In this document: piece by piece, positions 1 to 64,000 of the stretch
How positions within the stretch are numbered: position 1 is the stretch's first letter
How the letters are laid out: every line of letters starts with the position of its first letter
Source: Phascolarctobacterium faecium DSM 14760
GTDB lineage: Bacteria; Bacillota; Negativicutes; Acidaminococcales; Acidaminococcaceae
Length of the DNA: 64,000 nucleotides
Direction of reading: 5' to 3'
NCBI RefSeq assembly: GCF_003269275.1
Contig: NZ_QLTS01000002.1
Coordinates: 152,018 to 216,017, forward strand
Notes under the pieces: generated by a model
Told to the model about the DNA's origin: nothing
Seen by the model: the letters and a program-made list of their open reading frames with translations, nothing else
The model's database searches: none
Program-made: the position numbers and the translations under genes

Positions 1-914
1 ATATCCGCACCCATGTCGACGTGACTGATCCCAAGCTTACAGCCCTGCGGGCCATGCTGGAGCTGCGCGAAGAAGTCAAAGATACCTGCACCCTGCAGAT
101 CATCGCCTTCCCGCAGGAAGGGATGTATGCTTATCAGGGCGGTGATAAATTAGTTGAAGAAGCTCTCACTATGGGCGCTGACCTGGTCGGAGCCATCCCT
201 CATTTTGAATATACACGTGAAGACGGCGTTAAAAGCGTCCAGAAAGCTTTCGAACTGGCAGTAAAATACGACAAAATGGTCGATATCCACTGCGATGAAA
301 CTGACGACGACCAGTCCCGCTTTATCGAAGTCCTGGCCGCCGAAGCACTGCGCAGCGGCATCGCCGAAAAAGCCACTGCCAGCCATACCTGTGCCATGCA
401 TTCTTACAACAATGCCTATACTTATAAGCTGTTCAAATTACTGGGGCTTTCCAAAGTCAATTTTATTTCCTGCCCTACCGAAAACATCCATCTGCAGGGA
501 CGTTTTGACAACTACCCCAAACGCCGCGGCCTGACGCGTGTCAAGGAATTGAACGAAGCCGGCATCAACGTCTGCTTTGCCCAGGATTCCATGAGCGATC
601 CCTGGTATCCTGTCGGCAACGGTAATCTGATGAATATTCTTGACGCAGGTATACACATCGCGCAAATGATGAGTATCGAAGAAATCAGCAACTCCCTCGA
701 CCTGATTACAGTCAACGGCGCCCGCACCCTGAATATTCTCGATCAATACGGTATCGAAGCCGGCAAACCGGCCAACTTTATCGTTCTCAATGCCAAAGGC
801 GAATTTGAAGCAGTCTGCAATCGCGTTTCCGTTGCCTGTTCCGTCCGCGACGGCGAATTTCTTTTTGAACGTGCCCCCGAAGTTATTACTACAACCAACG
901 GGCTCTTAAAATAA
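1..914 (+). CDS. codA: Cytosine deaminase-like amidohydrolase (5' truncated by window edge)
   Basis: The reading frame is open from the first base (frame starting at base 3, reading IRTHVDV) so the gene begins upstream; about 304 of the usual ~425 codons are here. It resembles E. coli CodA, the metal-dependent TIM-barrel deaminase that converts cytosine to uracil and ammonia. Visible family motifs are the AFPQEG segment (Gln156 of E. coli contacts the pyrimidine), IHCDE with the catalytic Glu, HTCAMHS with a metal His, and the metal/catalytic Asp at codon 585-587. The residue after that Asp is Ser (codon 588-590) where E. coli has Asp314, and the Phe316 equivalent is also Ser, so the true substrate may differ from cytosine. 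A strong terminator follows. Family call is firm; substrate is inferred. Confidence 0.85.
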   Translation, partial: IRTHVDVTDPKLTALRAMLELREEVKDTCTLQIIAFPQEGMYAYQGGDKLVEEALTMGADLVGAIPHFEYTREDGVKSVQKAFELAVKYDKMVDIHCDETDDDQSRFIEVLAAEALRSGIAEKATASHTCAMHSYNNAYTYKLFKLLGLSKVNFISCPTENIHLQGRFDNYPKRRGLTRVKELNEAGINVCFAQDSMSDPWYPVGNGNLMNILDAGIHIAQMMSIEEISNSLDLITVNGARTLNILDQYGIEAGKPANFIVLNAKGEFEAVCNRVSVACSVRDGEFLFERAPEVITTTNGLLK

Positions 915-939
915 TATTCCCGGCCCCTTAACAAATAAC

Positions 940-978
940 AAAAAGCACTGCCGTTATTAAATACGTCAGTGCTTTTTT
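940..978 (+). terminator. Rho-independent terminator after the deaminase gene
   Basis: Inverted repeat AAAAGCACTG / CAGTGCTTTT with a 15-base loop followed by a T run, 26 bases beyond the stop codon. Confidence 0.85.
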
Positions 979-1225
979 ATCTGCAGAAAGAAACCTGAAA
1001 ACCAGCATTTTCTGTAATATTTTTCGCAAAAATTTTACTGGTTTCAACAGCTCACGCAGCAGGATTTTTGATCCGTTTGTAGAAGTAAGTATATACAAAA
1101 AGAAAACAAGATGTCATCTGAAAATCATCTAAATTTTAACCTGACTTTTGCGGAGTGTTACCACTACCGCCTGTAACATTTCCGATCTGATCTATAGGCG
1201 CGGATGTTTTAAGGAGGGATTTACC
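979..1225 (+). other. Intergenic leader before the stress-protein gene
   Basis: AT-rich stretch with no convincing gene in any frame; open frames here have no ribosome binding site. It ends with the AAGGAGG ribosome binding site (1211-1217) of the downstream gene and presumably carries its promoter, which I could not place with confidence. Confidence 0.4.
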
Positions 1226-1666
1226 ATGATGAAAAAGATTCTTGTACCGTTCGATGGTTCCGAAACTGCGCTGCGTGCACTGGAGTTTGCAGCCGGCATC
1301 GGCAAACCGTTTGGCAGCGAAATTATGGTAGTCAATGTTATTGTACCTTACGACTACACTAAAGTTCCGCCAAGAAAACCTAAAAATGCTATTGAAGAAG
1401 CTGAAATGGCAGCCAAAGAACCGGATCCGACTCCGCTTGATATCGCTAAAGGTATTTTGGATAAGCTGGGCTGCACTACCGCATCCTATCGTCTGATCGT
1501 TGATATCGACCCGGCTGAGAGGATTTTGGAATATGCCAAAACTGCCGAAGCTGATATGATCGTGCTCGGCAACAGAGGTATGGGCATGCTGGCCGAACTG
1601 CTGATGGGCAGCGTGAGCATGAAGATTTCGCAATATGCAGAATGCCCCGTAGTGATCGTAAAATGA
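1226..1666 (+). CDS. Universal stress protein (UspA family, single domain)
   Basis: A 146-residue cytoplasmic protein, normal length for a single UspA domain. It opens MMKKILVPFDGS with the first beta strand and conserved Asp, and ends with the nucleotide-binding signature G-2x-G-9x-G-S at about residues 115-129 (GNRG...GSV), so it should be an ATP-binding type. The start was set at 1226 because AAGGAGG lies 8 bases upstream; an adjacent ATG at 1229 is equally possible, and the upstream extension of the frame is not supported by a ribosome site. Such proteins are induced by growth arrest and stress; the partner is unknown. Monocistronic, between two terminators. Confidence 0.93.
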   Translation: MMKKILVPFDGSETALRALEFAAGIGKPFGSEIMVVNVIVPYDYTKVPPRKPKNAIEEAEMAAKEPDPTPLDIAKGILDKLGCTTASYRLIVDIDPAERILEYAKTAEADMIVLGNRGMGMLAELLMGSVSMKISQYAECPVVIVK

Positions 1667-1716
1667 TCAGTTAATATACATATTCCCGTCTTGTGAAGGC
1701 GGTAATCCCTTGGAAA

Positions 1717-1757
1717 CGGCCCCTTACCCGCTGGAGGTAAGGGGCCGAAGTGTTTTT
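1717..1757. terminator. Strong, probably bidirectional terminator
   Basis: Perfect 12-bp GC-rich stem CGGCCCCTTACC / GGTAAGGGGCCG (1717-1728, 1736-1747) followed by a T-rich tract. It separates the convergent stress-protein and larE genes. Confidence 0.8.
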
Positions 1758-1762
1758 CAGAA

Positions 1763-2581
1763 TCACTTATCTGTCAATGTATCATTCATACTGCCGCTGC
1801 GAAACCCTTCCAGATCTAAACTTACATACAGGAACCCCGCCTTCCTTAAAGCTTCCACGATCTTCCGGCGCAGCTGCGGCTGCGCAATTTTTTCAATAAC
1901 GGACTCAGCAACTTCAATGCGCGCCAATTTGCCGTGACAGCGTACACGCATTTCGGCAAAACCAAGATCCAGCAAAATCTGCTCTGCTGCTTCTATCATC
2001 TGCAGTTTTTCTGCAGTAATAACTTCACCATAAGGTATACGTGAGGCCAGGCAGGCATAGGAAGGCTTATTCCAGGTAAAAAGCTCAAACTCCCTTGACA
2101 GCAGCCGTACTTCTTCTTTAGTAAGTCCCACTTCCCGAAAAGGACTTTTGATCCCCAGCTCTGCTATCGCTTTCATCCCGGGGCGGTAATCACCTTCGTC
2201 ATCTATATTGGAACCATCTGCGACGCAGCTGCAATGATACATCCCAGCCATCTCCACAACGGTTTCAAATAAGGCACGTTTACAATAATAACAACGTTCC
2301 GGACCATTCTCTGCAAATCCCGGAACAGCAAGCTGATCGACACCGATTTCAAAATGCGGTATTTTCAGTTCGCGCAGCAGCTGTGCCGCGTCCCTCGCTT
2401 CGTGTCCCGGATAACTTGGCGTCCTTACCGTCACCGCCAGTACGTTATCACCCAAAGCCTCGCGTGCGGCATACAATAACAGCGAAGAGTCGACGCCTCC
2501 TGAAAAAGCCACGGCAACGCTGCCGTAACTGCGCAGCGTATCCAGTAAATCTAAATATTTCTTTCGCAATTCTACTTGCAT
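1763..2581 (-). CDS. larE: LarE-like ATP-dependent sacrificial sulfur transferase
   Basis: A 272-residue N-type PP-loop ATPase. In the LarE family the enzyme adenylates a carboxylate of the nicotinate-derived precursor and donates sulfur from its own cysteine, to make the nickel-pincer nucleotide cofactor of lactate racemase. The PP-loop SGGVDS is at residues 27-32, and the sacrificial cysteine is present at Cys177 in NKPSYACLASR (Cys176 in Lactobacillus LarE). A second Cys pair, CYYC, lies near residues 97-100. It is 15 bases downstream of the acyl-CoA ligase gene on the same strand, so probably cotranscribed. larA, larB and larC are not in the window; the protein could serve another nickel-pincer enzyme encoded elsewhere. 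Confidence 0.88.
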   Translation of the reverse strand: MQVELRKKYLDLLDTLRSYGSVAVAFSGGVDSSLLLYAAREALGDNVLAVTVRTPSYPGHEARDAAQLLRELKIPHFEIGVDQLAVPGFAENGPERCYYCKRALFETVVEMAGMYHCSCVADGSNIDDEGDYRPGMKAIAELGIKSPFREVGLTKEEVRLLSREFELFTWNKPSYACLASRIPYGEVITAEKLQMIEAAEQILLDLGFAEMRVRCHGKLARIEVAESVIEKIAQPQLRRKIVEALRKAGFLYVSLDLEGFRSGSMNDTLTDK

Positions 2582-2596
2582 TTTACACCGCCTGTC

Positions 2597-4078
2597 TTAA
2601 TTCTGACGATTAACTAAATCTTCAATAGCATTTTCACGCAAAGCTGTCTTCATAACCTTACCTGTACCATTTTTAGGCAGCTGCTCGCAGAAGAAAAAAT
2701 ATTTTGGTACCTTGTAACTGGCAAGACGCTCCATTAAAAAGCGCCGCAGCTGCGGTTTTGTCGCCGCCGCGCCCTCCTTCAACACCAGATAAGCACAGAC
2801 CGCCTGACCGCGCAGCTTATCCGGCACACCTACTACAGCGTTTTCCTGCACTGCCGGATGATGATACAACGCTTCCTCGACCTCACGCGGATAAACATTT
2901 TCCCCGCCTGTAATAATCATATCCTTGAGCCTGTCAACGATAAAAATATAACCTTCTTCATCCTGATATGCCAAATCACCTGTATGCAGCCAGCCGCCGC
3001 GTAAAGCTGCAGCCGTTTCTTCCGGGCGATTCAGATATCCCAACATCACATTGTCCCCCCGGACGCACAGCTCGCCTACCGTGCCGCTGGCAACCCGTCT
3101 GTCATCCTCATCACGGATCTCAACTCTTACATTCGGCAGCTGCGGTCCAATTGATCCGACCTTGATTTTTTCAGCCGGATTAACAGTACAGACCGGCGAA
3201 GCCTCTGACAGGCCATAGCCCTCCTGTACGGGCTTTCCAAATTTTTTCTTAAAATCTTTTGCCAGCTTTTGCGGTAAGGAAGCACCACCACTGATAAAAA
3301 AGCGTACTGATGCCAGCTGCCCGCTGTCGGCACCCTTTTCAAACATCTGGATCATCGTCGGTACGCCGGCAAACTGTGTTATTTCATACCTTTGGATCAA
3401 CCGCAGTGCTTCAGCTAAAGTATAATTTTCCTGTACAACTATGCAGCAGCCATGCAATAAAGGACATGCTACGGAAACAGTCCAGGCAAAACAATGATAC
3501 ATCGGCAGCACACACAAGGTCTTATCAGAAGAATACATCAACACCCTCTGCGTAAAATCTTTCGCGTTGGCAACCAAATTACGATGTGACAGCATTGCTC
3601 CTTTAGGATGCCCTGTCGTACCGCTGGTATAAATGATCGCACAATTATCATTATCGTCCATAGCTATATCTTCATAACTCCTGTCAACAGGCTGACGCAG
3701 ATCCTCGAAATCCAGCTGCTTGAGCGGGCCACAGCCACATTCCTGCAATGCGGCATCTAATTCCAGCTTTTGCCGCGTCACCATTACGCTCATACCTGCA
3801 TCCTGAACGATATAGGCCACCTCCGGCGCCGCCAGTTGAAAATTAAATGGAACAACAACGCCGCCGGCTTTAATGATCGCCAAATAAGCGATCACAAATT
3901 CATTGCAGTTTTTGCTGAACAGGCCGACTTTATCGCCTTTACATACGCCGCTGCTCTGCAGATGCGCAGCCCATAAAGTAACTTCCTCACGCACTTCACC
4001 ATAAGTCAGCATTTTATCTTGACAGATCAGAGCCGGGTCTTCTGCCGGATGATCGTTGATTATTTCATAAAAAAGCAT
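2597..4078 (-). CDS. Acyl-CoA synthetase / AMP-dependent ligase
   Basis: A 493-residue member of the adenylate-forming superfamily, which activates a carboxylic acid with ATP and joins it to CoA. Motifs in order: the P-loop-like YTSGTTGHPKG, GYGLSEASPV (A5), the hinge region DRLKDMIITGGENVYP (A7/A8) and the catalytic C-terminal Lys in PKNGTGKVMK (A10). Length and motifs match FadD/MenE-type fatty or aryl acid:CoA ligases; chain length cannot be read from sequence. The start at 4078 was chosen because GGGGAG lies 7 bases upstream; a TTG at 4105 lacks a site. It precedes larE on the same strand and is divergent from a thioesterase gene, suggesting linked acyl-CoA formation and hydrolysis. Confidence 0.88.
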   Translation of the reverse strand: MLFYEIINDHPAEDPALICQDKMLTYGEVREEVTLWAAHLQSSGVCKGDKVGLFSKNCNEFVIAYLAIIKAGGVVVPFNFQLAAPEVAYIVQDAGMSVMVTRQKLELDAALQECGCGPLKQLDFEDLRQPVDRSYEDIAMDDNDNCAIIYTSGTTGHPKGAMLSHRNLVANAKDFTQRVLMYSSDKTLCVLPMYHCFAWTVSVACPLLHGCCIVVQENYTLAEALRLIQRYEITQFAGVPTMIQMFEKGADSGQLASVRFFISGGASLPQKLAKDFKKKFGKPVQEGYGLSEASPVCTVNPAEKIKVGSIGPQLPNVRVEIRDEDDRRVASGTVGELCVRGDNVMLGYLNRPEETAAALRGGWLHTGDLAYQDEEGYIFIVDRLKDMIITGGENVYPREVEEALYHHPAVQENAVVGVPDKLRGQAVCAYLVLKEGAAATKPQLRRFLMERLASYKVPKYFFFCEQLPKNGTGKVMKTALRENAIEDLVNRQN

Positions 4079-4163
4079 AGCTTTCGCTCCCCGCCGCGGC
4101 TTCAAGCCGCTAAAATTACCGTTGCCTGATACGATCCACTTTTCCAGCAGCAGTATATTCTTT

Positions 4164-4214
4164 ATTATACTAAATAAAAACCCACTTGCACAATGCTAAA
4201 AATCAGGTTAATAT
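4164..4214. promoter_or_regulatory. Overlapping divergent promoters, ligase and thioesterase
   Basis: Rightward: TTGCAC (4186-4191), 17-bp spacer, TAATAT (4209-4214). Leftward: TTGTGC (4193-4188), 18 bp, TATAAT (4169-4164). The two -35 boxes overlap, so the divergent genes could compete for or share regulation. Confidence 0.5.
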
Positions 4215-4261
4215 GTAAGCAGTATATAAAATATTAATTCCCAGAAAGGCAGGTTTAATAA

Positions 4262-4654
4262 ATGAAAGTTGAACTACGACCCGGTCTTCAAGGACGAGCC
4301 GAAGCAATCGTTGACACCACCAATGTTGCAGCAGTTATGGGCAGCGGCGATCTTGATGTTTTTGCTACTCCGGCCATGATAGCCCTGATGGAGCAGGCCG
4401 CCTGCAACGCGATCCTTCCATGCCTTGACTCCTCTACCAGCAGCGTCGGCATCAAAATGGATACCACTCATGAAGCCGCCACGCTGCTTGGAAAAAAAAT
4501 TATTGCTACAGCTAAACTGATAGCCGTTGAAGGACGCAAGCTTACCTTTAAGGTAGGCGCCTGCGATGATCATGGACCGATCGGCAACGGTACCCACGAG
4601 CGCTTCATTATTGACAAAGCTAAATTTATTGCTAAATTACAGTCTAAGCGCTGA
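4262..4654 (+). CDS. Hotdog-fold thioesterase, FlK-like
   Basis: A 130-residue single hotdog domain. It resembles fluoroacetyl-CoA thioesterase FlK and its many relatives in anaerobes: the catalytic trio Thr36, Glu44 and His70 (SGDLDVFATPAM, ALMEQA, MDTTHEAA) matches FlK Thr42/Glu50/His76 in order and spacing. It hydrolyses an acyl-CoA to acid and CoA; most relatives are not fluoroacetate-specific and no fluoride riboswitch was seen upstream, so the substrate is unknown. Start is supported by AGAAAGGCAGG upstream. It is divergent from an acyl-CoA ligase with overlapping promoters and is followed at once by a terminator. Confidence 0.82.
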   Translation: MKVELRPGLQGRAEAIVDTTNVAAVMGSGDLDVFATPAMIALMEQAACNAILPCLDSSTSSVGIKMDTTHEAATLLGKKIIATAKLIAVEGRKLTFKVGACDDHGPIGNGTHERFIIDKAKFIAKLQSKR

Positions 4655-4667
4655 ATTATTTTTTAAC

Positions 4668-4698
4668 AAAAAACTCCCGCAATGCGGGAGTTTTTTGT
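4668..4698. terminator. Bidirectional terminator
   Basis: Stem AAAAAACTCCCGC / GCGGGAGTTTTTT (4668-4680, 4684-4696) with a 3-base loop and A/T runs on both sides, between convergent genes. Confidence 0.9.
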
Positions 4699-4729
4699 TT
4701 ACCTGCAGCAAAAGCTTTAAACAAACGCT

Positions 4730-5365
4730 TCAGCTGCGAATAAAATTAGTAAAAACTGGCGTTTCCTGCTGTGGTAATGCTACACCAGCCTGCAAACCGG
4801 CTTCTTTGCACCGCAGTAAAAAAGCCATATTTCTGCCCAGCGTACGCATCGTCTGTAAGCCTTCCAAATCCTGTTTTACTTCTTCAGCATTGACGCCATG
4901 TACCATATTCCAATATTGCGAAGCTACGACAGGCATCTGCATCAGCATAAAATATTTATTCAGCTGTTCAAAGGCTGCTGTCGTTCCCGCACGGCGGGCA
5001 GATACCACCGCGGCCGCCGGCTTCAGATAAAAAGTTTTCTGACCTGAACAAACGGCAGTATAAAAAACTCTGTCCATAAAAGAAGTTATCGCTCCTCCGG
5101 CTGCAGCCCAATGCACAGGCGAACCAAAAATATAGCCGTCATAAACAGGTGCCAGCTCCAAAAATTCATTGACCTTGTCATGAAAAACGCAGCGGCCAGT
5201 TTTGGCACAGCCGTGACAGGCAATACAGCCCGCAATAGCTTTCGTACCGATCCAGAAAATATCTGTTTCGATGCCCTCCTGTTCCAATGCAGACGCAACT
5301 TCTTTCAGCGCCGTATATGTGCAGCCTTTTTCATGGGGGCTGCCGTTAACCAATATTACTTTCAT
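4730..5365 (-). CDS. Iron-sulfur flavoprotein / NADPH-dependent FMN reductase family
   Basis: A 211-residue flavodoxin-fold protein of the NADPH-dependent FMN reductase / iron-sulfur flavoprotein type. The FMN phosphate loop is NGSPHEKGCTYTAL at residues 7-20, followed by a compact Cys motif (GCIACHGCAKTGRC, about 46-59) that binds a 4Fe-4S cluster in Methanosarcina-type Isf proteins, then FGSPVHW. It likely moves electrons between ferredoxin or NAD(P)H and a small acceptor in the cytoplasm. Its promoter has the 19-bp MerR-type spacer shared with the 26-32 kb stress island, so I place it in that regulon. Start is supported by GGAG 12 bases upstream. Confidence 0.88.
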   Translation of the reverse strand: MKVILVNGSPHEKGCTYTALKEVASALEQEGIETDIFWIGTKAIAGCIACHGCAKTGRCVFHDKVNEFLELAPVYDGYIFGSPVHWAAAGGAITSFMDRVFYTAVCSGQKTFYLKPAAAVVSARRAGTTAAFEQLNKYFMLMQMPVVASQYWNMVHGVNAEEVKQDLEGLQTMRTLGRNMAFLLRCKEAGLQAGVALPQQETPVFTNFIRS

Positions 5366-5413
5366 CTTTACTCCGCTCCTTTACTTTGTTGTCTTTCCAA
5401 TGCTCCTGACATA

Positions 5414-5444
5414 ACTATACAACCTTGAGCGCACTCCAGGTCAA
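5414..5444 (-). promoter_or_regulatory. MerR-type promoter 1 (iron-sulfur flavoprotein)
   Basis: On the minus strand: TTGACC (5444-5439), a 19-bp spacer carrying GGAGTGCGCTC, then TATAGT (5419-5414). The 19-bp spacing and GAG-N4-CTC core match the five other promoters described in this window. Confidence 0.75.
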
Positions 5445-5485
5445 GTGAATTATTTTCAAATTTTACTGCTTTTCTGTCTGTACAT

Positions 5486-5527
5486 AAAAAAACAATAGGC
5501 GGCAAACCTTTACCACCTGCTGTTTTT
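5486..5527 (-). terminator. Terminator of the MFS gene
   Basis: Imperfect inverted repeat (arms 5488-5502 and 5513-5527); pairing is better as minus-strand RNA (two G-U pairs, one mismatch), where it is followed by a run of U. Confidence 0.6.
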
Positions 5528-5543
5528 GACTTTCTCTATTTTA

Positions 5544-6755
5544 TTAGTGATGCCACAATAAATGCTGGCTTACCGCCAGTTCCAGCCTGACTACTACAAG
5601 GAGGCAAATAATAACCGCAGCAGCAACCATGCCGATAACACCGCTCCAGCCATAGCTTTCCAAAAATACGCCGCCTAAAGTCCCCAGTGAGCTTGCACCG
5701 GCATAATAGAAAAACATATACATCGACGATGACTGCGCTTTATCGCCATGATTAAGTTTTCCTACCCAGCCGCAGGCTACGGAATGTGAACCCAGCATCC
5801 CAAAAGTAAATATAGCCAGGCCTATAAATTTAAATACAAGCGGCTGCAGTAAAGTCAGCAGCCCGCCGGTTAGCATTATCAAAAGGCCCAGAATAAGTAC
5901 GCGCCCGTTACCATGCTGATCTGATAATCTGCCCATATAGGTAGAGCTGAAGGTTCCAAACAAATAGACTACAAACAGCAGCCCTACTACAGTCTGGCTT
6001 AATGAATAAGGCGGTGCCAGTAAGACATAGGAAATAAAGTTAAAAACAGCAACAAAAGAACCCATAATCAAAAATGCAACCAGGTAAATCCATAATAATT
6101 TCTTATTTGCCAGAGCGGTATGAAAGGTTTTTATCAGCTGCAGTCCGCCTGACTGGCGCTGCCGCTGATATTTCGGTTTAGGCAGCAGCATAAAAAAAGC
6201 AATACCGACAGCAAGATATAAAATGCCGATCACAATCAGCCCCATGCGCCAGGAAACAAAATCAGTAATCGCGCTGACCACAAGCCGTCCAAACAGGCCT
6301 CCCACTGTTGTTCCGCTGATATAGATCCCAATTACAGTACCGACGTTAAACGGCTCAAATTCCTCATTGATGTAAGCAATTATCAACGAAGGAAATGCAG
6401 CTAAAAGCAATCCCTGTATCAGACGCATCCCCAGAATAGCTTCAAAACTGCCGCTGAAGCCTATCATAATAGTCAGTATTGCAGCTCCTATCAAGCCGAC
6501 AGCAGTTGCCAGTTTACGGTCAAAACGCGGTGCCAAACCGGCAATCAGCAGCATTGCTGCTGACATCCCCACCAATCCTAAAGATACTGCCAGACTCCCC
6601 TGTACTGCATTGAGCCCAAAGCTGGAAGCAATAACCGGTATAATCGGCTGCACACAGTACTCGGCACCAAAAGCCGCCATACTTCCTAAAAAAATAATAA
6701 ACAGCGTTCGCCAGTAAACCTGCGAACCTGTTTTTATATACTCGCGATTTTCCAC
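5544..6755 (-). CDS. MFS exporter, YnfM-like
   Basis: A 403-residue protein with twelve hydrophobic segments, in the major facilitator superfamily. The closest pattern I recognise is the YnfM/arabinose-efflux group (GAEYCVQPIIPVIASSFG near the N terminus; the basic loop GLAPRFDRKLA between helices 2 and 3). It should sit in the inner membrane and export small compounds by proton exchange; the substrate is not predictable. The start is a GTG at 6755, chosen because AAGGGG lies 7 bases upstream. It is separated by a terminator from the upstream S-component gene. Confidence 0.82.
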   Translation of the reverse strand: MENREYIKTGSQVYWRTLFIIFLGSMAAFGAEYCVQPIIPVIASSFGLNAVQGSLAVSLGLVGMSAAMLLIAGLAPRFDRKLATAVGLIGAAILTIMIGFSGSFEAILGMRLIQGLLLAAFPSLIIAYINEEFEPFNVGTVIGIYISGTTVGGLFGRLVVSAITDFVSWRMGLIVIGILYLAVGIAFFMLLPKPKYQRQRQSGGLQLIKTFHTALANKKLLWIYLVAFLIMGSFVAVFNFISYVLLAPPYSLSQTVVGLLFVVYLFGTFSSTYMGRLSDQHGNGRVLILGLLIMLTGGLLTLLQPLVFKFIGLAIFTFGMLGSHSVACGWVGKLNHGDKAQSSSMYMFFYYAGASSLGTLGGVFLESYGWSGVIGMVAAAVIICLLVVVRLELAVSQHLLWHH

Positions 6756-6823
6756 TTAAAAGCCCCTTTTCTCTATAACCTGCTTTTAATTGTATACCTT
6801 CTGCAGTATTAGTCAATTCCTAA

Positions 6824-6866
6824 AATAAATAAAAGCACCGATGGCGGCCGGTGCTTTTATTTATTT
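6824..6866. terminator. Long-stem terminator
   Basis: A 17-bp perfect stem (6824-6840 with 6849-6865, core AAAAGCACCG / CGGTGCTTTT) downstream of the S-component gene on the minus strand. Confidence 0.85.
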
Positions 6867-6892
6867 TTTCATCTCATTCACCTTTACTGCCG

Positions 6893-7450
6893 TTATTCAC
6901 GCAGCTCGGCCAGCGAAGGCAATGCAGCACGTACAGGCTTCCACAGCATGATCGAAACAGTATAATCGATCAGCGAATGTAAAAATGTACCAACCCCTAC
7001 CAGAACAAGTACGCTCATAACATAACCGTCGGCAAGCTGTTCCGGTTTGAAAATGCTGCCGGCCAGAAAGAAAGGTGAAACGACGGCAACCTCAGCCAGA
7101 GCATGTACAAAGGCCAGCCCACCATTAAACACAGTGCTTGGCAATGGCTTTTCAATGATTTCCGGTATTTTTCTGATCAGCACAGCCCCAAGCAGGGCAA
7201 AACAGATATGGCTGGCAGCCCTCAGAGCAATAATTACAGGCGTCGTCATAAAAAATCCCAGCGTCGTTCCCAAGCAAACTACTGCGGCCAGCTTCGGCGA
7301 TATGAACATCGCAATAAAAATAGCCACATGGCTGGCCAGCGTAAACGACATCGGCCCGATCACTATTTTAGGCATCAACATCGGCACAACGATACCGATA
7401 CCACACAGTACCCCGGCCAATACAAGCTGATTGATATTCTTGCTTTTCAT
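6893..7450 (-). CDS. Membrane protein resembling an ECF transporter S component (NiaX-like)
   Basis: A 185-residue, strongly hydrophobic protein with about six membrane segments. Its N-terminal pattern (ELVLAG-like start QLVLAGVLCGIGIVVPML, then repeated short helices with Ala and Gly) resembles substrate-binding S components of energy-coupling-factor vitamin transporters. The best but uncertain match in my memory is the niacin-type NiaX group. S components capture the vitamin and work with a shared EcfA/EcfT module, which is not in the window. The ribosome site GGGGAG precedes the ATG. It is flanked by terminators on both sides, so it is expressed alone. Confidence 0.55.
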   Translation of the reverse strand: MKSKNINQLVLAGVLCGIGIVVPMLMPKIVIGPMSFTLASHVAIFIAMFISPKLAAVVCLGTTLGFFMTTPVIIALRAASHICFALLGAVLIRKIPEIIEKPLPSTVFNGGLAFVHALAEVAVVSPFFLAGSIFKPEQLADGYVMSVLVLVGVGTFLHSLIDYTVSIMLWKPVRAALPSLAELRE

Positions 7451-7497
7451 TTCGCAGCTCTCCCCTCATCATTCATCCTTCTGACTCATTGATAACG

Positions 7498-7524
7498 AAA
7501 ACAGCGCCTCAGGGCGCTGTTTTT
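7498..7524 (-). terminator. Terminator of the amino-acid ABC operon
   Basis: Stem ACAGCGCC / GGCGCTGT (7501-7508, 7513-7520), extended by A/T pairs, touching the stop codon of the ATPase gene. Confidence 0.85.
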
Positions 7525-8284
7525 ATTTTAACACAGTTTGCAAAAAAGCCTGCAGACGTTCATTTTTCGGATTAGTAAAAATATCCTCAGGCCTGCCCTG
7601 TTCCTGTACTCTGCCATCAGCCATAAAAATAACTTTGGTCGCTACTTCGCGGGCAAAACCCATTTCATGAGTCACTACCACCATCGTCATTTTTTCTTCA
7701 GCCAGTTCACGCATGGTACGCAGAACCTCCCCTGTCAATTCAGGATCCAGCGAAGATGTCGGCTCATCGAAAAGCATGATCGACGGCTTCATCGCTAAAG
7801 CGCGGGCGATAGCTACACGCTGCTGCTGACCGCCGGAGAGCTTCCGCGGATAAACATCCGCTTTTTCGGACAAGCCAACCTTGCCTAAAAGTATTTTTGC
7901 TTCTTCGATTACTTCGGCACGGTCGCGCTTCTGCACCTGCACCGGTGCTTCAATCAAATTCTGCAGCACTGTCATATGCGGAAACAAGTTAAACTGCTGA
8001 AACACCATTCCCATTTTACAGGCAATTCGGCGGCTTTCGTCACCGGGTGCATATACCACCTCACCTGTGCTGTTGGTATCAGCAAGCAGCTCACCGTCAA
8101 TAATGATCGTGCCCCTGTTGATAGTTTCCAGCTTGTTCAAACAGCGCAGCAAAGTACTTTTACCGCTGCCGCTGGGACCGATGACGGCAATGACTTCGCC
8201 TTCTTCGACATCAAGATCTATACCCTGCAAAACGTTCAGTTCCTGAAAACTTTTATGAATATTACGTGCTTCGATTTTTTTCAT
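7523..8284 (-). CDS. glnQ: Polar amino-acid ABC transporter ATPase (GlnQ type)
   Basis: A 253-residue ABC ATPase. Walker [10 protein letters not shown] at residues 36-44, signature LSGGQQQR followed by VAIARAL, Walker [13 protein letters not shown], and the His-switch [10 protein letters not shown] are all intact. Sequence is typical of the polar amino-acid uptake group (GlnQ/HisP/ArtP). It forms the energising dimer under the permease encoded just upstream, with the lipoprotein binding protein as the first gene: order binding protein, permease, ATPase. GGGAG lies 6 bases before the ATG. The substrate is not fixed by this subunit. Confidence 0.93.
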
Positions 8285-8296
8285 GGCTTACTCCCA

Positions 8297-8947
8297 TCAA
8301 TCATACTTCGAAAATCTTTTTTCCAGTTTGTCAAATCCGTAGGTCAAAACCAGCGTCATCAGCAGATAAAAAACACCGGCTACAAGAAACGGAGTAATAC
8401 TGAAATCACGCTGCACCAGATTACGTGTCGTCCGCAGCAGATCATTCATTGCCAAAACATAAATCAAAGAAGTATCTTTAACCAGAGTTATCGTCTCATT
8501 GCTGACAGGCGGCAGGATAATGCGAAAAACCTGCGGCAGAATAATACGGCGCATGGTCTGTACATAATTCATGCCCAAAGTACGGGCCGCTTCATACTGG
8601 CCTTTAGGAATAGCCTGGATACCGGCGCGGAAAATTTCGCAGAAATAAGCGGCATAATTAAGTACAAACGCAAAAATAGCCGCCTGAAAATCATCCATCC
8701 TGATCCCGATACCGGGAATAAAGGGCAATCCGTAATAAACGAATAAAAGCTGCAGCATCAGCGGCGTTCCGCGCAGAAGCCAGACATAGACACCAACGGC
8801 ACTGCGCAGACTGCCAAGTGACGAAACCCTCGCCAGAGCAAGCAGTATACCTAAAGGTATTGACAAAACAATAGTAATAAAAAACAATTTTAAAGTTTCG
8901 ATCGTTCCCAGCCACATCTGCGGCAGGATGGAAATAATATAATCCAT
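8297..8947 (-). CDS. Polar amino-acid ABC transporter permease (HisM/GlnP type)
   Basis: A 216-residue inner-membrane permease with about five helices and the EAA loop for ATPase contact (GQYEAARTLGMNY). It belongs to the His/Glu/Gln/Arg permease family (HEQRo). The start at 8947 is set by GGAG 7 bases upstream; the frame extends to an ATG at 8968 that has no site. It ends 12 bases before the ATPase gene. A hairpin between this gene and the binding-protein gene should lower its expression relative to the binding protein. Confidence 0.9.
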   Translation of the reverse strand: MDYIISILPQMWLGTIETLKLFFITIVLSIPLGILLALARVSSLGSLRSAVGVYVWLLRGTPLMLQLLFVYYGLPFIPGIGIRMDDFQAAIFAFVLNYAAYFCEIFRAGIQAIPKGQYEAARTLGMNYVQTMRRIILPQVFRIILPPVSNETITLVKDTSLIYVLAMNDLLRTTRNLVQRDFSITPFLVAGVFYLLMTLVLTYGFDKLEKRFSKYD

Positions 8948-8983
8948 TATGAGTCTCCGTATCTGCATTAAAAATAAGTAGAG

Positions 8984-9014
8984 TAAAAGGGCCGACAGCT
9001 CATGCCATCGGCCC
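8984..9014 (-). terminator. Intra-operon hairpin, likely leaky terminator
   Basis: Stem GGGCCGA / TCGGCCC (8989-8995, 9008-9014) followed on the minus strand by only four U. It lies between binding protein and permease, an arrangement that commonly gives more binding protein than permease. Confidence 0.65.
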
Positions 9015-9022
9015 GGAGCTTA

Positions 9023-9793
9023 TTAATATTTAGTGATGTCAACACCCATCCATTGTTCAGAAATCTTTTTCATGGTGCCGTCTTTTTTCATTTCATCCAG
9101 TGCCTTGTTGATTTTCTCACTGTATTCTTTATCATCTTTGCGGAAAGCAACCGCTACGACTTCGTCGCCCAGATTTTCTTCCAAAGCTACATATTTATCA
9201 GGATGTTTGACCATATAATAACGAGCCAGAACAGCGTCAACTACCATGGCATCGATACGGCCGGCGTCCATATCCATATAAACAGCAGCAAAGTCAGGAT
9301 ATTTTCTGTAATCTTTCAGGGAAGCCCTCAGTTCATTATTTCTGTCAAGAATATAAGAACCGGTACTGTCATCCTGTACTGCCAGAACTTTACCCTTCAA
9401 ATCAGCAATTTTAGTAATCTCAGACCCTTTAGGAACAACTACCAGCTGAGCATTTACCATATAGGGCTTGGAGAGCGTATAAGCTTCCTGACGCTCCGGG
9501 TTGACTGTAAAGCAGTTCCAGATCGCATCGATACGCTTACCCTTGATCTCTGCTTCCTTGGAAGCCCAGTCGATCGGTTTAAATTCTACTTCCATACCAG
9601 CACGCTTGCAGGCTTCTTTAGCGAGGTCGATATCATAACCGACGATCTCGTTCTTTTCATTACGGAAGCCCATCGGCGCAAAATTGTCATCAAGACCTAT
9701 CACCATTTTTTTAGGACTGTCACTGCCGCAGCCTGCAACCAAAGACAAAGCCATCAGCAGCGTCATAGCCAAAAGTAAAAATTTCTTCATCAT
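9023..9793 (-). CDS. Polar amino-acid binding lipoprotein (SBP family 3)
   Basis: A 256-residue substrate-binding protein. The signal peptide ends in the lipobox LVAGC (Cys at residue 22), so it is a lipoprotein facing the periplasm. The mature part has the family 3 pattern: IGLDDNFAPMGFRNEK, VGYDIDLAKE, IDAIWNCFTVNPER, and DSTGSYIL. An Asp-rich, Trp-containing pocket suggests a polar amino acid such as glutamine, cystine or arginine, but I cannot choose. Two consecutive ATGs (9793, 9790) follow AGAGGGGG; either may be used. First gene of the three-gene uptake operon. Confidence 0.92.
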   Translation of the reverse strand: MMKKFLLLAMTLLMALSLVAGCGSDSPKKMVIGLDDNFAPMGFRNEKNEIVGYDIDLAKEACKRAGMEVEFKPIDWASKEAEIKGKRIDAIWNCFTVNPERQEAYTLSKPYMVNAQLVVVPKGSEITKIADLKGKVLAVQDDSTGSYILDRNNELRASLKDYRKYPDFAAVYMDMDAGRIDAMVVDAVLARYYMVKHPDKYVALEENLGDEVVAVAFRKDDKEYSEKINKALDEMKKDGTMKKISEQWMGVDITKY

Positions 9794-9833
9794 CCATCCC
9801 CCTCTAAGGTGTTGTTTTCTTACTACGCTTTTG

Positions 9834-9862
9834 ATTATACTTTAGTATGCTAAATTTGTAAA
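9834..9862 (-). promoter_or_regulatory. Promoter of the amino-acid ABC operon with dyad in the spacer
   Basis: Minus strand: TTTACA (9862-9857), 17-bp spacer, perfect TATAAT (9839-9834). The spacer holds the inverted repeat TTTAG-N4-CTAAA (9841-9854), a possible repressor site. Confidence 0.65.
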
Positions 9863-9962
9863 GAGGTAAATTGATTTTTTTTGAAATTTTTTGCAGGAAT
9901 TTTCCTTACAGCTGCGAATCTTATTTCAACAGCAGTATTTTATAACGAAAGAGGGGCTTGTG

Positions 9963-10307
9963 ATGATCGTCACTGAAAGAAAAACCGATATTTTTGAACG
10001 CCGGGCCGGCGGTAAAGGCAATACTATTATGGAGCACATCGTCGATGAAAATGTTTACGGCGGCAAAATAGCCGCTTATGCGCGCGTAATTCTTAAACCC
10101 GGCTGTTCACTCGGTTACCACAAACATGAAGGCACCAGCGAAACTATTTATATCCTGCAGGGTACGGCCTTATATAATGACAATGGCACTGAAAGCACGC
10201 TGACTGCAGGCGCAGTTGTTTTCTGCCCCGAAGGCGAAAGCCACAGCATCGAAAATATTGGTCAGGATGACCTGTTGGCTATGGCGCTGATCGTCAACGA
10301 AAAATAA
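9963..10307 (+). CDS. Small cupin-domain protein
   Basis: A 114-residue single cupin. Metal-site motif 1 is G-x-SLGYHKHEGTSETIYILQG (two His and the Glu), motif 2 is GAVVFCPEGESHSIEN (third His). Such proteins bind a divalent metal and act as small isomerases, dioxygenases or sugar-binding domains; no substrate can be named. The start at 9963 follows GAAAGAGGGG by 6 bases; the frame runs further upstream without a site, and a GTG at 9960 is a weaker alternative. It is divergent from the amino-acid ABC operon and ends at a terminator. Confidence 0.85.
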   Translation: MIVTERKTDIFERRAGGKGNTIMEHIVDENVYGGKIAAYARVILKPGCSLGYHKHEGTSETIYILQGTALYNDNGTESTLTAGAVVFCPEGESHSIENIGQDDLLAMALIVNEK

Positions 10308-10332
10308 ATTTCAAACAATTACAAAACATATT

Positions 10333-10372
10333 AAAACACTGCTGTGAACTTTAGTTCACAGCAGTGTTTTTC
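10333..10372. terminator. Long-stem terminator between convergent genes
   Basis: A 17-bp perfect stem (10333-10349, 10354-10370; core CACTGCTGTGAAC) with flanking A and T runs. Confidence 0.88.
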
Positions 10373-10418
10373 CATTTATTCGGATTTATTTTACTGCTCG
10401 CAGCAACGCGGAGCTCAC

Positions 10419-12941
10419 TTAGAACGTGAACCTTAGCCCGGCGTTGACGCTCCACTTTTTGTTGATGTCGCCGCTGAAGCCGCGTGTCACTTCACCGTAG
10501 AAGTTGCCCGTTTTGCTGATCCTGACGTTGCCGCCCAGACCCAGCTCAAACCATGTATCACCGTAGTCATTGTGCTTCGTTAATATATCGTTCGTGCCCC
10601 CTGCGTCCGAGGTCAAAACCAGGTCGCGCTCACCGGCAAATTCGTGCAGCAGGTCGGCTTTCAGGTAGATATCGCTGCCGTTTTCTATCTTCTGTCCCAT
10701 GACGAAGCCGATACGCCCGAGGGCGCTGTTCATGCCTTCGATACGGCCATTGGCCCCACGGTCGGTGGTGTAGTCGATGCTGCCCAGCCTGCCAAGTGTG
10801 AATTGGGCATTAGGCTCGATGAACAGCCCTCTCTCCAGATCAAAGCGTTTGCCGTATTCGACGCTGACGCTGCAGGCGTGCTGCTTGTATTCGGCTTTGT
10901 CAGGGTAGTCGCCGTAGGATTCCAAATCAGTCGATACGATGCCGTAACGGGCCGTGACATTGGTATAACTGCCGTTATCTGCCGTCCACACGCTGTACAG
11001 GCTGAAGCTTTTCAGTTTGTCTTTGCCGCTGCCCGGGCTGTAGCTGCCTGTGCCGTCGCCGTAGTCTACCGCCAGGCCGTAGATGCTTTTGGCGTTATCG
11101 GCTTTGTCGTAACCAAACTGGTACAGGTTGTAGCGGCCTTCGTAGTTATCGCCGCTGAACCTGCCCGCCTGCGTACGGGCCCAGATGCCGTCCGCGTGTT
11201 CACTGCCGTTGCCCAGTGCTCCCAGACGGCTGCGCAGGCTGTCGTTGGTGTTGCGCCACAGGGCGTAGCTGTTGTTGGCTGCCTCCAAAAGTACCCGGGT
11301 GTCGTTATTGGCAGTTTTGGCTACTTTTGTCAGATACCAGTTGTTGGCCGACTGCCCCAGCGTGTCGCCTTTGGCCAGGGTCGGGTCGATGTCCCACAGG
11401 CCGCCGGCATTGAATCCTTTGCCTTCAAAGGTCAGTTTGCCGCTGTTATCGGTGATCAACAGCTGTTTATGTTCACCTGTGACCTGGATGCCGTTCAGCT
11501 TGCTCAGGTCCCTGATCTGGACGTAGTGGATGCCGACGTCGGCATCTTTGATGATCAATTTATCACTGTTGCTGTCATTGTCGCTGCCAAGGTCGGTATC
11601 CATGATAAAGGTGTTGCCGCTGCCGCTCAGTTTGTCGATGGTCAGGGTCTCGTAGGCAGGAGGGATAAAGGCTCTGTTCCTGCCGAAGCTGTGGTCCGTC
11701 ATATCAATACTGGCGTTAGTGGCTGACAGGGTGCCGTTGATGGCAAAACTGCCGCCGCTGACTGCTGACAGTTCCAGACTGCCGCCTGTCATCGTGAGAC
11801 CGCTGACGATGCCGCCGCTGGCGAGCTGCATCATGCCGCCGCTAACTTCGGTTGCCAGGGCTGTGCCGCCGCTGGCGATATTCTGCGTGCCGCCGTTGAT
11901 GGTGGTATTGGCTGCTGTGCCGCCTGTCAAAACAGCCTGCGTGCCGCTATTCAGGGCTCTGACCGTGCCCACGCCGCCGGCAGAGACTGTCTGCGCACCG
12001 CCATTCATGCTGTTGGCGATACCTGTCTGCCCAGCTGTCAAATTCCAGCTATCGCCTGCCGTTACCGTCCCGACAATGCCAGTGCCGCCGCCCGAGATGA
12101 TCTGCTTTGCTGTAACGTGCTCGACATAGCCAGTGCCGCCGCTGGCTATTTGCTGCTGGCCGCCTAAAATCCCCAGGGCTGAACCCACGCCACCGCTGCC
12201 TATTTGCTGCGCACCGCCATTCATGGTGCTGACCGTACCGCTGCCGCCGCTGGAGATAGTCTGATTGCCGCCATTAATGGTGCTGACCGTGCCCACGCCG
12301 CCATTGGAGATACTCTGAAAGCCGTTGTTTATGGTACCGACTGTGCCCTTGCCGCCGCTGAAGATATTTTGCGAACCAAACCAGTTGTCTATAGTGCTGA
12401 CCGTACCACTGCCGCCGCTGAAGATATTCTGCAGGCCGATCTTCATCGTGCTGACTGTACCCTTACCGCCGCTGAAGATATACTGAAGGCCGCTGTTCAT
12501 GACGCTTACCGTACCCACGCCGCCGCTGGCGATATTCTGCTGGGCGCCGTTCATAGTGCTGACCGTACCGCTGCCGCCGATGGAGATATTCTGCGTGCCG
12601 CCGTTCATGGTACTGACCGTGCCGCTCTGCCCGGCAGTTATATTCTGGCCATCGCCGGAAACCATGGAAGCTACGCTGGCATTGCCGTCATACTCAGTTG
12701 CTTCGGCCCGGGCGAATATGGCCCGGTCCACCATGTCTGCCAGCTGCGGCAGCACGGCGTAGTCCAAAGGCTCGGCCTCGCTGCGTGCCGGCTGCGGCGC
12801 AGCAACCAGCTTCTGTTCTGCCCCGGCCAGCGCTGCCAGCGGAGCTACTGTGTTCACAAGGTTCATGCCCATGACTACTGTCGCCAGGATCTTTTCCGCT
12901 TTCTTTTTGTCCATACCTCTGCTTTTTCCGTTGTTTTTCAT
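10419..12941 (-). CDS. Autotransporter with strand-loop-strand repeat passenger (O-heptosylation target type)
   Basis: An 840-residue secreted surface protein. Residues 1-45 form an extended signal region (basic KKKAEK then a hydrophobic stretch ending near ALAG). About residues 95-395 are roughly sixteen repeats of ~19 residues, pattern GGxQNIxSGGxGTVSTMN, the strand-loop-strand type that forms a beta-helix and is modified with heptose in AIDA-I/TibA proteins. A linker follows, and the last ~280 residues form the outer-membrane beta-barrel ending in the aromatic GLRFTF. The ATG overlaps the TGA of the methyltransferase gene as ATGA, which fixes the start; a GTG at 12971 is rejected. A predicted adhesin or biofilm factor; it proves an outer membrane. 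Confidence 0.9.
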   Translation of the reverse strand: MKNNGKSRGMDKKKAEKILATVVMGMNLVNTVAPLAALAGAEQKLVAAPQPARSEAEPLDYAVLPQLADMVDRAIFARAEATEYDGNASVASMVSGDGQNITAGQSGTVSTMNGGTQNISIGGSGTVSTMNGAQQNIASGGVGTVSVMNSGLQYIFSGGKGTVSTMKIGLQNIFSGGSGTVSTIDNWFGSQNIFSGGKGTVGTINNGFQSISNGGVGTVSTINGGNQTISSGGSGTVSTMNGGAQQIGSGGVGSALGILGGQQQIASGGTGYVEHVTAKQIISGGGTGIVGTVTAGDSWNLTAGQTGIANSMNGGAQTVSAGGVGTVRALNSGTQAVLTGGTAANTTINGGTQNIASGGTALATEVSGGMMQLASGGIVSGLTMTGGSLELSAVSGGSFAINGTLSATNASIDMTDHSFGRNRAFIPPAYETLTIDKLSGSGNTFIMDTDLGSDNDSNSDKLIIKDADVGIHYVQIRDLSKLNGIQVTGEHKQLLITDNSGKLTFEGKGFNAGGLWDIDPTLAKGDTLGQSANNWYLTKVAKTANNDTRVLLEAANNSYALWRNTNDSLRSRLGALGNGSEHADGIWARTQAGRFSGDNYEGRYNLYQFGYDKADNAKSIYGLAVDYGDGTGSYSPGSGKDKLKSFSLYSVWTADNGSYTNVTARYGIVSTDLESYGDYPDKAEYKQHACSVSVEYGKRFDLERGLFIEPNAQFTLGRLGSIDYTTDRGANGRIEGMNSALGRIGFVMGQKIENGSDIYLKADLLHEFAGERDLVLTSDAGGTNDILTKHNDYGDTWFELGLGGNVRISKTGNFYGEVTRGFSGDINKKWSVNAGLRFTF
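11750..12660 (-). repeat. Array of ~57-bp coding repeats in the autotransporter passenger
   Basis: About sixteen imperfect units of roughly 57 bp, each encoding ~19 residues around the consensus SGGxGTVSTMNGGxQNI. Units nearest the N terminus are most alike; later ones diverge. Most units keep reading frame, so gain or loss of a unit would change passenger length without truncation. Confidence 0.8.
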
Positions 12942-13612
12942 TGGCCTGTCTTCTTTCCATATACTCGGCACCAGTGTTTAGTTACTACCGATATTTTCTC
13001 CGCAGCCAGTTCCAGTTCGCTAAGAGCTGTGAACTGCTGCTCCAAAAGTGCAGCCACGTCTGCCGATGCTTCCGGCTGTTCGTCGATGTAGAATTTTTTG
13101 CGGCCGTTTTCGCTGTCTATCACCGGCACTGCACGGTGTTTTAAATTCAGCACCAGCAGTTTATCGGCTACCGCCCGGCTCAGCAGCTTTATGTCATGGG
13201 CCGGGTCGAAGACGTGCTGCAGGACATAGACTGCTATGGCGCAGTCTGCCTTTAGTCCGCCACGCTCTGCCAGGGCGCAGAACATTTCGTAGGAGATGAC
13301 GCTGAAGCGGTCGCTGTTTACATACTCTGCCGCCATACGGCGCATGTCGGGCGAGATATCGACTCCCAGCACCCGGCAGTCGTACTGCTCAAGCAGGGCT
13401 TTGGACAGCCTGCCTATGCCGCAGCCAAAGTCCAACACTGTTTTGCCGTTTAAATCGCCCAGTCCACCGGCAAACAGAGTTTTCATGTATTCTGTTTCCC
13501 GCTCCCAACGCTGGCGGTAGTCACCGCCCTGCTGTTCTTCTGTCAGGATGATGTTTTTTGCCTGTTCCAGGTCCTGTACTTTGAACATGTCTTTGTAGTA
13601 GTAAAGGCTCAT
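12938..13612 (-). CDS. SAM-dependent methyltransferase within the autotransporter glycosylation cassette
   Basis: A 224-residue class I methyltransferase. Motif I is VLDFGCGIGRLSKAL (SAM binding), followed by the acidic ribose contact GVDISPDM and a CAIAVYVLQHV motif. The substrate is not evident. It is locked between the O-heptosyltransferase and the autotransporter by ATGA overlaps on both sides (13612-13609 and 12941-12938), implying coupled translation and a joint role, perhaps methylating the protein-linked heptose or the passenger itself. That role is inference; I do not know of a described methyltransferase at this position. No membrane segment; cytoplasmic. Confidence 0.85.
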   Translation of the reverse strand: MSLYYYKDMFKVQDLEQAKNIILTEEQQGGDYRQRWERETEYMKTLFAGGLGDLNGKTVLDFGCGIGRLSKALLEQYDCRVLGVDISPDMRRMAAEYVNSDRFSVISYEMFCALAERGGLKADCAIAVYVLQHVFDPAHDIKLLSRAVADKLLVLNLKHRAVPVIDSENGRKKFYIDEQPEASADVAALLEQQFTALSELELAAEKISVVTKHWCRVYGKKTGQ

Positions 13613-14970
13613 TTTTTTATCAGCTCCTGTTTCTTTTTTGTTGCCGCTGCTTTAGCTTTACCTTTGCCTGCTTCTGCTGCCAGCGGGTCCAGTTTGTGAT
13701 CTGCCATCAGCCGGTCGATGACTTTGTTTACCGCTTCCGGCGTGATGTAACGGCTGCATTCATACTGACGTTCTGTTCCTTTCAGCCGCGGGCACCATTC
13801 AAAGTCTTTATGGTCGAAGACTATCTGCGTATCGTTCCAGCAGCCGTTGCAGACGTGGTAGTTGATGACCCGATAGGGAGTGGCAAATTCGTTCAGCGGC
13901 AGGGTGAAGCCGCTGATGAGCACGACAGGTATGCCAACGCCGTTGGCCAGCCAGCTGAGGCCGCTGGACAGGCCGACAAAGAAGTCGGCCTGTGCCAAAA
14001 GGTCGATACGTTCCTGCAGGGGCAGCTTGCCGGTAAAGTCTTCCGCCCCGTAGGGGATGATGTTGAAGCGGCTGTTCATGCCGTAGACGTTTTCGCGGTC
14101 GATGCACAGTACCCGGTAGCCTTTGGCCTGCAGGTATTTGACGACGCCCAGCCAGCCGCCGCCGTTGTTCCAGTATTTGGCCTGGCTGCTGGACTGGGCG
14201 GCGATGCAGACGTAGGGTTCTTGGATCCTGCGCTTTTTGTCCTGGGGCAGCAGCTTTACGCTGAGCTGGGGCGGTTCGCCGCCTTCGTCCAGTCCCAGGA
14301 TCATGGCCGCGTTCTGGTGCAGGCCCCGGATGCGGAAGTCTGACGGCTGATGTACCCGGTCGTCGCAGGGGAAGAAGATGCCCATGTAGTAGCTGGCGTA
14401 CAGTCCTTCCGGCCGTTCTTCCGGCTGGACGAAGTTTATTTCCGGGTAGGACGGTTTGAACAGTTCGGCCAGTTCTGCGGCCATGGCGCAGTAAAGCTGG
14501 CAGCCGTGTTTTTGCCGGAAGGCTTCCGCGTAGGGGAACCAGGCCAGGATGTCTCCCAGTATCCCGACGGGGAATTTGAGCAGTACTTTTTTGCCGCGCA
14601 GGTCCAGGTCGTGGGCAAAGATCAGTTGATCTTTTTCGTATACTTCGATGCGAAAATCAACAAAATACTTTTTGCTGCTGGTGACCAAAACGCCGCTGGC
14701 AGGGGCGTCGTAGACGGTGAGGCAGGCTTTACGGTCGATGAATTTTACCCGGTATTCGCCCTGGGGCACGGTGACGCGCACGCCGTAGTTGAAGTCGAAC
14801 CTGATGCCTGCGCTGCCGCTTTCCTGCTGCACTTCGCCGGCGTCGAACATCATATAGGGTCTGGGCGCTGCAGGTGCAGGCTTTTCGATGCCGGCGGCCG
14901 GGGCCTTGCCCTGCCCTTTGCCCATTATGGCCGCAAGCTCTGCTTCGCCTGCTGATTTTATTTCTGTCAT
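13609..14970 (-). CDS. Autotransporter strand-loop-strand O-heptosyltransferase (BAHT/TibC type)
   Basis: A 453-residue glycosyltransferase of the bacterial autotransporter heptosyltransferase family, which moves heptose from ADP-heptose onto Ser of passenger repeats in the cytoplasm. An N-terminal beta domain (from RPYMMFDAGEVQQE) is followed by GT-B halves: LKFPVGILGDILAWFPYAEAF and the donor-site segment GLSSGLSWLANGVGIPVVLISG. The family's metal-binding Cys finger is present as CNGC, then two more Cys (WCPRL, YECSR). The start at 14970 is 8 bases after GGGAG; a GTG at 14976 is too close to it. First gene of a coupled three-gene cassette ending in the autotransporter. Confidence 0.88.
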   Translation of the reverse strand: MTEIKSAGEAELAAIMGKGQGKAPAAGIEKPAPAAPRPYMMFDAGEVQQESGSAGIRFDFNYGVRVTVPQGEYRVKFIDRKACLTVYDAPASGVLVTSSKKYFVDFRIEVYEKDQLIFAHDLDLRGKKVLLKFPVGILGDILAWFPYAEAFRQKHGCQLYCAMAAELAELFKPSYPEINFVQPEERPEGLYASYYMGIFFPCDDRVHQPSDFRIRGLHQNAAMILGLDEGGEPPQLSVKLLPQDKKRRIQEPYVCIAAQSSSQAKYWNNGGGWLGVVKYLQAKGYRVLCIDRENVYGMNSRFNIIPYGAEDFTGKLPLQERIDLLAQADFFVGLSSGLSWLANGVGIPVVLISGFTLPLNEFATPYRVINYHVCNGCWNDTQIVFDHKDFEWCPRLKGTERQYECSRYITPEAVNKVIDRLMADHKLDPLAAEAGKGKAKAAATKKKQELIKK

Positions 14971-15052
14971 AGTCACATCTCCCTTTTTCAGATAGATTCT
15001 TTTGTTTTCTTTTGTTTTTCTTTTGTTAAAACGGTGTTTTTATTCCCCAGAG

Positions 15053-15094
15053 CAATAATCATAATTATTGTAGCACCTTTGTCCCCCCCACAAG
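15053..15094 (-). promoter_or_regulatory. Candidate cassette promoter with G7 tract and dyad
   Basis: Minus strand: TTGTGG (15093-15088), 15-bp spacer, TACAAT (15072-15067). A run of seven G (15089-15083) sits across the -35/spacer junction, and an inverted repeat CAATAAT-N4-ATTATTG (15053-15070) overlaps the -10. The spacer is 2 bp short of optimum, so tract length could set promoter strength. Confidence 0.45.
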
Positions 15095-15376
15095 ACATGC
15101 AAACGGATATTTATCAGAAACTTCCGTTTTGCCCCTCCCCGGCACTTATACAACAACCATCAGCGGGCAATGCTCCGCACGTGGTCATTGTCCTCCTGCT
15201 GCCCGCCTGCGCCGCTGGCGACAAGGAAACGTAAAAAAGAAAAACCCCGGATGCTTTGGCAAGTACCCGAGATCGGAGATCTATTCAAGTCCACACAAAA
15301 AATTTAGCCCCCAAAGGGCTAAGTATTCCGCAGTGTTGTTTTGCTATTTACTTTTTTTAAAACAGACGTACACTTA
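15095..15376. other. Intergenic region without a recognisable gene
   Basis: No frame has a convincing start site or family match. It holds a minus-strand hairpin with a U run (TTAGCCC / GGGCTAA, about 15305-15322, U run 15299-15304) that would stop leftward transcripts, and a small hairpin AACGGA / TCCGTT near 15111-15132. Confidence 0.4.
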
Positions 15377-15418
15377 AACACAAAACTCCGGCTTTCCAAC
15401 AGCCGGAGTTTTGTGTTT
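15377..15418. terminator. Long-stem terminator of the HD/YwgA-like operon
   Basis: An 18-bp perfect stem (15377-15394, 15401-15418; core AAAACTCCGGCT) abutting the stop codon at 15420. Confidence 0.88.
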
Positions 15419-15419
15419 A

Positions 15420-15935
15420 TCAGTTAAGATATTGATATTTTTTTAAGATACCCAGTTCTTTGTTCAGCTCACTCTCGGAAAACTTGCTGCCTTTTATCTG
15501 TTTGACTTGCTCAATAATTTTTTTATCATCGGCAGCAGATCGCAGCAAAGCTGTTGCTGCGTAATCCAATGTTGTCAGTGCTTCCAGTTCTAATGCTGTT
15601 TTTTTGCCAAATACTGATAAAACATCATCGACAATGTCTTGTTCCGTAGCCGTTAAGGCATTGTCCAGCTCTTCATCCGTACCGCAAAATTTGATAACAT
15701 GCGTCATGCCATGATCCGCATCGATCTCGATCATGTCTTCGCTTTCTAAAAAATGTAAAGCGTTGTCAAGTTTTTCGCTATAAGGCCCAAAAAAGTGGAT
15801 TTTATAATTCAGGCCAACCTCCACGCCTTTACGCTCTATCAAATACATCAGCTTCTGCACCATTTTTTTGCCCGGATCAGGATGCGCTGAACAAATTTTT
15901 TGAATTATGGAAGCACATTTTTTGATATAATCCAT
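15420..15935 (-). CDS. YwgA-like / possibly Panacea (SocA, DUF4065)-related protein
   Basis: A 171-residue soluble protein. The N-terminal half (KKMVQKLMYLIERKG, then YKIHFFGPYSEKL) matches the pattern of Bacillus YwgA and is reminiscent of the Panacea/SocA domain found in antitoxins and proteolytic adaptors. The start at 15935 was chosen for the GGGAGGT site 7 bases upstream; the frame reaches a TTG at 15974 that would overlap the previous gene. It is 35 bases downstream of an HD-domain hydrolase gene; in B. subtilis ywgA also lies by the HD gene ywfO, so the pair is conserved across phyla branches. Function unknown; antitoxin-like regulation of the HD enzyme is only a hypothesis. Confidence 0.55.
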   Translation of the reverse strand: MDYIKKCASIIQKICSAHPDPGKKMVQKLMYLIERKGVEVGLNYKIHFFGPYSEKLDNALHFLESEDMIEIDADHGMTHVIKFCGTDEELDNALTATEQDIVDDVLSVFGKKTALELEALTTLDYAATALLRSAADDKKIIEQVKQIKGSKFSESELNKELGILKKYQYLN

Positions 15936-15970
15936 AACATTACCTCCCTCTATTCTGCCTGAGACTCTAA

Positions 15971-17269
15971 TCAATCTTCCTCACTGCAATTACGCATAAT
16001 TTCCTGGACTACCGGTCTAACCTCAGCATGCCGCTCTGGGCTGACATAAAGACGATAAATATCGATCTTGCTGGCCAGGCTTTGGATAATGTTCGATTCT
16101 TCGGAAATAGTACTGCACATTCCCGTATCCCGGTGTACGATGATGATCGCTTTTTCGTCATCAAGATCTGTTTTAACAGGAATCTTATGCGGCATTTTTG
16201 CTGCAGAAGTATCCACTAAAAATTCTTCAGCATCGAATTTCTCAAAAATACTGCGTTTTAGCATTCTGAAATTTTGTCTATCTGCCTTTGCAGTATGCGT
16301 CTTGGTGGAATATATACAAGGATACACCCGTCTTTTGATAATGTTTCCCGCTGCTTCTATTATATCACGCTTTTCCGCCAATAGTTCGAGAACTTTATTA
16401 TCATTCCATTTTAAATATTCACTTGTAGAATCAGGATATTTTCCGTCAGGTAAAACTTCACTCAAAGCTCTTGCCAGCATCAAATCAAAATACCTGCGCG
16501 TCCTATGAAAATAGACCTCAATAAACATAAAGTAGCGGGCCAGAACAAATTCTTCTAAAGCCTGGATACCGCCATCAGTAATCGCCAATCGGGGAGATTC
16601 ATCCTGTTTATGGATAGTAAGACAGGTGAGCAGCCTTTCTATATCATATCTTCCGTAATTGACACCGCAAAACAGGGAATCCCGCAGCAGATAATCCATT
16701 TTATCACAGTCAAGTTCACTGTCCATAAAGCTTTTTAAAAAAGTGAATTCATAATTTTCTCCAGGATTTTTACCACTGTAAATATCACAGATCAAATCAG
16801 GAGTGATATCGTACTCACTTCCATATTTTTCTTTAAAGCCCTGGCCGATCTCACTTATATAATCAGCTATTTCTGTTTCTTTAACTATTTTTTCTGTAAA
16901 ATCTTCATGCTCCATACCCTCCGGAAACACAGCTTCCGAAGCATGGGAAAAAGGGGCATGCCCCAAATCATGGGTCAACGCGATCAATCTTAAAATCTGT
17001 TTATACCAAGCACATTTTTCAGCATCAAAAATATAACTTCCACTGGCTTTGGCATTATCAACGGCACTTTCAAAAGCTTTGGTAACTAAAAACATCACAC
17101 CAAGAGAATGTCCGAACCTTGTGTGTTCAGCACCATGAAAAACTAAATAAGTCATTGCCAGCTGCCTGATGTTTCTTAGCCGTTGAAATGGCAACGAATT
17201 TATTATTTTATTCTCAGACTTACTTACTCGAATAAATCCATGAATCGGATCTCGATATTTATCACTCAA
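15971..17269 (-). CDS. HD-superfamily phosphohydrolase (YwfO/dGTPase-like)
   Basis: A 432-residue HD-domain protein of the SAMHD1/dGTPase-like group. Metal ligands are visible in order: His in EHTRFGHSLG (about residue 48), the HD pair in ALTHDLGHAPFSH (about 98-99) and the distal Asp in ELDCDKMDYLLRDS. The layout is that of YwfO of B. subtilis, which hydrolyses nucleoside triphosphates. Cytoplasmic. It is the first gene of a two-gene operon with a YwgA-like protein and has lower GC than the flanking transporter genes, which may indicate acquisition. Exact substrate is unknown; a dNTP hydrolase is the best guess. Confidence 0.8.
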   Translation of the reverse strand: MSDKYRDPIHGFIRVSKSENKIINSLPFQRLRNIRQLAMTYLVFHGAEHTRFGHSLGVMFLVTKAFESAVDNAKASGSYIFDAEKCAWYKQILRLIALTHDLGHAPFSHASEAVFPEGMEHEDFTEKIVKETEIADYISEIGQGFKEKYGSEYDITPDLICDIYSGKNPGENYEFTFLKSFMDSELDCDKMDYLLRDSLFCGVNYGRYDIERLLTCLTIHKQDESPRLAITDGGIQALEEFVLARYFMFIEVYFHRTRRYFDLMLARALSEVLPDGKYPDSTSEYLKWNDNKVLELLAEKRDIIEAAGNIIKRRVYPCIYSTKTHTAKADRQNFRMLKRSIFEKFDAEEFLVDTSAAKMPHKIPVKTDLDDEKAIIIVHRDTGMCSTISEESNIIQSLASKIDIYRLYVSPERHAEVRPVVQEIMRNCSEED

Positions 17270-17367
17270 AATATAACCTTCTTTATAAAAATTTAATCTA
17301 TTTCGCTTTAGTATTATAGCATACTATCATTATTATTGCTTATCTGTGATAAAATTATTTTGTATAA

Positions 17368-17402
17368 AAAAACTCCGGCTTCTAAACAGCCGGAGTTTTT
17401 AT
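17368..17402. terminator. Terminator of the MATE gene
   Basis: Stem AAAAACTCCGGCT / AGCCGGAGTTTTT (17368-17380, 17388-17400). Its core is nearly identical to the terminator at 15377-15418. Confidence 0.88.
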
Positions 17403-17414
17403 TTATTGCGGTTT

Positions 17415-18770
17415 TTATATTTGTTCACGTGCCAGCTTTTTCTGCAGCCAGAACATCCGCAGCGTTAAGAAAACCGCCGAGAAAAACAAGCCTATATCCA
17501 GGCTCTGCCAATATGCGGCAGGACCATGCTCCATTACAAAATCCAGGAAACAGCCCAAGGGCAGACAAACCACCCAATAGGCAAAAAAACCGGAATAGAA
17601 GGTTGCTTTAACATCTTTATACCCGCGCAGGATTCCCTGGATCGGCGCTGCCGTCGCATCAAACAACTGAAAAAAGATTGCATAAAACAAAAAGCCGACT
17701 ACTTTTTCAATAATGACAGGGTCAGTAGTGTAGAGCATGGCTATATAAGGTCTGTTAGTGTAAACCAGCACCGCCAGAAAAATCGCGATGGCCATATTGA
17801 GAGCAATGCCCATACGACTGAATTTCTGCGCTTCCTCAAAACGTTTGGCACCTGCTTCGACCCCAACTAAAATCGTCAGCGCCATTGAAAAACTGAGCGG
17901 CACCATATAAAGCAATGAAGTAAAGCCCAACGCTGCCTGATGCGCCGCAATGATGACTGTACCGAACTTGGCAATGAACAGTGCAACTACACCAAAAATA
18001 CTGGCCTCCATAAACATTGCCAGACCAATCGGCACACCGATGCTGAGATTTTCACGCAGCTGTTTGATATCTAAATGGAAACGGTCTTTAAAAATCCGGA
18101 AATGCTCAAAAGCCGGCAGCTTATGCACGATCCAGACAAAAATAGCAAATTCCAGCCAGTAGGTAATACCAGTCGCCACACCGGCGCCAACCCCGCCCAA
18201 ACGCGGCATTCCCAGTTTTCCAAAAATAAAACAGTAGTTTAAAAAGGCATTTACCGGCAGCGCCAGCAAATAAATCTTCATTGTGATACCTGTATGTCCC
18301 AAAGTATCTATCAGAGCACGCAGCGAGGTTGACATAAAAAACGGTATCACACCTACGGCCACCGCCGCCATATACATCTTGGCAATATAATGCACCTGCG
18401 GTTCCAAATGAAGATGTGTCAGCAGGGTATCTAAAAATAAAACGCCCATTAAAATGATAACTGCCGAAAAAGCTAGCGCCAAAAAAATCGTATGCCGAAT
18501 GACCTTACCAATATTATCGCGCTTATCAGCGCCTAACAGATGAGCAACTATAGGCATCGCGCCTAATAAAACTCCATTAGTGCCAACAAAAATCGGCATC
18601 CAGATATTACCGCCGATCGAAGTGCCCGCCAAATCGACCGCACCTGCATGACCAGACATTGAAGAATCAAAAAAATTCATAGCCATGATCGCCGTCTGAG
18701 TAATCAAAATCGGGATCATCACTGAAAAAAGCCGCCGCAGGCGTTGTTTAAAATTTTCGTCTACTAACAT
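17415..18770 (-). CDS. MATE-family multidrug efflux transporter (NorM-like)
   Basis: A 451-residue membrane protein with twelve predicted helices arranged as two six-helix halves. The N-terminal segment (PILITQTAIMAMNFFDSSMSG) and VGVIPFFMSTSLRAL are typical of MATE proteins, which expel cationic drugs or metabolites in exchange for sodium or protons. Length is normal for the NorM subfamily. The ATG follows AAAGGGA. It is transcribed away from the ABC-F gene in the same direction, with 27 bases between them, so the two may be partly cotranscribed. Substrate unknown. Confidence 0.9.
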   Translation of the reverse strand: MLVDENFKQRLRRLFSVMIPILITQTAIMAMNFFDSSMSGHAGAVDLAGTSIGGNIWMPIFVGTNGVLLGAMPIVAHLLGADKRDNIGKVIRHTIFLALAFSAVIILMGVLFLDTLLTHLHLEPQVHYIAKMYMAAVAVGVIPFFMSTSLRALIDTLGHTGITMKIYLLALPVNAFLNYCFIFGKLGMPRLGGVGAGVATGITYWLEFAIFVWIVHKLPAFEHFRIFKDRFHLDIKQLRENLSIGVPIGLAMFMEASIFGVVALFIAKFGTVIIAAHQAALGFTSLLYMVPLSFSMALTILVGVEAGAKRFEEAQKFSRMGIALNMAIAIFLAVLVYTNRPYIAMLYTTDPVIIEKVVGFLFYAIFFQLFDATAAPIQGILRGYKDVKATFYSGFFAYWVVCLPLGCFLDFVMEHGPAAYWQSLDIGLFFSAVFLTLRMFWLQKKLAREQI

Positions 18771-18797
18771 ATTTATCCCTTTCTATTTTAAGGCAGC

Positions 18798-20705
18798 TCA
18801 GAAAACACCGCTCGCCTCCGCCAGTTCCGTAAGATAGGCCCAGCGTTCCACAAGCTGTTCCAAACGCTGCCCGGCATCCTGCTGCTGCGCGGTAAGCTCG
18901 CCCAGCTTCACAAAATCACTGCCGGCGCTATTGACTTCCAGCGTCAGCATTTTCAGCTCGGCTTCCACACCGGCGATCATTGTTTCTATCTGCTCAAATT
19001 CCAGTTTTTCCTTATAAGTCATCTTGATTTGTTTAGACTGGCTTTTAACGGCTTCTATACGCTCCTTGCCGGTACCGGTTTTAGCACCGCCTGCAAGCAT
19101 TGCTTTGCTTTCGGCCGCCGCTGCTTCATATTTGCTGTAATCGCCGATAAACTGCCTGATCTCACCATTACCCATAAACGCAAAAATTTTGCCGGCAAAC
19201 CGGTCTAAAAAGTAACGGTCATGCGAAACTGCGATGACAGCTCCATTAAAACTGTCCAGATAATCCTCCAGCACCGACAGCGTCGGGATGTCAAGATCGT
19301 TGGTCGGCTCATCCAGAAGCAAGACGTTGGGGGCACCCATCAGAACCCGCAGCAGATACAGCCGCCGTTTTTCTCCGCCGGACAGTTTATTGACCGGCAC
19401 CCACTGCAGCTCGGAAGGAAATAAAAACCTTTCCAGCATCTGTGCGGCAGTAATCCTTGTCCCATCGTTTGTTTCGATGTGGTCGCTCACATCGCGGATA
19501 TATTCCAGCACGCGCTGTTCGCTGTCCGGAAATTCGCTGTGCTGAGAAAAATAACCGATCCTGACCGTCTGTCCGATCTGAACACTGCCACGGTCAGGCA
19601 CTAATTTTCCCGCCAGAATATCCATCAGCGTCGTTTTGCCGCTGCCGTTAGGGCCAACAATGCCCACGCGGTCATTACGCAGCAGGATATAGCTGAAATC
19701 TTTGATATAGGTCACACCGTTGTAGTCAAGTCCCAGATGCTCGCACTCGACCACAGTTTTCCCCAATCTGCTGCCGGCAGATGACATTTCCAGTTCTCCC
19801 GGTGCAGAAATATTTTTCATTTCCTGCTCCAGCTCGTTAAAACGTTCGATGCGTTCCCTGCTTTTTGTCCGCCGTGCTTCCGCACCGCGGCTGATCCAGG
19901 CCAGTTCACGCCGGTAAACATTGCGCAGCCGCTGAGCAGCAGCAGCTTCCGACTGGCGTCTTTCTTCACGCTTTCGTAAAAAAAGGCTGTAATTTCCTGT
20001 ATATAAATAGCATTGCCCGCCATCTAATTCCAATGTCCGGTTGACCACTCTGTCAAAAAAATACCGGTCATGGGTCACCATCAGCAGAGCGCCTTTTCGC
20101 TTCAAAAGCAGCTGTTCCAGCCAGGCCACAGTTTCATTATCCATATGATTAGTAGGTTCGTCCAAAATCAGAAGATCGGAAGGACGCACCAAAACTCCGG
20201 CCAGTGCTACACGCTTGCGCTGCCCGCCGGAAAGTTCCGCCATCGGCTGATTAAAATCACTGATCCCCAGCTGATCAAGCACCGCTTTAGCTTCGCTCTC
20301 CAGCTGCCAGGCATATGCGCTGTCCATTTGCTGCTGCAGTTCCAGCAGCCTGCTCTGTAACGCACTGTTCTCAGGATCAGCAGCCGCCAGCGCTGCCGCC
20401 CGTTCATAACGCCGCAGTAATTCCAGCTGCGGCGAATCGCCCTGAAATACCTGTTCCAATACCGTTGCCTGTGGATCATGATCAGGATTCTGCGGCAGAT
20501 ATTCGATCACGCAGCTGCCATTTGCCGTAATCCGGCCGCCGTCACCGGCTTCACCGCGTGCAATATCGCGCAGCAGCGTGCTTTTACCGGTGCCGTTGAC
20601 GCCGATAATACCGATTTTATCGCCCATTTCAATATTAAAAGTTACATCTTTAAACAAAGTTCTGACGCCATAGCTGTGCGACAGCTTCTCTACACTTAAA
20701 ATCAT
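18798..20705 (-). CDS. ABC-F family ATPase (Uup-like)
   Basis: A 635-residue soluble protein with two ABC domains and no membrane segments. Walker A motifs are GVNGTGKST and GPNGSGKTT; signatures LSGGQRKRVALA and LSGGEKRRLYLL; Walker B LLILDEPTNHMD and VLLLDEPTNDLD. The long linker and a C-terminal coiled-coil extension (EKLEFEQIETMIAGVEAELK) point to the Uup branch, which binds branched DNA and ribosomes, rather than a resistance ABC-F. The start at 20705 follows AGAGGG; an ATG at 20762 lies inside the preceding terminator and lacks a site. It has its own promoter, since a terminator lies just upstream. Confidence 0.88.
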   Translation of the reverse strand: MILSVEKLSHSYGVRTLFKDVTFNIEMGDKIGIIGVNGTGKSTLLRDIARGEAGDGGRITANGSCVIEYLPQNPDHDPQATVLEQVFQGDSPQLELLRRYERAAALAAADPENSALQSRLLELQQQMDSAYAWQLESEAKAVLDQLGISDFNQPMAELSGGQRKRVALAGVLVRPSDLLILDEPTNHMDNETVAWLEQLLLKRKGALLMVTHDRYFFDRVVNRTLELDGGQCYLYTGNYSLFLRKREERRQSEAAAAQRLRNVYRRELAWISRGAEARRTKSRERIERFNELEQEMKNISAPGELEMSSAGSRLGKTVVECEHLGLDYNGVTYIKDFSYILLRNDRVGIVGPNGSGKTTLMDILAGKLVPDRGSVQIGQTVRIGYFSQHSEFPDSEQRVLEYIRDVSDHIETNDGTRITAAQMLERFLFPSELQWVPVNKLSGGEKRRLYLLRVLMGAPNVLLLDEPTNDLDIPTLSVLEDYLDSFNGAVIAVSHDRYFLDRFAGKIFAFMGNGEIRQFIGDYSKYEAAAAESKAMLAGGAKTGTGKERIEAVKSQSKQIKMTYKEKLEFEQIETMIAGVEAELKMLTLEVNSAGSDFVKLGELTAQQQDAGQRLEQLVERWAYLTELAEASGVF

Positions 20706-20731
20706 TCTTTTCGCCCTCTGTAAAACAGAAT

Positions 20732-20760
20732 AAAAGCAGCCTGCCGCTTGAGCAGACTGC
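20732..20760 (-). terminator. Terminator after the barstar gene
   Basis: Nine-pair hairpin (arms 20752-20760 and 20736-20744, one G-U pair, 7-base loop) followed on the minus strand by UUUUA. It ends the herA-like/barnase/barstar operon. Confidence 0.7.
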
Positions 20761-20767
20761 ATATATT

Positions 20768-21037
20768 TTAAATAAGCTCTACTTGAAGATTAGGATTTGC
20801 AGCGGCGGCATCCTGTACAACTGTAAGCAGTCTTGCGCCATACCAACCTAATTCTGAACCTGCGGCTACCGCCTGCGGTATTTTTAGTATAACAGGCTCG
20901 CAGACTTCCGTCAAACAATCATACAATGCGTCCAGATTTTCACCGTAATAATCCGGCAGCTCAAGCTCCGCACGCAGATATTTATGCAGCTGCCTGATCG
21001 ACTGCATCCTGGCCAGTGCCAAAGTTACTGTTTTCAT
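20768..21037 (-). CDS. Barstar-family ribonuclease inhibitor
   Basis: An 89-residue cytoplasmic protein, the usual size of barstar. The inhibitory helix is recognisable as [13 protein letters not shown] at residues 30-42; Asp36 and Asp40 match barstar Asp35 and Asp39, the latter being the residue that plugs the barnase active site. Barstar Trp38 is Tyr here. It starts 11 bases after the stop of the barnase-like gene, so toxin and inhibitor are cotranscribed, with the inhibitor last. It should protect the cell from any barnase that stays in or returns to the cytoplasm. Confidence 0.92.
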
Positions 21038-21048
21038 CAGCCGCCTCC

Positions 21049-21564
21049 TTAATACAATTTTTCAAAGCTTTTATAATGATCGTCCGTATAATAGATCAGT
21101 CCGTCATTAGAATACACCAGACGTTTAGCATTCCTGTTACCGGTTTTGTAATCAATATCGCATTCTTTCCAGCTGCGTCCTGATTTCTGCGGCAGTAATC
21201 CTTCGTAGTTGCCATACCTGTCGCCGCCTATACTTTTACCTGGCGCCACTTCATTCAGCGTTCCCTTATGCTTCCAGCCCAGGCGCTCGGCTTCACGTTT
21301 AGTAATAAAATTTCCCGGCAATTTATGAAAGGTATGGATATACAAAGCTACCTCAGCCTTACCGGTATAAGCACGCCCTTCTTCGACTTTGAACTGCGCC
21401 TGCTTGCCCTGCAGCTGCGCCAGTCCACTTTTGGCGGTTTTGGCCACCTGCTCTGCAGCCTGCTGTTTAGCCTGATTCAGCTCTGTCTGAGGCGTTTTGC
21501 CGCAGCCAAGCACAGCACCGGTTATAAATAATACAGCCAGTAATGCTGCAAAAATCTTTTTCAT
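21049..21564 (-). CDS. Barnase-family ribonuclease with lipoprotein signal
   Basis: A 171-residue protein. Residues 1-20 are a signal peptide with lipobox AVLGC (Cys21), followed by a Gln/Ala-rich linker and a complete barnase domain from about residue 72. Catalytic residues are kept: Lys81 (barnase Lys27), Glu134 (Glu73), Arg144 and Arg148 (Arg83, Arg87) and His163 (His102), and the [10 protein letters not shown] loop is intact, so it should cut RNA. Barnase itself is freely secreted; here membrane anchoring is predicted. Start at 21564 follows AAAGG by 8 bases. It sits 11 bases after a HerA-like ATPase gene and 11 before barstar. Confidence 0.93.
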
Positions 21565-21575
21565 TTCAAGCACCT

Positions 21576-23060
21576 TTAAAACCATTTTTTCATTTGATTA
21601 AAAATACCGCGTACTATAGTGTCTACAGCTTTATTTTCCATTCGCGTCATCGTTTTGCTGATCAGCTTTTCAGCGACCGTAGGCGGTTCTTTTTTAGAAG
21701 CCGCGCTGCGGCTGCGCAGCTCTTTCTGCAGCGCCGCTTCTTCCTGTGCCCTGGCTGCTGCTTCCGCATCCTGCTGGGCTTTGACGCTCAAAATCTCATA
21801 AGCAGACTCACGGTCTACAGCTTCAGCATATTTACTATACAGCGGGCTGGAGGCTATCAGCTGGTTGCGCAGCGTATCGTCAGCTACGCCAAGATAGCTG
21901 CGCGGCGGCATGACATAAGCACGCTCCACCATTGTCGGCACTCCGTCAGCATCCAATAGTGATACCAGCACTTCGCCGGTGCCAAGCTCCGGTAGCACTT
22001 TTGCCGCGTCAAAACCAGGATTGGCTCTAAAGGCCTGCGCCGCAGCCTTCAGCCCCTTCTGGTCTTTAGGTGTGTAAGCTCGCAGCGCATGCTGCAGCTT
22101 GTTTCCCAGCTGTGACAAAACAGTATCGGGAATATCAGAAGGCTGCTGGGTGATAAAATAAATGCCGACGCCTTTGGAACGGATCAAACGCACGATCTGT
22201 TCAACTTTATCGAGCAGAGATTTCGGCGCGTCTTTGAAAATCAGATGCGCTTCATCAAAGAAAAAGACGATTTTAGGTTTTTCCGGATCGCCTGCTTCCG
22301 GCAGCAGGTCATACAACTCCGACAGCATCCATAATAAAAATGTAGAATATAACAGCGGAGTCTGAAACAGCTCTACGCAATGCAGAAGATTGATATAACC
22401 GCGTCCGTCATCTGCCACTGCCAGCCAGTCCCTGATGTCCAGTGCCGGCTCGCCGAAAAACACATCTCCGCCCTGTTCTTCCAGGCGCAGCAGAGCCCGC
22501 TGGATCGCGCCGACACTCTGAGCCGCCACATTGCCATAGGCAGTTTTGAACTGAGCCGCATTATCACCGACGTACTGCACCATCGAACGCAGATCCTTAA
22601 GATCCAGCAGCAACAGTCCCTGATCATCGGCAATCTTGAAAATGATCGTCATAATACCGCTCTGCGTGGTATTCAATTCCAAAAGCCGACTCAGCAGATC
22701 CGGCCCCATCTCGGAAATAGTCGTCCGGACAGGATGCCCTTTTTTACCGAAAACATCAAAAAAACGTACAGGAAAGCCTTTGAACTCAAAATTTTCTATG
22801 CCTAATTTATGCAGACGTTTCTGAAACCCTTCACTGCTTTCACCAGCCTTGCACATACCGGAAACGTCGCCTTTGATATCGGCCAGGAATACCGGCACGC
22901 CCATCTCGCTGAAGGATTCTGCCAGCACCTTTAAAGTAACGGTCTTGCCCGTACCCGTTGCCCCGGCGATCAGACCGTGACGGTTTGCCATTTTCGGCAG
23001 CATGCAGATCTTATCCTCGCCTTTACAGACCCAAATCTTGTGTTCATCAGCTAAATACAT
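21576..23060 (-). CDS. HerA-like ATPase, DUF853/YjgR family
   Basis: A 494-residue P-loop ATPase of the FtsK/HerA superfamily, YjgR branch. Walker A is GATGTGKT at residues 33-40, the hydrophobic strand [14 protein letters not shown] follows, Walker B is [14 protein letters not shown], and a C-terminal Gln/Arg-finger region is [15 protein letters not shown] charged Ala/Glu-rich helix lies at the C terminus. HerA relatives are hexameric DNA-pumping ATPases, but the YjgR group has no settled function. It leads an operon with lipoprotein barnase and barstar (11-base gaps), which may reflect convenience or a functional link. GGGAGGG precedes the ATG. Confidence 0.88.
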
Positions 23061-23193
23061 GGTATTCCCTCCCGCATTTTTATAAAATAAACTACATCTT
23101 TATATTAATTTTTATTATACGTTATTTAAGGGTAAGAGTAAACAAGCTGGGCAGGTTCTGTTTTTATACTGCTGTTTTTTTATTTTTCCTTGC

Positions 23194-23221
23194 TTGACAT
23201 TATCGTAATTCTTGCTATAAT
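23194..23221 (+). promoter_or_regulatory. Sigma-A-type promoter for the riboswitch transcript
   Basis: Consensus TTGACA (23194-23199), 16-bp spacer ending in TTGC, consensus TATAAT (23216-23221). Transcription would begin near 23228, just before the riboswitch. Confidence 0.8.
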
Positions 23222-23235
23222 GAGAACATAAATCA

Positions 23236-23317
23236 AATAGACCTCGCAGGACTGACGGATAAAGTGGAATCAACCACGTGTACTGCGATGCCATAGAAAC
23301 AGCCGACCGTCTGGGCA
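23236..23317 (+). promoter_or_regulatory. ZTP (pfl) riboswitch
   Basis: The conserved ZTP/ZMP-sensing fold can be drawn: P1 TCGCAG (23244-23249) with CTGCGA (23283-23288); P2 GTGG (23264-23267) with CCAC (23274-23277) around the conserved AATCAA loop; the second domain with the signature CCGTCTGGGCA (23307-23317); and the pseudoknot GACGG (23254-23258) with CCGTC (23307-23311). The class normally carries GGCG/CGCC here, so the changes covary. It senses the folate-stress alarmone ZTP and usually switches genes on. The downstream gene is an OFA-family transporter. Confidence 0.85.
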
Positions 23318-23348
23318 GAGAGAACTGATCCCGGATGGTTTTTTTATT
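23306..23348 (+). terminator. Riboswitch-controlled intrinsic terminator
   Basis: ACCGTCTGGG (23306-23315) pairs fully with CCCGGATGGT (23330-23339, two G-U pairs), followed by a U run to 23346. The left arm contains the pseudoknot strand and ligand-site bases, so ligand binding and termination exclude each other: ZTP should allow readthrough. Confidence 0.85.
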
Positions 23349-23402
23349 TTCCGGCTTTGGCCCTCTCGGATTTTTTCTAGTGTGAAAAGGAGATGTTTAC
23401 CT

Positions 23403-24626
23403 ATGAAAAACAGATGGCTCATTGCTCTGTCGGCTATCGGCATCCATATCTGCATCGGCAGTGTTTACGCCTGGAGCGTACTGACAAAGCCTATTATGCA
23501 GGCTATGGGTTTTACCCTGAAAGAAACGACCTGGACTTTTTCGATCGCAATTTTATTTCTCGGACTGTCAGCGGGATTTTTGGGCGATTACGTTGAAAAA
23601 TACGGCCCGCGTAAAAGCGGTCTCACCTCGACCTGCTTCTTTGGTCTGGGTATGTTCGGTACAGCGCTGGCACTGCATCTCAACAGTCTGCCGCTCTTAT
23701 ATCTTTTTTACGGCGTTATCGGCGGTATCGGTCTTGGGACCGGTTATATCACCCCTGTTTCGACGCTGGTCAAATGGTTTCCCAACAACCGCGGCTTTGC
23801 CACCGGTCTTGCTATCATGGGTTTCGGTTTTGCCAGCCTGATCGCAGGTCCGCTGATGCAGATCCTGGTTGCCAAATACGGACTGGTACAGAACTTTATC
23901 ATTCTCGGCTGCGTGTACATGGTTATCATGGCCGCCTCCGCCTTATATCTTGAACCACCTAAAGCAAGCAACGGCGGGCCGTCCGGCATTAACGTCAAAA
24001 GTATCCTCCCGGATACTCAGTTCACAGCCAAAGAAGCACGCAAAACCTGGCAATTTTACGCACTGTGGTGGATTTTTTTCACCAATATTACCTGCGGTAT
24101 CGGACTTTTAGCAGTAGCTTCACCGATGGCACAGGAAGTAGTAAAAATGACACCGATGGCTGCCGCCTCCATGGTCGGTATCATCGGTCTGATCAACGGT
24201 CTGGGACGCATTTTCTGGTCTACTATTTCCGACTATCTCGGGCGCAGTACAGTTTATGTAGTCTTCTTCCTGATCCAGATCTTTGCCTTCTACGCACTTG
24301 CAGAAACAAGCAGTGCCTTCATCTTCCAGCTGATTGTCTTTGTCATCATTTCCTGCTACGGCGGCGGCTTCTCCTGTATGCCCGCCTTCCTCAGCGATCT
24401 GTTCGGCACGAAAGAGCTCAGCGCCATACACGGCAAGATCCTGACTGCCTGGGGCATGGCCGGCATCGCCGGTCCGCTGCTGCTGTCCTGGATCCGTGAA
24501 ACGACCAACAGCTATTCAATTACCCTGTACTTCTTCTCTGCCTGCTTCGTTGTCAGCCTCATCATCGCCGGTATTTTGAAATGGCGTACTTCCGTAGGCG
24601 TACTGATCGAAAAGAAACATATCTGA
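23403..24626 (+). CDS. MFS transporter, oxalate/formate antiporter (OFA) family
   Basis: A 407-residue, twelve-helix inner-membrane carrier. The N terminus (MKNRWLIALSAIGIHICIGSVYAWSVLTKP) and the segment GGIGLGTGYITPVSTLVKWFPNNRG are hallmarks of the oxalate:formate antiporter group, though many members carry other small carboxylates. The ATG at 23403 follows AAAGGAG by 10 bases; a GTG at 23382 overlaps that site and is rejected. It is the only gene behind the ZTP riboswitch, so expression should rise when 10-formyl-tetrahydrofolate runs short. This makes formate, a one-carbon source, an attractive substrate, but that is inference. A terminator follows. Confidence 0.88.
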   Translation: MKNRWLIALSAIGIHICIGSVYAWSVLTKPIMQAMGFTLKETTWTFSIAILFLGLSAGFLGDYVEKYGPRKSGLTSTCFFGLGMFGTALALHLNSLPLLYLFYGVIGGIGLGTGYITPVSTLVKWFPNNRGFATGLAIMGFGFASLIAGPLMQILVAKYGLVQNFIILGCVYMVIMAASALYLEPPKASNGGPSGINVKSILPDTQFTAKEARKTWQFYALWWIFFTNITCGIGLLAVASPMAQEVVKMTPMAAASMVGIIGLINGLGRIFWSTISDYLGRSTVYVVFFLIQIFAFYALAETSSAFIFQLIVFVIISCYGGGFSCMPAFLSDLFGTKELSAIHGKILTAWGMAGIAGPLLLSWIRETTNSYSITLYFFSACFVVSLIIAGILKWRTSVGVLIEKKHI

Positions 24627-24635
24627 TTTTACTAT

Positions 24636-24668
24636 AACCCCTCTGCTGAAGCTGCAGAGGGGTTATTT
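24636..24668 (+). terminator. Terminator of the OFA transporter gene
   Basis: Stem AACCCCTCTGC / GCAGAGGGGTT (24636-24646, 24653-24663) followed by ATTTTA. Confidence 0.85.
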
Positions 24669-24877
24669 TATGCCGTTTTAGACTCTGCCTATTCGTTAAC
24701 GTCATAACTATCAGTACATTTTATCTACATCTGGTATTCATTTTACTTTCCATACTATATCTGGTTTTATTTGCCACAGCCGATACCGCTGCCTGTTCCA
24801 ACCAGACTTGTAATACTGGAGCAGATAACCGATAATAAAAATAACACCATTTATCAGACTGAAAAGAGGCGGTTATT

Positions 24878-25441
24878 ATGGATACTTCGCGCCCGCGTTA
24901 TCTTCATATGTTTCTTGTTTTTGTTAAGATCGGCCTGTTCACGATCGGCGGCGGGCCGGCAATGATACCGCTGATACGTGACGAATTTGTTGAAAAACAA
25001 AAATGGATCAGGGATGAAGACATTACTGACGTTCTTGCGCTCTCGCAGTCTTTGCCCGGCGTTATTGCCGTCAATGCTTCTACCTTTCTTGGCTACAGGC
25101 TGGGGGGACTTAAAGGATCACTGGTAGCAACTATCGGCGTCGTCCTGCCTTCTTTCGTCATTATTTTCGTCATCGTCACGGCTTTCACCTCCAGTGGTTT
25201 TGACCAGTACCCCAATATATTGAAATTTTTTGACGGTATCAATTCTGCTATCACAGCTTTATTGATCGCAGCAACTCTGAAACTGATTCCCTATTCCATC
25301 AAAAACAATTTTGGCTGGTTCATTCTGGCCTTTTCACTGCTTGGGATCTATTTTTTCAGTCTCGACATTGCCATAATCGTTCTGCTGGCCTCAGCGCTTG
25401 GTTACTGCGCCACTAAATATCTGGGAAGTGATACAAAATGA
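24878..25441 (+). CDS. Chromate transporter family, first half (CHR domain)
   Basis: A 187-residue membrane protein with a single CHR domain. The conserved start FVKIGLFTIGGGPAMIPLI, SQSLPGVIAVNASTFLG and the GxxGSLVATIGVVLPSF stretch define the family. Long ChrA proteins fuse two such domains; in Firmicutes they are often two separate short genes, as here. The pair exports chromate in known cases, but homologues in anaerobes are widespread and the physiological anion is uncertain. Start is supported by AGAGGCGG. The stop overlaps the next start as ATGA, so the two halves are translated together. Confidence 0.9.
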   Translation: MDTSRPRYLHMFLVFVKIGLFTIGGGPAMIPLIRDEFVEKQKWIRDEDITDVLALSQSLPGVIAVNASTFLGYRLGGLKGSLVATIGVVLPSFVIIFVIVTAFTSSGFDQYPNILKFFDGINSAITALLIAATLKLIPYSIKNNFGWFILAFSLLGIYFFSLDIAIIVLLASALGYCATKYLGSDTK

Positions 25442-26016
25442 TGCTTTATTGGGAATTATTCACTGTCTTTTTCAAAATCGGGCTTTTTTCTTTCGGCGGC
25501 GGTCTGGCAATGATCAGTATCATTCAGCAGGAAGTCGTCGGACGCGGCTGGATCCCCGCAGCTGAATATGCACGGATCATCACTATTTCTCAGATCACCC
25601 CCGGCCCTATCGCTGTCAATACGGCTACATATGTAGGAGCCAGGGTCTGCGGCCCTGAATTCTGGCAAGCCCTGCTTGGTTCTTTTGTAGCTACTTTCAG
25701 CGTCAGCCTGCCATCTTTCATTCTTGTCGCCATCGTTGCCCGTTCTCTCCAAAAGTTCAACTCTTCGCTGGCTGTACAAGGTATCCTCAATGGATTGCGG
25801 CCTTCGGTTATCGCCTTGATGCTGACCGCAGTTTTCTTTTTTATGCGGATAACATTTTTCCCCGCAACCGGAACCGTCGCAATGGAAAATCTGCTGACCT
25901 ATTTCAAATTCTGGCCGACATTGCTGACGGCTTTGCTTTTTTATCTGCATTACTACCGTAACCTGAGCGCTATTCCCTTGATGCTTTTAGCCGGCTGTGC
26001 CGGACTGTTGATGTAG
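25438..26016 (+). CDS. Chromate transporter family, second half (CHR domain)
   Basis: A 192-residue membrane protein, the partner CHR domain. It shows the parallel motifs FFKIGLFSFGGGLAMISII, ITISQITPGPIAVNTATYVG and GSFVATFSVSLPSFI. Together with the first half it should form the antiparallel transporter of the two-gene ChrA type in the inner membrane. Its ATG overlaps the TGA of the first gene. A bidirectional terminator follows and separates it from the convergent ferredoxin gene. Substrate is inferred only from the family name. Confidence 0.9.
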   Translation: MMLYWELFTVFFKIGLFSFGGGLAMISIIQQEVVGRGWIPAAEYARIITISQITPGPIAVNTATYVGARVCGPEFWQALLGSFVATFSVSLPSFILVAIVARSLQKFNSSLAVQGILNGLRPSVIALMLTAVFFFMRITFFPATGTVAMENLLTYFKFWPTLLTALLFYLHYYRNLSAIPLMLLAGCAGLLM

Positions 26017-26025
26017 AAAAAACAC

Positions 26026-26056
26026 AAAATAACCTGCATACGGCAGGTTATTTTAT
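26026..26056. terminator. Bidirectional terminator
   Basis: Stem AAAATAACCTGC / GCAGGTTATTTT (26026-26037, 26043-26054) between convergent genes. Confidence 0.88.
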
Positions 26057-26063
26057 TTCTTCT

Positions 26064-26768
26064 TTAATATTTGCAGCCCAGAGAAATGGCTTCGGTCGGG
26101 CAGGACTGTCTGCATTTACCGCAGACAATACATTCCCTGTCGCCTACCCGTTTACAATCCATCAAGCAACTGCGTACGCAGCGCTGGCAGGCGGTACATT
26201 TACGCGAATCTACCTGCATGCCAAAAACGGCGATCCTGTTAAACAGGCTGTAAAAAGCTCCCAACGGACAGAAAAAACGACAAAAAGGCCGATAGATAAA
26301 CAGCGCCGCAGCAGCCAAAAGTCCAATGATCCAACGCCAGTCCAGACCATGCAGATCAAAGAAATACAGATTGCAGGCAAACAGCAGCAGAACCACATAT
26401 TTAAAATAACTTAAATAGTACGTAATTTTATTTTTAGACAGCTTCAACATCGGCAGCTTATCTAAAAGCTCCTGCGCCCAGCCAAACGGACACAGCCAGC
26501 CACAGATCATCCGGCCAAAAAACAGAGCACACAAAATGAGCAGCCCCCAAACCCGCCAGCCCAAAGGTAAAGTAAAACCGGTCAGGGTATGCTGCGTCAG
26601 CCCCCAGGGACATCCGGCTTCTGCATAGCGGCAATAGCCGCAATTAACTCCGGGCAGACAAACATTTTTCCAGGTCATATCGGCCCCCAGCAGATTGGCG
26701 GCACCACGCCCATTATACAAAACCGTCGCCGTAAGCTGCGTCGTCCAGCGTTTAAAATCCTTAACCAT
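26064..26768 (-). CDS. NapH/MauN-type membrane ferredoxin protein
   Basis: A 234-residue protein. Four to five hydrophobic segments carry two CxxxCP membrane motifs (GWLCPFGWAQE near residue 92 and RFFCPLGAFYS near 166), and the C terminus has two 4Fe-4S ferredoxin motifs (CTACQRCVRSC and CIVCGKCRQSC). An extra Cys-rich N-terminal loop (CLPGVNCGYCRYAEAGC) faces the other side. NapH-like proteins pass electrons from the quinone pool or ferredoxin across the membrane to periplasmic acceptors. Its promoter has the MerR-type 19-bp spacer, and it is divergent from a lipoprotein of the same apparent regulon. The periplasmic partner is not in an obvious operon. Confidence 0.88.
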   Translation of the reverse strand: MVKDFKRWTTQLTATVLYNGRGAANLLGADMTWKNVCLPGVNCGYCRYAEAGCPWGLTQHTLTGFTLPLGWRVWGLLILCALFFGRMICGWLCPFGWAQELLDKLPMLKLSKNKITYYLSYFKYVVLLLFACNLYFFDLHGLDWRWIIGLLAAAALFIYRPFCRFFCPLGAFYSLFNRIAVFGMQVDSRKCTACQRCVRSCLMDCKRVGDRECIVCGKCRQSCPTEAISLGCKY

Positions 26769-26797
26769 TTTTACCGCTCCTTTCCTGTATTGCTTTC

Positions 26798-26828
26798 ATT
26801 GTAAGGGCTGGAGTTGACTCACAGTCAA
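26798..26828 (-). promoter_or_regulatory. MerR-type promoter 2 (NapH-like ferredoxin)
   Basis: Minus strand: TTGACT (26828-26823), 19-bp spacer with TGAGTCAACTC, TACAAT (26803-26798). Same architecture as the other five promoters. Confidence 0.72.
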
Positions 26829-26857
26829 GCAGTTTGCAAAAAATCTACAAACAACGC

Positions 26858-26888
26858 TTGACCTGGAGCAGACTCCAGCATATAAACT
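26858..26888 (+). promoter_or_regulatory. MerR-type promoter 3 (cyclophilin-fold lipoprotein)
   Basis: TTGACC (26858-26863), 19-bp spacer carrying the perfect dyad CTGGAG-N4-CTCCAG, then TAAACT (26883-26888). A TATAAA at 17-bp spacing overlaps it, so a weak basal promoter is possible. It is divergent from promoter 2, 30 bp away. Confidence 0.68.
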
Positions 26889-26964
26889 CACATATAGAAG
26901 CCGTATAAGCAACGGCAGACCCTATCTATTTGCAACTTACAAACAGAGAAACGGAGGAAATACC

Positions 26965-27459
26965 ATGCTGAAAACTCTGGCCCTGACGCTTACTTTATTA
27001 CTGAGCTTTACTGTGGCTGCCTGCAGCAGCACGTCCGGTACCAATGCCAAAATCGACCAGACAACAGCTAACGCAGCTCAGACCGCTACAACAGACGCAG
27101 TCCAACGCATCAGGCTGACACTCGCCAACCAAGACGAGCTTATCGTCAAACTCAATGGCACCAGAGCTGCAGAGGATTTTTTGAGCCTGCTGCCGCTGGA
27201 ACTGACCTGCAAAGATTTTAATAATACCGAAAAGGTAGCTTATCTGCCGCGGCGCCTGGACACACAGGGCGCTCCTGCCGGTTTTGATCCTCAAACAGGC
27301 AGTTTTGCTTATTATGCACCTTGGGGTAATCTGGCATTTTTTTACCGTGATTACGGTTATGCCAACAGCCTCATTGAACTTGGTACTGTTGAAAGCGGTA
27401 TTGAAAAACTGGCCGCTTTCGATAATGATTTCACTATCAAACTGGAACGCCTGCCCTAA
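26965..27459 (+). CDS. Cyclophilin-like-fold lipoprotein
   Basis: A 164-residue lipoprotein: signal peptide with lipobox VAAC (Cys20), a short Thr/Ala-rich linker, then one domain from about residue 48 (IRLTLANQDELIVKLNGTRAAEDFLSLLPL ... YLPRRL ... YYAPWGNLAFFYRDYGY ... LGTVESG). This pattern belongs to the bacterial cyclophilin-like family often found beside flavodoxin and cupin genes. Proline isomerase activity has not been shown for the family as far as I know. GGAGG precedes the ATG. It sits behind a MerR-type promoter and faces the periplasm, probably with the NapH-like ferredoxin and lipoprotein flavodoxin. Confidence 0.82.
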   Translation: MLKTLALTLTLLLSFTVAACSSTSGTNAKIDQTTANAAQTATTDAVQRIRLTLANQDELIVKLNGTRAAEDFLSLLPLELTCKDFNNTEKVAYLPRRLDTQGAPAGFDPQTGSFAYYAPWGNLAFFYRDYGYANSLIELGTVESGIEKLAAFDNDFTIKLERLP

Positions 27460-27496
27460 AAAAACAGAGCTTGCATAAATGCAAGCTCTGTTTTTT
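27459..27496. terminator. Shared bidirectional terminator overlapping both stop codons
   Basis: A 17-bp stem (27459-27475, 27480-27496; core ACAGAGCTTGCA) between the convergent lipoprotein and alcohol dehydrogenase genes; its arms overlap the last base(s) of each stop codon. Confidence 0.88.
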
Positions 27497-28667
27497 AGGC
27501 TTTCAGCGTTTCCTTCAATATCTCAACGATCTCTTCTTTAGTCAGTACTTTATAACCGCCCTCAAGAATGAACGAACCCTGAGCGATCCCGTCAAGCATC
27601 GTTTCATCGACGCCAAGTTCCCTGCCGTTAAGTACAAGTCCCAGCTCCCTCATATAGCTTTCCATCGCCGCAAGGCCTGCCTGAGCTATCTGTTCATCAG
27701 TTTTCCCCTCAGGACGCACATCCCATACATTGATGGCAAAGCGTTTGAATTTCGCCAGTCCGTACGGCATGATGTGCCTGTAATATGGCAGCGACACAGC
27801 GGCCAGAGTCATTCCGTGCGTAGCGTCAGTGTAAGCGCCGATCGACTGACCGATCATATGCACCATCCAGTCTGTCGACTTTCCTTTAGCTACCAGGGTA
27901 TTCAAGGCCCATGTAGCGATCCACATAATATTGCTTCTCGCTTCATAATCTTCAGGGCTTTGCACCGCGATCCTGGAACTGTGGATCAGCGAACGCAGCA
28001 AGCCTTCCATAAGATAGTCGGAAGTATTGTCGTCAGTTCCGGAAAAATACTGTTCCAAAATATGCGACATGATATCAAAAAATCCGGCAACCATTTGATA
28101 ACGCGGGAGCGTAAAAGTATAAGTCGGATCAAGTATCGAAAATCTGGGGAACACATTATCACCAAACACCCGCCCGATTTTAGCTTTAGCCGCATGATTG
28201 GTAATAACTGAACCGCCGTTCATCTCCGAACCTGTACCAACCATAGTCAGAACACAGCCAACCGGGATAATCTTATTATCCACCGCTTCCATCCGCAGAT
28301 AATATTTTTCCCATGGATCAGTTTCGCAGTAAGCGGAAACTGAAACAGCCTTGGCATAATCACAGACAGAACCGCCGCCGACTGCCAGGATCAAATCGAC
28401 CTTGTTTTCTTTGGCTATCCTGCAGCCTTCATATAATTTTTCCAGTGTGGGATTAGGCATTACACCTGCATCCTCAAAAACTGTTTTGCCCCCGTCCCTC
28501 AAAAGCTTGACCACGTTTTCATAAATACCGTTTTTCTTAATCGAACCGCCGCCATATACCAGCATGACATTTTTACCATAGCATGCCAATTCCTGCGGCA
28601 GATTTTCTAATGAATTTTCTCCAAAATACAATTTGGTAGGATTGGAATAAACAAATTTACCCAGCAT
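27495..28667 (-). CDS. Iron-containing alcohol dehydrogenase (YqhD/BdhA type)
   Basis: A 390-residue group III alcohol dehydrogenase. The NAD(P) loop VYGGGSIKKNG is near residue 40, DLILAVGGGSVCDYAKA near 97, and the iron ligands lie in FDIMSHILEQYF and in TDATHGMTLAAV. Length and motifs match NADPH-dependent butanol dehydrogenases and YqhD, which reduce short and toxic aldehydes. Its gene follows a cupin gene by 13 bases and shares the MerR-type promoter at 29242-29272, which supports a role in aldehyde or electrophile detoxification, as with the AdhR-controlled adhA of Bacillus. Cytoplasmic. Confidence 0.92.
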   Translation of the reverse strand: MLGKFVYSNPTKLYFGENSLENLPQELACYGKNVMLVYGGGSIKKNGIYENVVKLLRDGGKTVFEDAGVMPNPTLEKLYEGCRIAKENKVDLILAVGGGSVCDYAKAVSVSAYCETDPWEKYYLRMEAVDNKIIPVGCVLTMVGTGSEMNGGSVITNHAAKAKIGRVFGDNVFPRFSILDPTYTFTLPRYQMVAGFFDIMSHILEQYFSGTDDNTSDYLMEGLLRSLIHSSRIAVQSPEDYEARSNIMWIATWALNTLVAKGKSTDWMVHMIGQSIGAYTDATHGMTLAAVSLPYYRHIMPYGLAKFKRFAINVWDVRPEGKTDEQIAQAGLAAMESYMRELGLVLNGRELGVDETMLDGIAQGSFILEGGYKVLTKEEIVEILKETLKA

Positions 28668-28680
28668 TATTTTTGCTCCT

Positions 28681-29082
28681 TTATTTCAAATTTCCATATT
28701 CTGCATCTGTTACCGGTTCCAGCCATTCATTGGACACCCCCGCGGCGGGCACTTCGACTGCAAGGTGTGCAAACCAGCTGTCAGGAGCCGCTCCATGCCA
28801 GTGTTTCACTTCAGGCGGGATATTCACCACATCACCCGCGTTCAGCTCCCGGGCCGGTTTCCCCCACTCCTGATAATAACCTCGTCCGCCTGTGACAAGC
28901 AGTATCTGCCCGCCTTGATGATGGATATGCCAATTATTGCGACAGCCGGGCTCAAAAGTAACATTGCCAATAACTACTCCTTCTGTTGTCAGCATCTTCA
29001 AATAGCTCTGCCCCACAAAATACCGGGCATAGGCATCATTTTTTTCACCCATGGGAAACACGCTTAATTTTTCTTCCAACAT
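28681..29082 (-). CDS. Cupin-domain protein cotranscribed with alcohol dehydrogenase
   Basis: A 133-residue cupin. Metal motifs are visible: NVTFEPGCRNNWHIHHQGGQILLV (two His and Gln/Glu position) and GDVVNIPPEVKHWHGAA (third His). This subgroup is commonly found near carboxymuconolactone-decarboxylase-like and flavodoxin genes. The start at 29082 is 10 bases after GGAG; GTGs at 29088 and 29091 are too near the ribosome site. First gene of the operon with the alcohol dehydrogenase, behind a MerR-type promoter with a ~150-base leader. Reaction unknown. Confidence 0.85.
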   Translation of the reverse strand: MLEEKLSVFPMGEKNDAYARYFVGQSYLKMLTTEGVVIGNVTFEPGCRNNWHIHHQGGQILLVTGGRGYYQEWGKPARELNAGDVVNIPPEVKHWHGAAPDSWFAHLAVEVPAAGVSNEWLEPVTDAEYGNLK

Positions 29083-29241
29083 TCTCACCACACTCCTTTT
29101 CTATCACATTCTCACATCGTTCTGCGCTCAAATCTGTTGTAGCTGAAAACGCAGTCCGCACTGATGCAGAACCGCCAAATCACCTGCTTTTTATTGCACC
29201 CGCTCATAACTAAAATGCCGGAACTTCCGTTCCTTATCTGT

Positions 29242-29272
29242 ATCATATCCAATGGAGTTAACTCCAAGTCAA
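29242..29272 (-). promoter_or_regulatory. MerR-type promoter 4 (cupin-alcohol dehydrogenase)
   Basis: Minus strand: TTGACT (29272-29267), 19-bp spacer with the perfect palindrome TGGAGTTAACTCCA, then TATGAT (29247-29242). The best-formed of the six sites. Confidence 0.82.
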
Positions 29273-29322
29273 GCAGCTTTTTCAAAAAATTAATACCGGC
29301 TGTCTGACAACAAAACCGATAT

Positions 29323-30252
29323 TTAAAAAAGCTCTGCCTGCAGTGACCGCAGCGCCCGCAAGTTTCTTTCCGTAACCTTATCCGCAGGCTCCAGCTCACT
29401 GCACAGCAGCGGCGAACTGCTATTTCCAGCCGTGATCTGCTGCAGCTGTCTGCGGCTGTCATTAGCATAACAATAAATGCAGCCATGCAGACAGGTGTTA
29501 TAGGCGCCGATATCGATACTGGCGGCACAGCCGCATTCACCGCGCTGATTTTTATCTTTGACTGTATCAAGACGGCACCCGCCCACACGGCCAAGCAGCT
29601 CTGCGTCGATGCAACTGGCATGCCCAATCCCCAGATCAGCTAATTCTATAGCTTCCGCACAGGTTTCCAGCTGCAGACCATATTGCCGGGCTGTTTGGGA
29701 CAATACGGCCGCAAGCCGCCGCTGCTCGTCCTCACTCAGGCCTCTCAGCCCTGCCTGATGCAGACCTGCCTTGATCTTAGGATAATAATCAAGGAAACTG
29801 ATAATACATTTTTTCGTACTGTCGGCCAGCTGCGCTGCCAGTTCCTCAAAAACCGCTGCGTGATACTGCAGGTCATAGCGTGCACTTAACAGGATCGGGT
29901 CATAGCGCCAGATCATTCTTTCCGCACCTATCTTCTGCGCCAGCTGCCGAAATATCTCTATCCTCACCGCCAATGGCGGTAAAGCTGCTTCTACGTCAGC
30001 AGCATACGCATTGAGCGTAAATTGAAAATAATAAGCATACGCATCCAGAACTGACAGCTGCTTAAGCATCGGTTCTGGATTTTTTGTCCAGAAAACCAAC
30101 CCATCCACGACCTCCGGCCGCAGGCTGATCCTGCTTACCTGATGAAGGTTCAGAGGATTGCGTACCAGTACATACTGTTCCTGCAGCCGCTTTTGGAACC
30201 ATTCCCAATAAAAAGCAGGAATATCAGTTCGCCGGCTGGCACTGATAATCAT
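29323..30252 (-). CDS. DUF1848 protein with a radical-SAM-like Cys motif
   Basis: A 309-residue soluble protein of the DUF1848 family. It begins with the family signature MIISASRRTDIPAFY and contains VFWTKNP and RYDPI. Near residues 240-265 a cluster of Cys (GECGCAAS, then CLHGCIYCYAN) holds a CxxxCxxC-like arrangement that suggests a 4Fe-4S cluster, as in radical SAM enzymes, but placed near the C terminus. No reaction is known to me. AGGAGGG precedes the ATG. It lies inside the MerR-controlled island, divergent from the merR gene, but I see no 19-bp promoter for it. Confidence 0.82.
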   Translation of the reverse strand: MIISASRRTDIPAFYWEWFQKRLQEQYVLVRNPLNLHQVSRISLRPEVVDGLVFWTKNPEPMLKQLSVLDAYAYYFQFTLNAYAADVEAALPPLAVRIEIFRQLAQKIGAERMIWRYDPILLSARYDLQYHAAVFEELAAQLADSTKKCIISFLDYYPKIKAGLHQAGLRGLSEDEQRRLAAVLSQTARQYGLQLETCAEAIELADLGIGHASCIDAELLGRVGGCRLDTVKDKNQRGECGCAASIDIGAYNTCLHGCIYCYANDSRRQLQQITAGNSSSPLLCSELEPADKVTERNLRALRSLQAELF

Positions 30253-30354
30253 TCGTCATCCCTCCTCTTTTTGATAAACTGCTTAGAGCTTCACTTGTTT
30301 CTATTATACACTGATCTATATCGAACAGGCCGGCTAATTTTTTTCAGAAAACGC

Positions 30355-30385
30355 TTGACTTGAAGTTAACTCCAAACGCTAGAAT
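30355..30385 (+). promoter_or_regulatory. MerR-type promoter 5 (merR autoregulation)
   Basis: TTGACT (30355-30360), 19-bp spacer with the dyad TTGAAGTTAACTCCAA (first T in the -35), then TAGAAT (30380-30385). It drives merR and the downstream CMD gene. Confidence 0.8.
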
Positions 30386-30414
30386 GAATTTAAAAGTTAC
30401 AGGAGGTGATTTTT

Positions 30415-30816
30415 ATGAATATTACCGAAGCAGGCAAACAGACTTCGCTGACACCCAATACTCTGCGTTATTACGAACGGATCGGGCTTATCCCACCTGT
30501 CGCCCGCAATAAAGGCGGGACCCGGGAATACACTTCCAAAGACCTCTGCTGGATAGAATTTATAAAAACCATGCGGTCAGCCGGTCTCTCCCCGGAAACT
30601 TTGATAGAATATGTCGCCTTGTCACAGCTCGGCGACACCACGCTGGAAGCCCGTAAGGATATTTTAGAACTGCAGCGGGAAGTGCTGCAGGAAAAATTGG
30701 AATTTATCCAGCAAACCTTAGCCAGAATAGATATCAAAATAGAAAACTACCGTACTGACATTTATCAGAAAAACCATCCGTCACAAAATCAAAAACAAGA
30801 GGAGGCAGACCTATGA
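30415..30816 (+). CDS. MerR-family regulator (AdhR/NmlR-like)
   Basis: A 133-residue transcription factor: winged helix at residues 1-70 (EAGKQTSLTPNTLRYYERIGLIPP, then GTREY and DLCWIEFIKTMRSAGLS) and a C-terminal dimerising coiled coil to ~residue 115. The sequence belongs to the aldehyde/electrophile-sensing branch that includes AdhR and NmlR. Those carry a reactive Cys in the segment FI-x-C-MR; here that place is Thr52 and the only nearby Cys is Cys45. An excellent AGGAGGTGAT precedes the ATG. It overlaps the next gene as ATGA, sits behind a site of the type it should bind, and is the only MerR protein in the window, so it is the prime candidate regulator of all six 19-bp promoters. Confidence 0.9.
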   Translation: MNITEAGKQTSLTPNTLRYYERIGLIPPVARNKGGTREYTSKDLCWIEFIKTMRSAGLSPETLIEYVALSQLGDTTLEARKDILELQREVLQEKLEFIQQTLARIDIKIENYRTDIYQKNHPSQNQKQEEADL

Positions 30817-31667
30817 AAAACTTTATTTCCATGTTCCTGATGACATCCCTGCTGCTGGGGGGGATGACCTTTACAATTGGCAAAATGAGCGTGTGTGCCG
30901 CTTCAAAAAACAGGATTGAAACAGCACAGCAAAAACAGGCGCATCTTTTCGGCAGCGCCAAAAACAAACTTGCCGCCACCGACCCGGATTTTGCTCAGAC
31001 CATGGACAATTTCATTTACGGCGACGTTTATTCCCGTGGTAAGCTGACCGACAAACAACGTGAACTGCTGACGATCACCGCACTTACCGCCAGCCAGACT
31101 TTAGACAGCCTGCCTGCACAAGTGCAGGCCGCACTGAAAGCCGGCGCTACCCCGGTAGAAATAAAAGAAACACTTTATCAGTGCGCTCCCTATGTGGGCT
31201 TTCCCAAAACGGTCGGCGCTTTGGAAATCACCAATAAAGTTTTTAAAAAACAGGGCATTAAAATGCCGCTGGCAAACCAGAGTACTGTTACCGAAGCCAC
31301 CCGTTTTGACGACGGCTTTAAAGTACAGGGTGAGATTTTCGGAACAGAACACATTGCCGCCATGCACAAAAACTCGCCGGCTAATCAAAAACATATAGCC
31401 AATTATCTTTCAGAGTTCTGCTTTGGCGATACCTACACCAGAAACGGCCTTGATCTGCAAATGCGGGAATTGATCACCTTATGCGCTATCAGCACTATCG
31501 GCGGTGCGGAACCTCAGGTCAAAGCCCATGTACAGGCCAATCTCAATGTCGGCAACGATAAAGAACTGATGCTGGACGCAGTTACCCAGTGCCTGCCATA
31601 TATTGGTTTTCCACGTACGCTGAACGCCATCGCCTGCATCAATCAGATCATCCCCGCCAATGCCTGA
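30813..31667 (+). CDS. Exported protein with two carboxymuconolactone-decarboxylase-like domains
   Basis: A 284-residue protein with a signal peptide (hydrophobic to about residue 25, cleavage near VCAAS). Two tandem CMD domains follow, at about 50-145 and 170-280; each has the pattern GDxYxRxxLxxxxRELxT and a conserved Cys and His-free core (YQCAPYVGFPKT, TQCLPYIGFPRT). CMD proteins include AhpD-type peroxidase partners with CxxC pairs; here each domain keeps only a single Cys before P-Y-x-GFP. The gene is coupled to merR by ATGA. Function is unknown; a periplasmic redox or lactone chemistry role would fit its neighbours. Confidence 0.86.
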   Translation: MKNFISMFLMTSLLLGGMTFTIGKMSVCAASKNRIETAQQKQAHLFGSAKNKLAATDPDFAQTMDNFIYGDVYSRGKLTDKQRELLTITALTASQTLDSLPAQVQAALKAGATPVEIKETLYQCAPYVGFPKTVGALEITNKVFKKQGIKMPLANQSTVTEATRFDDGFKVQGEIFGTEHIAAMHKNSPANQKHIANYLSEFCFGDTYTRNGLDLQMRELITLCAISTIGGAEPQVKAHVQANLNVGNDKELMLDAVTQCLPYIGFPRTLNAIACINQIIPANA

Positions 31668-31685
31668 TAAGCATTATATGTAAAA

Positions 31686-31728
31686 GAATACCTGTGCTGA
31701 CTTTAAAAGTCAGCACAGGTATTTTATT
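31686..31728. terminator. Bidirectional long-stem terminator
   Basis: A 16-bp stem AATACCTGTGCTGACT with its complement (31687-31702, 31708-31723) between convergent genes. Confidence 0.9.
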
Positions 31729-31738
31729 TATCTGCAAA

Positions 31739-32389
31739 TCATTGTGCCGTCCGCTTTTTACCAAACGTATCTATTTCGCCGCGTACACCTTCCAGCCAGC
31801 TGCTGATCAGTCGCTGCATCTTCCCGGTCCCGATATCCTGCAAAGCCAGTCCTTTTGTTATATACGCCTGCGGGCAGCTTGCGGCTATAGCATCCAGGCT
31901 CTTTTCGATACCGCTTTTTTTACTGGTACAAAACGGTACGAGCACTTTACCTGAAAAATCATGCGCTTCTAAAAAAGTACGCACGGCCATAGGCGTTGTT
32001 CCATACCAGACAGGATAACCGATGAAAATCGTATCATACTGGGAAATATCGGCTAAATCCACCGCCAGAGGAGGCCGTTCATTACCTGCAAGTTCCTGTT
32101 TAGCTATTTTACCGCATTCACTTTTATCCTGCGGATAAGGCACCTCAGTCTGAATTGCAAACAGCTGTCCCCCGACCGCAGCCTGTATCTGCCAGGCGGC
32201 CAGTTCTGTATTCCCGGTATGTGAAAAATAAGCAATCAGTATTTTAGGATTAGTAGGCAAGCCTTCCGGTCCTTTAATCGTAACCGGCTTATTTTCATCC
32301 GTTTCTTCATACCCGATCCCGCCACAGCCTCCGACCGCAGCCATCAACAGCAGGCCCAGCAGCAGCAGATATTTCTTGCAGCTTCGCAT
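31739..32389 (-). CDS. Flavodoxin-domain lipoprotein
   Basis: A 216-residue protein: signal peptide with lipobox AVGGC (Cys22), a short linker, and a flavodoxin fold from about residue 49. The FMN phosphate loop is SHTGNTELAA, and the FMN-ring loops are GYPVWYGTTPMAV and FCTSKKSGIEKS, as in the flavodoxin_4 group. Flavodoxins are normally cytoplasmic; membrane anchoring on the outside is predicted from the clear lipobox. Start follows GGAGGG. Its promoter has the MerR-type 19-bp spacer. It may receive electrons from the NapH-like ferredoxin, which is inference. Confidence 0.88.
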   Translation of the reverse strand: MRSCKKYLLLLGLLLMAAVGGCGGIGYEETDENKPVTIKGPEGLPTNPKILIAYFSHTGNTELAAWQIQAAVGGQLFAIQTEVPYPQDKSECGKIAKQELAGNERPPLAVDLADISQYDTIFIGYPVWYGTTPMAVRTFLEAHDFSGKVLVPFCTSKKSGIEKSLDAIAASCPQAYITKGLALQDIGTGKMQRLISSWLEGVRGEIDTFGKKRTAQ

Positions 32390-32428
32390 AGTATCCCTCC
32401 AAGCATCAAATCATTCTTTCTTAATTGT

Positions 32429-32459
32429 ATCATAAACCTTAGAGTTTGCTCTATGTCAA
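32429..32459 (-). promoter_or_regulatory. MerR-type promoter 6 (lipoprotein flavodoxin)
   Basis: Minus strand: TTGACA (32459-32454), 19-bp spacer with AGAGCAAACTCT, then TATGAT (32434-32429). Confidence 0.75.
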
Positions 32460-32480
32460 ATAAAACTTTTTATTTTTTAT

Positions 32481-32515
32481 CAAAAAACAGCCCTGATAAA
32501 TTATCAGGGCTGTTT
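32481..32515 (-). terminator. Terminator of the walJ-like/htrA/rlmH operon
   Basis: A 15-bp stem AAACAGCCCTGATAA with its complement (32485-32499, 32501-32515), U-rich on the minus strand, three bases from the rlmH stop codon. Confidence 0.88.
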
Positions 32516-32517
32516 AC

Positions 32518-32997
32518 TTACCAGTGATATTTTTCGCCGCGGCTGATTTTAAACGCACGGTAAATCTGCTCTACCAGCAGCAGACGAATCATTTGATGGG
32601 TAAAAGTCATTTTGGAAAAAGAAATACGCTCATCAGCCCGATGCCGCAATGCATCCGTATAACCAAAAGCACCGCCGATCACAAAGGTGATATGGCTGCT
32701 GCCCGCTAAGGCCAGCTTCTCTATTTTGGCGGCCAGCTCCGGTGAACTTACGGCCTTGCCACTAACATCCAGTAAAATCACATACGAATTTTCCGGGAGC
32801 ACTGCCAGCAAACGTTCTGTTTCTCTGCCCAGCACCTGTTCTTTTAAGGCCGGCGATGGATCTTCCGGCATTCTCTCTTCTCCAATAGCGATCGTTTCCA
32901 ATTTACAAAACGGCTGCAGCCGTTTTGTAAATTCTTCGATCCCCGCCGTCAGATACTTTTCCTTGATCTTTCCCACACAGGCAATGGTGATCTTCAT
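32518..32997 (-). CDS. rlmH: 23S rRNA pseudouridine-1915 N3-methyltransferase RlmH
   Basis: A 159-residue SPOUT methyltransferase, the exact family length. It starts MKITIACVGKIKEKYL and has the knotted SAM-binding region LLDVSGKAVSS, FVIGGAFGY and the C-terminal SKMTFTHQMIRLLLVEQIYRAFKI-type signature ending GEKYHW. It methylates pseudouridine 1915 in helix 69 of 23S rRNA on the 70S ribosome. Its ATG directly follows the TAA of the htrA gene. The order metallo-hydrolase, HtrA, RlmH is a common Firmicutes arrangement, often with walRK, which is absent here. Confidence 0.97.
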   Translation of the reverse strand: MKITIACVGKIKEKYLTAGIEEFTKRLQPFCKLETIAIGEERMPEDPSPALKEQVLGRETERLLAVLPENSYVILLDVSGKAVSSPELAAKIEKLALAGSSHITFVIGGAFGYTDALRHRADERISFSKMTFTHQMIRLLLVEQIYRAFKISRGEKYHW

Positions 32998-34101
32998 TTA
33001 ACGGTTTTCCTCAGGAATCTCTTCCAGTGTCATGTGGATCGTTTCTTCAGCGCCGCCGCGCAGAACAACAACATCCACACTGTCGCCGACTTTCAGCTCA
33101 GCCAGCTTGCCGCGCAGCTCTACTACTTTATCGATCTTTTCACCGTTGAACTTGAGAATGATATCGCCGGGACGCAGGCCGGCTTTAGCCGAAGGACTGC
33201 CTTCCCAAACCTTCATAACAAAAATACCGTCATGCAGGTCGATATCAAAACCGTACCGGTTGGCAATATCCTTATCGACCAGGCTGGCGCCAATATACGG
33301 ACGCACTACACGACCTTTTTTTGCCAGTTCATCCAAAATCGGTTTGGCCGAATTAATGGGGATAGCAAACCCGATGCCTTCGACACCGGAAACAGCGATC
33401 TTCGCAGAATTGATACCTACGACCTCCCCTTCCGCATTGACCAGCGCACCGCCGGAATTGCCGGGATTGATCGCCGCATCAGTCTGGATCAGGTCAAATT
33501 TACGTTCCCCTAACTGGATGGAACGGTTCAAAGCGCTGATTACACCGGCTGTGACACTGCCGCGGAACTCCAGCCCCAGCGGATTACCAATAGCAATAGC
33601 GGGTTCACCGACCTGTAAAGTTGAGGAATCACCGAAATCGGCAACAGGAAGATTGTTTTCGTCGATCTTTACTACGGCAAGATCAGTTGCCGCATCGGCC
33701 CCCAATACCTTGCCTTTGACACTGCGCCCGTCCGTCAGGCTGACGATGATTTCTGAAGCGCCTTCTACAACATGGTTATTAGTCGCGATCAGACCGGACT
33801 TGTCATAAATAACGCCGGAACCTGTGCCGCGTTCCGTCAGCTGCACTCGATTAAAAATATCGCGCACATAGGCTTTATTAGTGATGCCCACTACTGCCGG
33901 ACCTACTTTTTTAGCCGCCGCTACGATCGGCGTGTTACGGGCACCGGAAAGGCTGGCATCTTTCTGTGCCGCAGCAGCAGTTTTCTGTTCCTTTACTGCC
34001 TCAGCCTTATTGTTATCACTGCAGCCGCCTATAAGTACAGCAGCTCCCAGCAGAGCACAGAAAAAGATATTCATGGTTTTTTTCATAAAGCTTCTCTCCA
34101 T
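32998..34101 (-). CDS. htrA: HtrA/DegP-like serine protease, lipoprotein type
   Basis: A 367-residue S1C protease with one PDZ domain. Signal peptide with lipobox LIGGC (Cys27), then a trypsin-like domain with the triad His110 (NNHVVEG), Asp140 (ATDLAVVK) and Ser216 (GNSGGAL), and a PDZ domain from about residue 265 (GIFVMKVWEGSPSAKAGLRPGD). It degrades misfolded envelope proteins; HtrA proteins are more often anchored by a helix, so the lipobox is a variation. The start at 34101 is 7 bases after GAGGAG; an ATG at 34086 with GGAGAG is also possible. It lies 11 bases after the metallo-hydrolase gene. Confidence 0.93.
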   Translation of the reverse strand: MERSFMKKTMNIFFCALLGAAVLIGGCSDNNKAEAVKEQKTAAAAQKDASLSGARNTPIVAAAKKVGPAVVGITNKAYVRDIFNRVQLTERGTGSGVIYDKSGLIATNNHVVEGASEIIVSLTDGRSVKGKVLGADAATDLAVVKIDENNLPVADFGDSSTLQVGEPAIAIGNPLGLEFRGSVTAGVISALNRSIQLGERKFDLIQTDAAINPGNSGGALVNAEGEVVGINSAKIAVSGVEGIGFAIPINSAKPILDELAKKGRVVRPYIGASLVDKDIANRYGFDIDLHDGIFVMKVWEGSPSAKAGLRPGDIILKFNGEKIDKVVELRGKLAELKVGDSVDVVVLRGGAEETIHMTLEEIPEENR

Positions 34102-34112
34102 CTCAACACTCC

Positions 34113-34892
34113 TCAATCATAATTTTTTACTATGTTTTCCTGCGATGTGATATAAATTTTTGTATCCGCACCAACTTCGTTAGCGTCCAGGATACCCCGC
34201 ACCGTTTGCAGGGCCAGGGAAGGCAAATTGTTTTCCTGGCTCAGATGCGCCAGAAAAACCTCTTCCGGCAGGCGCTCCATATGCGCCAGCAGCCAGGCTG
34301 CCGAAACATTGGATAAATGCCCGCGTGTTCCCAGAATCCTCTGCTTGAGTATCTGCGGATAACTGCCATTTTTCAGCATATCTTCATCGTGGTTGGCTTC
34401 CAGCACCACTACGTCAGCATCAGCTATATTCTGACGCACCTCGTCTGTCACAAAGCCTACGTCGGTGAGATATGTACATTTACTGCCGCCGCTTTTAAAA
34501 ACATAGCCTACTGTAGAGGCTGCATCATGCGGGACGGCAAAAGGGATTATTTCCAAACTGCCGCTGCTCAGTTTTTTGGGCAGTAAGCGGCAACAGCTGC
34601 GTTCCATTTCACTTTTTTTCGGCATATACTGCCAGGTACTTTCATTGGCAAACACCGGCAGACGGTATTTACGGCAAAAAACAGGCAGTCCCTTTACATG
34701 GTCGTTATGCTCATGTGTCAACAGTACGCCCGTCAAATCTTCAGGCTTCATGCCTGCCTGATGCAGACGTTCCGTCAGCTGGCGGCAGCTGATGCCGACA
34801 TCTACCAGAAAAGCCTGCTCTCCGGCACGTATCACCGCGGCATTGCCTTTACTGCCGCTGGCCAGGATCGTGATTTCAAACTCACTGCTCAT
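34113..34892 (-). CDS. MBL-fold metallo-hydrolase (WalJ/YycJ-like)
   Basis: A 259-residue metallo-beta-lactamase-fold protein. Metal motif THEHNDHVKGL is near residues 59-69, with later ligands in the YLTDVGFV and LEANHDED segments and a final His in LAHLSQEN. Sequence and gene order (before htrA and rlmH) match WalJ/YycJ, a 5'-3' exonuclease-like enzyme implicated in DNA mismatch repair and cell-wall control. The start overlaps the deoC stop as ATGA, giving a deoC-walJ-htrA-rlmH operon. Confidence 0.88.
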   Translation of the reverse strand: MSSEFEITILASGSKGNAAVIRAGEQAFLVDVGISCRQLTERLHQAGMKPEDLTGVLLTHEHNDHVKGLPVFCRKYRLPVFANESTWQYMPKKSEMERSCCRLLPKKLSSGSLEIIPFAVPHDAASTVGYVFKSGGSKCTYLTDVGFVTDEVRQNIADADVVVLEANHDEDMLKNGSYPQILKQRILGTRGHLSNVSAAWLLAHMERLPEEVFLAHLSQENNLPSLALQTVRGILDANEVGADTKIYITSQENIVKNYD

Positions 34893-35539
34893 GCTTCGCC
34901 TGCCGCGATTTTGTGCCCGGCACTGGTTCCAATACGTTCAGCTCCTGCAGCCAGCATAGCCTGCGCAGCTTCCGCGTCACGGATACCTCCGGCGGCTTTG
35001 ACTTTGAGACCATACTTTTCTGCTTCGGCTGCCAGCAGCTTTACGTCATCGACAGTAGCTCCGCCCTTGTTAAAACCCGTACTGGTCTTGACAAACGCCG
35101 CACCGCCTTCGGCTACTAAACGACAGGCCGTGCACTTTTCAGCGTCTGTCAGCAGGCAGGCTTCAATGATCACCTTGACCGGAAACGGACTGGCCGCCTC
35201 GACTACGCTGCGGATATCACTGACTACAGCAGCATAATCACCGGTCTTAAATGCCGATACGTTCATGACCATATCTATTTCATCAGCGTGCGCTTCGACC
35301 GCCATTTTTGTCTCCAGAGCCTTGACCTCAGAAAATGTAGCTCCCAGCGGGAACCCTACTACTGTCACAACCTTGACGTTCGTATCGCTCAGCAGATGTC
35401 TGGCCAGCCCCACATAACACAGATTCACACAAACGCCAAAGAGCCCGTATTTCCGGGCTTCGCTGCAAAGCTGCATAATATCCTCGACAGTTGCCTCAGG
35501 TTTTAATAAAGTATGTTCAAGATGCTTCGCAATCGTCAT
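34889..35539 (-). CDS. deoC: Deoxyribose-phosphate aldolase
   Basis: A 216-residue class I aldolase that splits 2-deoxyribose 5-phosphate into glyceraldehyde 3-phosphate and acetaldehyde. The Schiff-base Lys is in FVKTSTGF (about residue 150) and the second catalytic Lys in VKAAGGIRD (about 179); the early Asp is in DEIDMVMN. Length is normal. GAGGAG precedes the ATG. It is unusual as first gene of the walJ-htrA-rlmH set; other deo genes are not in the window. The acetaldehyde it makes could be handled by the alcohol dehydrogenase at 27.5 kb, but that link is speculative. Confidence 0.95.
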   Translation of the reverse strand: MTIAKHLEHTLLKPEATVEDIMQLCSEARKYGLFGVCVNLCYVGLARHLLSDTNVKVVTVVGFPLGATFSEVKALETKMAVEAHADEIDMVMNVSAFKTGDYAAVVSDIRSVVEAASPFPVKVIIEACLLTDAEKCTACRLVAEGGAAFVKTSTGFNKGGATVDDVKLLAAEAEKYGLKVKAAGGIRDAEAAQAMLAAGAERIGTSAGHKIAAGEA

Positions 35540-35730
35540 CCCCGACTCCTCCTCATCTTCTATAATGATTTTTGCTTCTATATATTATATCAAAACTTTA
35601 TACTTTCTGCTTTGACAAAAAAGTAAATTTTTATAAAAACAGAGCCATAATTTTAATTATAGCTGTTCATTGTAATTATACACTAACAATATTCTATATT
35701 ATCATACAATAAAAACTCTGTGTTCTTAAT

Positions 35731-35760
35731 AAAAAAGCCCCGACTGTACAGTCGGGGCAA
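35731..35760 (-). terminator. Terminator of the Fur-family gene
   Basis: Perfect GCCCCGACTGT / ACAGTCGGGGC palindrome (35737-35758) followed on the minus strand by a U run. Confidence 0.85.
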
Positions 35761-35779
35761 CATAAACATTTCTCTAATT

Positions 35780-36205
35780 TCAGTGTTTTTTACGGCACTT
35801 CTCACAAACGCCAAAGAAATAAAATTGGTGTTTGTCGATACTGTAACCGCTTGCTTCTTCCACCTTTACGACCAGAGACCGGTCATTGAGAGCCGGTACA
35901 TCATCGACACGGCCGCAGACAGTACACTGCACATGGCTGTGCTCGCTGATATCAGCATCATAGCGGAAACTGTCCTCGCCGGTATTGATGATCTGGATCA
36001 GGCCCAGTTTATTGAGAATCTCGACGGTCTTATAAACCGTAGCAAAACTCATGGAAGGATATTTAGGCTGCAGGGTACCGAACAGCATTTCAGCACTGGG
36101 ATGCTGCTTGGTATTAGCCAGCGCTTCATAAACTGCCAATCTTTGCGGAGTGACTTTATAACCGTTTTGACGCAGCAGGGCGGTCAGTTCTTGGTTGTTT
36201 AACAT
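35780..36205 (-). CDS. perR: Fur-family regulator, PerR-like
   Basis: A 141-residue metal-dependent repressor. The winged helix (VTPQRLAVYEAL, MSFATVYKTVEIL) is followed by the dimerisation domain. Residues matching PerR regulatory-site ligands are present: His in KQHPSAE, Asp in FRYDAD, His-x-His in EHSHVQC and Asp in GRVDDV; the structural zinc Cys pairs are CTVCG and CEKCRKK. This favours peroxide-sensing PerR over Fur or Zur, but the assignment from motifs alone is not certain. An interrupted palindrome upstream (36262-36278) could be its autoregulatory box. Monocistronic. Confidence 0.8.
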   Translation of the reverse strand: MLNNQELTALLRQNGYKVTPQRLAVYEALANTKQHPSAEMLFGTLQPKYPSMSFATVYKTVEILNKLGLIQIINTGEDSFRYDADISEHSHVQCTVCGRVDDVPALNDRSLVVKVEEASGYSIDKHQFYFFGVCEKCRKKH

Positions 36206-36261
36206 GATTTACCTCCTTGGTTGAAATGTTTTTTGTCCGGCATTTATTGCCTGTTTAGTTT

Positions 36262-36278
36262 TAGATAATCTTTATCTA
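36262..36278. promoter_or_regulatory. Candidate Per/Fur box upstream of the perR-like gene
   Basis: Perfect 7-3-7 inverted repeat TAGATAA-TCT-TTATCTA, resembling the Per box pattern (TTATAAT-N-ATTATAA) in size and AT content, located 57 bp before the start codon. Confidence 0.5.
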
Positions 36279-36432
36279 TTATTTACTAAATTATAATAAA
36301 GAAAAACTTTCCTGTCAATATTTAATATCCTTTAATTGTAGCTGTTTAAACATATTTCACAAACCTTCCACAAGGATTTTGGCAATTAAAAGCGAATTTT
36401 ATAATTATTATACACAAGAAAGAGGTAGACCC

Positions 36433-38595
36433 ATGACCATTGAACAAATAATTGCCGGCGAACTGTCGGTCAGACCGCAGCAGGCAGCCGCAACTCTAGA
36501 ACTGCTGGACAGCGGTAATACTATCCCTTTTATCGCCCGCTACCGCAAGGAAGTGACCGGATCGCTGGACGAAGAACAAATCCGTATGATCAGCGAACGT
36601 GCTCAATATCTGCGTAATCTGGAAGAACGCCGTCAGGAAATACTGGAATCAATAACTTCACAGGAAAAACTGACCCCTGAACTTGAAAGCCAGATCAAAG
36701 CTGCTGTCAAAATGCAGGAGCTGGAAGATCTTTATCTGCCTTACCGTCCTAAAAAACGTACCCGGGCACAGATAGCCCGTGAACGCGGACTGGAGCCGCT
36801 GGCAGAACTGATCATGGCTCAATCCCAGCCGCTAATGACCTTAGACAAGCTGGCCAGCCTGCATGTAGATCCTGAAAAAGGTGTCAACTCTGTTTCCGAA
36901 GCCTGGGCCGGGGCCTCCGACATAGTTGCCGAAAATATTTCCGACCGCGCCGATATCCGCGAACTGATCCGCAAAGAACTTTGGAAAGGTGCCGAACTTG
37001 CTTCAACGCTGACAGTTGACGAAACCGAAGGGCAGGATTACCTGATGTATAAAGAATATTCCGAACCGATACGTCAGCTGCCGCCGCACCGCATTTTAGC
37101 CTTGAACCGCGGTGAAAGCAAAAATTGTCTGAAGCTCACCCTAAATTATCCTGCGGATTCCATGCTGACTAAACTGGCTCAAAAACTAAAAATCCAGCCG
37201 CACACAGTTTGGAACGAGCTTTATACAAATGCTGTTGCCGACAGCTACAAAAGGCTGCTGTTTCCCTCGCTGGAGCGGGAACTGCGTAACGAACTGACGG
37301 AAAAAGCAGAAAAACAGGCTATTTCTGTCTTTGCCGCCAACCTGCGGCAGCTGCTGCTGCAGCAGCCTATTGCCGGGCATACTGTTTTAGGTCTCGATCC
37401 CGGTTACCGCACCGGCTGTAAAGCAGCCGTTATTGATCCCAACGGACGTACACTGGCGATCAATACGCTGTATATCACCGGCAGCCAGCATCAGCGTGAA
37501 CAAGCGGAAGCCGGCTTTATGGATCTGGTGACCAGGCATAAAGTGACCCTGGTAGCTATCGGCAACGGAACTGCTTCTTTTGAAACAGAGGAGTTTACGG
37601 CCCAGATGATCGAAAAATACCATCTTGATATTGCTTACCTGATCGTCAGCGAAGCAGGCGCTTCTGTTTATTCTGCCTCCAAGCTGGCCCGCGAAGAGCT
37701 GCCCGATCTGGACGTTTCCCTGCGCGGAGCGGTATCCATTGCCCGCCGTGTACAGGACCCTCTGGCAGAACTTGTCAAAATAGAGCCCAAGGCTATTGGT
37801 GTTGGTCAATATCAGCATGATGTCAATCAAAAGGAACTCACTGCGACCTTAGGTACTGTTGTCGAGTCCTGCGTCAACCACGTCGGAGTCGAGCTGAATA
37901 CAGCTTCTCCCGCTCTGCTTTCATACGTAGCAGGCATTTCCGGCACCGTCGCCAAAAATATTATTGCCTACCGTGACGATAACGGTGCCTTTACCAGCCG
38001 TAAGGAACTTTTAAAAGTTGCCCGTCTGGGTCCGGCAGCCTTTACTCAATGCGCAGGCTTTCTGCGTATCGCCCAGGCAAAAAATCCTTTAGACAATACC
38101 TCCGTCCACCCTGAAAGCTATACCTTAGCAGAGCAGATCCTGGCAGAGCTTGGCTTTGACCTGAAACACTGTAATGACATCGCTGTTCAGGAAGCGGCAG
38201 CTAAAGCCGACGCCTCTGCCATTGCCGTCAAACTGAACGCCGGCCTGCCGACTGTAACTGATATCCTGGAAGCCCTGGCCCGGCCGGGGCGCGATCCGCG
38301 CGAAGATGCTCCGGCACCGCTGACACGCAAAAAGGTAGCAAAACTGAGCGATTTGGAGATCGGCAGCGTTGTCAAAGGAACAGTCCAAAATGTTGTTGAT
38401 TTCGGAGTTTTCGTAGATATCGGCCTAAAAACCAGCGGTCTGATTCACCGCAGCGAATTATCCAACAGTCGGTTTCACCACCCTCTGGACGTTATCAGCG
38501 TCGGCGATGTGATCGAGCCGGTCATCATCAGCATCGACGAACAACGTAACCGTATCGGCCTGAGCTTAAAACAGGCAAAAAAAACTACCGTCTAA
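36433..38595 (+). CDS. tex: Tex-family S1 RNA-binding protein
   Basis: A 720-residue homologue of Tex, the bacterial relative of Spt6. It has the N-terminal helical region (QQAAATLELLDSGNTIPFIARYRKE), the YqgF-like nuclease fold (LGLDPGYRTGCKAAVID), a helix-hairpin-helix segment (GISGTVAKNIIAYRDDNG), and a C-terminal S1 domain (EIGSVVKGTVQNVVDFGVFVDIG). It binds nucleic acid and affects transcription and stress survival. The start at 36433 is preceded by AAAGAGGT; the frame extends 18 codons upstream without a site. A terminator follows, so it is monocistronic. Confidence 0.94.
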   Translation: MTIEQIIAGELSVRPQQAAATLELLDSGNTIPFIARYRKEVTGSLDEEQIRMISERAQYLRNLEERRQEILESITSQEKLTPELESQIKAAVKMQELEDLYLPYRPKKRTRAQIARERGLEPLAELIMAQSQPLMTLDKLASLHVDPEKGVNSVSEAWAGASDIVAENISDRADIRELIRKELWKGAELASTLTVDETEGQDYLMYKEYSEPIRQLPPHRILALNRGESKNCLKLTLNYPADSMLTKLAQKLKIQPHTVWNELYTNAVADSYKRLLFPSLERELRNELTEKAEKQAISVFAANLRQLLLQQPIAGHTVLGLDPGYRTGCKAAVIDPNGRTLAINTLYITGSQHQREQAEAGFMDLVTRHKVTLVAIGNGTASFETEEFTAQMIEKYHLDIAYLIVSEAGASVYSASKLAREELPDLDVSLRGAVSIARRVQDPLAELVKIEPKAIGVGQYQHDVNQKELTATLGTVVESCVNHVGVELNTASPALLSYVAGISGTVAKNIIAYRDDNGAFTSRKELLKVARLGPAAFTQCAGFLRIAQAKNPLDNTSVHPESYTLAEQILAELGFDLKHCNDIAVQEAAAKADASAIAVKLNAGLPTVTDILEALARPGRDPREDAPAPLTRKKVAKLSDLEIGSVVKGTVQNVVDFGVFVDIGLKTSGLIHRSELSNSRFHHPLDVISVGDVIEPVIISIDEQRNRIGLSLKQAKKTTV

Positions 38596-38604
38596 ATATA
38601 ATTT

Positions 38605-38637
38605 AAACAGACGTCTTTTAAGACGTCTGTTTTTTAT
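38605..38637 (+). terminator. Terminator of tex
   Basis: Stem AAACAGACGTCTT / AAGACGTCTGTTT (38605-38617, 38620-38632) followed by a T run. Confidence 0.9.
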
Positions 38638-38748
38638 TGTTACAAATTATATTTTCATCACAATATTAATAAATATAAAGATATGTATACTTTTATTTTT
38701 ATGATATAATATTTTTAAATAATAATCAATAATATTTAGGTGATAAAC

Positions 38749-40884
38749 ATGAAAAGAGATATCAATACCCTCAGTCTGTTAAATGAAATATCGGAACTTG
38801 TTTATGTTTCCGATCCAGAAACCTACGAGCTGCTGTTTGTCAATCAGACAGGCTGCCAGACACTGCATCTGGAAAACTACAAACACAAAAAATGCTATGA
38901 AATTTTACAGGGTAAAACTTCACCCTGCGAATTCTGTACCAACGACAGACTGTGCGATGATAATTTTTATACCTGGGAATTCACAAATCCCTCTATCGGC
39001 AGACACTTTTTACTCAAGGATAAAATAATCCAATGGCGCGGCAAAACTGCACGCATGGAAATAGCTTTTGATATAACAGAACGCGAACTGCAAAAGCAGG
39101 AACTGAAAAATATGCTTGATGTCCAGACCTTAATTACCAACTGTGTCAGAATGCTTTACGCCGTCGATGACCTCGATCAGACGATCAATGCTGTCTTGAC
39201 CCAGATCGGCGAATTTCTAGTTTCTGACCGTGCTTATGTTTTTGAAATCAAAGACGAGTTGATGAACAACACACATGAATGGACAGCTCCCGGGATCTCG
39301 CCGCAGCTGGAGAAGCTGCAGCAGCTCGATCTGTCATTGATTTCCGACTGGCTGCCGTTTTTTGAAAAAAACGACTGTATCATCATCGACGATGTCGAAC
39401 AGCTGCAAAAGACTAATCCGGCGGCTTATGCTACGCTGCACGCCCAGGAAATCACCTCTTTGATCGCTGCGCCTATTTTTTTGGATAACAAGCTGGCAGG
39501 CTATATCGGCATCGATAATTACGACAGTGAAAAAATCAAAAATTCTTCTTATTTGCTGCTTTCCATGTCCATTTTTCTTTCCTATGCGATCAGACATCGG
39601 AATCATGTCGATATGCTGCATCGCCTCAGCTACCACGATCTGCTGACGAACGCACTGAACAGAAACGCTTTTATGGACGTGCTCAGTCAGTTCAGGCCGG
39701 GACAATATGCTTCTGCCGGCATTATTTATATCGATATCAACGGTATGAAGGAAATCAATGATTTTTACGGCCATCACCAGGGTGATAAAATCCTTATAAC
39801 AACTGTAGCCAAAGTCTTCAACCTTTTTAAACCCGACGAACTTTTCCGCATCGGCGGTGATGAGTTTGTTATCATCACCTATGATCTGACAGAAACCGAT
39901 TTTTATGAAAAATTTAACCTTTTGCGTAATATTTTCTGTGAAAAAACTAACTTGCCCTTCTCCATCGCTACAGGCAGCTGCTGGGTCAAATCCCCCAGCG
40001 ATTTAAACAGCCTGCTGCAGCAGGCTGACAGCGCTATGTATACGGATAAGAAAAAATTTTATTATGGCAAAGAAAAAACAAGCCGCTATCGGCATAATTT
40101 AGATGATATCCTCAATCTGGCCAATTACAGCGCTCTGCAGGAAGCACTGACAGCCGGACAGTTCTGCATTTATTTCCAGCCTAAAATTTCTTTGGATACC
40201 GAGGAATTTATCGGTTCTGAAGCTTTGATCCGTTATATAAATCAGGCCGGAGAAATCATTGCCCCCAATAATTTTATTCCGATCCTGGAAGAAGCGAGAC
40301 TGATAAAAATGCTGGATCTTTATGTTTTTGAAGAAGTCTGTAAGCAGATCAATATCTGGAAAGAAAGAAAAATGCGGGTCAAACCCGTTTCTATCAATCT
40401 TTCACGCAGCACTCTGTCTTACCATTTCCTGGCCGATCAGCTATTAGCTCTTATCACCAAGCATAATATCGACATCAGCCTGCTGGAACTGGAAGTCACC
40501 GAAACTGCCGAAGTCGATAATCAGCTTGTTTTCAGCCAGGCTTTGGAAAAACTGAAGGAATATGGTTTCTCTATTTCCATTGATGACTTCGGCGTTCGCA
40601 ACGCCAGTCTTTCGCTGTTCACTACTATCAATTTCGATATTTTAAAATTAGACCGCAGTTTGGTAAAAACACTGGCACAAAACCAAAAGGCACGTATCCT
40701 TATCCGTTCTCTGGCTGTCATTTGTTCTGATCTCGGTATCAAATTGATTGCCGAAGGCGTGGAAACACTGGAACAGTTGGATATTTTAAAGGAATTGCGC
40801 TGCAATGAGGTGCAGGGTTATTTATTCAGTAAACCTCTGCCTTTAAATGACTTTGAAAACAAATATCTCCAGATCCTGCGGTAA
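38749..40884 (+). CDS. PAS-GAF-GGDEF-EAL cyclic-di-GMP protein
   Basis: A 711-residue soluble signalling protein: PAS-like domain (about 1-115) with a Cys-rich loop (KKCYEIL ... CEFCTNDRLC), GAF-like domain (about 120-285), GGDEF domain (about 290-440) with intact RIGGDEFVI, and EAL domain (about 455-711). The EAL residues are mostly present: SEALIRY, SINLSR, LEVTETAEVDN, DDFG and AEGVETLEQ; but loop 6 reads DDFGVRNASL instead of the usual DDFGTGYSSL. It could both make and break cyclic di-GMP. No membrane segment. Start at 38749 is 6 bases after AGGTG; GTG at 38740 overlaps the site. Monocistronic. Confidence 0.92.
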   Translation: MKRDINTLSLLNEISELVYVSDPETYELLFVNQTGCQTLHLENYKHKKCYEILQGKTSPCEFCTNDRLCDDNFYTWEFTNPSIGRHFLLKDKIIQWRGKTARMEIAFDITERELQKQELKNMLDVQTLITNCVRMLYAVDDLDQTINAVLTQIGEFLVSDRAYVFEIKDELMNNTHEWTAPGISPQLEKLQQLDLSLISDWLPFFEKNDCIIIDDVEQLQKTNPAAYATLHAQEITSLIAAPIFLDNKLAGYIGIDNYDSEKIKNSSYLLLSMSIFLSYAIRHRNHVDMLHRLSYHDLLTNALNRNAFMDVLSQFRPGQYASAGIIYIDINGMKEINDFYGHHQGDKILITTVAKVFNLFKPDELFRIGGDEFVIITYDLTETDFYEKFNLLRNIFCEKTNLPFSIATGSCWVKSPSDLNSLLQQADSAMYTDKKKFYYGKEKTSRYRHNLDDILNLANYSALQEALTAGQFCIYFQPKISLDTEEFIGSEALIRYINQAGEIIAPNNFIPILEEARLIKMLDLYVFEEVCKQINIWKERKMRVKPVSINLSRSTLSYHFLADQLLALITKHNIDISLLELEVTETAEVDNQLVFSQALEKLKEYGFSISIDDFGVRNASLSLFTTINFDILKLDRSLVKTLAQNQKARILIRSLAVICSDLGIKLIAEGVETLEQLDILKELRCNEVQGYLFSKPLPLNDFENKYLQILR

Positions 40885-40957
40885 GACGGCTTGTTGACAG
40901 CCCAGACTGTAAGCCTCATAATAAAATCAGAAGCATAACCCTGAAGGAGGCGGTCTT

Positions 40958-41743
40958 ATGACAGCAATAACCGGCAAACCAGCAAAAATATATACAGCTT
41001 ATTTCAGTCCTACAGGCGGTACCAAAAAAGCAGCCCTGGCACTTACCAGTGCTCTGGCTGATACAGACGGATTTACAGAAATAGATTTGTCTTTACCTGC
41101 TTTGGCACAGTATACTTTCGCTGCTGATGATATCATCGTTGTTGCCGTACCGGTTTTCGGCGGCAGAGTTCCAGCTTTTGCACTGCAGCAGCTGACCGCT
41201 CTGCACGGTCAGAATACCAGCGCCATTGCTGTAGCAGCTTATGGCAACCGCGCCTACGAAGATGCCTTGCTGGAGCTGAGCGATAGTCTGACCAGTCAAT
41301 CCTTCCGTGTGATCGCCGCAGCAGCCGTACTGTCCGAACATTCGATGCTGCGCAGTGTCGCCGCCGGCCGGCCTGATGCTGACGATCTGGCACAATTAAC
41401 TGACTTTGCCAAAAAAATCTCCGCTAAGCCGTTAACAGAGGCGCCAGCGCTGACAAATATCCCCGGTAATCGTCCTTATAAAGACTGGCAGCCTATGCCC
41501 GTCGTACCTCAGGTCAGCGATTCATGTATCCGCTGTGGTATTTGCTCGGCCACCTGCCCAACTCAGGCTATCCCCAGCGGGCAGCCGCACACAACTGACC
41601 CCCAAAAATGTATCCTGTGCCTGCGCTGCACTACTATCTGCCCTCAGCAGGCCCGCTCACTGCCTCAGCAGGCTCAGGCCCTGATCACCCAGAAGCTGGC
41701 GCCGATAAAAGACATTTACAAAAACAACGAATTTTTCTGCTAA
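40958..41743 (+). CDS. EFR1-family flavodoxin/ferredoxin protein
   Basis: A 261-residue fusion: N-terminal flavodoxin-like domain with FMN loop SPTGGTKKAALA (about 18-29) and VPVFGGRVPA, and a C-terminal pair of 4Fe-4S motifs (CIRCGICSATC, CILCLRCTTIC). Such EFR1 proteins are common in anaerobes and are thought to shuttle electrons between ferredoxin and flavin partners; no defined substrate is known. GGAGG precedes the ATG. Monocistronic, ended by a long terminator. A second member of the family lies at 58994-59788. Confidence 0.88.
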   Translation: MTAITGKPAKIYTAYFSPTGGTKKAALALTSALADTDGFTEIDLSLPALAQYTFAADDIIVVAVPVFGGRVPAFALQQLTALHGQNTSAIAVAAYGNRAYEDALLELSDSLTSQSFRVIAAAAVLSEHSMLRSVAAGRPDADDLAQLTDFAKKISAKPLTEAPALTNIPGNRPYKDWQPMPVVPQVSDSCIRCGICSATCPTQAIPSGQPHTTDPQKCILCLRCTTICPQQARSLPQQAQALITQKLAPIKDIYKNNEFFC

Positions 41744-41748
41744 AAACA

Positions 41749-41791
41749 ATAATCCCGCGCTTGTTTTAAACAAGCGCGGGATTTCTTTTTT
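41749..41791. terminator. Bidirectional long-stem terminator
   Basis: Stem AATCCCGCGCTTGTTT with its complement (41751-41766, 41768-41783), touching the stop codon of the convergent LysO gene. Confidence 0.88.
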
Positions 41792-42392
41792 ACTGACCAG
41801 GCATGAGTACTGAAAGCAGCACCGGTACCAGCAGCGTCAGCAGCAGGCCGTTGATAAAGGCGAATAGCCCGACATGGATATTGGTATATTTGATAACCAC
41901 CGGCAGACCGGAATCCATAGTCGCAGCTCCTGATGGCGCCAAAGCCAGGAATTTATTGATTTTTACCAACAGCGGTATGGCTAAAAATGCCAGGACTTCA
42001 CGCAGCATATTAGCTAAAAAAGCGATCGTCCCGATCTCAACACTATACAGCGTACTGATAACTACAGAGGAAAGGCTGTACCAGCCTAAAGCACTGCCGA
42101 CAAGCAGCGCGTCCCGCATTTCCATCCCGGTCACGAAGGCTGAAAGAGCCGCACCGCCTAAACTGCCGATAGTTACAGCCGTTGGAATGGCAACTGCCAG
42201 CAGAATACTCTGCGGATTGCAGATTTTTTTTATAATATGCCTGTTTCCGCCGATTTCGATACCGGCAACAAAAACCATAAAATACAAAGCCGACATCAAA
42301 ATCTCGTCCAGCAGGTCTTTATGTTCCAATCCCAAAAAGAAATATCCGCCGGCGATTCCTAAAGCGATAAATGTAAAAATAGCATAAACCAT
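41790..42392 (-). CDS. LysO-family lysine exporter, C-terminal part
   Basis: A 200-residue membrane protein matching the C-terminal two thirds of E. coli LysO (YbjE, ~299 residues), which exports L-lysine and its toxic analogue thialysine. Recognisable segments are VFVAGIEIGGNRH, GSALGWYSLSSVVIS and LREVLAFLAIPLLVK; the charged Asp/Glu residues reported as important in LysO appear to be among them. Its ATG overlaps the stop of the upstream small gene (TAATG), so the two parts are made together as a split transporter. Substrate is inferred from the family. Confidence 0.85.
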   Translation of the reverse strand: MVYAIFTFIALGIAGGYFFLGLEHKDLLDEILMSALYFMVFVAGIEIGGNRHIIKKICNPQSILLAVAIPTAVTIGSLGGAALSAFVTGMEMRDALLVGSALGWYSLSSVVISTLYSVEIGTIAFLANMLREVLAFLAIPLLVKINKFLALAPSGAATMDSGLPVVIKYTNIHVGLFAFINGLLLTLLVPVLLSVLMPGQ

Positions 42393-42688
42393 TATTCATC
42401 GCTCCCTTCCGCCCGGGCTGCCGTTTTTGCAAAAAGCTTCAGCACCAGCCAAAGCATCAGCACGCTGCCGCCAATGATAAAAACTGCCATGACCAGAGAT
42501 TTGCCGCCCAACTGGTCCAGTTTGCCCAAAAGCTCTGCATCACAGCCGATCTTAGCACCCAGACACAACAGCATGATAAACAGACTGACTGTAGAAAACC
42601 GGCTGAGCCATTTTTTCACATTATAATTTAAAAGGTCACTGCAACCTACGGCGATCCCCAAAACGATCGCGATCATGATCTCCTGCAT
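42392..42688 (-). CDS. LysO-family lysine exporter, N-terminal part
   Basis: A 98-residue membrane protein with three hydrophobic segments (IMIAIVLGIAVGCSDLL, FIMLLCLGAKIGCDAEL, VMAVFIIGGSVLMLWLVLKLF). It corresponds to the first third of one-piece LysO. GAGGGGA precedes the ATG. The TAATG junction with the next gene and the intact start signals argue for a natural two-gene form, not a sequencing frameshift. Confidence 0.85.
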   Translation of the reverse strand: MQEIMIAIVLGIAVGCSDLLNYNVKKWLSRFSTVSLFIMLLCLGAKIGCDAELLGKLDQLGGKSLVMAVFIIGGSVLMLWLVLKLFAKTAARAEGSDE

Positions 42689-42711
42689 TGCTTCCCCTCA
42701 TTCCCATAATA

Positions 42712-42738
42712 TAAAACAAGCCCCGCGCACGGCAGGGC
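42712..42738 (-). terminator. Terminator of the fakB-fakA operon
   Basis: Minus-strand hairpin GCCCTGC / GCGGGGC (42738-42732, 42726-42720; one G-U pair) followed by UUGUUUUA. Confidence 0.7.
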
Positions 42739-42755
42739 CTGCTGATCACTATTTT

Positions 42756-44366
42756 TTATTCTAACGACAGCAGCAGCGGATAAAGCGGCTGACCTCCGTC
42801 AAAAACTGTAACTTCCCAACCGCCGTCCAGAGCTTCAAGCTCTGCGGCGATTTTATCAGCTTCAGACTGTGTCAGATCACTGCCATAATAAAGACTGATC
42901 AATTCCCAGTCGCTGCCGGCCAGCTTGACAGTTTCCGCCGTGACTTCTTCCAGAGTTGCTCCGGCATAAACGATCTTATCTTCCAGCAAACCAATGTACT
43001 GCCCTTTTTTTACAGTTATCCCGTTAACAACGCTGTCACGCACAGCAATACTGACAGCAGCACTGTGGGCTTCCTTAGCCTCACGTCGCATCACAGCGCT
43101 GTTTTCCTGCAGTGTTTTAGCTGCGTCAAAATGCAGCAGTGCCGCCAGACCCTGCGCCAGATTTGTTGTCGGCACATAATCTACCTGCGCTGCTCCCAAT
43201 AATTTTTTGACCTGCTCCGCCGCCAGAATAATATTTTTATTGTTCGGTAAAATAATGTACTGCTCCGCCGATCCCTTTTCAATAACTTTAATAAACGCCT
43301 CTACCGGCGGATTCATGCTCTGCCCCCCGCTGATGATCTCAGCTGCACCGAGCTGATGCATGATGCTGGCAATACCGTTCCCGGCCGCCACCGACAGTAC
43401 AGCCAGACCGTGCTTCTCCGTCTGCGCACCGACAACGCGATGCTGATGCTGCTCGGCCATATTGTCGATCTTGATATCGTGCAGAGAGCCCCAGCTCAAG
43501 CCGTGCTGCAGAACCAGCCCGGGAGCTTTGGTATGGATATGCACTTTGACGATATCGCCGACAACAGCTACAATCAACGAATTACCCAAAGGCTGGAGAG
43601 TACTGCGTACAACGTCCTCTTTGACTTCAGCTTCCTTAACGATAAATTCTGTACAATAAGGATTTTCCAAATCTACTTCCATCTCGATAAAATTGGCGAA
43701 GGATGGCTTTGACGGCGGCAGATGCAGCTCACCTGCGTCTTCGCCTCGGAAACCCGCCAGACAGCCTTCCAGGAAAACGATCAAACCCTGACCGCCGGCA
43801 TCAACTACTCCAGCCGCTTTCAGCGCCGGCAGCAGTTCCGGCGTACGAGCCAGTTCTTTTTTTCCGCTCTCCAACGCCTCGCATAAAACATCTTCAAAAT
43901 CTTCACCCTGACGCACAGCATGATACGCACCTTTGGCAATAGCACGCGCCACAGTAAGGATCGTTCCTTCAACAGGCTTTGATACCGCCCGATAAGCATA
44001 CAAAATACCAAACTGAAAAGCTTTGCCCACCTCGTTGCTGGTAGCTCGTTTTTTGCCGGCCAGGCCTTTTCCCAGGCCACGCAGCAACTGCGACAGGATC
44101 ACGCCGGAATTACCGCGCGCCCCCATGATCGCACTGCGGGCTGCCATAGTCCCTACTTCGGAAACAGTCACATTCTGCAGCTGACTGATCTCACGGGCCA
44201 CTGCTGCCATCGTATGCATCATATTAGTGCCGGTATCGCCGTCCGGCACCGGGAAAACATTCAAATCATTAATATATTGATAGTTTTTTTCAAAACTTTT
44301 ATAAGCGCCCAACAGCATATTTTTTATTTGTTCGCCGCTGATAATCGCCTCTTGTTTACTTGTCAT
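42756..44366 (-). CDS. fakA: Fatty acid kinase subunit FakA (DAK2/YloV)
   Basis: A 536-residue protein: N-terminal DhaL-like ATP-binding domain (NVFPVPDGDTGTNMMHTM; Asp residues hold magnesium, then GARGNSGVILSQLLRG) and C-terminal domain with DegV-like elements. FakA phosphorylates a fatty acid held by a FakB protein to give acyl phosphate for phospholipid synthesis. Start at 44366 follows GAAAGGTG; the frame extends 18 codons upstream without support. It lies 19 bases after the fakB-like gene, confirming the pair. Confidence 0.93.
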   Translation of the reverse strand: MTSKQEAIISGEQIKNMLLGAYKSFEKNYQYINDLNVFPVPDGDTGTNMMHTMAAVAREISQLQNVTVSEVGTMAARSAIMGARGNSGVILSQLLRGLGKGLAGKKRATSNEVGKAFQFGILYAYRAVSKPVEGTILTVARAIAKGAYHAVRQGEDFEDVLCEALESGKKELARTPELLPALKAAGVVDAGGQGLIVFLEGCLAGFRGEDAGELHLPPSKPSFANFIEMEVDLENPYCTEFIVKEAEVKEDVVRSTLQPLGNSLIVAVVGDIVKVHIHTKAPGLVLQHGLSWGSLHDIKIDNMAEQHQHRVVGAQTEKHGLAVLSVAAGNGIASIMHQLGAAEIISGGQSMNPPVEAFIKVIEKGSAEQYIILPNNKNIILAAEQVKKLLGAAQVDYVPTTNLAQGLAALLHFDAAKTLQENSAVMRREAKEAHSAAVSIAVRDSVVNGITVKKGQYIGLLEDKIVYAGATLEEVTAETVKLAGSDWELISLYYGSDLTQSEADKIAAELEALDGGWEVTVFDGGQPLYPLLLSLE

Positions 44367-44385
44367 ATCAAGTCTGCACCTTTCT

Positions 44386-45243
44386 TCAGCGCTGCCGCCG
44401 CACAAAAAGGCCAATAACACCGGGTCCTAAATGTGCTGCCAGAACAGTTCCGATCCCGGTTACCAGAACAGGCAGTCCGGGAAACAATTCAAGCATTGCC
44501 CTGCGCAAAGTTTCAGCGTCTTCCTCAGCTTCAGCATTCGCCACATACACAGCTTCTATAGGAGCATTCGCAGCGGCAAGCTCGACCATGCGCTGCAATA
44601 CTTTCTTACGGGTACGGCATTTATCGACAACGACCAGTTCGCCGGCGGTATCGATGTGCACGATCGGACGTATGCCCAGAATATTACCTACTAAAGCGCC
44701 TACGGCGCCTATGCGGCCGCCTTTCTGCAGATAATCTAAAGTATTGACGGAAAAATACGTTTCCGTCCGCTCGATCAGGCCCTTCAGATACTCCTCCAGC
44801 TCGTCCATCGTTGCGCCGGTTTCAGCATAAGCGAGTACTTCCATTGCCATTCCGCTGATTGGACAGGCTGCTGTAAGACTGTCAAAGACACGGATATCAG
44901 ACCCGGGAATTTCACTCATGACCTGCCGGGCTGCTAAGCGTGCTGTCTGAACAGTACCGCTCAAAACACCGTCTAACATGATCGCAATCACTTTTTTACC
45001 GTCTGCAGCTAATTCTGTAAATACATCAAGAAATCTGCCGATGGCCGGCTGCGAAGTTTTAGGCAGCTGCCCGCTTGCTTCCACCATGGCAAACATTTCC
45101 TGCAAGCTTTTTTCTCCGTCCACCCATTCGGTATCTCCATGTCTTACCAGCAGGGGGACCACATGGCAACGGGGATCGTCCCGCAAGGGTGTTTCTTCTG
45201 CAACAGCAATACTGTCCAAAACGATATGGATATCATTTCTCAC
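44386..45243 (-). CDS. fakB: DegV-family fatty-acid-binding protein FakB
   Basis: A 285-residue DegV protein. Family motifs: DSIAVAEE near the start, TSQPAIGRFL (fatty-acid carboxylate contact Thr-Ser), the SGTVQTARLAA loop, FDSLTAA and LDYLQKGGRIG. It binds one fatty acid and presents it to FakA. The start is a GTG at 45243, preceded by GGGAGG by 7 bases; an ATG at 45276 has no site. First gene of the fakB-fakA operon. Some DegV proteins bind other lipids, so chain preference is unknown. Confidence 0.9.
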   Translation of the reverse strand: MRNDIHIVLDSIAVAEETPLRDDPRCHVVPLLVRHGDTEWVDGEKSLQEMFAMVEASGQLPKTSQPAIGRFLDVFTELAADGKKVIAIMLDGVLSGTVQTARLAARQVMSEIPGSDIRVFDSLTAACPISGMAMEVLAYAETGATMDELEEYLKGLIERTETYFSVNTLDYLQKGGRIGAVGALVGNILGIRPIVHIDTAGELVVVDKCRTRKKVLQRMVELAAANAPIEAVYVANAEAEEDAETLRRAMLELFPGLPVLVTGIGTVLAAHLGPGVIGLFVRRQR

Positions 45244-45651
45244 TGCGCATCCTCCCTTAATCAAATTAACGTACATGCTCTTATTTCAGGCAGACGCCTT
45301 TACAATATGTATATATTTTATCATATTTCCAGCTCTATTTCCACTTATAGCACAATTAGCAGGCCTTTTTAGCCATTTTTGTAAAAAAATAAAGTATAAT
45401 CCTGCTTTTTCCACCACTGTCTGCACTTTTGTTGAAGCTCAACTTCAAAACAGCATTGCAAATACTGTAAACGACTTCAATTTTTTAGCAGACTTAAAAA
45501 AGGGTAAAAAAAAAGCCCTTACGAGAAGGGCCAAATGAGGGGCTGTTTTGATACTCCTAGTATAGCATTTTTGTATACAATATGCAATAGCAGTTTTCTG
45601 CCTTTTTCAGAAAATTTGTGCAAAGAGAATTTACCTGCATTGGACAAAGGT
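45244..45651. other. Intergenic region before fakB
   Basis: AT-rich; no gene recognised on either strand. It holds the fakB leader (right of 45243) and the leftward terminator of the LCP gene (45503-45531). A small palindrome ATACT-CCT-AGTAT lies near 45551-45563. Confidence 0.4.
45503..45531 (-). terminator. Terminator of the LCP gene
   Basis: Stem GCCCTT / AAGGGC (45515-45520, 45526-45531) followed on the minus strand by nine or more U. Confidence 0.75.
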
Positions 45652-47100
45652 TTATTGATAATCTTTACCGATAAAAATCACCGCGTCATAAGACGCATCA
45701 TCAGCCCGCAGAATCCTCAGAGTGTACGGGAACGGTACAGCCGACAGCCTGCTGACCACACGTCCGTTGCTGGTCGTAGATACTACCGTAGTCTGATCAC
45801 GTTCAGGATCACTGCCGCCGTCGATAACCTCAAAGCCCATTGCTGCCAGTCTTGCTGCGGCATCACTGCCTGCTCCTTTGCCGCTGCAGTCAACGACCTT
45901 GACAGATACCGTATTGCGGCTGCTTTCCTTAGCAGGCGGTTTCACAGCCTTAGGCGGCTCTGTTAACTGCTGCCCGTCTTTCTCTGCCGGTCCCAGTTCT
46001 TCGCCTGACTTAGATTTTTTAGCCTTAGCTTTCTTTTCGGCATCAGCTTTTTCTTTATTCTTCTCTTTCGTATCCTCTTTTATTTTCTTTTCTGTTTGTT
46101 CATCTGCTTTGATTTTCTCTTCTGCAGCTTTCTGTTTTTCTTTTTCCTGCGCTGTAATCAGGTTGCGTTTATACTCTGCTTCCATTTTTTCAGCACCCTG
46201 ACGATAACGTTCCGTCATCTGCGCGCCCTGCATATCTACCATCTGCTCGCGCAGGTCAGTAATATCGGGAATCCAGTAGCTGATCTCATCAATATATTCA
46301 GGCGTACCTGGAACTGTAGCCATCTGCAGACCGCCCTGTTCTTTCATCATTCCGTGTAAAGCGCCGCCCATCGCCAGCATATCTGAAACGGGCAGGTCAG
46401 TTTTGACCATTTTCATAATTTCCGAAACCAGCCCCGGCATCTTAGTTAAAATCTGTGCCGAAGCAATCTTTTCGTAAACCGCCATCATAAACTTCTGCTG
46501 ACGCTTAATACGGCCAATATCGCCTTCCTCATCACGATAGCGCACATACTGGATCGCTTTTTTGCCATCCAGATGCTGTTGCCCTGCCGGAAGATCGATC
46601 AGAAAATCATCCCAGTCATCATAATAATACATATCCTTTTCCACATCAATATCAATGCCACCGATCGCATCGACCAAACTTTCAAAACCACTGAAATCGA
46701 CCATTACATAATTATTGACCTGAATGCCCAAAAGCTCTTCCGTTGTCTGCTGCGTCAGCTTGTGTCCGCCGAACGCATAAGCATGGTTGATTTTATCCCA
46801 GCCATGCCCGGGGATCCGCACCCTGGTATCACGCGGAATCGACAGCAGCGAAACATTTTTACTTTTAGGGTCGAACATTACGACAAATAACGTGTCGCTG
46901 CGACCAGGATCATCGTCCTTTTCCCTGCCGTCTACGCCTAATACTACGATATTGCGTTTAGAGCCCAGCCGTTCATTGCGCGGCAGGTCATCCATAGTTT
47001 TAGCCAGCGTCCCAAACATCGGATCGCCGTTCATATAAGCATATACCAAATAACTGGCGGCAGCGATTGCCGCTACGATCAGCAAAATTAATTTTTTCAA
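45652..47100 (-). CDS. LytR-CpsA-Psr (LCP) family protein with LytR_C domain
   Basis: A 482-residue envelope protein: one N-terminal membrane helix (residues 2-24), LCP domain at about 45-230 (VVLGVDGREKDDDPGRSDTL, SIPRDTRVRIPGHG, KINHAYAFGG, YVRYRDEEGDIGRIKRQQ with the Arg residues that hold polyprenyl phosphate), a Lys/Glu-rich coiled-coil linker at about 300-385, and a C-terminal LytR_C domain. LCP enzymes attach glycopolymers to peptidoglycan or similar acceptors. The only sensible start is TTG at 47100, ten bases after GAAAGG; the first ATG lies inside the helix. A diderm with an LCP protein suggests a wall-linked polymer or another acceptor. Confidence 0.88.
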   Translation of the reverse strand: MKKLILLIVAAIAAASYLVYAYMNGDPMFGTLAKTMDDLPRNERLGSKRNIVVLGVDGREKDDDPGRSDTLFVVMFDPKSKNVSLLSIPRDTRVRIPGHGWDKINHAYAFGGHKLTQQTTEELLGIQVNNYVMVDFSGFESLVDAIGGIDIDVEKDMYYYDDWDDFLIDLPAGQQHLDGKKAIQYVRYRDEEGDIGRIKRQQKFMMAVYEKIASAQILTKMPGLVSEIMKMVKTDLPVSDMLAMGGALHGMMKEQGGLQMATVPGTPEYIDEISYWIPDITDLREQMVDMQGAQMTERYRQGAEKMEAEYKRNLITAQEKEKQKAAEEKIKADEQTEKKIKEDTKEKNKEKADAEKKAKAKKSKSGEELGPAEKDGQQLTEPPKAVKPPAKESSRNTVSVKVVDCSGKGAGSDAAARLAAMGFEVIDGGSDPERDQTTVVSTTSNGRVVSRLSAVPFPYTLRILRADDASYDAVIFIGKDYQ

Positions 47101-47126
47101 TCCTTTTCTTCCTTTCCCACACCCAA

Positions 47127-47780
47127 TTACAAAATATTAGCCTGCAGTTCTTTATGAAACCGTTTAATAAATCCATGCAGTATCCGAGCTGTAAGCCCCC
47201 AGATAACATGCCCCTGATATTCGTAAAAATAGATATTATACCCCTTCCGCTTATACCAGTCGTGCGGATGGCGCGGCAGCAGATCAAAAGGAAAATCTGC
47301 AGTTGCGCGGTTTGCCAGTTCCATATGAGCAACGCGCGGCTCAGAAAGCAATAAAAAATTCAGCGGCACCGTAAAAATCTCAGCTACCTCATCGCTGTTG
47401 CAGTCCAGCTTTACTTCGTTGGCCAGCCTGCCAACAAAAGGATGAATAATAGGTCCCATATGTGTCACCAAGTAATCCAGTTCACCGCACAATTCTATTT
47501 TGTCTTCAGTAATACCCAGCTCTTCACAGGTTTCGCGCACAGCAGTTTTGGCAAAGCTATCATCGCCGCACTCATAGCGTCCGCCCGGAAAACATACATC
47601 GCCCGGCTGCCAGCCCAAACCGGCGGCCCGTACTTCAAAAAGAACTGCCGGACCCTGCTTGGTGTCTATCAACGGCACTAAAACGGCAGCATCCCACAAA
47701 CGGTCAGCTTTATCGATCCGGGCAGGACGGCGGTTGAGTCGTTCTGTGATCTGTTTTATAAGTTCAGCTGTTTTTTCCAT
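47127..47780 (-). CDS. Nudix hydrolase, CoA pyrophosphatase (NudL-like)
   Basis: A 217-residue hydrolase. The Nudix box runs from GGRYECGDD to RETCEELGI (about residues 66-90), with all catalytic Glu residues. The upstream pattern VLFEVRAAGLGWQPGDVCFPGG is typical of the CoA-pyrophosphatase group (NudL, human NUDT7/8), which split CoA into 4'-phosphopantetheine and 3',5'-ADP. Cytoplasmic. GGGGT precedes the ATG. It lies 26 bases upstream of the LCP gene on the same strand and may be cotranscribed with it, without clear functional reason. Confidence 0.88.
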   Translation of the reverse strand: MEKTAELIKQITERLNRRPARIDKADRLWDAAVLVPLIDTKQGPAVLFEVRAAGLGWQPGDVCFPGGRYECGDDSFAKTAVRETCEELGITEDKIELCGELDYLVTHMGPIIHPFVGRLANEVKLDCNSDEVAEIFTVPLNFLLLSEPRVAHMELANRATADFPFDLLPRHPHDWYKRKGYNIYFYEYQGHVIWGLTARILHGFIKRFHKELQANIL

Positions 47781-47859
47781 ACAATAACCCCATTTCTCCT
47801 ATATCCCTTCTGCGTCCACAGCAAATTTCCTGCCGCCTGTTGTGAATTATTCTTGAAAT

Positions 47860-47891
47860 ATAAAAGACGGACGGGTCTAAACCCATCCGTC
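47860..47891 (-). terminator. Terminator of the symporter gene
   Basis: Stem GACGGACGGGT / ACCCATCCGTC (47866-47876, 47881-47891, one G-U pair) followed on the minus strand by UUUUAU. Confidence 0.82.
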
Positions 47892-47909
47892 AAGGAGTCT
47901 TGTCTTATT

Positions 47910-49121
47910 TTAATAAAGCGGTTCTTCGATGTTCGACTTTTCGCTTTTATCAACCAGATAAGCAACGGTAGCGTCACCAGTAACATTAACGCAGGTCCGC
48001 GGCATATCAAGGATACGGTCGATACCTGCGATCAGAGCGGAACCCTCAAGCGGCAAGCCGATCGCCGTCAATATCATCGTCAGCATGATAAAACCTGCCC
48101 CCGGAACACCGGCAGTGCCGATCGAAGCCAGCGTACCAGTAAGAACAATAGTCAGATACTGCCCGGTCGTAAGATCGACCCCATAGATCTGCGCAATGAA
48201 GAGTGCGCAGACTCCCTGATAAACAGCAGTGCCATCCATATTGATCGTAGCGCCCAAAGGCAGTACAAAACTGGAAATGTCTTTCGAAACACCCAGCTTT
48301 TGGATGCATTGCATGCTGACAGGCAATGTGCCGCCGGAGGAACAGCTGGTAAACGAAAGCACCTGTGCCGGTAAAATTGCTTTGAAGAACTTGACCGGGC
48401 TGATCTTGCCGACGAATTTAAGCAGACCGCCATAAACGATGACCGCATGCAGGAAGCAGCCGAGATAAACAGCGATAACAACCTTCAAAAGCGGCAGCAG
48501 TACAGCCGGGCCGTTAGCTGCAACGACCGGAGTGATCAAACCGAAAACACCGATCGGCGCCACATTCATGATAAAACCGACGATTTTATAGCTGACCTCT
48601 GCCAGACCGTCAAAAACATTGTACAGAGTCTTGGCCCGATCACCGACTGCAGTGATGCCGATACCCATGAACAGACTGAAAACGATGATCTGCAGCATGT
48701 TGGCTTTAAGCATCGCTTCCATCGCATTAGTCGGGAAAATGTCAATAATTACCTGCATGATAGGCGGCGCGGCTTTAGCCGCAGCTTTAACGCCTTCACC
48801 AGGCATATTCACGCCGGCGCCCGGTTCTAAAACCGTACCTAAAAATATACCAAGTACAATCGCAAATGCCGTAGTTCCCAAATAATAAGCCATAGTTTTG
48901 CCGCCGATACGGCCGATCTTTTTGATATCCCCCAAACTGCAGACACCAATGACGAGAGACGAGAAGACCAAAGGAACGATGATCATTTTGATCATATTCA
49001 TAAAGATAGTACCAAAAGGTCCGATCCATGTTTTGGCGAAATCTACACCTTCCGCACCCAGTTCCAGACCGGCAATGATACCAAGACCAAGACCGATCAG
49101 AATTTTTGTTGACAAATTCAT
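47910..49121 (-). CDS. Dicarboxylate/amino acid:cation symporter (DAACS family)
   Basis: A 403-residue GltP/DctA-type symporter. The two re-entrant hairpins are recognisable: Ser-rich HP1 (FTSCSSGGTLPVSMQC) and HP2 (TAGVPGAGFIML), with the unwound NMDGT motif of helix 7 (GATINMDGTAVYQG) and a helix 8 segment DRILDMPRTCVNVTGDA, where Asp and Arg choose between dicarboxylates and neutral amino acids. It takes up glutamate, aspartate or C4-dicarboxylates with sodium or protons. Start at 49121 follows AAGGGGG; an ATG-like start at 49142 lacks a site. Monocistronic. Confidence 0.92.
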   Translation of the reverse strand: MNLSTKILIGLGLGIIAGLELGAEGVDFAKTWIGPFGTIFMNMIKMIIVPLVFSSLVIGVCSLGDIKKIGRIGGKTMAYYLGTTAFAIVLGIFLGTVLEPGAGVNMPGEGVKAAAKAAPPIMQVIIDIFPTNAMEAMLKANMLQIIVFSLFMGIGITAVGDRAKTLYNVFDGLAEVSYKIVGFIMNVAPIGVFGLITPVVAANGPAVLLPLLKVVIAVYLGCFLHAVIVYGGLLKFVGKISPVKFFKAILPAQVLSFTSCSSGGTLPVSMQCIQKLGVSKDISSFVLPLGATINMDGTAVYQGVCALFIAQIYGVDLTTGQYLTIVLTGTLASIGTAGVPGAGFIMLTMILTAIGLPLEGSALIAGIDRILDMPRTCVNVTGDATVAYLVDKSEKSNIEEPLY

Positions 49122-49251
49122 CAAAATATCCCCCTTGCGCATAATAAAATATTAAAATTACGTCTACAATAATTAGGCAAAAATAATAAAAATCCTGCCT
49201 TCTTTCTTCATGTATACAGTATTTCTGCAAAATCGTTGCCCAAACCGCAGT

Positions 49252-49306
49252 TTTTTCAAAAAAAATATGCTAAAGTTTTTAGTTTTATCCAAAAACTTTA
49301 GCATAT
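49252..49306 (-). terminator. Terminator of the ThiD/PdxK-like gene
   Basis: Perfect 16-base arms ATATGCTAAAGTTTTT / AAAAACTTTAGCATAT (about 49265-49280, 49291-49306) followed on the minus strand by eight U. Confidence 0.85.
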
Positions 49307-49313
49307 CCTGAAA

Positions 49314-50132
49314 TTATTTATTATTCTCCAAACGGTATGCACAATGGTTTGTCGCACCTGAATATTCATTCAGCTTGAAAGAACCGCGCAGTGCGGCCGC
49401 TACAAATTTTTTCGCCAGTTCCACAGCTTCGCGCACGCTCAGTCCATTGGCCAGTCCCGCTGTAATCGCTGCCGAATAAGTACAGCCAGCTCCATGATTA
49501 TAGCAGGGCTCGATTTTAGGAGCACTGGCAATTGTAAATTCCCTGCCGTCATAAAGCACGTCAACAGCTTCCCTGCTGTCATTGCGGGAACCGCTTTTGA
49601 TTACGACATAGCCTGCTCCCAGCTCCTTGATCCGTCCGGCAGCTTCCTTGATCTCGTCCAGTGTTTCCACCTTTTCCATATCGGCAAGATAGGCTGCTTC
49701 GATCGTATTAGGCGTTACTACGTCAGCCCGCTGCATCAAAACAGTTTTGATAGCGGCGGCGGCTTCCGGTACCATGATCACATCCACACCCTTGCAGACC
49801 ATGACCGGATCAATAACGACATTGCGCAGCTTGAAACGGTCTATAGTACGGGCCACCAGCTCAACCAGCTCGGCACTGCCCAGCATCCCCGTTTTCATAG
49901 CATCGATACCGATACCGGCGACAATCGTTTCGATCTGTTTTTCCACAACGTCCAAACCGATCGGGAAAATTTCGTGATCCCAATCTTTATGAGGATTCTG
50001 GGCTACGATAACGGTCAGAGCCGTCATACCATAAACATCCAGCTCCTGGAATGTTTTTAAATCAGCCTCCATACCTGCACCGCCGCTGGCGTCGCTGCCG
50101 GCAATGGTCATGGCTTTATGCAGCATATTCAT
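49314..50132 (-). CDS. ThiD-family kinase (hydroxymethylpyrimidine or pyridoxal kinase)
   Basis: A 272-residue ribokinase-fold kinase. Motifs: TIAGSDASGGAGMEADLKTF (substrate), DPVMVCKGVD (phosphate/Mg) and the anion hole with catalytic base HGAGCTYSAAITAG. ThiD phosphorylates hydroxymethylpyrimidine (phosphate) in thiamine synthesis; the GAGCT form of the anion hole resembles B. subtilis PdxK, a ThiD relative that phosphorylates pyridoxal and pyridoxine. I cannot decide between the two, so no symbol is given. There is no TPP riboswitch upstream, which slightly favours vitamin B6. AGGAGGT precedes the ATG. It lies 22 bases after bofA. Confidence 0.88.
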   Translation of the reverse strand: MNMLHKAMTIAGSDASGGAGMEADLKTFQELDVYGMTALTVIVAQNPHKDWDHEIFPIGLDVVEKQIETIVAGIGIDAMKTGMLGSAELVELVARTIDRFKLRNVVIDPVMVCKGVDVIMVPEAAAAIKTVLMQRADVVTPNTIEAAYLADMEKVETLDEIKEAAGRIKELGAGYVVIKSGSRNDSREAVDVLYDGREFTIASAPKIEPCYNHGAGCTYSAAITAGLANGLSVREAVELAKKFVAAALRGSFKLNEYSGATNHCAYRLENNK

Positions 50133-50154
50133 AACTTACCTCCTGCCTGAAGCT

Positions 50155-50490
50155 TTACCTGGCGTAAAGCTCCCATAAAATAACCGCCAAACAGCCAGGT
50201 ATTCCAAAGAACCCCGCAATCAGCGCTTTGATAACGGTGATTTTGAGTCCGAAACCCAAAAATCCACCTATAAGATTAATAAACCACAAAGCTACCGCAC
50301 CGCAGATACCATTCCAGATGAGACGAAACGGCAGTGAAAAACATTTTACGACGACGACTAAAATCAGTACGCCGATAATAAACGGCAGCGTTCCTTCCAG
50401 AGTACCCGAGTTGAGCCCTTTTACAGCATGGTCAATGCCCTGCATGGCCGAACCGCCCAGATCGCGGACAGCACTTTCTATTTCCTGCAT
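50155..50490 (-). CDS. bofA: BofA-family membrane protein
   Basis: A 111-residue protein with two to three membrane segments. The C-terminal part (LPFRLIWNGICGAVALWFINLIGGFLG then ALIAGFFGIPGCLAVILW) is the conserved BofA core. In B. subtilis BofA restrains the SpoIVFB protease that activates sigma-K in the mother cell. Here it directly follows recR, as in spore formers, so it is a true orthologue by position. The N-terminal 35 residues are soluble and family-atypical. Many Negativicutes do not sporulate, so its role may have changed or be vestigial. AAGGAG precedes the ATG. Confidence 0.85.
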   Translation of the reverse strand: MQEIESAVRDLGGSAMQGIDHAVKGLNSGTLEGTLPFIIGVLILVVVVKCFSLPFRLIWNGICGAVALWFINLIGGFLGFGLKITVIKALIAGFFGIPGCLAVILWELYAR

Positions 50491-50508
50491 GCTATAGCTC
50501 CTTCTTTC

Positions 50509-51108
50509 TTACATTCTATGCCTGTTTTCCAAAGCACGTGATAAAGTCAGCTCGTCAGCATATTCCAAATCGCCGCCAACAGGCAGTCCATGGGCAATAC
50601 GGCTGATAACGATACCGACAGGCTTCAGCAGCTGCGCCAGATAGGCAGCAGTAGCCTCGCCTTCCACGTCAGAATTGGTAGCGATGATAACTTCCCTGAC
50701 CGTATCACCCTGCAGACGCCGCAGCAGCTCTTTTACACGCAGATTATCAGGACCGATACCGTCAAGCGGTGACAAAACGCCATGCAGCACATGGTAAACA
50801 CCGTTATAACCGCGGCTGCGTTCCATCGCCATTACATCCTGCGGCTGTTCCACAACGCAGACTACACTGTGGTCGCGTCCTGCATTGCCGCAAACCTCAC
50901 AGGTCTCGGCATCAGTAAGATTATAACAAATATCACACAAACGGATCTGCCGCTTGGCCTCCAGCAGTGTTTCTGCCAGACGGCGCACCTCTTCTTCCGG
51001 CATATCGATAATATGATACGCCAGGCGCAGAGCGGTTTTGGAACCAATACCGGGCAGGCGCCGCAGCTGTTCATGCACATTGGCCAGCGGCCGGATCATT
51101 CTGGCCAT
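50509..51108 (-). CDS. recR: Recombination mediator RecR
   Basis: A 199-residue DNA-repair protein, standard length. Helix-hairpin-helix LRRLPGIGSKTALRLAYHI (about 15-33), zinc finger CDICYNLTDAETCEVC (about 57-72), Toprim motifs VVCVVEQPQDVMAME and IIATNSDVEGEATAAYL, and a Walker B-like C terminus. With RecO/RecF it loads RecA at gaps. Its start is two bases from the ebfC stop; there is no clear ribosome site, so translation is probably coupled. An ATG at 51099 is an alternative. Confidence 0.96.
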   Translation of the reverse strand: MARMIRPLANVHEQLRRLPGIGSKTALRLAYHIIDMPEEEVRRLAETLLEAKRQIRLCDICYNLTDAETCEVCGNAGRDHSVVCVVEQPQDVMAMERSRGYNGVYHVLHGVLSPLDGIGPDNLRVKELLRRLQGDTVREVIIATNSDVEGEATAAYLAQLLKPVGIVISRIAHGLPVGGDLEYADELTLSRALENRHRM

Positions 51109-51110
51109 TT

Positions 51111-51437
51111 TCAGAACATGCCCGGCATTTTCATCCCGCCGGTCAGTTTGCCCATTTCAGCTTCAGTCATTTCGTCGATCTTGCGCATACCTTCGTTAAC
51201 TGCCGCTACCAAAAGGTCTTCCAGCATTTCTACATCTTCCGGATCTACTGCGCTGGGATCGATCTTAACGCTGACAACTTCTTTTTTACCGCTGACAACT
51301 ACGGTGACAGCACCGCCGCCTACTGTAGTTTCGATTGTACGCAGCTTTAATTCTTCCTGCATTTTTGCCATATCAGCCTGTAATTTCTGTACTTTTTTCA
51401 TCATGCCCTGCATATTTCCCATACCACCGTTAAACAT
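51111..51437 (-). CDS. ebfC: YbaB/EbfC nucleoid-associated protein
   Basis: A 108-residue DNA-binding protein, conserved between dnaX and recR in most bacteria. Met/Gly-rich start (MFNGGMGNMQGMMKKVQKLQ), long N-terminal helix, then a beta-rich core (TTVGGGAVTVVVSGKKEVVSVKID) and a Gly/Met tail. It forms tweezer-shaped dimers and may act in recombination with RecR. Start at 51437 is fixed by GAGGAGG 7 bases upstream. Confidence 0.95.
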   Translation of the reverse strand: MFNGGMGNMQGMMKKVQKLQADMAKMQEELKLRTIETTVGGGAVTVVVSGKKEVVSVKIDPSAVDPEDVEMLEDLLVAAVNEGMRKIDEMTEAEMGKLTGGMKMPGMF

Positions 51438-51480
51438 TATTGTTCCTCCTCGTAATGATGCCTTGCGGCAGAAATTTGAT

Positions 51481-53214
51481 TTATAATTTTTGCAGTGTGC
51501 CGCCAAAAGCGTCCAGCGCAGCCTTCACAGCAGGTTCAACATCTTCCGCCGGAGGCTGTTTTGGAGCAGCTTTAGGTTTGGCAGCGGCAGGCTTGGCGGC
51601 AGTGATGCATTCCAACCGTACACTTTGCCGTGCCAGCCTCAGCAGCACTTCTTCAAAAGCTTTCTTATAATCAGGATCGTTCATCCTGACGCACATGAAT
51701 TTATTTTTGAAACCAACGGTCAAAACGCCGTTTTCATACCCTGTAACATAACCGCCGGCGGCACAGGCCACCATAGACTGTTTTTTCTCATTCTTAAGGA
51801 TCTCCAAAGCCTGGTTCCACAGATCTTCGCCTTCGGTCCAGTCACCGCTGTATTCCAGTGTCGTCGCAGCAGCTGCTTCCTCAGAAACAGGTTTCGGCTC
51901 TGTTTCAGCTTTTACCGCAGCAGCAGGCTCGGGTTCCGCCGCTGGTGCCTGAACGGCACTTACTGCCGGCGCTTTTTTTACCCGGGACGCTGCAGGAGCA
52001 GCAACCGCCGCTGCCTGTTTTTCTTCGGGTTCAGGCTTAATCTGAGTCCTGCTGTTTGCAGCACCCAAAGGCACACCGCTGCGTACCTGATGCTCCAGCT
52101 GCTCTACGCGGGCCATCAGTGCGGCAATAGTACTGCCCTCAATACGGCACAGATCAAACAGACATAATTCCGCAGTAATCCTGCCCCGCGCACTGAACCG
52201 CAATTCACCCATGGCCTGATGCAGACGTTCTTCAGCCGCCATCAGGCGATCACTGCCAAATAACGGAGCCAGCTCAGAAATAGCTTCTTCCGTATCCGTC
52301 AAATAAATTTCGTGGTATCCGGGCGATGCTTTATAGAGCAGCACCGCCCGCAGATACTCGGCCAGCTCTGTCAGGATCTGACGCACATCCTTGCCCTGCT
52401 CAGCCAAACGGTTCAGCAGCTGCAAAGCAGCTGACAAGTCCTGCCTGCCGATCGCACGCACCAGCTCACGCAGCGCTTCACGCCCCACGATACCTAAAAC
52501 GTTCCGTACCGTTTCGGCAGTTACAGTATCGGCCATCACGCCGCACTGATCCAACAGGCTCAGCGCATCACGCATACCTCCGTCCGACTGAATCGCAATC
52601 AGTTTCAAGGCTTCGTCATCCGCTCTGATTTCGCTGCCGTCAGCAACCTCGCGCAGACGTTTGGCAATATCCTCATTAGTCACACGTTTAAAATCAAAAC
52701 GCTGACAGCGGGAATGGATCGTTGCCGGTATCTTATGCGGCTCTGTCGTCGCCAAAATAAACACGATATGCGCCGGCGGCTCTTCCAACGTTTTCAGCAG
52801 CGCGTTAAAAGCTTCTGTCGTCAGCATATGCACTTCATCGATAATATATACTTTATAACGCCCGTTGACAGGCGCAAACATGACTTTTTCACGCAGGTCA
52901 CGGATCTCATCGATACCGCGGTTAGAGGCAGCGTCGATCTCAAACACATCCATACTGCTGCCGTCATTGATCCGCTGGCAGTTGGCGCACTCGTTACAGG
53001 GATTAGCAGTAGGCCCCTGCTCGCAATTCAGAGCTTTCGCCAGAATCTTCGCCGTACTGGTCTTGCCTGTACCTCTTGGACCGGCAAATAAATACGCATG
53101 CGCAATCCGTCCTGTCGTCAAAGCATTGCTCAATGCGATCCTCACTGCGTCCTGACCTACAAGGGCATCGAAGCCCTGCGGCCGCCAGCGCCGGTATAGT
53201 GCTACATAAGCCAT
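51481..53214 (-). CDS. dnaX: DNA polymerase III subunit tau/gamma
   Basis: A 577-residue clamp-loader ATPase. AAA+ domain: Walker A GPRGTGKT (residues 45-52), a four-Cys zinc module (CEQGPTANPCNECANC), Walker B IIDEVHML and sensor 1 LATTEPHKIP; then domain III and an Ala/Pro/Lys/Glu-rich linker (~385-455) leading to the tau C-terminal domain. An A7 run (51979-51973; codons GTA AAA AAA) lies in the linker; a -1 shift there would stop after 22 further codons and give a ~436-residue gamma-like protein, close to E. coli gamma. First protein gene of the dnaX-ebfC-recR-bofA cluster, downstream of the SRP RNA. Confidence 0.97.
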   Translation of the reverse strand: MAYVALYRRWRPQGFDALVGQDAVRIALSNALTTGRIAHAYLFAGPRGTGKTSTAKILAKALNCEQGPTANPCNECANCQRINDGSSMDVFEIDAASNRGIDEIRDLREKVMFAPVNGRYKVYIIDEVHMLTTEAFNALLKTLEEPPAHIVFILATTEPHKIPATIHSRCQRFDFKRVTNEDIAKRLREVADGSEIRADDEALKLIAIQSDGGMRDALSLLDQCGVMADTVTAETVRNVLGIVGREALRELVRAIGRQDLSAALQLLNRLAEQGKDVRQILTELAEYLRAVLLYKASPGYHEIYLTDTEEAISELAPLFGSDRLMAAEERLHQAMGELRFSARGRITAELCLFDLCRIEGSTIAALMARVEQLEHQVRSGVPLGAANSRTQIKPEPEEKQAAAVAAPAASRVKKAPAVSAVQAPAAEPEPAAAVKAETEPKPVSEEAAAATTLEYSGDWTEGEDLWNQALEILKNEKKQSMVACAAGGYVTGYENGVLTVGFKNKFMCVRMNDPDYKKAFEEVLLRLARQSVRLECITAAKPAAAKPKAAPKQPPAEDVEPAVKAALDAFGGTLQKL

Positions 53215-53290
53215 TTTCTGCCTCCTTTCCCATCATTAAGCCTCTGAGTTTCTTATCTATTTATTATATAAAATTTACGGATATAAGTAC

Positions 53291-53494
53291 ATATCCAATT
53301 TTGTGAAAAAATTAAGGGACACTTTTGCAGTTACTGCCTGCCGGCTTCGCCGGTAGCGGTAACCCGCGCAGCTCCTTTTTCCGTCGCTGCTTCTGGGTAA
53401 GTTCGCCCTTTATTTCCCATGCGGCGCTTCGCTTCTTTGGGCAATGGCTTCACTTATATCCAATTTTGTGAAAAATTTAAGGGACACTTTTGCA
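53291..53494. repeat. Pair of 39-bp direct repeats enclosing hairpins
   Basis: Copies at 53291-53329 and 53456-53494 differ at one base and share a core AATTTTGTGAAAA and AAGGGACACTTTTGCA. Between them lie a large hairpin (53330-53363, GTTAC... with ...GGTAAC around GCCGGC-TTC-GCCGG) and GC-rich sequence. No coding potential. It sits between dnaX and the SRP RNA terminator and looks like a small non-autonomous repeat element; no transposase is near. Confidence 0.6.
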
Positions 53495-53512
53495 TCAATA
53501 ATATAAAAATAC

Positions 53513-53542
53513 AAAAAACCGGCTGTCATAAACAGCCGGTTT
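53513..53542 (-). terminator. Terminator of the SRP RNA gene
   Basis: Stem AACCGGCTGT / ACAGCCGGTT (53517-53526, 53532-53541) followed on the minus strand by a U run. Confidence 0.88.
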
Positions 53543-53558
53543 AATCTCAGTTGTTTCC

Positions 53559-53684
53559 CTGTAGGGCCACAGACGCAGGCACCCCTGCGGCACATAAGAG
53601 TATCCGCTTAGTGCTGCTTCCTTCCGGACCTGACACGGTTCACAGACTCCTATTGCGCAGGACCCGCCGCCTGCGGTCCTACAG
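53559..53684 (-). ncRNA. ffs: Signal recognition particle RNA (4.5S-like, bacterial small type)
   Basis: The minus strand contains the universal SRP helix 8 core CAGGTCCGGAAGGAAGCAG (GGAA tetraloop plus symmetric and asymmetric loops) at about 53623-53641, flanked by arms that pair at long range; the ends CTGTAGG and CCTACAG close the hairpin. About 126 nt, slightly longer than E. coli 4.5S and without the Alu domain of B. subtilis scRNA. It binds Ffh for membrane protein targeting. Position before dnaX is the same as in Bacillus. Ends are estimated from pairing. Confidence 0.92.
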
Positions 53685-53689
53685 AAAAA

Positions 53690-53711
53690 CAAAAAGCCGC
53701 TGACCGCGGCA
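53690..53711 (-). terminator. Terminator between tRNA-Ser and SRP RNA genes
   Basis: Stem GCCGC / GCGGC (53696-53700, 53706-53710) followed on the minus strand by UUUUU. Confidence 0.6.
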
Positions 53712-53724
53712 AACTTTTTTTAAG

Positions 53725-53814
53725 TGGCGGAGAGAGAGGGATTCGAACCCTCGGTACGGTTTCCCGTACACACGCTTTCCAGGCGTGCACCTTCAACCGC
53801 TCGGTCATCTCTCC
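53725..53814 (-). tRNA. tRNA-Ser (anticodon GGA)
   Basis: A 90-nt class II tRNA on the minus strand with encoded CCA. Acceptor arms GGAGAGA / TCTCTCC, D arm, anticodon loop CTGGAAA with GGA (53780-53778), a long variable arm GTACGGGAAACCGTAC, and T loop GGTTCGAATCC all fold normally. It reads UCC and UCU codons. Immediately upstream of the SRP RNA gene on the same strand. Confidence 0.97.
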
Positions 53815-53966
53815 AGGTTGAAAAAATCAGGGATTATGCTATTGTTTACCGCTTAAAAATAAACTTGCGGCTGGCTTAATCCAGCCGCAAGTAACAGTAT
53901 ACTGATTTCCGGAAGATATGTCAAGAGTTTCCATCAAGATTATGTAAATTTTTTTTCACTTCTCTA

Positions 53967-54827
53967 TTAATCATTACTTACTTCATCAGCAGGCAGCAGC
54001 AGCAGTGAGCGCTCGGAATTAAGCGTAACGTTCTGAGCTGTTGCCCCCATTACCAGACCTTTGACCAGGCCGGCACCGGTTTTGGTCATCGCGATCATCG
54101 ACACATTTTCTTCTTCCGCCCAGCGGCAGATTTTTTTAGACGCCGCCCCTTTATCGACCAGATAAGAAGCTTTGATCCCAAAAAGTTTCATCTCGGCCAC
54201 CAGTTCTTCCATCCGCGATTCGGCATTCAGCAGCTTGCTCTCAAGATCGCTCTGATTGCGGCTGCGTTCCACTACATGTACGAACACCACTTCCGCTACA
54301 TGCTCACGCAGGCTGCGGATCAAATTGAGCGCCACTAAAGATTTCTTAGAAAAATCGGTCGGTATCATCAATTTACGCAACATATCATCATCGGCAATAT
54401 TGTCGCTGTCACCGTCGGTTTTGGCAACAAACAATGGCCGCTTCGAAGATCTGGCAAGATCAAAGGTCGTACTGCCCAGCAAGGCACTTCTAAAAAAACC
54501 CTTTCCATGCGAAGCCACTAAAGTCAGATCTACTTCTTTATCGTCGCCGACGCGGGTTATTTCTTCAAATACCTCGCCCCAGGGCATTTCGATACTTACT
54601 GCTTCATAACCGTTGCGCATCAGCTCGTTGGCATGCCCCTGCAGCTTGCTGTAAACCTTTTTATAACTGCTACTGTAAGGATCTGCGTCCTCTTCTTCAT
54701 CGAATACATAAGCTAGAATAATTTCTGTATTTGTATCGGGGCACAGACTGTACAGGCACGGCAGCAGTATTTCTGACTTAGGCGTAAGATCCATTGCTAA
54801 CAAAACTCTTGTAAACATGTCGTTCAT
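53967..54827 (-). CDS. Tandem universal stress protein (two UspA domains)
   Basis: A 286-residue soluble protein with two Usp domains: residues 5-137 (VLLAMDLTPKSE ... VASHGKGFFRSALLGSTT) and 152-280 (LMIPTDFSKKS ... AMTKTGAGLVKGLVMGAT). The first keeps a near-complete ATP-binding G-2x-G-9x-GST-like signature; the second has GAGLVKGLVMGA without the final Ser/Thr-rich turn, so it may bind nucleotide less well. Role in stress survival is inferred from the family. The ATG at 54827 is only two bases from GGAG; an ATG at 54818 with longer spacing is possible. Monocistronic. Confidence 0.88.
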   Translation of the reverse strand: MNDMFTRVLLAMDLTPKSEILLPCLYSLCPDTNTEIILAYVFDEEEDADPYSSSYKKVYSKLQGHANELMRNGYEAVSIEMPWGEVFEEITRVGDDKEVDLTLVASHGKGFFRSALLGSTTFDLARSSKRPLFVAKTDGDSDNIADDDMLRKLMIPTDFSKKSLVALNLIRSLREHVAEVVFVHVVERSRNQSDLESKLLNAESRMEELVAEMKLFGIKASYLVDKGAASKKICRWAEEENVSMIAMTKTGAGLVKGLVMGATAQNVTLNSERSLLLLPADEVSND

Positions 54828-54955
54828 TGCTCCTCTTTATCTAAAAATAGCTTGCGTCGACAACGCCGGCAGTTCCTGCCGACAATCTTTTTTCATCCTA
54901 TTTAAATAGTTATATTTCGCCATTTATAAAAAAAATCCTGCCTTATTATTGTAAG

Positions 54956-54984
54956 TTGACTTTGAACAGGTTAAAATATATACA
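54956..54984 (+). promoter_or_regulatory. Promoter of the CorA-like gene
   Basis: TTGACT (54956-54961), 17-bp spacer, TATACA (54979-54984); the start codon follows 33 bp later, leaving no room for an M-box riboswitch. Confidence 0.6.
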
Positions 54985-55017
54985 GAAATTTGAATTTATA
55001 CAAAAGGAGCTAATGCG

Positions 55018-56046
55018 ATGTTAAAGCAAAAAATCGACACAGCCGCACTCTTTGCTCAGAAAAAAACAGAAGTTCAAAGCAGCGCGCGCACTTTGCTGAT
55101 ACTTGACGGCCAGGAAAACGCCTATATTTCTGCCGATGAACTTACAGAAGAGCTTTTAGCAATTCCGGAAGAAGGTGCTATCTGGCTTGATATGTCATTA
55201 TTCGGCTCGCACGATCAGGTAATGACCGTCGCCCGCTCCTTCAAACTGAGTCCCGCTACTCAAAACATTTTAGAAAATAAAAAACAGCAGCCGCGTTTAT
55301 TCCGCGACGGCAACAACAGAATCCTCGTCTGCCGCCACCTGCAGCTAAACGAAAGCGGCAATGCCGTTTATAATAATATTTGTTTCGCCGCCAGCGCCAA
55401 CAGGCTACTTTCTCTGCAGCATGGCCGCTGTGACCGTTTAAAAAATGCGCGTACGCTGGTAACAACCCTGCAGAAGCCGAATAATACGATCCCGCAGGCT
55501 TTGACCCTGATTTTAGGCAAGATCCTTGACGACAACTGCGAGGTCATCAATTATCTGGAAGAACGGCTGCAGCTTCTGTCTGCAGCTTACAGCGAACAGG
55601 ATGAACATCCGGATCCCAAAGAACTGCTGCGTCTGCGCCGCAGCCTGGTCACTGCCAAACAGGCGGTCTATCCGATGCGCCGCATCGTCAGCCGCGCCTT
55701 GCGTCAGGACCCGCCTTTAGTTATCGGCAGCGATAATGCCCCCGAACTTTTGACGATCAAACTGGAAGGCGCCGTACTTACCTTATCGGTCGCCGAAGAA
55801 TTACTGACTTCTCTGGAGCGGCTTTGCGTCAATGCCGCTGCTGAACGCAGCGCTGATATTCAGGCTACGCTGACTACAGTGGCAGTCATTTTCCTGCCGC
55901 TGATTTGTATCAGCAGTATTTTTGCCATGAATTTCCAGTATATGCCGGAACTGAAATCCCAATGGGGCTATCCGCTCTGCCTTGGCGTTATGGCATTGAT
56001 TGCTATCTTTACGCTTAAAAAATTACAACGTAAAAAATGGTATTAA
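55018..56046 (+). CDS. corA: CorA-family divalent cation transporter with AMN motif
   Basis: A 342-residue CorA-type protein: large soluble N-terminal domain rich in helices, and two C-terminal membrane helices (TVAVIFLPLICISSIF and LCLGVMALIAIFTL). The selectivity loop between them reads AMNFQYMPEL: the almost universal GMN is AMN here (Ala303-Met304-Asn305), while the rest of the MPEL loop is standard. CorA is a homopentameric magnesium/cobalt channel. Because the Gly is essential in studied members, cation choice or conductance may differ. GGAGC precedes the ATG. Monocistronic. Confidence 0.87.
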   Translation: MLKQKIDTAALFAQKKTEVQSSARTLLILDGQENAYISADELTEELLAIPEEGAIWLDMSLFGSHDQVMTVARSFKLSPATQNILENKKQQPRLFRDGNNRILVCRHLQLNESGNAVYNNICFAASANRLLSLQHGRCDRLKNARTLVTTLQKPNNTIPQALTLILGKILDDNCEVINYLEERLQLLSAAYSEQDEHPDPKELLRLRRSLVTAKQAVYPMRRIVSRALRQDPPLVIGSDNAPELLTIKLEGAVLTLSVAEELLTSLERLCVNAAAERSADIQATLTTVAVIFLPLICISSIFAMNFQYMPELKSQWGYPLCLGVMALIAIFTLKKLQRKKWY

Positions 56047-56078
56047 TATTTCAAAATTATATTGAACCTCAAATACGC

Positions 56079-56114
56079 AAAAACCATCTGTACTTAAAGT
56101 ACAGATGGTTTTAT
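56079..56114. terminator. Bidirectional long-stem terminator
   Basis: A 16-bp stem AAAACCATCTGTACTT with its complement (56080-56095, 56097-56112) between convergent genes. Confidence 0.9.
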
Positions 56115-56120
56115 CAGTTT

Positions 56121-57518
56121 TCAGGCGTTGAATACCTTACCCGGGTTAAGAATATTTTTAGGATCAAGCGCACGCTTGATTTCTTTCATCATTTTCATTT
56201 CTACCGGCTCCGTATATTTTTCCATGGCTTCGACCTTCTTAGCTCCGATGCCATGCTCGCCGGAAAGACGACCGCCCAGACTGTAAACATAAGGATAAGC
56301 TTCAGCATGGAAACGGCTTACTTCATCTTCCCACTGCTCGTCGCTCATCTCGCCTTTCAAAATCTGGAAATGCAGATTACCGTCGCCGGCATGAGCCAGC
56401 GTAAAGAGTTTAAAGCTGTAATTTTCCGCAACCTTGGTCAGATGGCGGATACAGTTAGCGATTTGATCGACTGGTACAACAAGATCATCAGAAGTGCTGA
56501 CCAGACTCAAAACGCGCGTAGATTCCAGACAGTTGCGACGGAGCTTCCACACACGGTCATCAGCCTCTAAAACATCAGTAGCGCCACTGGCACTGCAAAT
56601 CTCGTCCAGCTGTTCCATTTTGCTTTCCAGCTCATCTTCATTAAAGGTCTCTACCGTCACAATAACATAAAAACCGTCTTCATAATGAGGCAGCTTCAAT
56701 TCACAGTAATCGCTGGAGCTGCGTACAAACGCATTATCCATAAACTCCACGCTCGTCGGATTCAACCCCGCTTTGATCAGGTTCGGCACCAAACCGACAG
56801 CTTTATCCAAATCGGTAAAGATCGCCAGCAGATCCAGTTTATACGGACACAGAGGCAGCAGCTTTAAAGTGGCTTTAGTAATAATGCCCAAAGTACCTTC
56901 ACTGCCCATGATCAGCTGTTCCAGGCAATAGCCCGTCGATTTTTTCTTCAGCCGTGCGCCCACGTTAACGATATCGCCGGTAGGCGTAACTGCTTCAATC
57001 GCATAGACCTGATCGCGGGTAGTGCCGTAACGTACAGCCTTATTACCGCCTGCATTAGTGGCAATATTACCGCCGATCAGACAGCTGTCGGCGCTGCAGG
57101 GGTCGCCTGCATAGAGGAAGCCGGCCGCATTGGCTTTTTCCTGAATTTCTACTGTACGCGCGCCAGCCTCGACAACCATATACATACCTTCAGTATTCAG
57201 CTCTTCGATTTTGTCCATCCGTTCCAACAGCAGAACGATACCGCCATAAACAGGGATCGCACCGCAGGAAACACTGGTCCCTGCACTGCGGGGTGTTACC
57301 GGCACATTATATTGATTGGCGATTTTCATGACCGCCGCAACTTCTTCTGTGCTGCCAGGCCAAATTACGACCTCCGGCAGATGATGATAACGGGGATCAG
57401 TTTCCTCGTCAGTTTTGTACTTTTCAAGGGTTTCGGCATCGGTCCTTACATACTCCGCGCCCAAAGCCGTTTGCAGAGCTGCTACCACTTCTGCGCTGAC
57501 CGGTTCGTATTTACTCAT
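56121..57518 (-). CDS. FAD-linked oxidase, GlcD/D-lactate dehydrogenase type (second copy)
   Basis: A 465-residue flavoprotein of the VAO/GlcD group. FAD-binding domain: PVTPRSAGTSVSCGAIP, ADSCLIGGNIATNAGGNKAVRYG and LIMGSEGTLGIIT; C-terminal cap domain with AHAGDGNLHFQI and GGRLSGEHGIGAKK, whose His residues are near the flavin and substrate. It should oxidise a 2-hydroxy acid such as D-lactate, glycolate or D-2-hydroxyglutarate. It is a close paralogue of the gene just upstream (a tandem duplication) with 78 bases between them. Start at 57518 is 8 bases after AAAGGAA. No Etf or iron-sulfur GlcF-like subunit is adjacent. Confidence 0.9.
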   Translation of the reverse strand: MSKYEPVSAEVVAALQTALGAEYVRTDAETLEKYKTDEETDPRYHHLPEVVIWPGSTEEVAAVMKIANQYNVPVTPRSAGTSVSCGAIPVYGGIVLLLERMDKIEELNTEGMYMVVEAGARTVEIQEKANAAGFLYAGDPCSADSCLIGGNIATNAGGNKAVRYGTTRDQVYAIEAVTPTGDIVNVGARLKKKSTGYCLEQLIMGSEGTLGIITKATLKLLPLCPYKLDLLAIFTDLDKAVGLVPNLIKAGLNPTSVEFMDNAFVRSSSDYCELKLPHYEDGFYVIVTVETFNEDELESKMEQLDEICSASGATDVLEADDRVWKLRRNCLESTRVLSLVSTSDDLVVPVDQIANCIRHLTKVAENYSFKLFTLAHAGDGNLHFQILKGEMSDEQWEDEVSRFHAEAYPYVYSLGGRLSGEHGIGAKKVEAMEKYTEPVEMKMMKEIKRALDPKNILNPGKVFNA

Positions 57519-57596
57519 AACTTCCATTCCTTTCTACTGTCCTACAAAATAAGATTTTATCTTTTCCGCAGCATACTGCCGCTGCAGTTCAATAAC

Positions 57597-58997
57597 TTAC
57601 AGATCAAAGATCTTGCCCGGGTTCAAAATCAGCTGCGGGTCCATTGCCGCCTTGATCGTGCGCATGATCACCAGCTCGCCGGCCGGGGTATATGTTTCCA
57701 TTTCTCTGAGTTTTTTTGCGCCGATACCATGCTCGCCGGCCAGACGCCCGCCGATGCTGTAAGCATAAGTATAAACCTCTTTATGGAAAGCTTCCACTTT
57801 GTTTTCCCATTCTTCGTCGCTCAATTCGCATTTGCATAAAACGATATGCAGATTCCCGTCGCCGATATGCGCGTTGATTTTGACCGGGAAAGGATATTTT
57901 TCGCCTATTTTCATAATAAACTTGATCGTACCGGCGATCTCATTAACAGGAACTACCACGTCGTCCGTCAGGGAAACCAGACTGATCAGACGTACAGACT
58001 CCTGACAGTTGCGGCGCATATCCCAAATACGTTCATCGGCTTCCAGCACATCGACAGCGCCGGCAGCACTGCACAACTCATCCAGCTGCTCCATTTTCAG
58101 ATCCAGCTCGTCCTCGCTGAAAGTCTCCACTGTGATGATAACATAAATGCCGTTCTCATAATGAGGGGCTCCCTTAAACTCCAGATAGTCGGCCGTACCG
58201 CGCACATAGGAATTATCCATATACTCCACACTGGTCGGATTAATGCCGGCCTGCATGATTTTCGGCACTACGTCCAAGGCCTGCTCCGGATCGCTGAACA
58301 CAGCCAGCAGATCAAATCTGTAAGGCGGGATCGGCTGCAGCTTAAGCGTCGCCTTAGTGATAATGCCCAGCGTGCCCTCACTGCCCATAATCAGCTGTTC
58401 CAGGCAGTACCCGGTCGATTTTTTCTTTAAACGTGCTCCCAGCTCTACGATCTCACCAGTCGGTGTTACGACCTCGACAGCGTAAACCTGGTCACGGGTC
58501 ACACCGTAACGCACCGCTTTATTGCCGCCGGCATTAGTGGCGATGTTACCGCCGATCAGACAGCTTTCAGCGCTGCAGGGGTCGCCTGCATACAGAAAAC
58601 CAGCCTCATTGGCATATTTTTGAATATCGACAGTACGCACACCGGCTTCAACCTCCATATACATGCCTTCGGCATTCAGCTCGATGATCTTGTTCAACCG
58701 TTCCATTAAAAGGACAATACCGCCGCATACAGGAATAGCGCCGCCAGCCAGACTGGTGCCGCCGCTGCGGACAGTGACCGGCACATCATATGTATTGGCC
58801 AGCTTGATAACAGCCGCGATCTCCTGCGCGTCCTTCGGCAGAACAACCGCCTCCGGCAGATGGAACTTGCGCGGATCAGTTTCTTCGTCAGTCTGATATT
58901 GCTCTAATTTTTCAGGCTCGGTCAAAACGTATTCAGCACCGACGATAGTCTTTAAATCCTCCAGCACTGCTTCCGTTACGGGAGCGTAAGTTTTCAT
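57597..58997 (-). CDS. FAD-linked oxidase, GlcD/D-lactate dehydrogenase type (first copy)
   Basis: A 466-residue flavoprotein of the same family, with PVTVRSGGTSLAGGAIP, AESCLIGGNIATNAGGNKAVRYG, LIMGSEGTLGIIT, NAHIGDGNLHIVL and GGRLAGEHGIGAKK. It oxidises a 2-hydroxy acid with FAD. Compared with its downstream paralogue, the FAD-contact segment has RSGGTSLAGG (the usual family form) where the paralogue has RSAGTSVSCG, so the paralogue is the more diverged copy. Its ATG overlaps the TGA of the EFR1-type gene (ATGA), suggesting that flavodoxin/ferredoxin protein is its redox partner. Confidence 0.92.
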   Translation of the reverse strand: MKTYAPVTEAVLEDLKTIVGAEYVLTEPEKLEQYQTDEETDPRKFHLPEAVVLPKDAQEIAAVIKLANTYDVPVTVRSGGTSLAGGAIPVCGGIVLLMERLNKIIELNAEGMYMEVEAGVRTVDIQKYANEAGFLYAGDPCSAESCLIGGNIATNAGGNKAVRYGVTRDQVYAVEVVTPTGEIVELGARLKKKSTGYCLEQLIMGSEGTLGIITKATLKLQPIPPYRFDLLAVFSDPEQALDVVPKIMQAGINPTSVEYMDNSYVRGTADYLEFKGAPHYENGIYVIITVETFSEDELDLKMEQLDELCSAAGAVDVLEADERIWDMRRNCQESVRLISLVSLTDDVVVPVNEIAGTIKFIMKIGEKYPFPVKINAHIGDGNLHIVLCKCELSDEEWENKVEAFHKEVYTYAYSIGGRLAGEHGIGAKKLREMETYTPAGELVIMRTIKAAMDPQLILNPGKIFDL

Positions 58998-59788
58998 ATT
59001 TCATCTTTCCTTTCCTTCTGTACTGCCAGCTCGGCAGGCGTAATCTCCGGGTGCTTATACCGAGTTTTCTGATCGGGTTTTAAACGTCCCAGGCTGATAG
59101 CATTCTGCGGACACCAGTGCGCACAACCGAAGCAATGCACACACTCGCTGCCAAAAGCAGGCTTACCAGCTGCCATAGTTATATTGCCCGCGGGGCAGAC
59201 CTCGGCACAAATGCCGCAGCCGACACATTTATCATCAGCGCAGCTCAGCTTACCGAACTGCTTGATCTTATCCAGCACCCACATACCGGCAGCTGTACCG
59301 CCATACTTCCACAAAAAACCACGATCCAGATGCTGATAATTATCATACTTATTTTTGATATTACGGGCGATCAGTCCCAATTCAGCCGGAGCGTTGCGCA
59401 GCAGCTTCTCCTGACGTGCCTGCGGCGAAGGAAAGACGATACTGTTATCAGGCAGCGCCACCTGAGCGCCATATGATAACCGCAGCTCACGCTGCTTTAA
59501 AAGCTCTTTCCCCTGACCCAGCGCCTGTCCAGACATCGCGCCCATAGTCACTACTAAAAAGATATACTGAGGCACCATTTTCACCTGCTGCAGAAAAGCC
59601 TCCACTACAGGCGGCAGCGCCATACAATAAACAGGGCAGACGATACCGACAACTTCGTCCTGCACCTCGTAAGGCGCTTTTAAATAACCGGTAATGCCTT
59701 CCAGCCGGCACTGCTCCAGTTCCTGCGCGATACTTTTAGCGGCATACAGGCTGTTACCTGTGCCACTCAAATAAAAAATCACTGCCAT
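58994..59788 (-). CDS. EFR1-family flavodoxin/ferredoxin protein
   Basis: A 264-residue protein: flavodoxin-like domain with FMN loop SGTGNSLYAAK (residues 8-18) and VCPVYCMALPP, and two C-terminal 4Fe-4S motifs (CVGCGICAEVC, CVHCFGCAHWC). It should exchange electrons between ferredoxin and flavins. It is the first gene of an operon with two GlcD-type oxidases, joined to the first by ATGA overlap, so it is a likely electron acceptor for hydroxy-acid oxidation. Start at 59788 follows GAGGCG; the frame extends 11 codons upstream without a site. Confidence 0.88.
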   Translation of the reverse strand: MAVIFYLSGTGNSLYAAKSIAQELEQCRLEGITGYLKAPYEVQDEVVGIVCPVYCMALPPVVEAFLQQVKMVPQYIFLVVTMGAMSGQALGQGKELLKQRELRLSYGAQVALPDNSIVFPSPQARQEKLLRNAPAELGLIARNIKNKYDNYQHLDRGFLWKYGGTAAGMWVLDKIKQFGKLSCADDKCVGCGICAEVCPAGNITMAAGKPAFGSECVHCFGCAHWCPQNAISLGRLKPDQKTRYKHPEITPAELAVQKERKDEI

Positions 59789-59903
59789 GAGGTTCGCCTC
59801 GCTTCTTTGATAATCCGTCAAACGGCAGATAAATAACCGCTTCCATTATATACCAAATGAAGTTGGATAGTCAAAAACGACATATGATCCAAATTTATCT
59901 GCT

Positions 59904-59934
59904 AATAAAAAAAGACACCCGTAAGAGCGTCTTT
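59904..59934 (-). terminator. Terminator of the hypothetical exported protein gene
   Basis: Stem AAAAGAC / GTCTTTT with a 12-base loop (about 59909-59934) and a U run on the minus strand. Confidence 0.55.
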
Positions 59935-60006
59935 TCATTCCTGCTATTATCATCAACTATCCGTACCAGCTCCATTAGCTATAAAGAGCAAATACACACC
60001 TTTATT

Positions 60007-60525
60007 CTAACGATTTGCAAAAACATCATATTCTGTTATCGTTATTTTATCACTCATAAATCTTTTTTCAGTATCTCTGTAAAATTCAACTTTTGTTTTC
60101 TCCCATTTACCCTTCTGATAGCCATAGTAAAAGCGCCAGTGCTGCATAGCATTAGAAAGATATGATTTCTCTGCTTTGGAGGCTTCTTCTTTGGTAGGAT
60201 AACTGCCTGTAAATATTTCAGTGTATCGCTCAACATCAAGTATGCCTATATAAGGGTACATGACAGAATCATTTTTTTTAACATCCAAAGAATAAACAGG
60301 TTCCAGATTCCGCACCTTGAACCAATGTCCTGAACCCTGCAGTCCATGTTTAGAGGGATCAAAATAACGTATGTGGACAGCATCTTTTTTATAGGTAGCG
60401 AGAACAGGCTGCATAATATCCTGCACATGCACTTTAAAAGAATCCACTACAACCTGCTCATCAGCTAAACAAGAAGCGCAGACCAAAAGCAATGCCATAA
60501 TTAAAATCAGCAAACGTTTTGTCAT
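60007..60525 (-). CDS. Hypothetical exported protein
   Basis: A 172-residue protein that I do not recognise. Residues 1-22 form a signal peptide (MTKRLLILIMALLLVCASCLADE) with possible cleavage after Ala; a lipobox-like ASC is present but weak. The mature part is charged and rich in Tyr and Lys, with a SPOR-like middle section: a tetratyrosine-poor stretch EIFTGSYPTKEEASKAEKSYL recalls the repeat of sporulation-related peptidoglycan-binding domains, but this is too weak to call. Start at 60525 follows AAAGGGTGAG. AT-rich, monocistronic, between two terminators. Confidence 0.7.
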   Translation of the reverse strand: MTKRLLILIMALLLVCASCLADEQVVVDSFKVHVQDIMQPVLATYKKDAVHIRYFDPSKHGLQGSGHWFKVRNLEPVYSLDVKKNDSVMYPYIGILDVERYTEIFTGSYPTKEEASKAEKSYLSNAMQHWRFYYGYQKGKWEKTKVEFYRDTEKRFMSDKITITEYDVFANR

Positions 60526-60618
60526 TTCTCTCACCCTTTCAGCTTGATTATACAATGCTGAAATTTTACATTAAATCAAATTTACAATGCAACTTCTTTT
60601 ATTTTCTGAACTGCTGTT

Positions 60619-60648
60619 ACAAAAAGCTCTGTCAACGCAGAGTTTTTT
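60619..60648 (-). terminator. Terminator of the FadL-type gene
   Basis: Stem around CTCTG / CAGAG (60627-60631, 60638-60642), extended by A/T pairs, U-rich on the minus strand. Confidence 0.65.
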
Positions 60649-60663
60649 GCTTAGCTATTTATA

Positions 60664-61896
60664 TCAGAAATTACGCTGATAGCTGATACCGACAACTTTA
60701 GCATAGTTATCATGGCTGCGGGCGGTATCATAAGTATCACCAGCTGCTACATGTCCTTTGATGCTCAACCCATCGATATCGATAAAGCCCAAGGTCATGG
60801 CAAGCGTCTGTTTTTTATCGTGGTACTGGAAGCCCAGACTGTAGGTGCGGCGGGCACCGGTCGGCACGATAAAATCGGCGCCGTCAAAAGGTATTACCGA
60901 TTCATCATAAGCATAACCGCCCATGATGGTATATTTGTCACTCAGTTTATGTTCTACGCCCAAAGCATAACGCCAGCCGTTGCTCCAGTTTTTTGGAGAA
61001 GCAATAGTTCCTAAACCTTCAATGTCGATATTCAAAGCATCATAAGTACTCCATTTGGTATAGGTACCGTTCAATTCTACCCGAGTACGGTCATCAAATT
61101 TATGATTGTAACCAATAGCCCAGCTGTCGGGCAAAGTTACTTTGCCATAGGCATCTCTTTTTATACTCATACCATTTACCATATAAGCTTTAAAATCTGC
61201 TTCCATACTGTGAGTCACCTTGCTGCGGTAAACCAGGCCGATCTCATTTTTAGAATCAAAAGCATAATTGGCAGCCGCATTCCAGCCTAAAGCCCAGCTT
61301 TCGCCCTTTGTTTGCGTAGCTGCACCCCCCATAAATGGAATTTGAGAATTTTTCTGCAGTTCCAGACCCACATAATTGACTTCCGCCCCCACGGCCGCAC
61401 TCCACTTGTTGTCAAACTTGCGGGCATAGGTCGGCGTCAGGCTGGCGCCGTTCAAGCGAGAGAAAAAGGCATTAGATGCAACTTTAGAATCCCGTTCAAA
61501 TTCTGAGATCATGCCGAAACGGCTGAACAACCCTACACCAATCCAGTCTTTGTCGTTGAGCTGTTTGACATAGTAATTGCCGGGAGCCCAACCGGCATGT
61601 ACGACGTTTTTACCTTCGTCAATAGACTTTCCTGTAGCGTCATAAGCCGTATATTTGCCATGCGGGCTGATATAAACCGCACTCTGTTTAAAAGCTTCGC
61701 CCCGCACTTTGGTGATTGACGCCGGATTGTAGGCAATATTGGCGGCGTCATTCTCAGCAAACATTCGCGCTCCGCCCATAGCCACACCTTCAGCTGACCA
61801 CTCGTTGATCGCAAAGCCTTCGGCCCCAGCATCGACAGCCGGCACAGACAAAACACAGGCCAACCCTATTATCGTAAAATGTTTCTTTAAAAACAA
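60664..61896 (-). CDS. OmpP1/FadL/TodX-family outer-membrane transport protein
   Basis: A 410-residue predicted beta-barrel. After a signal peptide (MFLKKHFTIIGLACVLSVPAVDAG) the mature protein begins EGFAINEWSAEGVAMGGARMFAENDAANIAYNPA, the N-terminal hatch pattern of FadL, and ends in an aromatic strand (VGISYQRNF) as outer-membrane barrels do. FadL proteins let long-chain fatty acids or other hydrophobic molecules across the outer membrane. Start is TTG at 61896, six bases after GAGGTG; no ATG has a site. It is divergent from a MarR regulator with a strong palindrome between, so MarR may control it. Confidence 0.88.
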   Translation of the reverse strand: MFLKKHFTIIGLACVLSVPAVDAGAEGFAINEWSAEGVAMGGARMFAENDAANIAYNPASITKVRGEAFKQSAVYISPHGKYTAYDATGKSIDEGKNVVHAGWAPGNYYVKQLNDKDWIGVGLFSRFGMISEFERDSKVASNAFFSRLNGASLTPTYARKFDNKWSAAVGAEVNYVGLELQKNSQIPFMGGAATQTKGESWALGWNAAANYAFDSKNEIGLVYRSKVTHSMEADFKAYMVNGMSIKRDAYGKVTLPDSWAIGYNHKFDDRTRVELNGTYTKWSTYDALNIDIEGLGTIASPKNWSNGWRYALGVEHKLSDKYTIMGGYAYDESVIPFDGADFIVPTGARRTYSLGFQYHDKKQTLAMTLGFIDIDGLSIKGHVAAGDTYDTARSHDNYAKVVGISYQRNF

Positions 61897-62046
61897 AACA
61901 GACACCTCACAATTAACAAAATTTTCCAATATTAATAACAATATTTTAACAGCTTTTGCTTTTTATTGTGGAGAAAGTTTTAATCCAACAATTAAATTAT
62001 TTTTTATAATATATTTAGCTTGCATTTTTCAACCTTTTACGTCATA

Positions 62047-62072
62047 ATATTAGTTGAAAGTTCAACTAATAT
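62047..62072. promoter_or_regulatory. 26-bp palindromic operator at the marR promoter
   Basis: Perfect inverted repeat ATATTAGTTGAA-AG-TTCAACTAATAT, 14 bp before the marR start codon and 150 bp from the divergent FadL gene. Size and symmetry match MarR-type operators. Confidence 0.75.
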
Positions 62073-62085
62073 GGCGGTGAATATT

Positions 62086-62685
62086 ATGACAAAACTGCAT
62101 AATGACCTACTGCGTGACATCGGCACGCTGGCGCGCACGATCCACTATCTTCATGATCTGCATTTTAAGGAACTGGCGCTGCAACGGGGACAGTTTATTT
62201 TTCTGACCCGGATCTGCGAAAATACGGGTATCAATCAAAACGATTTATCGCTCTTATTAAAAGTCGATAAATCTACGACTGCCAAAGCTGTCCAAAAATT
62301 GACCGCTGCCGGTTATATAAACAGGCAGCGCAGCAGCGAAGACCAGCGGCACTGGCAGCTTTTCCCAACAGAAAAAGCTCTCCTGCTCTACGATCAAATC
62401 ATCACTGAAGAAAACACCAGCCTGCAGTTGTGTCTGCAAAATTTTACAGCGTCAGAACGCAAAGAACTGAACAGGCTGTTCAAAAAAATGTGTGCCAATC
62501 TGGAAACACACTGGCAAAAAACAAAGGGTCAAAAACAAAGGGTCAAAAACAAAGAATCGAGGTGCAATGATGCTGCGTTTGGCAACTATGCAGGATTTAA
62601 CACGGATCATGGCTATCGTGCAGGATACGGTCAGGGAAATGCACGCTTACGGCAACTACCAGTGGGACGAGGTTTATCCAACTGA
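62086..62685 (+). CDS. MarR-family regulator with C-terminal overlap into the GNAT gene
   Basis: A 199-residue protein; the first ~145 residues are a MarR winged helix (NDLSLLLKVDKSTTAKAVQKLTAAGYINRQRSSEDQRHW) and dimer helices. The remaining ~55 residues are read from a 14-bp tandem repeat and then out of frame through the start of the acetyltransferase gene, overlapping it by 116 bases; that tail has no family signature. Start at 62086 is 6 to 8 bases after GGCGGTG; ATG at 62071 is possible but inside the operator. Likely autorepressed through the palindrome. The long overlap suggests a recent repeat-driven frameshift near the 3' end. Confidence 0.85.
   Translation: MTKLHNDLLRDIGTLARTIHYLHDLHFKELALQRGQFIFLTRICENTGINQNDLSLLLKVDKSTTAKAVQKLTAAGYINRQRSSEDQRHWQLFPTEKALLLYDQIITEENTSLQLCLQNFTASERKELNRLFKKMCANLETHWQKTKGQKQRVKNKESRCNDAAFGNYAGFNTDHGYRAGYGQGNARLRQLPVGRGLSN
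62515..62557 (+). repeat. Tandem 14-bp repeat at the marR/GNAT junction
   Basis: Three units: CAAAAAACAAAGGGT (15 bp, one extra A), CAAAAACAAAGGGT and CAAAAACAAAGAAT (14 bp each). Unit length is not a multiple of three, so copy-number change shifts the marR frame. Confidence 0.85.
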
Positions 62686-63064
62686 ACAGGATTTTGCCGC
62701 AGACATCACCCAAGGCGATCTTTTTGTATCAGAAGCTGAAGGACAGATCTGCGGCCTGATCTGCATCAATCAGACCGAACCAGCTGTTTATGCTGATGCC
62801 GGCTGGACTTTGGCGGAAAAAGCCCTGGTCCTGCATCGCATGGCAGTTGACCCGGACCTGCGCGGCCGCGGTACCGGCTCTGAATTGCTGCAGCAGGCTG
62901 AAACGCTCGCTCTCAGTCTGGGACTGCGTTATTTAAAAACAGATACCTACGCCCTGAACGAAAAAGCTCAGCAGCTGTTTCTAAAGCACGGCTATCATTT
63001 CTGCGGTGAAATCCAGTTCCGTAAAATGGAGCACCAGTTTTACTGTTATGAAAAAGTACTGTAA
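62570..63064 (+). CDS. GNAT-family N-acetyltransferase
   Basis: A 164-residue acetyltransferase. The acetyl-CoA pyrophosphate loop is present as VDPDLRGRGTGSELLQ (Q/RxxGxG/A motif), preceded by LHRMAV, and followed by LKTDTYALNEKAQQLFLKHGY. The family acetylates amino groups of small molecules or proteins; the substrate is unknown. ATG at 62570 (or the adjacent one at 62567) follows GAGGTG. It overlaps the marR tail and is probably cotranscribed with it. Its frame is open upstream through the 14-bp repeat, so a marR-GNAT fusion would arise by one extra repeat unit. Confidence 0.88.
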   Translation: MLRLATMQDLTRIMAIVQDTVREMHAYGNYQWDEVYPTEQDFAADITQGDLFVSEAEGQICGLICINQTEPAVYADAGWTLAEKALVLHRMAVDPDLRGRGTGSELLQQAETLALSLGLRYLKTDTYALNEKAQQLFLKHGYHFCGEIQFRKMEHQFYCYEKVL

Positions 63065-63066
63065 AA

Positions 63067-63099
63067 TAAAAACACACCCTTTAAAAAGGGTGTGTTTTT
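63067..63099. terminator. Shared bidirectional terminator
   Basis: Stem AAAACACACCCTT / AAGGGTGTGTTTT (63069-63081, 63086-63098) between the convergent GNAT and queC genes. Confidence 0.9.
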
Positions 63100-63101
63100 A
63101 C

Positions 63102-63779
63102 TTATAAAGCAGGGTCGTCCACGCCGTTGGCCTTAAAGGCATTGGCCCTGTCGATGCAGGTGCCGCATTCGCCGCACGGCCTGTCGCCTCCTTCATAGCA
63201 CGACCAAGTATATTGATAAGGAGCACCCAAATTCAGTCCCAGCTCCACTATTTGCGCTTTATTTTTATTCAGCAGCGGTGCTTCCAGATGACACAATTTA
63301 CCGCTGCCTTCATAAATGGCAGTATCCATAGCCGCATAAAACTCCGGCGTACAATCCGGATAAGCCCGTCCAGCCGCATCGTCAGCATGAGCGCCATAAC
63401 AGATCGCATCAGCTCCCAATGAAATGGCAATAGCGGCAGCAGCGCTGATCAAAAGGCCATTGCGAAACGGTACATAAGTCGCTACCGTACCTTCGCCATG
63501 CTCAGCCAGCTGCTGCGCGTAGCTTTTATGTTCGATGGCTTCACTGCTGGCAGCCAGCAGTGAGCAATTACTATAGGACATGATGCCGGCAATATCCTGC
63601 TCCAGTAAACGTACACCATAATAAGCCGCAACCTTACGGGCTGCTGCCATTTCCCTGCTGTGCTTCTGCCCGTAAAAAACACACAGCGCCGTGACATTTT
63701 CCGCACCGCAGACCTGCACAGCCTGCGCCAGACAGGTGGTGCTGTCGATACCGCCGCTTAATAACACTACTTTTTTCAT
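63102..63779 (-). CDS. queC: 7-cyano-7-deazaguanine synthase QueC
   Basis: A 225-residue PP-loop enzyme that converts 7-carboxy-7-deazaguanine to preQ0 with ATP and ammonia in queuosine synthesis. PP-loop LSGGIDSTT is at residues 7-15, the segment YVPFRNGLLISAAAAIA follows, and the zinc site is the four-Cys cluster SCYEGGDRPCGECGTC near the C terminus. The start at 63779 is set by GGAGG; the longer open frame upstream is out of frame with the previous gene and unsupported. The preceding gene on the same strand ends 13 bases before. queD, queE and queF are not in the window. Confidence 0.96.
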   Translation of the reverse strand: MKKVVLLSGGIDSTTCLAQAVQVCGAENVTALCVFYGQKHSREMAAARKVAAYYGVRLLEQDIAGIMSYSNCSLLAASSEAIEHKSYAQQLAEHGEGTVATYVPFRNGLLISAAAAIAISLGADAICYGAHADDAAGRAYPDCTPEFYAAMDTAIYEGSGKLCHLEAPLLNKNKAQIVELGLNLGAPYQYTWSCYEGGDRPCGECGTCIDRANAFKANGVDDPAL

Positions 63780-63792
63780 ACTGCAACCTCCG

Positions 63793-64000
63793 TCACAGAT
63801 CGCGCCTGATGATGGCAGGCGGTAATTCTTCCCAGGGCTTGTATTGAATCGTGCTGCAAAATACATAAGCCTTATAACGGTCGGCAGCTGTTTCAGCCGT
63901 TGCCGCTTTGGCCAGATCACGCTCACCGGCTTCACTGACCGGATAATACCTGAAAGCCTCCGCAAACAGCTGTGCCGCTTTTTCGTCATCACCATTATTA
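63793..64000 (-). CDS. C-terminal fragment of an unrecognised protein (truncated by window edge)
   Basis: The last ~68 codons of a gene that starts beyond the window. The frame reads from NNGDDEKAAQLFAEAFRYY through DRYKAYVFCSTIQYKPW to PAIIRRDL and a TGA at 63795-63793. The Ala-rich helix with AQLFAEAFRYYP recalls a tetratricopeptide repeat, but the sample is too short to call. It ends 13 bases before queC and carries queC's ribosome site just beyond its stop, so the two are probably cotranscribed. This frame, not the one fused to queC, shows normal coding character. Confidence 0.6.
   Translation of the reverse strand, partial: NNGDDEKAAQLFAEAFRYYPVSEAGERDLAKAATAETAADRYKAYVFCSTIQYKPWEELPPAIIRRDL

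Follow-up and report, generated by a model that had tools for sequence, protein, structure and literature searches.

Among described transcriptional regulators, the closest to the system reported here are AdhR (YraB) of Bacillus subtilis and NmlR of Haemophilus, Neisseria and Streptococcus (NF041849; PDB 5D8C, 5D90, 5E01), both belonging to the MerR family. In this family, a dimer bound within an overlong promoter spacer holds transcription low, and upon activation the DNA is kinked and the promoter boxes are realigned (PMC9909328). AdhR carries a single conserved cysteine (PMC3499171), and Cys52 of AdhR as well as Cys54 of H. influenzae NmlR, which is equivalent to C52, are needed for activation (PMC4776306). 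Both known regulons are small: AdhR, which is autoregulated, controls three genes in B. subtilis (PMC4776306), its targets being the carboxymuconolactone decarboxylase (CMD) protein YraC and an alcohol dehydrogenase, and the H. influenzae NmlR regulon consists of the adhC-estD locus.

In Phascolarctobacterium faecium, six promoters with the architecture of MerR-activated promoters lie within the stretch of 64,000 nucleotides analysed here, referred to as the window (positions 152018-216017 of contig C2; Table 1). The first-pass annotation had described six promoters with 19-bp spacers and a GAG/AAG-N4-CTC dyad, and direct reading of the sequence confirmed this: all of them fit TTGACNNNRAGNNNNCTCN7TANNNT with a spacer of exactly 19 bp, and (G/A)AG-N4-CTC is found at an identical offset in 6/6 spacers, preceded by TTGAC-N and followed by TANNNT. 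The distance from the -35 hexamer to the dyad centre is 7 bp in every window site, which is the value for 21-bp CueR/CadR-type sites (PMC5045206). Hence, both a spacer of 19-20 bp and a dyad fixed relative to the -35 box, as expected for MerR promoters, are present in 6/6 window sites and support the earlier reading of this architecture as MerR-activated. A weight matrix additionally revealed that free positions of the pattern are in fact invariant, namely the T and A flanking the half-sites. The weakest site of the set, at 26798, is divergent to the one at 26858 at a distance of 29 bp, and its left half-site lacks the outer T that is invariant elsewhere (TGTGAG, not TTNGAG).

Table 1. Operator sites and associated genes in the window (position numbers without contig) and elsewhere in the P. 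faecium genome (contig:position).
Feature	Position	Strand	Score or Pfam match	Remark
Promoter/operator TTGACC-TGGAGTGCGCTCAAGGTTG-TATAGT	5414..5444	-	38.8 bits	before FMN-reductase/iron-sulfur flavoprotein
FMN_red-domain flavoprotein, Cys cluster CIACHGCAKTGRC	4730..5365	-	PF03358, 2.8e-28	start 49 bp from 5414 site
Promoter/operator TTGACT-GTGAGTCAACTCCAGCCCT-TACAAT	26798..26828	-	29.7 bits	
NapH/MauN-like membrane ferredoxin-type protein (Fer4_5 + Fer4)	26064..26768	-		behind 26798 site
Promoter/operator TTGACC-TGGAGCAGACTCCAGCATA-TAAACT	26858..26888	+	32.6 bits	
Cyclophilin-like (Cyclophil_like2) lipoprotein	26965..27459	+	PF18050, 3.9e-31	behind 26858 site
Promoter/operator TTGACT-TGGAGTTAACTCCATTGGA-TATGAT	29242..29272	-	38.0 bits	
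Cupin	28681..29091	-	PF07883	first in cupin/Fe-ADH unit, 151 bp from 29242 site
Iron-containing alcohol dehydrogenase (Fe-ADH)	27495..28667	-	PF00465, 6.6e-44	second in unit, 14 bp gap
Promoter/operator TTGACT-TGAAGTTAACTCCAAACGC-TAGAAT	30355..30385	+	46.8 bits	before MerR1-CMD operon, autoregulation implied
MerR1, NmlR/AdhR-like MerR regulator	30415..30816	+		L44, C45, T52, N15; divergent paralog
Exported protein, two CMD (AhpD-like) domains	30813..31667	+	PF02627 x2	overlaps MerR1 gene by 4 bp
Promoter/operator TTGACA-TAGAGCAAACTCTAAGGTT-TATGAT	32429..32459	-	34.3 bits	
Lipoprotein flavodoxin (Flavodoxin_4)	31739..32389	-	PF12682, 2.8e-29	behind 32429 site
MerR2	C2:129015-129356			22.7 kb left of window, own operator in front
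Operator site	C2:129381			before regulator MerR2
Operator site	C2:131491			before HGSNAT_cat-domain membrane protein and 4Fe-4S aldo-keto reductase, upstream of MerR2
Operator site	C4:38743			before second lipoprotein flavodoxin
Operator site	C4:43066			before metallophosphoesterase
Operator site	C1:435235			before DUF362 lipoprotein
Operator site	C13:40359			before peptide/nickel-type ABC transporter operon
Operator site	C4:120872			cupin-CMD-hydrolase, beside MerR3
Operator site	C3:164753			CMD, beside MerR4

The descriptions initially given to the controlled genes were upheld by Pfam, and the window indeed contains a single MerR gene with a site in front of it. Homologs of the flavoprotein are located downstream of an equal operator in relatives, homologs of the NapH-like and the cyclophilin-like proteins both follow operator sites in one relative (G004), and flavodoxin homologs are found behind sites in relatives as well as elsewhere in the P. 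faecium genome. Other flavodoxin and hydrolase genes have LysR genes in their vicinity.

The whole genome (2,317,131 bases, 21 contigs) holds nine matches to the exact pattern, of which six are inside the window and one more lies 22.6 kb to the left of it, whereas the pattern read backwards as a control had no match in the 61 genomes searched, this genome included. In 0 of 20,000 random placements of nine sites did six fall within 27 kb; taken together with the nine matches and the empty control, this means that the motif is not a product of chance, and the genome scan proposed in the first-pass annotation thus excluded a random frequency. When the spacer was freed to 15-23 bp, 75 of the 84 matches in the 61 genomes had exactly 19 bp. 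The proposed count of matches relative to gene starts was likewise clear, as 57 of 59 tested sites precede a same-strand gene start compared to 29% of random positions, or 50 of 59 compared to 6% under strict criteria. The weight matrix, trained on other genomes only, without this one, was applied to part of the 2.3 Mb, while the full genome was covered by the pattern with up to two mismatches. In the stretches scanned, it found 14 sites with scores of 29.7 to 49.5 bits and no further score above 12 bits, thus none between 12 and 29.7, and the reversed matrix gave none above 8 bits. Two of the 14 sites, C4:120872 and C3:164753, are probably operators of MerR3 and MerR4, so that 12 remain for the regulon. 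The regulon therefore extends over the genome with at least 12 units, about 12-14, and the six window sites make up under half of it.

Operator and targets are conserved in relatives. A more stringent version of the pattern occurs in 146 of the 381 genomes from the class, and its control matched in none of them. Gene families preceded by a site in the 61 related genomes comprise CMD, cupin, flavodoxin, aldo-keto reductase, Fe-ADH and DUF362 genes, and furthermore NapH-like, cyclophilin-like, metallophosphoesterase, DUF1624/HGSNAT-like, SDR and MBL-type genes; the genes for the binding protein of the ABC transporter, an FMN reductase and the regulator most similar to MerR2 are also preceded by sites in relatives. 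Across many phyla, exact sites were found at 56 of 80 named loci with MerR2 relatives, 71 sites in total and none in the control, and most of them stand in front of an aldo-keto reductase-AdhR operon or of the regulator gene. The target families are met again at AdhR loci of other phyla; in Clostridium caldaquaticum, for instance, the gene order is FeADH-CMD-cupin-AdhR, AdhR being the regulator. A site is present in 20 of 21 genomes that possess an AdhR-type gene and in 10 of 40 genomes that lack one (p = 8e-8, relatedness ignored), and such a gene is found in 13/13 genomes with at least two sites (p = 3e-8, relatedness ignored). The link between AdhR and site is not absolute, since many genomes of one genus (g57, family f15) possess the gene yet no exact site, and the operator class is not confined to AdhR, as MerR3 and MerR4 stand beside two of the sites.

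The comparison with the AdhR regulon is close with regard to operator position and gene content: CMD and alcohol dehydrogenase genes are among the targets and the regulator gene is preceded by its own operator. Position, spacing and dyad geometry of the operators are as in AdhR operators of Bacillus spizizenii, which together with the AdhR/NmlR operator class indicates a mechanism of known kind. However, the half-sites are GAG/CTC here and AAG/CTT for AdhR, the thiol-dependent AdhA of the AdhR regulon is replaced by Fe-ADH and aldo-keto reductase, and at least 12 units contrast with the three AdhR target genes. NmlR is of the same family and size and has an aldehyde/redox role as proposed here, but its H. 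influenzae regulon is narrower. These results support the earlier view of one AdhR/NmlR-like regulon wider than those described. The label "undescribed" given to it was only partly borne out: it does not hold for the operator, which is of the AdhR/NmlR class, but it may for the width of the regulon, for which no description was found.

The genome has nine MerR-domain matches, among them five short, NmlR/AdhR-like MerRs, of which only MerR1 is inside the window. The best NCBIfam match of all five short MerRs is NmlR (NF041849), below its curated cut-off of 175 bits, with scores of 131.5 for MerR1 and 141.8 for MerR2. A cupin gene lies next to MerR5 (contig C7), but no site was found there with up to one mismatch allowed. 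Judged by the operator in front of its gene, MerR2 is autoregulated as is AdhR, with which it shares the clade, and it possesses the sensor cysteine C52 (in FIKCMR). In the alignment, MerR2-type proteins of the class have C44 and C52 nearly without exception; C52 is found in 132 of 143 rows, a count biased by the fact that rows were partly CMR-selected, and 107 of these 132 rows also have C44. This second conserved cysteine, C44, distinguishes them from AdhR. By contrast with NmlR, MerR1 lacks the sensor cysteine and has Thr52 at this column, along with Leu44 and Cys45; its closest solved relative by sequence, the Listeria MerR LMOf2365_2715 (PDB 3GP4, 1.1e-32), lacks it as well and carries Gln there. 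In the regulator tree, a long branch leads to MerR1, which falls into a 122-row group that contains AdhR (82/82), with no firm place inside the group. The members of the class were seen to cluster closely with Pelosinus in this tree, from which the class is probably Negativicutes.

In the recognition helix, position 15 is occupied by Asp in 123 of 141 rows, including MerR2, whereas MerR1 has N15. With sites paired to regulators by proximity, GAG/CTC occurs in 206 of 234 half-sites at D15 loci, and AAG/CTT in 6/6 half-sites of B. spizizenii AdhR, which has A15. The window sites carry GAG/CTC in 11 of 12 half-sites, the lone AAG half-site being in the promoter of MerR1 itself. The window half-sites may thus fit D15 of MerR2 at least as well as MerR1, although the evidence is weak because of the assignment by proximity.

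The MerR protein of the window had been taken as the regulator of the six units, but it is not the sole candidate, given four more NmlR/AdhR-like MerRs and the conservation of MerR2 with the regulon. MerR1 could be the principal regulator in this genome, as it lies inside the cluster and has its own strong site (46.8 bits), and it hardly differs from MerR2 in the recognition helix. Nevertheless, it is unlikely that MerR1 alone runs the six promoters and that MerR2 is confined to its own aldo-keto reductase-MerR2 locus: MerR1 lacks C52, relatives with MerR2-type proteins only have an equal motif and gene set, and no ortholog of MerR1 was found in about 760 genomes. Every best match examined scored higher against MerR2 than against MerR1, no match of MerR1 in class or phylum samples exceeded 57% identity, and MerR1 as sole query against named genomes found no relative. 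Still less credit, in fact next to none, can be given to the notion that the six sites represent plain sigma-70 promoters whose dyad arose by chance; long spacers and -35/-10 boxes do arise by chance too, but the controls were empty in 61 and 381 genomes, the spacer is exactly 19 bp and the downstream genes are conserved.

Full crosstalk, with MerR1 and MerR2 on common operators and MerR1 as a modulator, has a nearly even chance of being correct, and the same can be said of MerR1 acting in it as a competitor, a constitutive partner or, via C45, a sensor of a different signal. An operator consensus common to both regulators, the predicted autoregulation of both genes, their position in one clade and the clear difference at the sensor position argue for it, while N15 of MerR1 may shift specificity and thereby argue against it. 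A wide electrophile-stress regulon of this class may also be under two paralogs that read one operator, the conserved cysteine sensor MerR2 and a lineage-specific, fast-evolving MerR1, a reading which we hold tentatively; in it, and with the same reservation, MerR1 would be a damper or an entry for another signal, as its sensor cysteine is lost and a DNA-reading residue is changed.

On balance, we consider it likely that the six promoters belong to an AdhR/NmlR-type regulon with MerR2 as the conserved controller and MerR1 as an autoregulated, diverged paralog without C52. MerR2, being of the type that accompanies the regulon elsewhere, is probably the likelier master regulator, whereas MerR1 looks like a divergent paralog sharing operators, with binding sites that are probably identical or overlap. 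From the sites, geometry, conservation, gene set and residues observed, we infer regulator binding, the inducer and the respective roles of MerR1 and MerR2. According to the proposed mechanism, a MerR dimer would occupy the T-N-GAG-N4-CTC-N-A dyad between the -35 and -10 boxes, which at 19 bp are 2 bp too distant. Modification of C52 by an electrophile, an aldehyde or other, or by an oxidant would activate the regulator, and the activated dimer would kink the DNA, bring the boxes into register and thus switch on carbonyl- and redox-detoxification genes. The targets would be aldo-keto reductase, Fe-ADH, flavodoxin and FMN flavoproteins, CMD/AhpD-like proteins, cupins and Fe-S carriers, a set that fits carbonyl/quinone reduction, CMD/AhpD-like peroxide-type detoxification and electron supply. 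As far as sequence can tell, the regulon probably switches on genes for aldehyde and redox stress.

The operator class and the mechanism are already known. A literature search, with subscription journals mostly outside its coverage and absence therefore not being proof, found no specific description of a wide MerR/CMD/flavodoxin/cupin/aldo-keto reductase regulon nor, within the same limited coverage, of the second cysteine of MerR2-type proteins or of the cysteine-less paralog. With this motif, a probable regulon for aldehyde/redox stress can be traced precisely and nearly without noise through a large bacterial class. Moreover, it ties genes of unknown function to one response, namely those for DUF362, cyclophilin-like and MBL lipoproteins, NapH-like ferredoxin and metallophosphoesterase. 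Finally, the covariation of residue 15 with the operator base and the paralog without the cysteine open operator choice and sensing in this clade to direct testing.

Relative to the description of AdhR, in which only one conserved cysteine is reported (PMC3499171), most AdhR-type proteins from outside Bacillus differ in possessing two, C44 and the sensor cysteine C52. C44, located eight residues N-terminal of C52, was found in 107 of the 132 C52-bearing rows of the alignment of AdhR-type proteins.

Among the operator targets, the peptide/nickel-type ABC transporter operon was an unexpected member of a predicted aldehyde/redox regulon. In two relatives, G018 (stretch L119) and G028 (L118), the operator lies immediately 5' of the homologous binding-protein gene. 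Within the window, the DUF1848 gene was without a GAG-N4-CTC operator in a 19-bp spacer. Glycosyltransferase-like and methyltransferase-like genes adjoin the gene of the repetitive surface protein.

Features and their coordinates in P. faecium DSM 14760 (G000)
Feature	Stretch	Position	Remark
ABC transporter operon, peptide/nickel-type	L046	5360-9711	operator upstream at C13:40359
Tandem block copies	L049 (C6:32000-46000)	about 3186-8000 and 8025-12047	near-identical sequence
LysR-type regulator gene	L042	6531-7409	
LysR-type regulator gene	L047	9875-10774	
DUF1848 gene	window	29323-30252	between regulated units
Large repetitive surface protein	window	10419-12971	autotransporter-like, GG-rich repeats
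Glycosyltransferase-like and methyltransferase-like genes	window	12938-14976	

The tandem block of about 4.7 kb, whose genes include those for a MerR-like protein of 279 aa, a UbiD-like protein and a transporter, represents either a recent duplication or an assembly artefact, and one of its copies contains a stretch of N. Its presence in two copies explains the identical scores of two 310-aa MerR hits. The LysR-type genes adjoin further flavodoxin/hydrolase and cupin genes, and therefore this gene set may be under additional regulators.

Follow-up and report, generated by a model that had tools for sequence, protein, structure and literature searches.

A class I methyltransferase encoded within an autotransporter heptosylation cassette of Phascolarctobacterium faecium

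Introduction

Why should a gene for a methyltransferase lie between the gene for a protein heptosyltransferase and the gene for the adhesin that the heptosyltransferase would modify? The question is raised by three consecutive genes on the minus strand of the "window", which is here the entire stretch of 64,000 nucleotides of DNA that was analyzed from Phascolarctobacterium faecium, a gut bacterium in the family Acidaminococcaceae. The first gene encodes an autotransporter strand-loop-strand O-heptosyltransferase (BAHT; 13609..14970 from an ATG, alternatively to 14976 from an upstream GTG). The second encodes a class I SAM-dependent methyltransferase of 224 amino acids (MT; 12938..13612), whose family is marked by an N-terminal RWxxET motif. 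The third encodes an AIDA-type autotransporter of 840 amino acids (AT; 10419..12941, from an ATG).

An initial annotation had these genes joined by ATGA overlaps, and both junctions do read ATGA on the coding strand. At the first (13609..13612, minus strand), the stop of the BAHT gene overlaps the start of the MT gene; at the second (12938..12941, minus strand), the stop of the MT gene overlaps the start of the AT gene. A GTG start listed for the AT at 12971 gives a 34-base overlap with the MT gene; the ATG was taken instead. An inverted repeat of 17 pairs with a T-run (10333..10370, assigned to neither strand) is the likely terminator common to the cassette and a convergent cupin gene. The base composition of the cassette is unusual, with a GC content of 0.53-0.58 versus 0.48 across the window.

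The heptosyltransferase and its autotransporter

The BAHT scores 541.9 bits against TIGR04414 (hepto_Aah_TibC), where the curated cut-off is 200, and 70.5 bits against PF21129, the N-terminal beta-barrel domain of TibC, where the cut-off is 27; PF01075 is also over its cut-off. The comparison can be taken down to single residues, using the catalytic, sugar-site, and iron-finger residues of TibC (PMC4358343). The catalytic Asp-110 of TibC and its sugar-site residues Lys-230, Arg-286, and Trp-305 correspond to D142, K267, R323, and W342. Cys-339, 342, 358, and 370 correspond, at a constant offset of 37, to C376, C379, C395, and C407, which upholds the annotated "Cys finger" as well as the identity of the enzyme. 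Thr-226 of TibC is replaced by Ser-263, a conservative swap seen also in the paralogues from this genome. Because the BAHT carries a serine, as does AAH, at the position deciding donor stereoselectivity, it may, judging from this residue, accept either epimer of ADP-heptose. An HldE (heptose kinase) domain is over its cut-off in the genome, and a supply of ADP-heptose is therefore plausible.

The AT matches TIGR01414 with 179.6 bits, and its beta-barrel domain (10488..11186, minus strand; residues 586-818) matches PF03797 with an E-value of 5.6e-31 (108.6 bits versus a cut-off of 26). Its C-terminal residue is Phe. Its N-terminus, examined by eye, is basic and then hydrophobic, as are those of its paralogues. 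The passenger carries the strand-loop-strand repeats that had been annotated (11781..12653, minus strand), the likely targets of heptosylation; these match TIGR04415 in two stretches with 46.3 bits, versus a cut-off of 30. About 14 units of 17-20 amino acids, rich in Ser and Thr, can be counted, and a tandem array is visible at the DNA level within the gene (12183-12620). The family scores of the BAHT and the AT are such that neither identity is a matter of chance.

This pair closely resembles the AAH/AIDA-I and TibC/TibA cassettes of E. coli. These have a BAHT of the same family (TIGR04414), with the same catalytic and iron-finger residues, linked directly, as here, to an AIDA-type autotransporter with strand-loop-strand repeats; cassettes on plasmids of E. 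coli and Pantoea hold the same pair. Unlike the cassette in the window, the AAH and TibC cassettes have no methyltransferase. The BAHT-AT cassette is, of course, a known and common kind. The MT is its unusual part.

The methyltransferase

That the middle gene encodes a class I methyltransferase, as annotated, is confirmed by scores over the cut-offs for PF13489, PF13649, PF08242, and PF08241 (Methyltransf_23/25/12/11) and by a structure model (pLDDT 86.4, pTM 0.85) having a plain class I fold. The reading frame is open over its full length and holds the residues that are invariant in its family, including D61, G63, G65, and G67 of the SAM motif DFGCGIGR and also D85 and H133; a His within VLQH is conserved. 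No signal peptide is evident.

The fold does not separate substrate classes. A Foldseek search with the model returns class I with a probability of 1.00. Its best matches include sugar methyltransferases, UbiG, and NNMT alike, and cyclopropane synthase is another of the general class I matches. RebM, AtmM, NodS, EvdMO1, and UbiG, class I methyltransferases for small molecules and sugars, share the fold (E-values near 1e-9), but with identities of 13-20% they are not orthologues, and the MT family is set apart by RWxxET. No sugar-methyltransferase family reaches its cut-off on the MT: the NanM putative sugar O-methyltransferase subfamily (TIGR04371) scores 20.8 bits versus a cut-off of 44. FkbM (PF05050) is absent among the 11 Pfam families that match. 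Assignments as a UbiG or BioC orthologue were rejected, with scores far under the cut-offs. No acceptor specificity can be read from the sequence or the fold.

The family is rare. Relatives were reached by walking BAHT loci and then by alignment-based searches, and they occur in approximately 0.6% of some 1,000 sampled genomes: 5 of 300 from Burkholderiales and 2 of 337 from alphaproteobacteria (the centre genome included in each), and 1 of 381 from Negativicutes. Within these 381 genomes of the organism's own class, 118 have a BAHT, while the MT is found at E<1e-8 in this genome only, one general methyltransferase excepted. A single-sequence scan of 84,980 species genomes gave no match to the MT, and scans of plasmids, phages, and viruses gave only weak general ones. 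Two matches, one in genome G065 (35% over 108 amino acids, L010) and one on a Monoglobus plasmid (L101), were set aside as general methyltransferases without RWxxET.

Three cassettes in one genome

The genome (2.3 Mb in 21 contigs) contains the BAHT three times, and the three copies tell something about the standing of the MT. On contig C14 (L041), the BAHT is 80% identical to that in the window, and its stop is overlapped by ATGA in the same way. From that ATG, 31 of 36 bases match the start of the MT gene, where the best match elsewhere in the locus is 20-21; a stop follows after 17 codons, and then the AT. This relic implies that an MT was formerly present and that its body was deleted. There, the MT was dispensable, since the BAHT and AT stayed intact after its loss. 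On contig C1 (L042), the BAHT leads directly into the AT, with no trace of an MT. The passengers of both paralogues carry the same type of repeat as the AT in the window.

Since the BAHT and AT persist where the MT was lost and where there is none, the MT is an accessory. The idea of the three genes as a conserved unit in fixed order was therefore abandoned; order and presence vary among loci.

Methyltransferases beside BAHT in other bacteria

Has the accessory been acquired elsewhere? In one Burkholderiales locus, met in a BAHT scan of species genomes (L134), an MT of the same family lies between a repeat-bearing AT and the BAHT, in the order AT-MT-BAHT. A search of 300 Burkholderiales genomes yielded another cassette of this kind (L198), in which the MT and BAHT genes overlap. 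A phylogeny of 96 BAHTs places those with an adjoining MT apart from one another: each of the three belongs to a different supported clade, amid relatives without the MT. The MTs of these three cassettes come together as one clade in 0 of 200 bootstrap trees. With 2 of 13 branches supported, the MT tree has little resolution, and the analysis relies on it solely for this lack of a common cassette clade. Since the family is rare, chance adjacency is very unlikely: by a rough estimate that assumes 3,000 genes per genome, the 98 loci surveyed should hold approximately 0.0004 MT-family neighbors of BAHT, and the survey found 2. L198, which was located through its MT, was excluded from the enrichment estimates.

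Other methyltransferases have arrived at the same place. In addition to the MTs of these three cassettes, a Pfam scan of 69 same-strand neighbors of BAHT found FkbM-type methyltransferases (PF05050) in three loci (L047, L095, L146) and a Methyltransf_24 protein in a fourth (L147). With L198 left out, at least 6 of 68 neighbors are methyltransferases, versus approximately 1 expected on an assumed base rate of 1-2% (P about 0.00006-0.002). Because genes were called crudely, as the longest open frames, and the scan mostly omitted neighbors under ∼150 amino acids, some linked genes were possibly missed. In divergent Selenomonadaceae BAHT loci, FkbM was not found, and the neighbors are housekeeping genes (YebC, RuvB, Sir2). 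The FkbM-type proteins belong to a family different from that of the MT and do not appear in the published descriptions of BAHT cassettes that were found. As they occupy the same position in BAHT loci, they probably have the same role. Enzymes of the FkbM type commonly methylate sugars and small molecules.

Thus, to judge from gene neighborhoods and trees, methyltransferases have been recruited beside BAHT several times independently, in unrelated bacteria. The initial annotation took the tight coupling to imply that the MT acts on the product of the cassette. Independent recruitment supports a role alongside heptosylation, and that the MT functions together with the cassette is well supported by these comparisons; the MT is nevertheless not an integral part of it.

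Relatives away from BAHT

The MT family is not bound to BAHT. On four viral contigs (L204-L207), a TPR protein of 451 amino acids overlaps a relative of the MT by ATGA, and on another (L208) a TPR protein of 440 amino acids is one gene away. On a further viral contig (L209), the relative is followed by a protein weakly matching GT9 and a DUF5672 protein. By eye, the C-terminal halves of the TPR proteins resemble GT-B glycosyltransferases, a resemblance that Pfam did not confirm. Elsewhere, the surroundings of one relative (L197) include ABC secretion genes along with a glycosyltransferase-like gene, and those of another (L215) include apparent sugar-biosynthesis genes. Five have no glycosyltransferase nearby (L186, L188, L195, L196, L199); some relatives are solitary or beside recR. 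Genes for glycosylation are the commonest neighbors.

Might the MT, then, be nothing more than a mobile gene that landed in the operon, acting elsewhere or heading toward loss? One paralogous cassette lost the body of the MT gene and was not broken by the deletion, and the third cassette has no MT; members of the family turn up in diverse settings, among them phages; and the base composition of the cassette in the window is unusual. Against this, the frame is full-length and keeps the family-invariant residues, ATGA coupling exists on both sides, and in another phylum the family has come to lie beside BAHT repeatedly and independently. We consider this account unlikely.

What the methyltransferase may do

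The reading that we prefer, and hold to be on balance probable, is that heptose on the passenger is O-methylated by the MT while the protein is still in the cytoplasm, ahead of secretion. On this reading, the three genes, which are coupled in translation, work as a single cassette that yields a modified adhesin. The BAHT would place heptose (192 Da) from ADP-heptose onto Ser and Thr of the passenger repeats in the cytoplasm. The MT, made in step with the BAHT, would then use SAM to methylate a hydroxyl of the heptose attached to the protein, adding 14 Da for a total of 206 Da. Export of the passenger, via Sec and the barrel that it carries, would follow. One adhesin would bear this methyl group as an optional cap, and its two paralogues would lack it.

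Three things here are inferred: the action of the MT on this glycoprotein, the sugar as acceptor (rather than the protein or a nucleotide sugar), and O-methylation as the reaction. Sugar O-methylation is preferred because the repeats are rich in Ser and Thr, and so would bear many heptoses, and are very poor in Lys, Arg, Asp, Glu, and His; because relatives of the MT adjoin glycosyltransferase-like genes where there is no AT; and because the other methyltransferases recruited beside BAHT include FkbM. Counting against it are the general class I fold matches, the scores below cut-off for sugar-methyltransferase families, the paralogous cassette that lost its MT, the relatives with no glycosyltransferase nearby, and the low resolution of the MT tree.

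P. syringae offers a precedent, by analogy, for methylation of the O-glycan that a surface protein carries: there, VioM methylates the terminal sugar of the flagellin glycan (PMC3927599). This viosamine O-methyltransferase has 241 amino acids, a size like that of the MT, and is encoded together with genes for surface-protein glycosylation; its deletion removes 14 Da per glycan (PMC3927599). VioM acts, of course, on viosamine in a flagellin trisaccharide, whereas the reading here concerns heptose on an autotransporter.

Could the acceptor be the passenger protein itself, at a side chain or a terminus? The coupling of MT to AT is as tight as that of MT to BAHT, and neither sequence nor fold points to any one acceptor. 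Of the 340 residues of the passenger repeats, however, 83 are Ser or Thr, compared with 4 Lys, 3 Arg, 5 Asp, 3 Glu, and 2 His, and Cys does not occur; because these residues are scarce or absent, a protein methyltransferase would find little substrate there. Further, the same type of repeat is carried by paralogues that do without the MT, relatives of the MT stand beside glycosyltransferase-like genes in the absence of any autotransporter, and unrelated methyltransferases, FkbM included, have been recruited to the same place. Protein methylation thus seems improbable.

Quite improbable, too, is that the MT methylates ADP-heptose or an earlier intermediate, with the BAHT transferring a heptose already methylated: the pathway proposed for P. 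syringae does methylate viosamine as the dTDP-sugar (PMC3927599), and the MT fold resembles small-molecule methyltransferases, but ADP-heptose, once methylated, would be available to the heptosyltransferases of LPS and to the other two BAHTs as well, the residues that hold unmodified heptose are kept in the sugar site of the BAHT, and the phage relatives adjoin GT-like genes, with no sugar-nucleotide genes seen beside them.

Significance

The annotation had called the modification one not known to be described, and a search of the open-access literature agrees, with no account found of heptosylation or BAHT together with a methyltransferase; subscription papers were mostly outside its scope, so this is not proof of novelty. 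Heptosylation by BAHT has so far been described as the transfer of plain heptose. This is how the product of TibC is presented, in a paper where the word "methyl" is absent (PMC4358343). The MT is an undescribed accessory, recruited repeatedly, on a cassette of known kind, and its repeated recruitment therefore points to a recurrent surface modification, not yet described.

A broader proposal, possible but doubtful, is that O-methylated heptose occurs on AT adhesins in several phyla, made by cassette methyltransferases that were drawn independently from at least three families (RWxxET, FkbM, Methyltransf_24). The RWxxET family would also serve phages in the glycosylation and methylation of their virion proteins, and methyl-capping would be a general, movable addition to protein O-glycosylation.

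A methyl cap, if real, would give the part of the adhesin that is most exposed a different hydrogen bonding, stability, and recognition. One genome provides a ready comparison, with a cassette that has the MT, one that has its relic, and one that has neither. With recruitment repeated in other phyla, the answer would reach beyond one species.

Paralogous cassettes and the composition of the window cassette

The same genome holds two paralogous cassettes built around an autotransporter O-heptosyltransferase (BAHT). In one of these (locus L041, contig C14), a relic of the methyltransferase gene lies at L041:7513-7620, between the BAHT gene and the autotransporter gene. Here, 31 of the first 36 bases of the methyltransferase gene are identical, and the ATGA overlap is retained. 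In the third cassette (locus L042, contig C1), the autotransporter at L042:5322-8101 is read in two frames, with the break near L042:6359-6479. The split could come from a frameshift, a switch, or an error in the assembly. The sequence around the break showed no long homopolymer.

The window cassette (10419-14970) has a G+C content of 0.57 in the BAHT gene, 0.53 in the methyltransferase gene, and 0.58 in the autotransporter gene, with third-position values of 0.63-0.72. These exceed the values for the window (0.48) and for both paralogous cassettes (0.42-0.47). At 10333-10370, between the cassette and a convergent cupin gene, lies an inverted repeat of 17 pairs, each strand carrying T-runs; it is probably a terminator common to the cassette and the cupin gene.

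BAHT genes in other settings

Tandem BAHT pairs are common in Selenomonadales and Acidaminococcaceae (L050, L052, L065, L111, and others), and in the BAHT tree the second copies group in clades of their own. An E. coli plasmid carries tandem BAHT-autotransporter pairs (L218:2803-9966), with one BAHT protein accession present twice. Divergent relatives at L048, L049, L072, L096, and L099 are surrounded by housekeeping genes (gyrA, ruvA/ruvB/ruvC, yebC), and no autotransporter adjoins any of these five.

On a Gluconobacter plasmid (L216:5905-9619), the BAHT partner is annotated as a Hint-domain protein, not an autotransporter. A Rhodospirillales BAHT gene (L147:4465-10588) is flanked on one side by a Methyltransf_24 gene and on the other by genes for ABC secretion, one encoding a protein with a C39-like start and one an HlyD-like protein; its substrate may therefore be exported by a type I system.

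The methyltransferase family outside BAHT cassettes

Adjacency to recR, seen in two Burkholderiales genomes (L195:2331-3608 and L199:7558-9085), is another recurring context of the methyltransferase family, distinct from the others. Members also occur on viral contigs (L204:3637-5645, L208:2962-5618, and L209:4965-7781), where their neighbours are virion-like genes and, in addition, either genes for TPR proteins or a GT9-like gene and a DUF5672 gene; one ATGA overlap with the methyltransferase gene was found among these three contexts. At these viral loci, virion proteins are perhaps both glycosylated and methylated.
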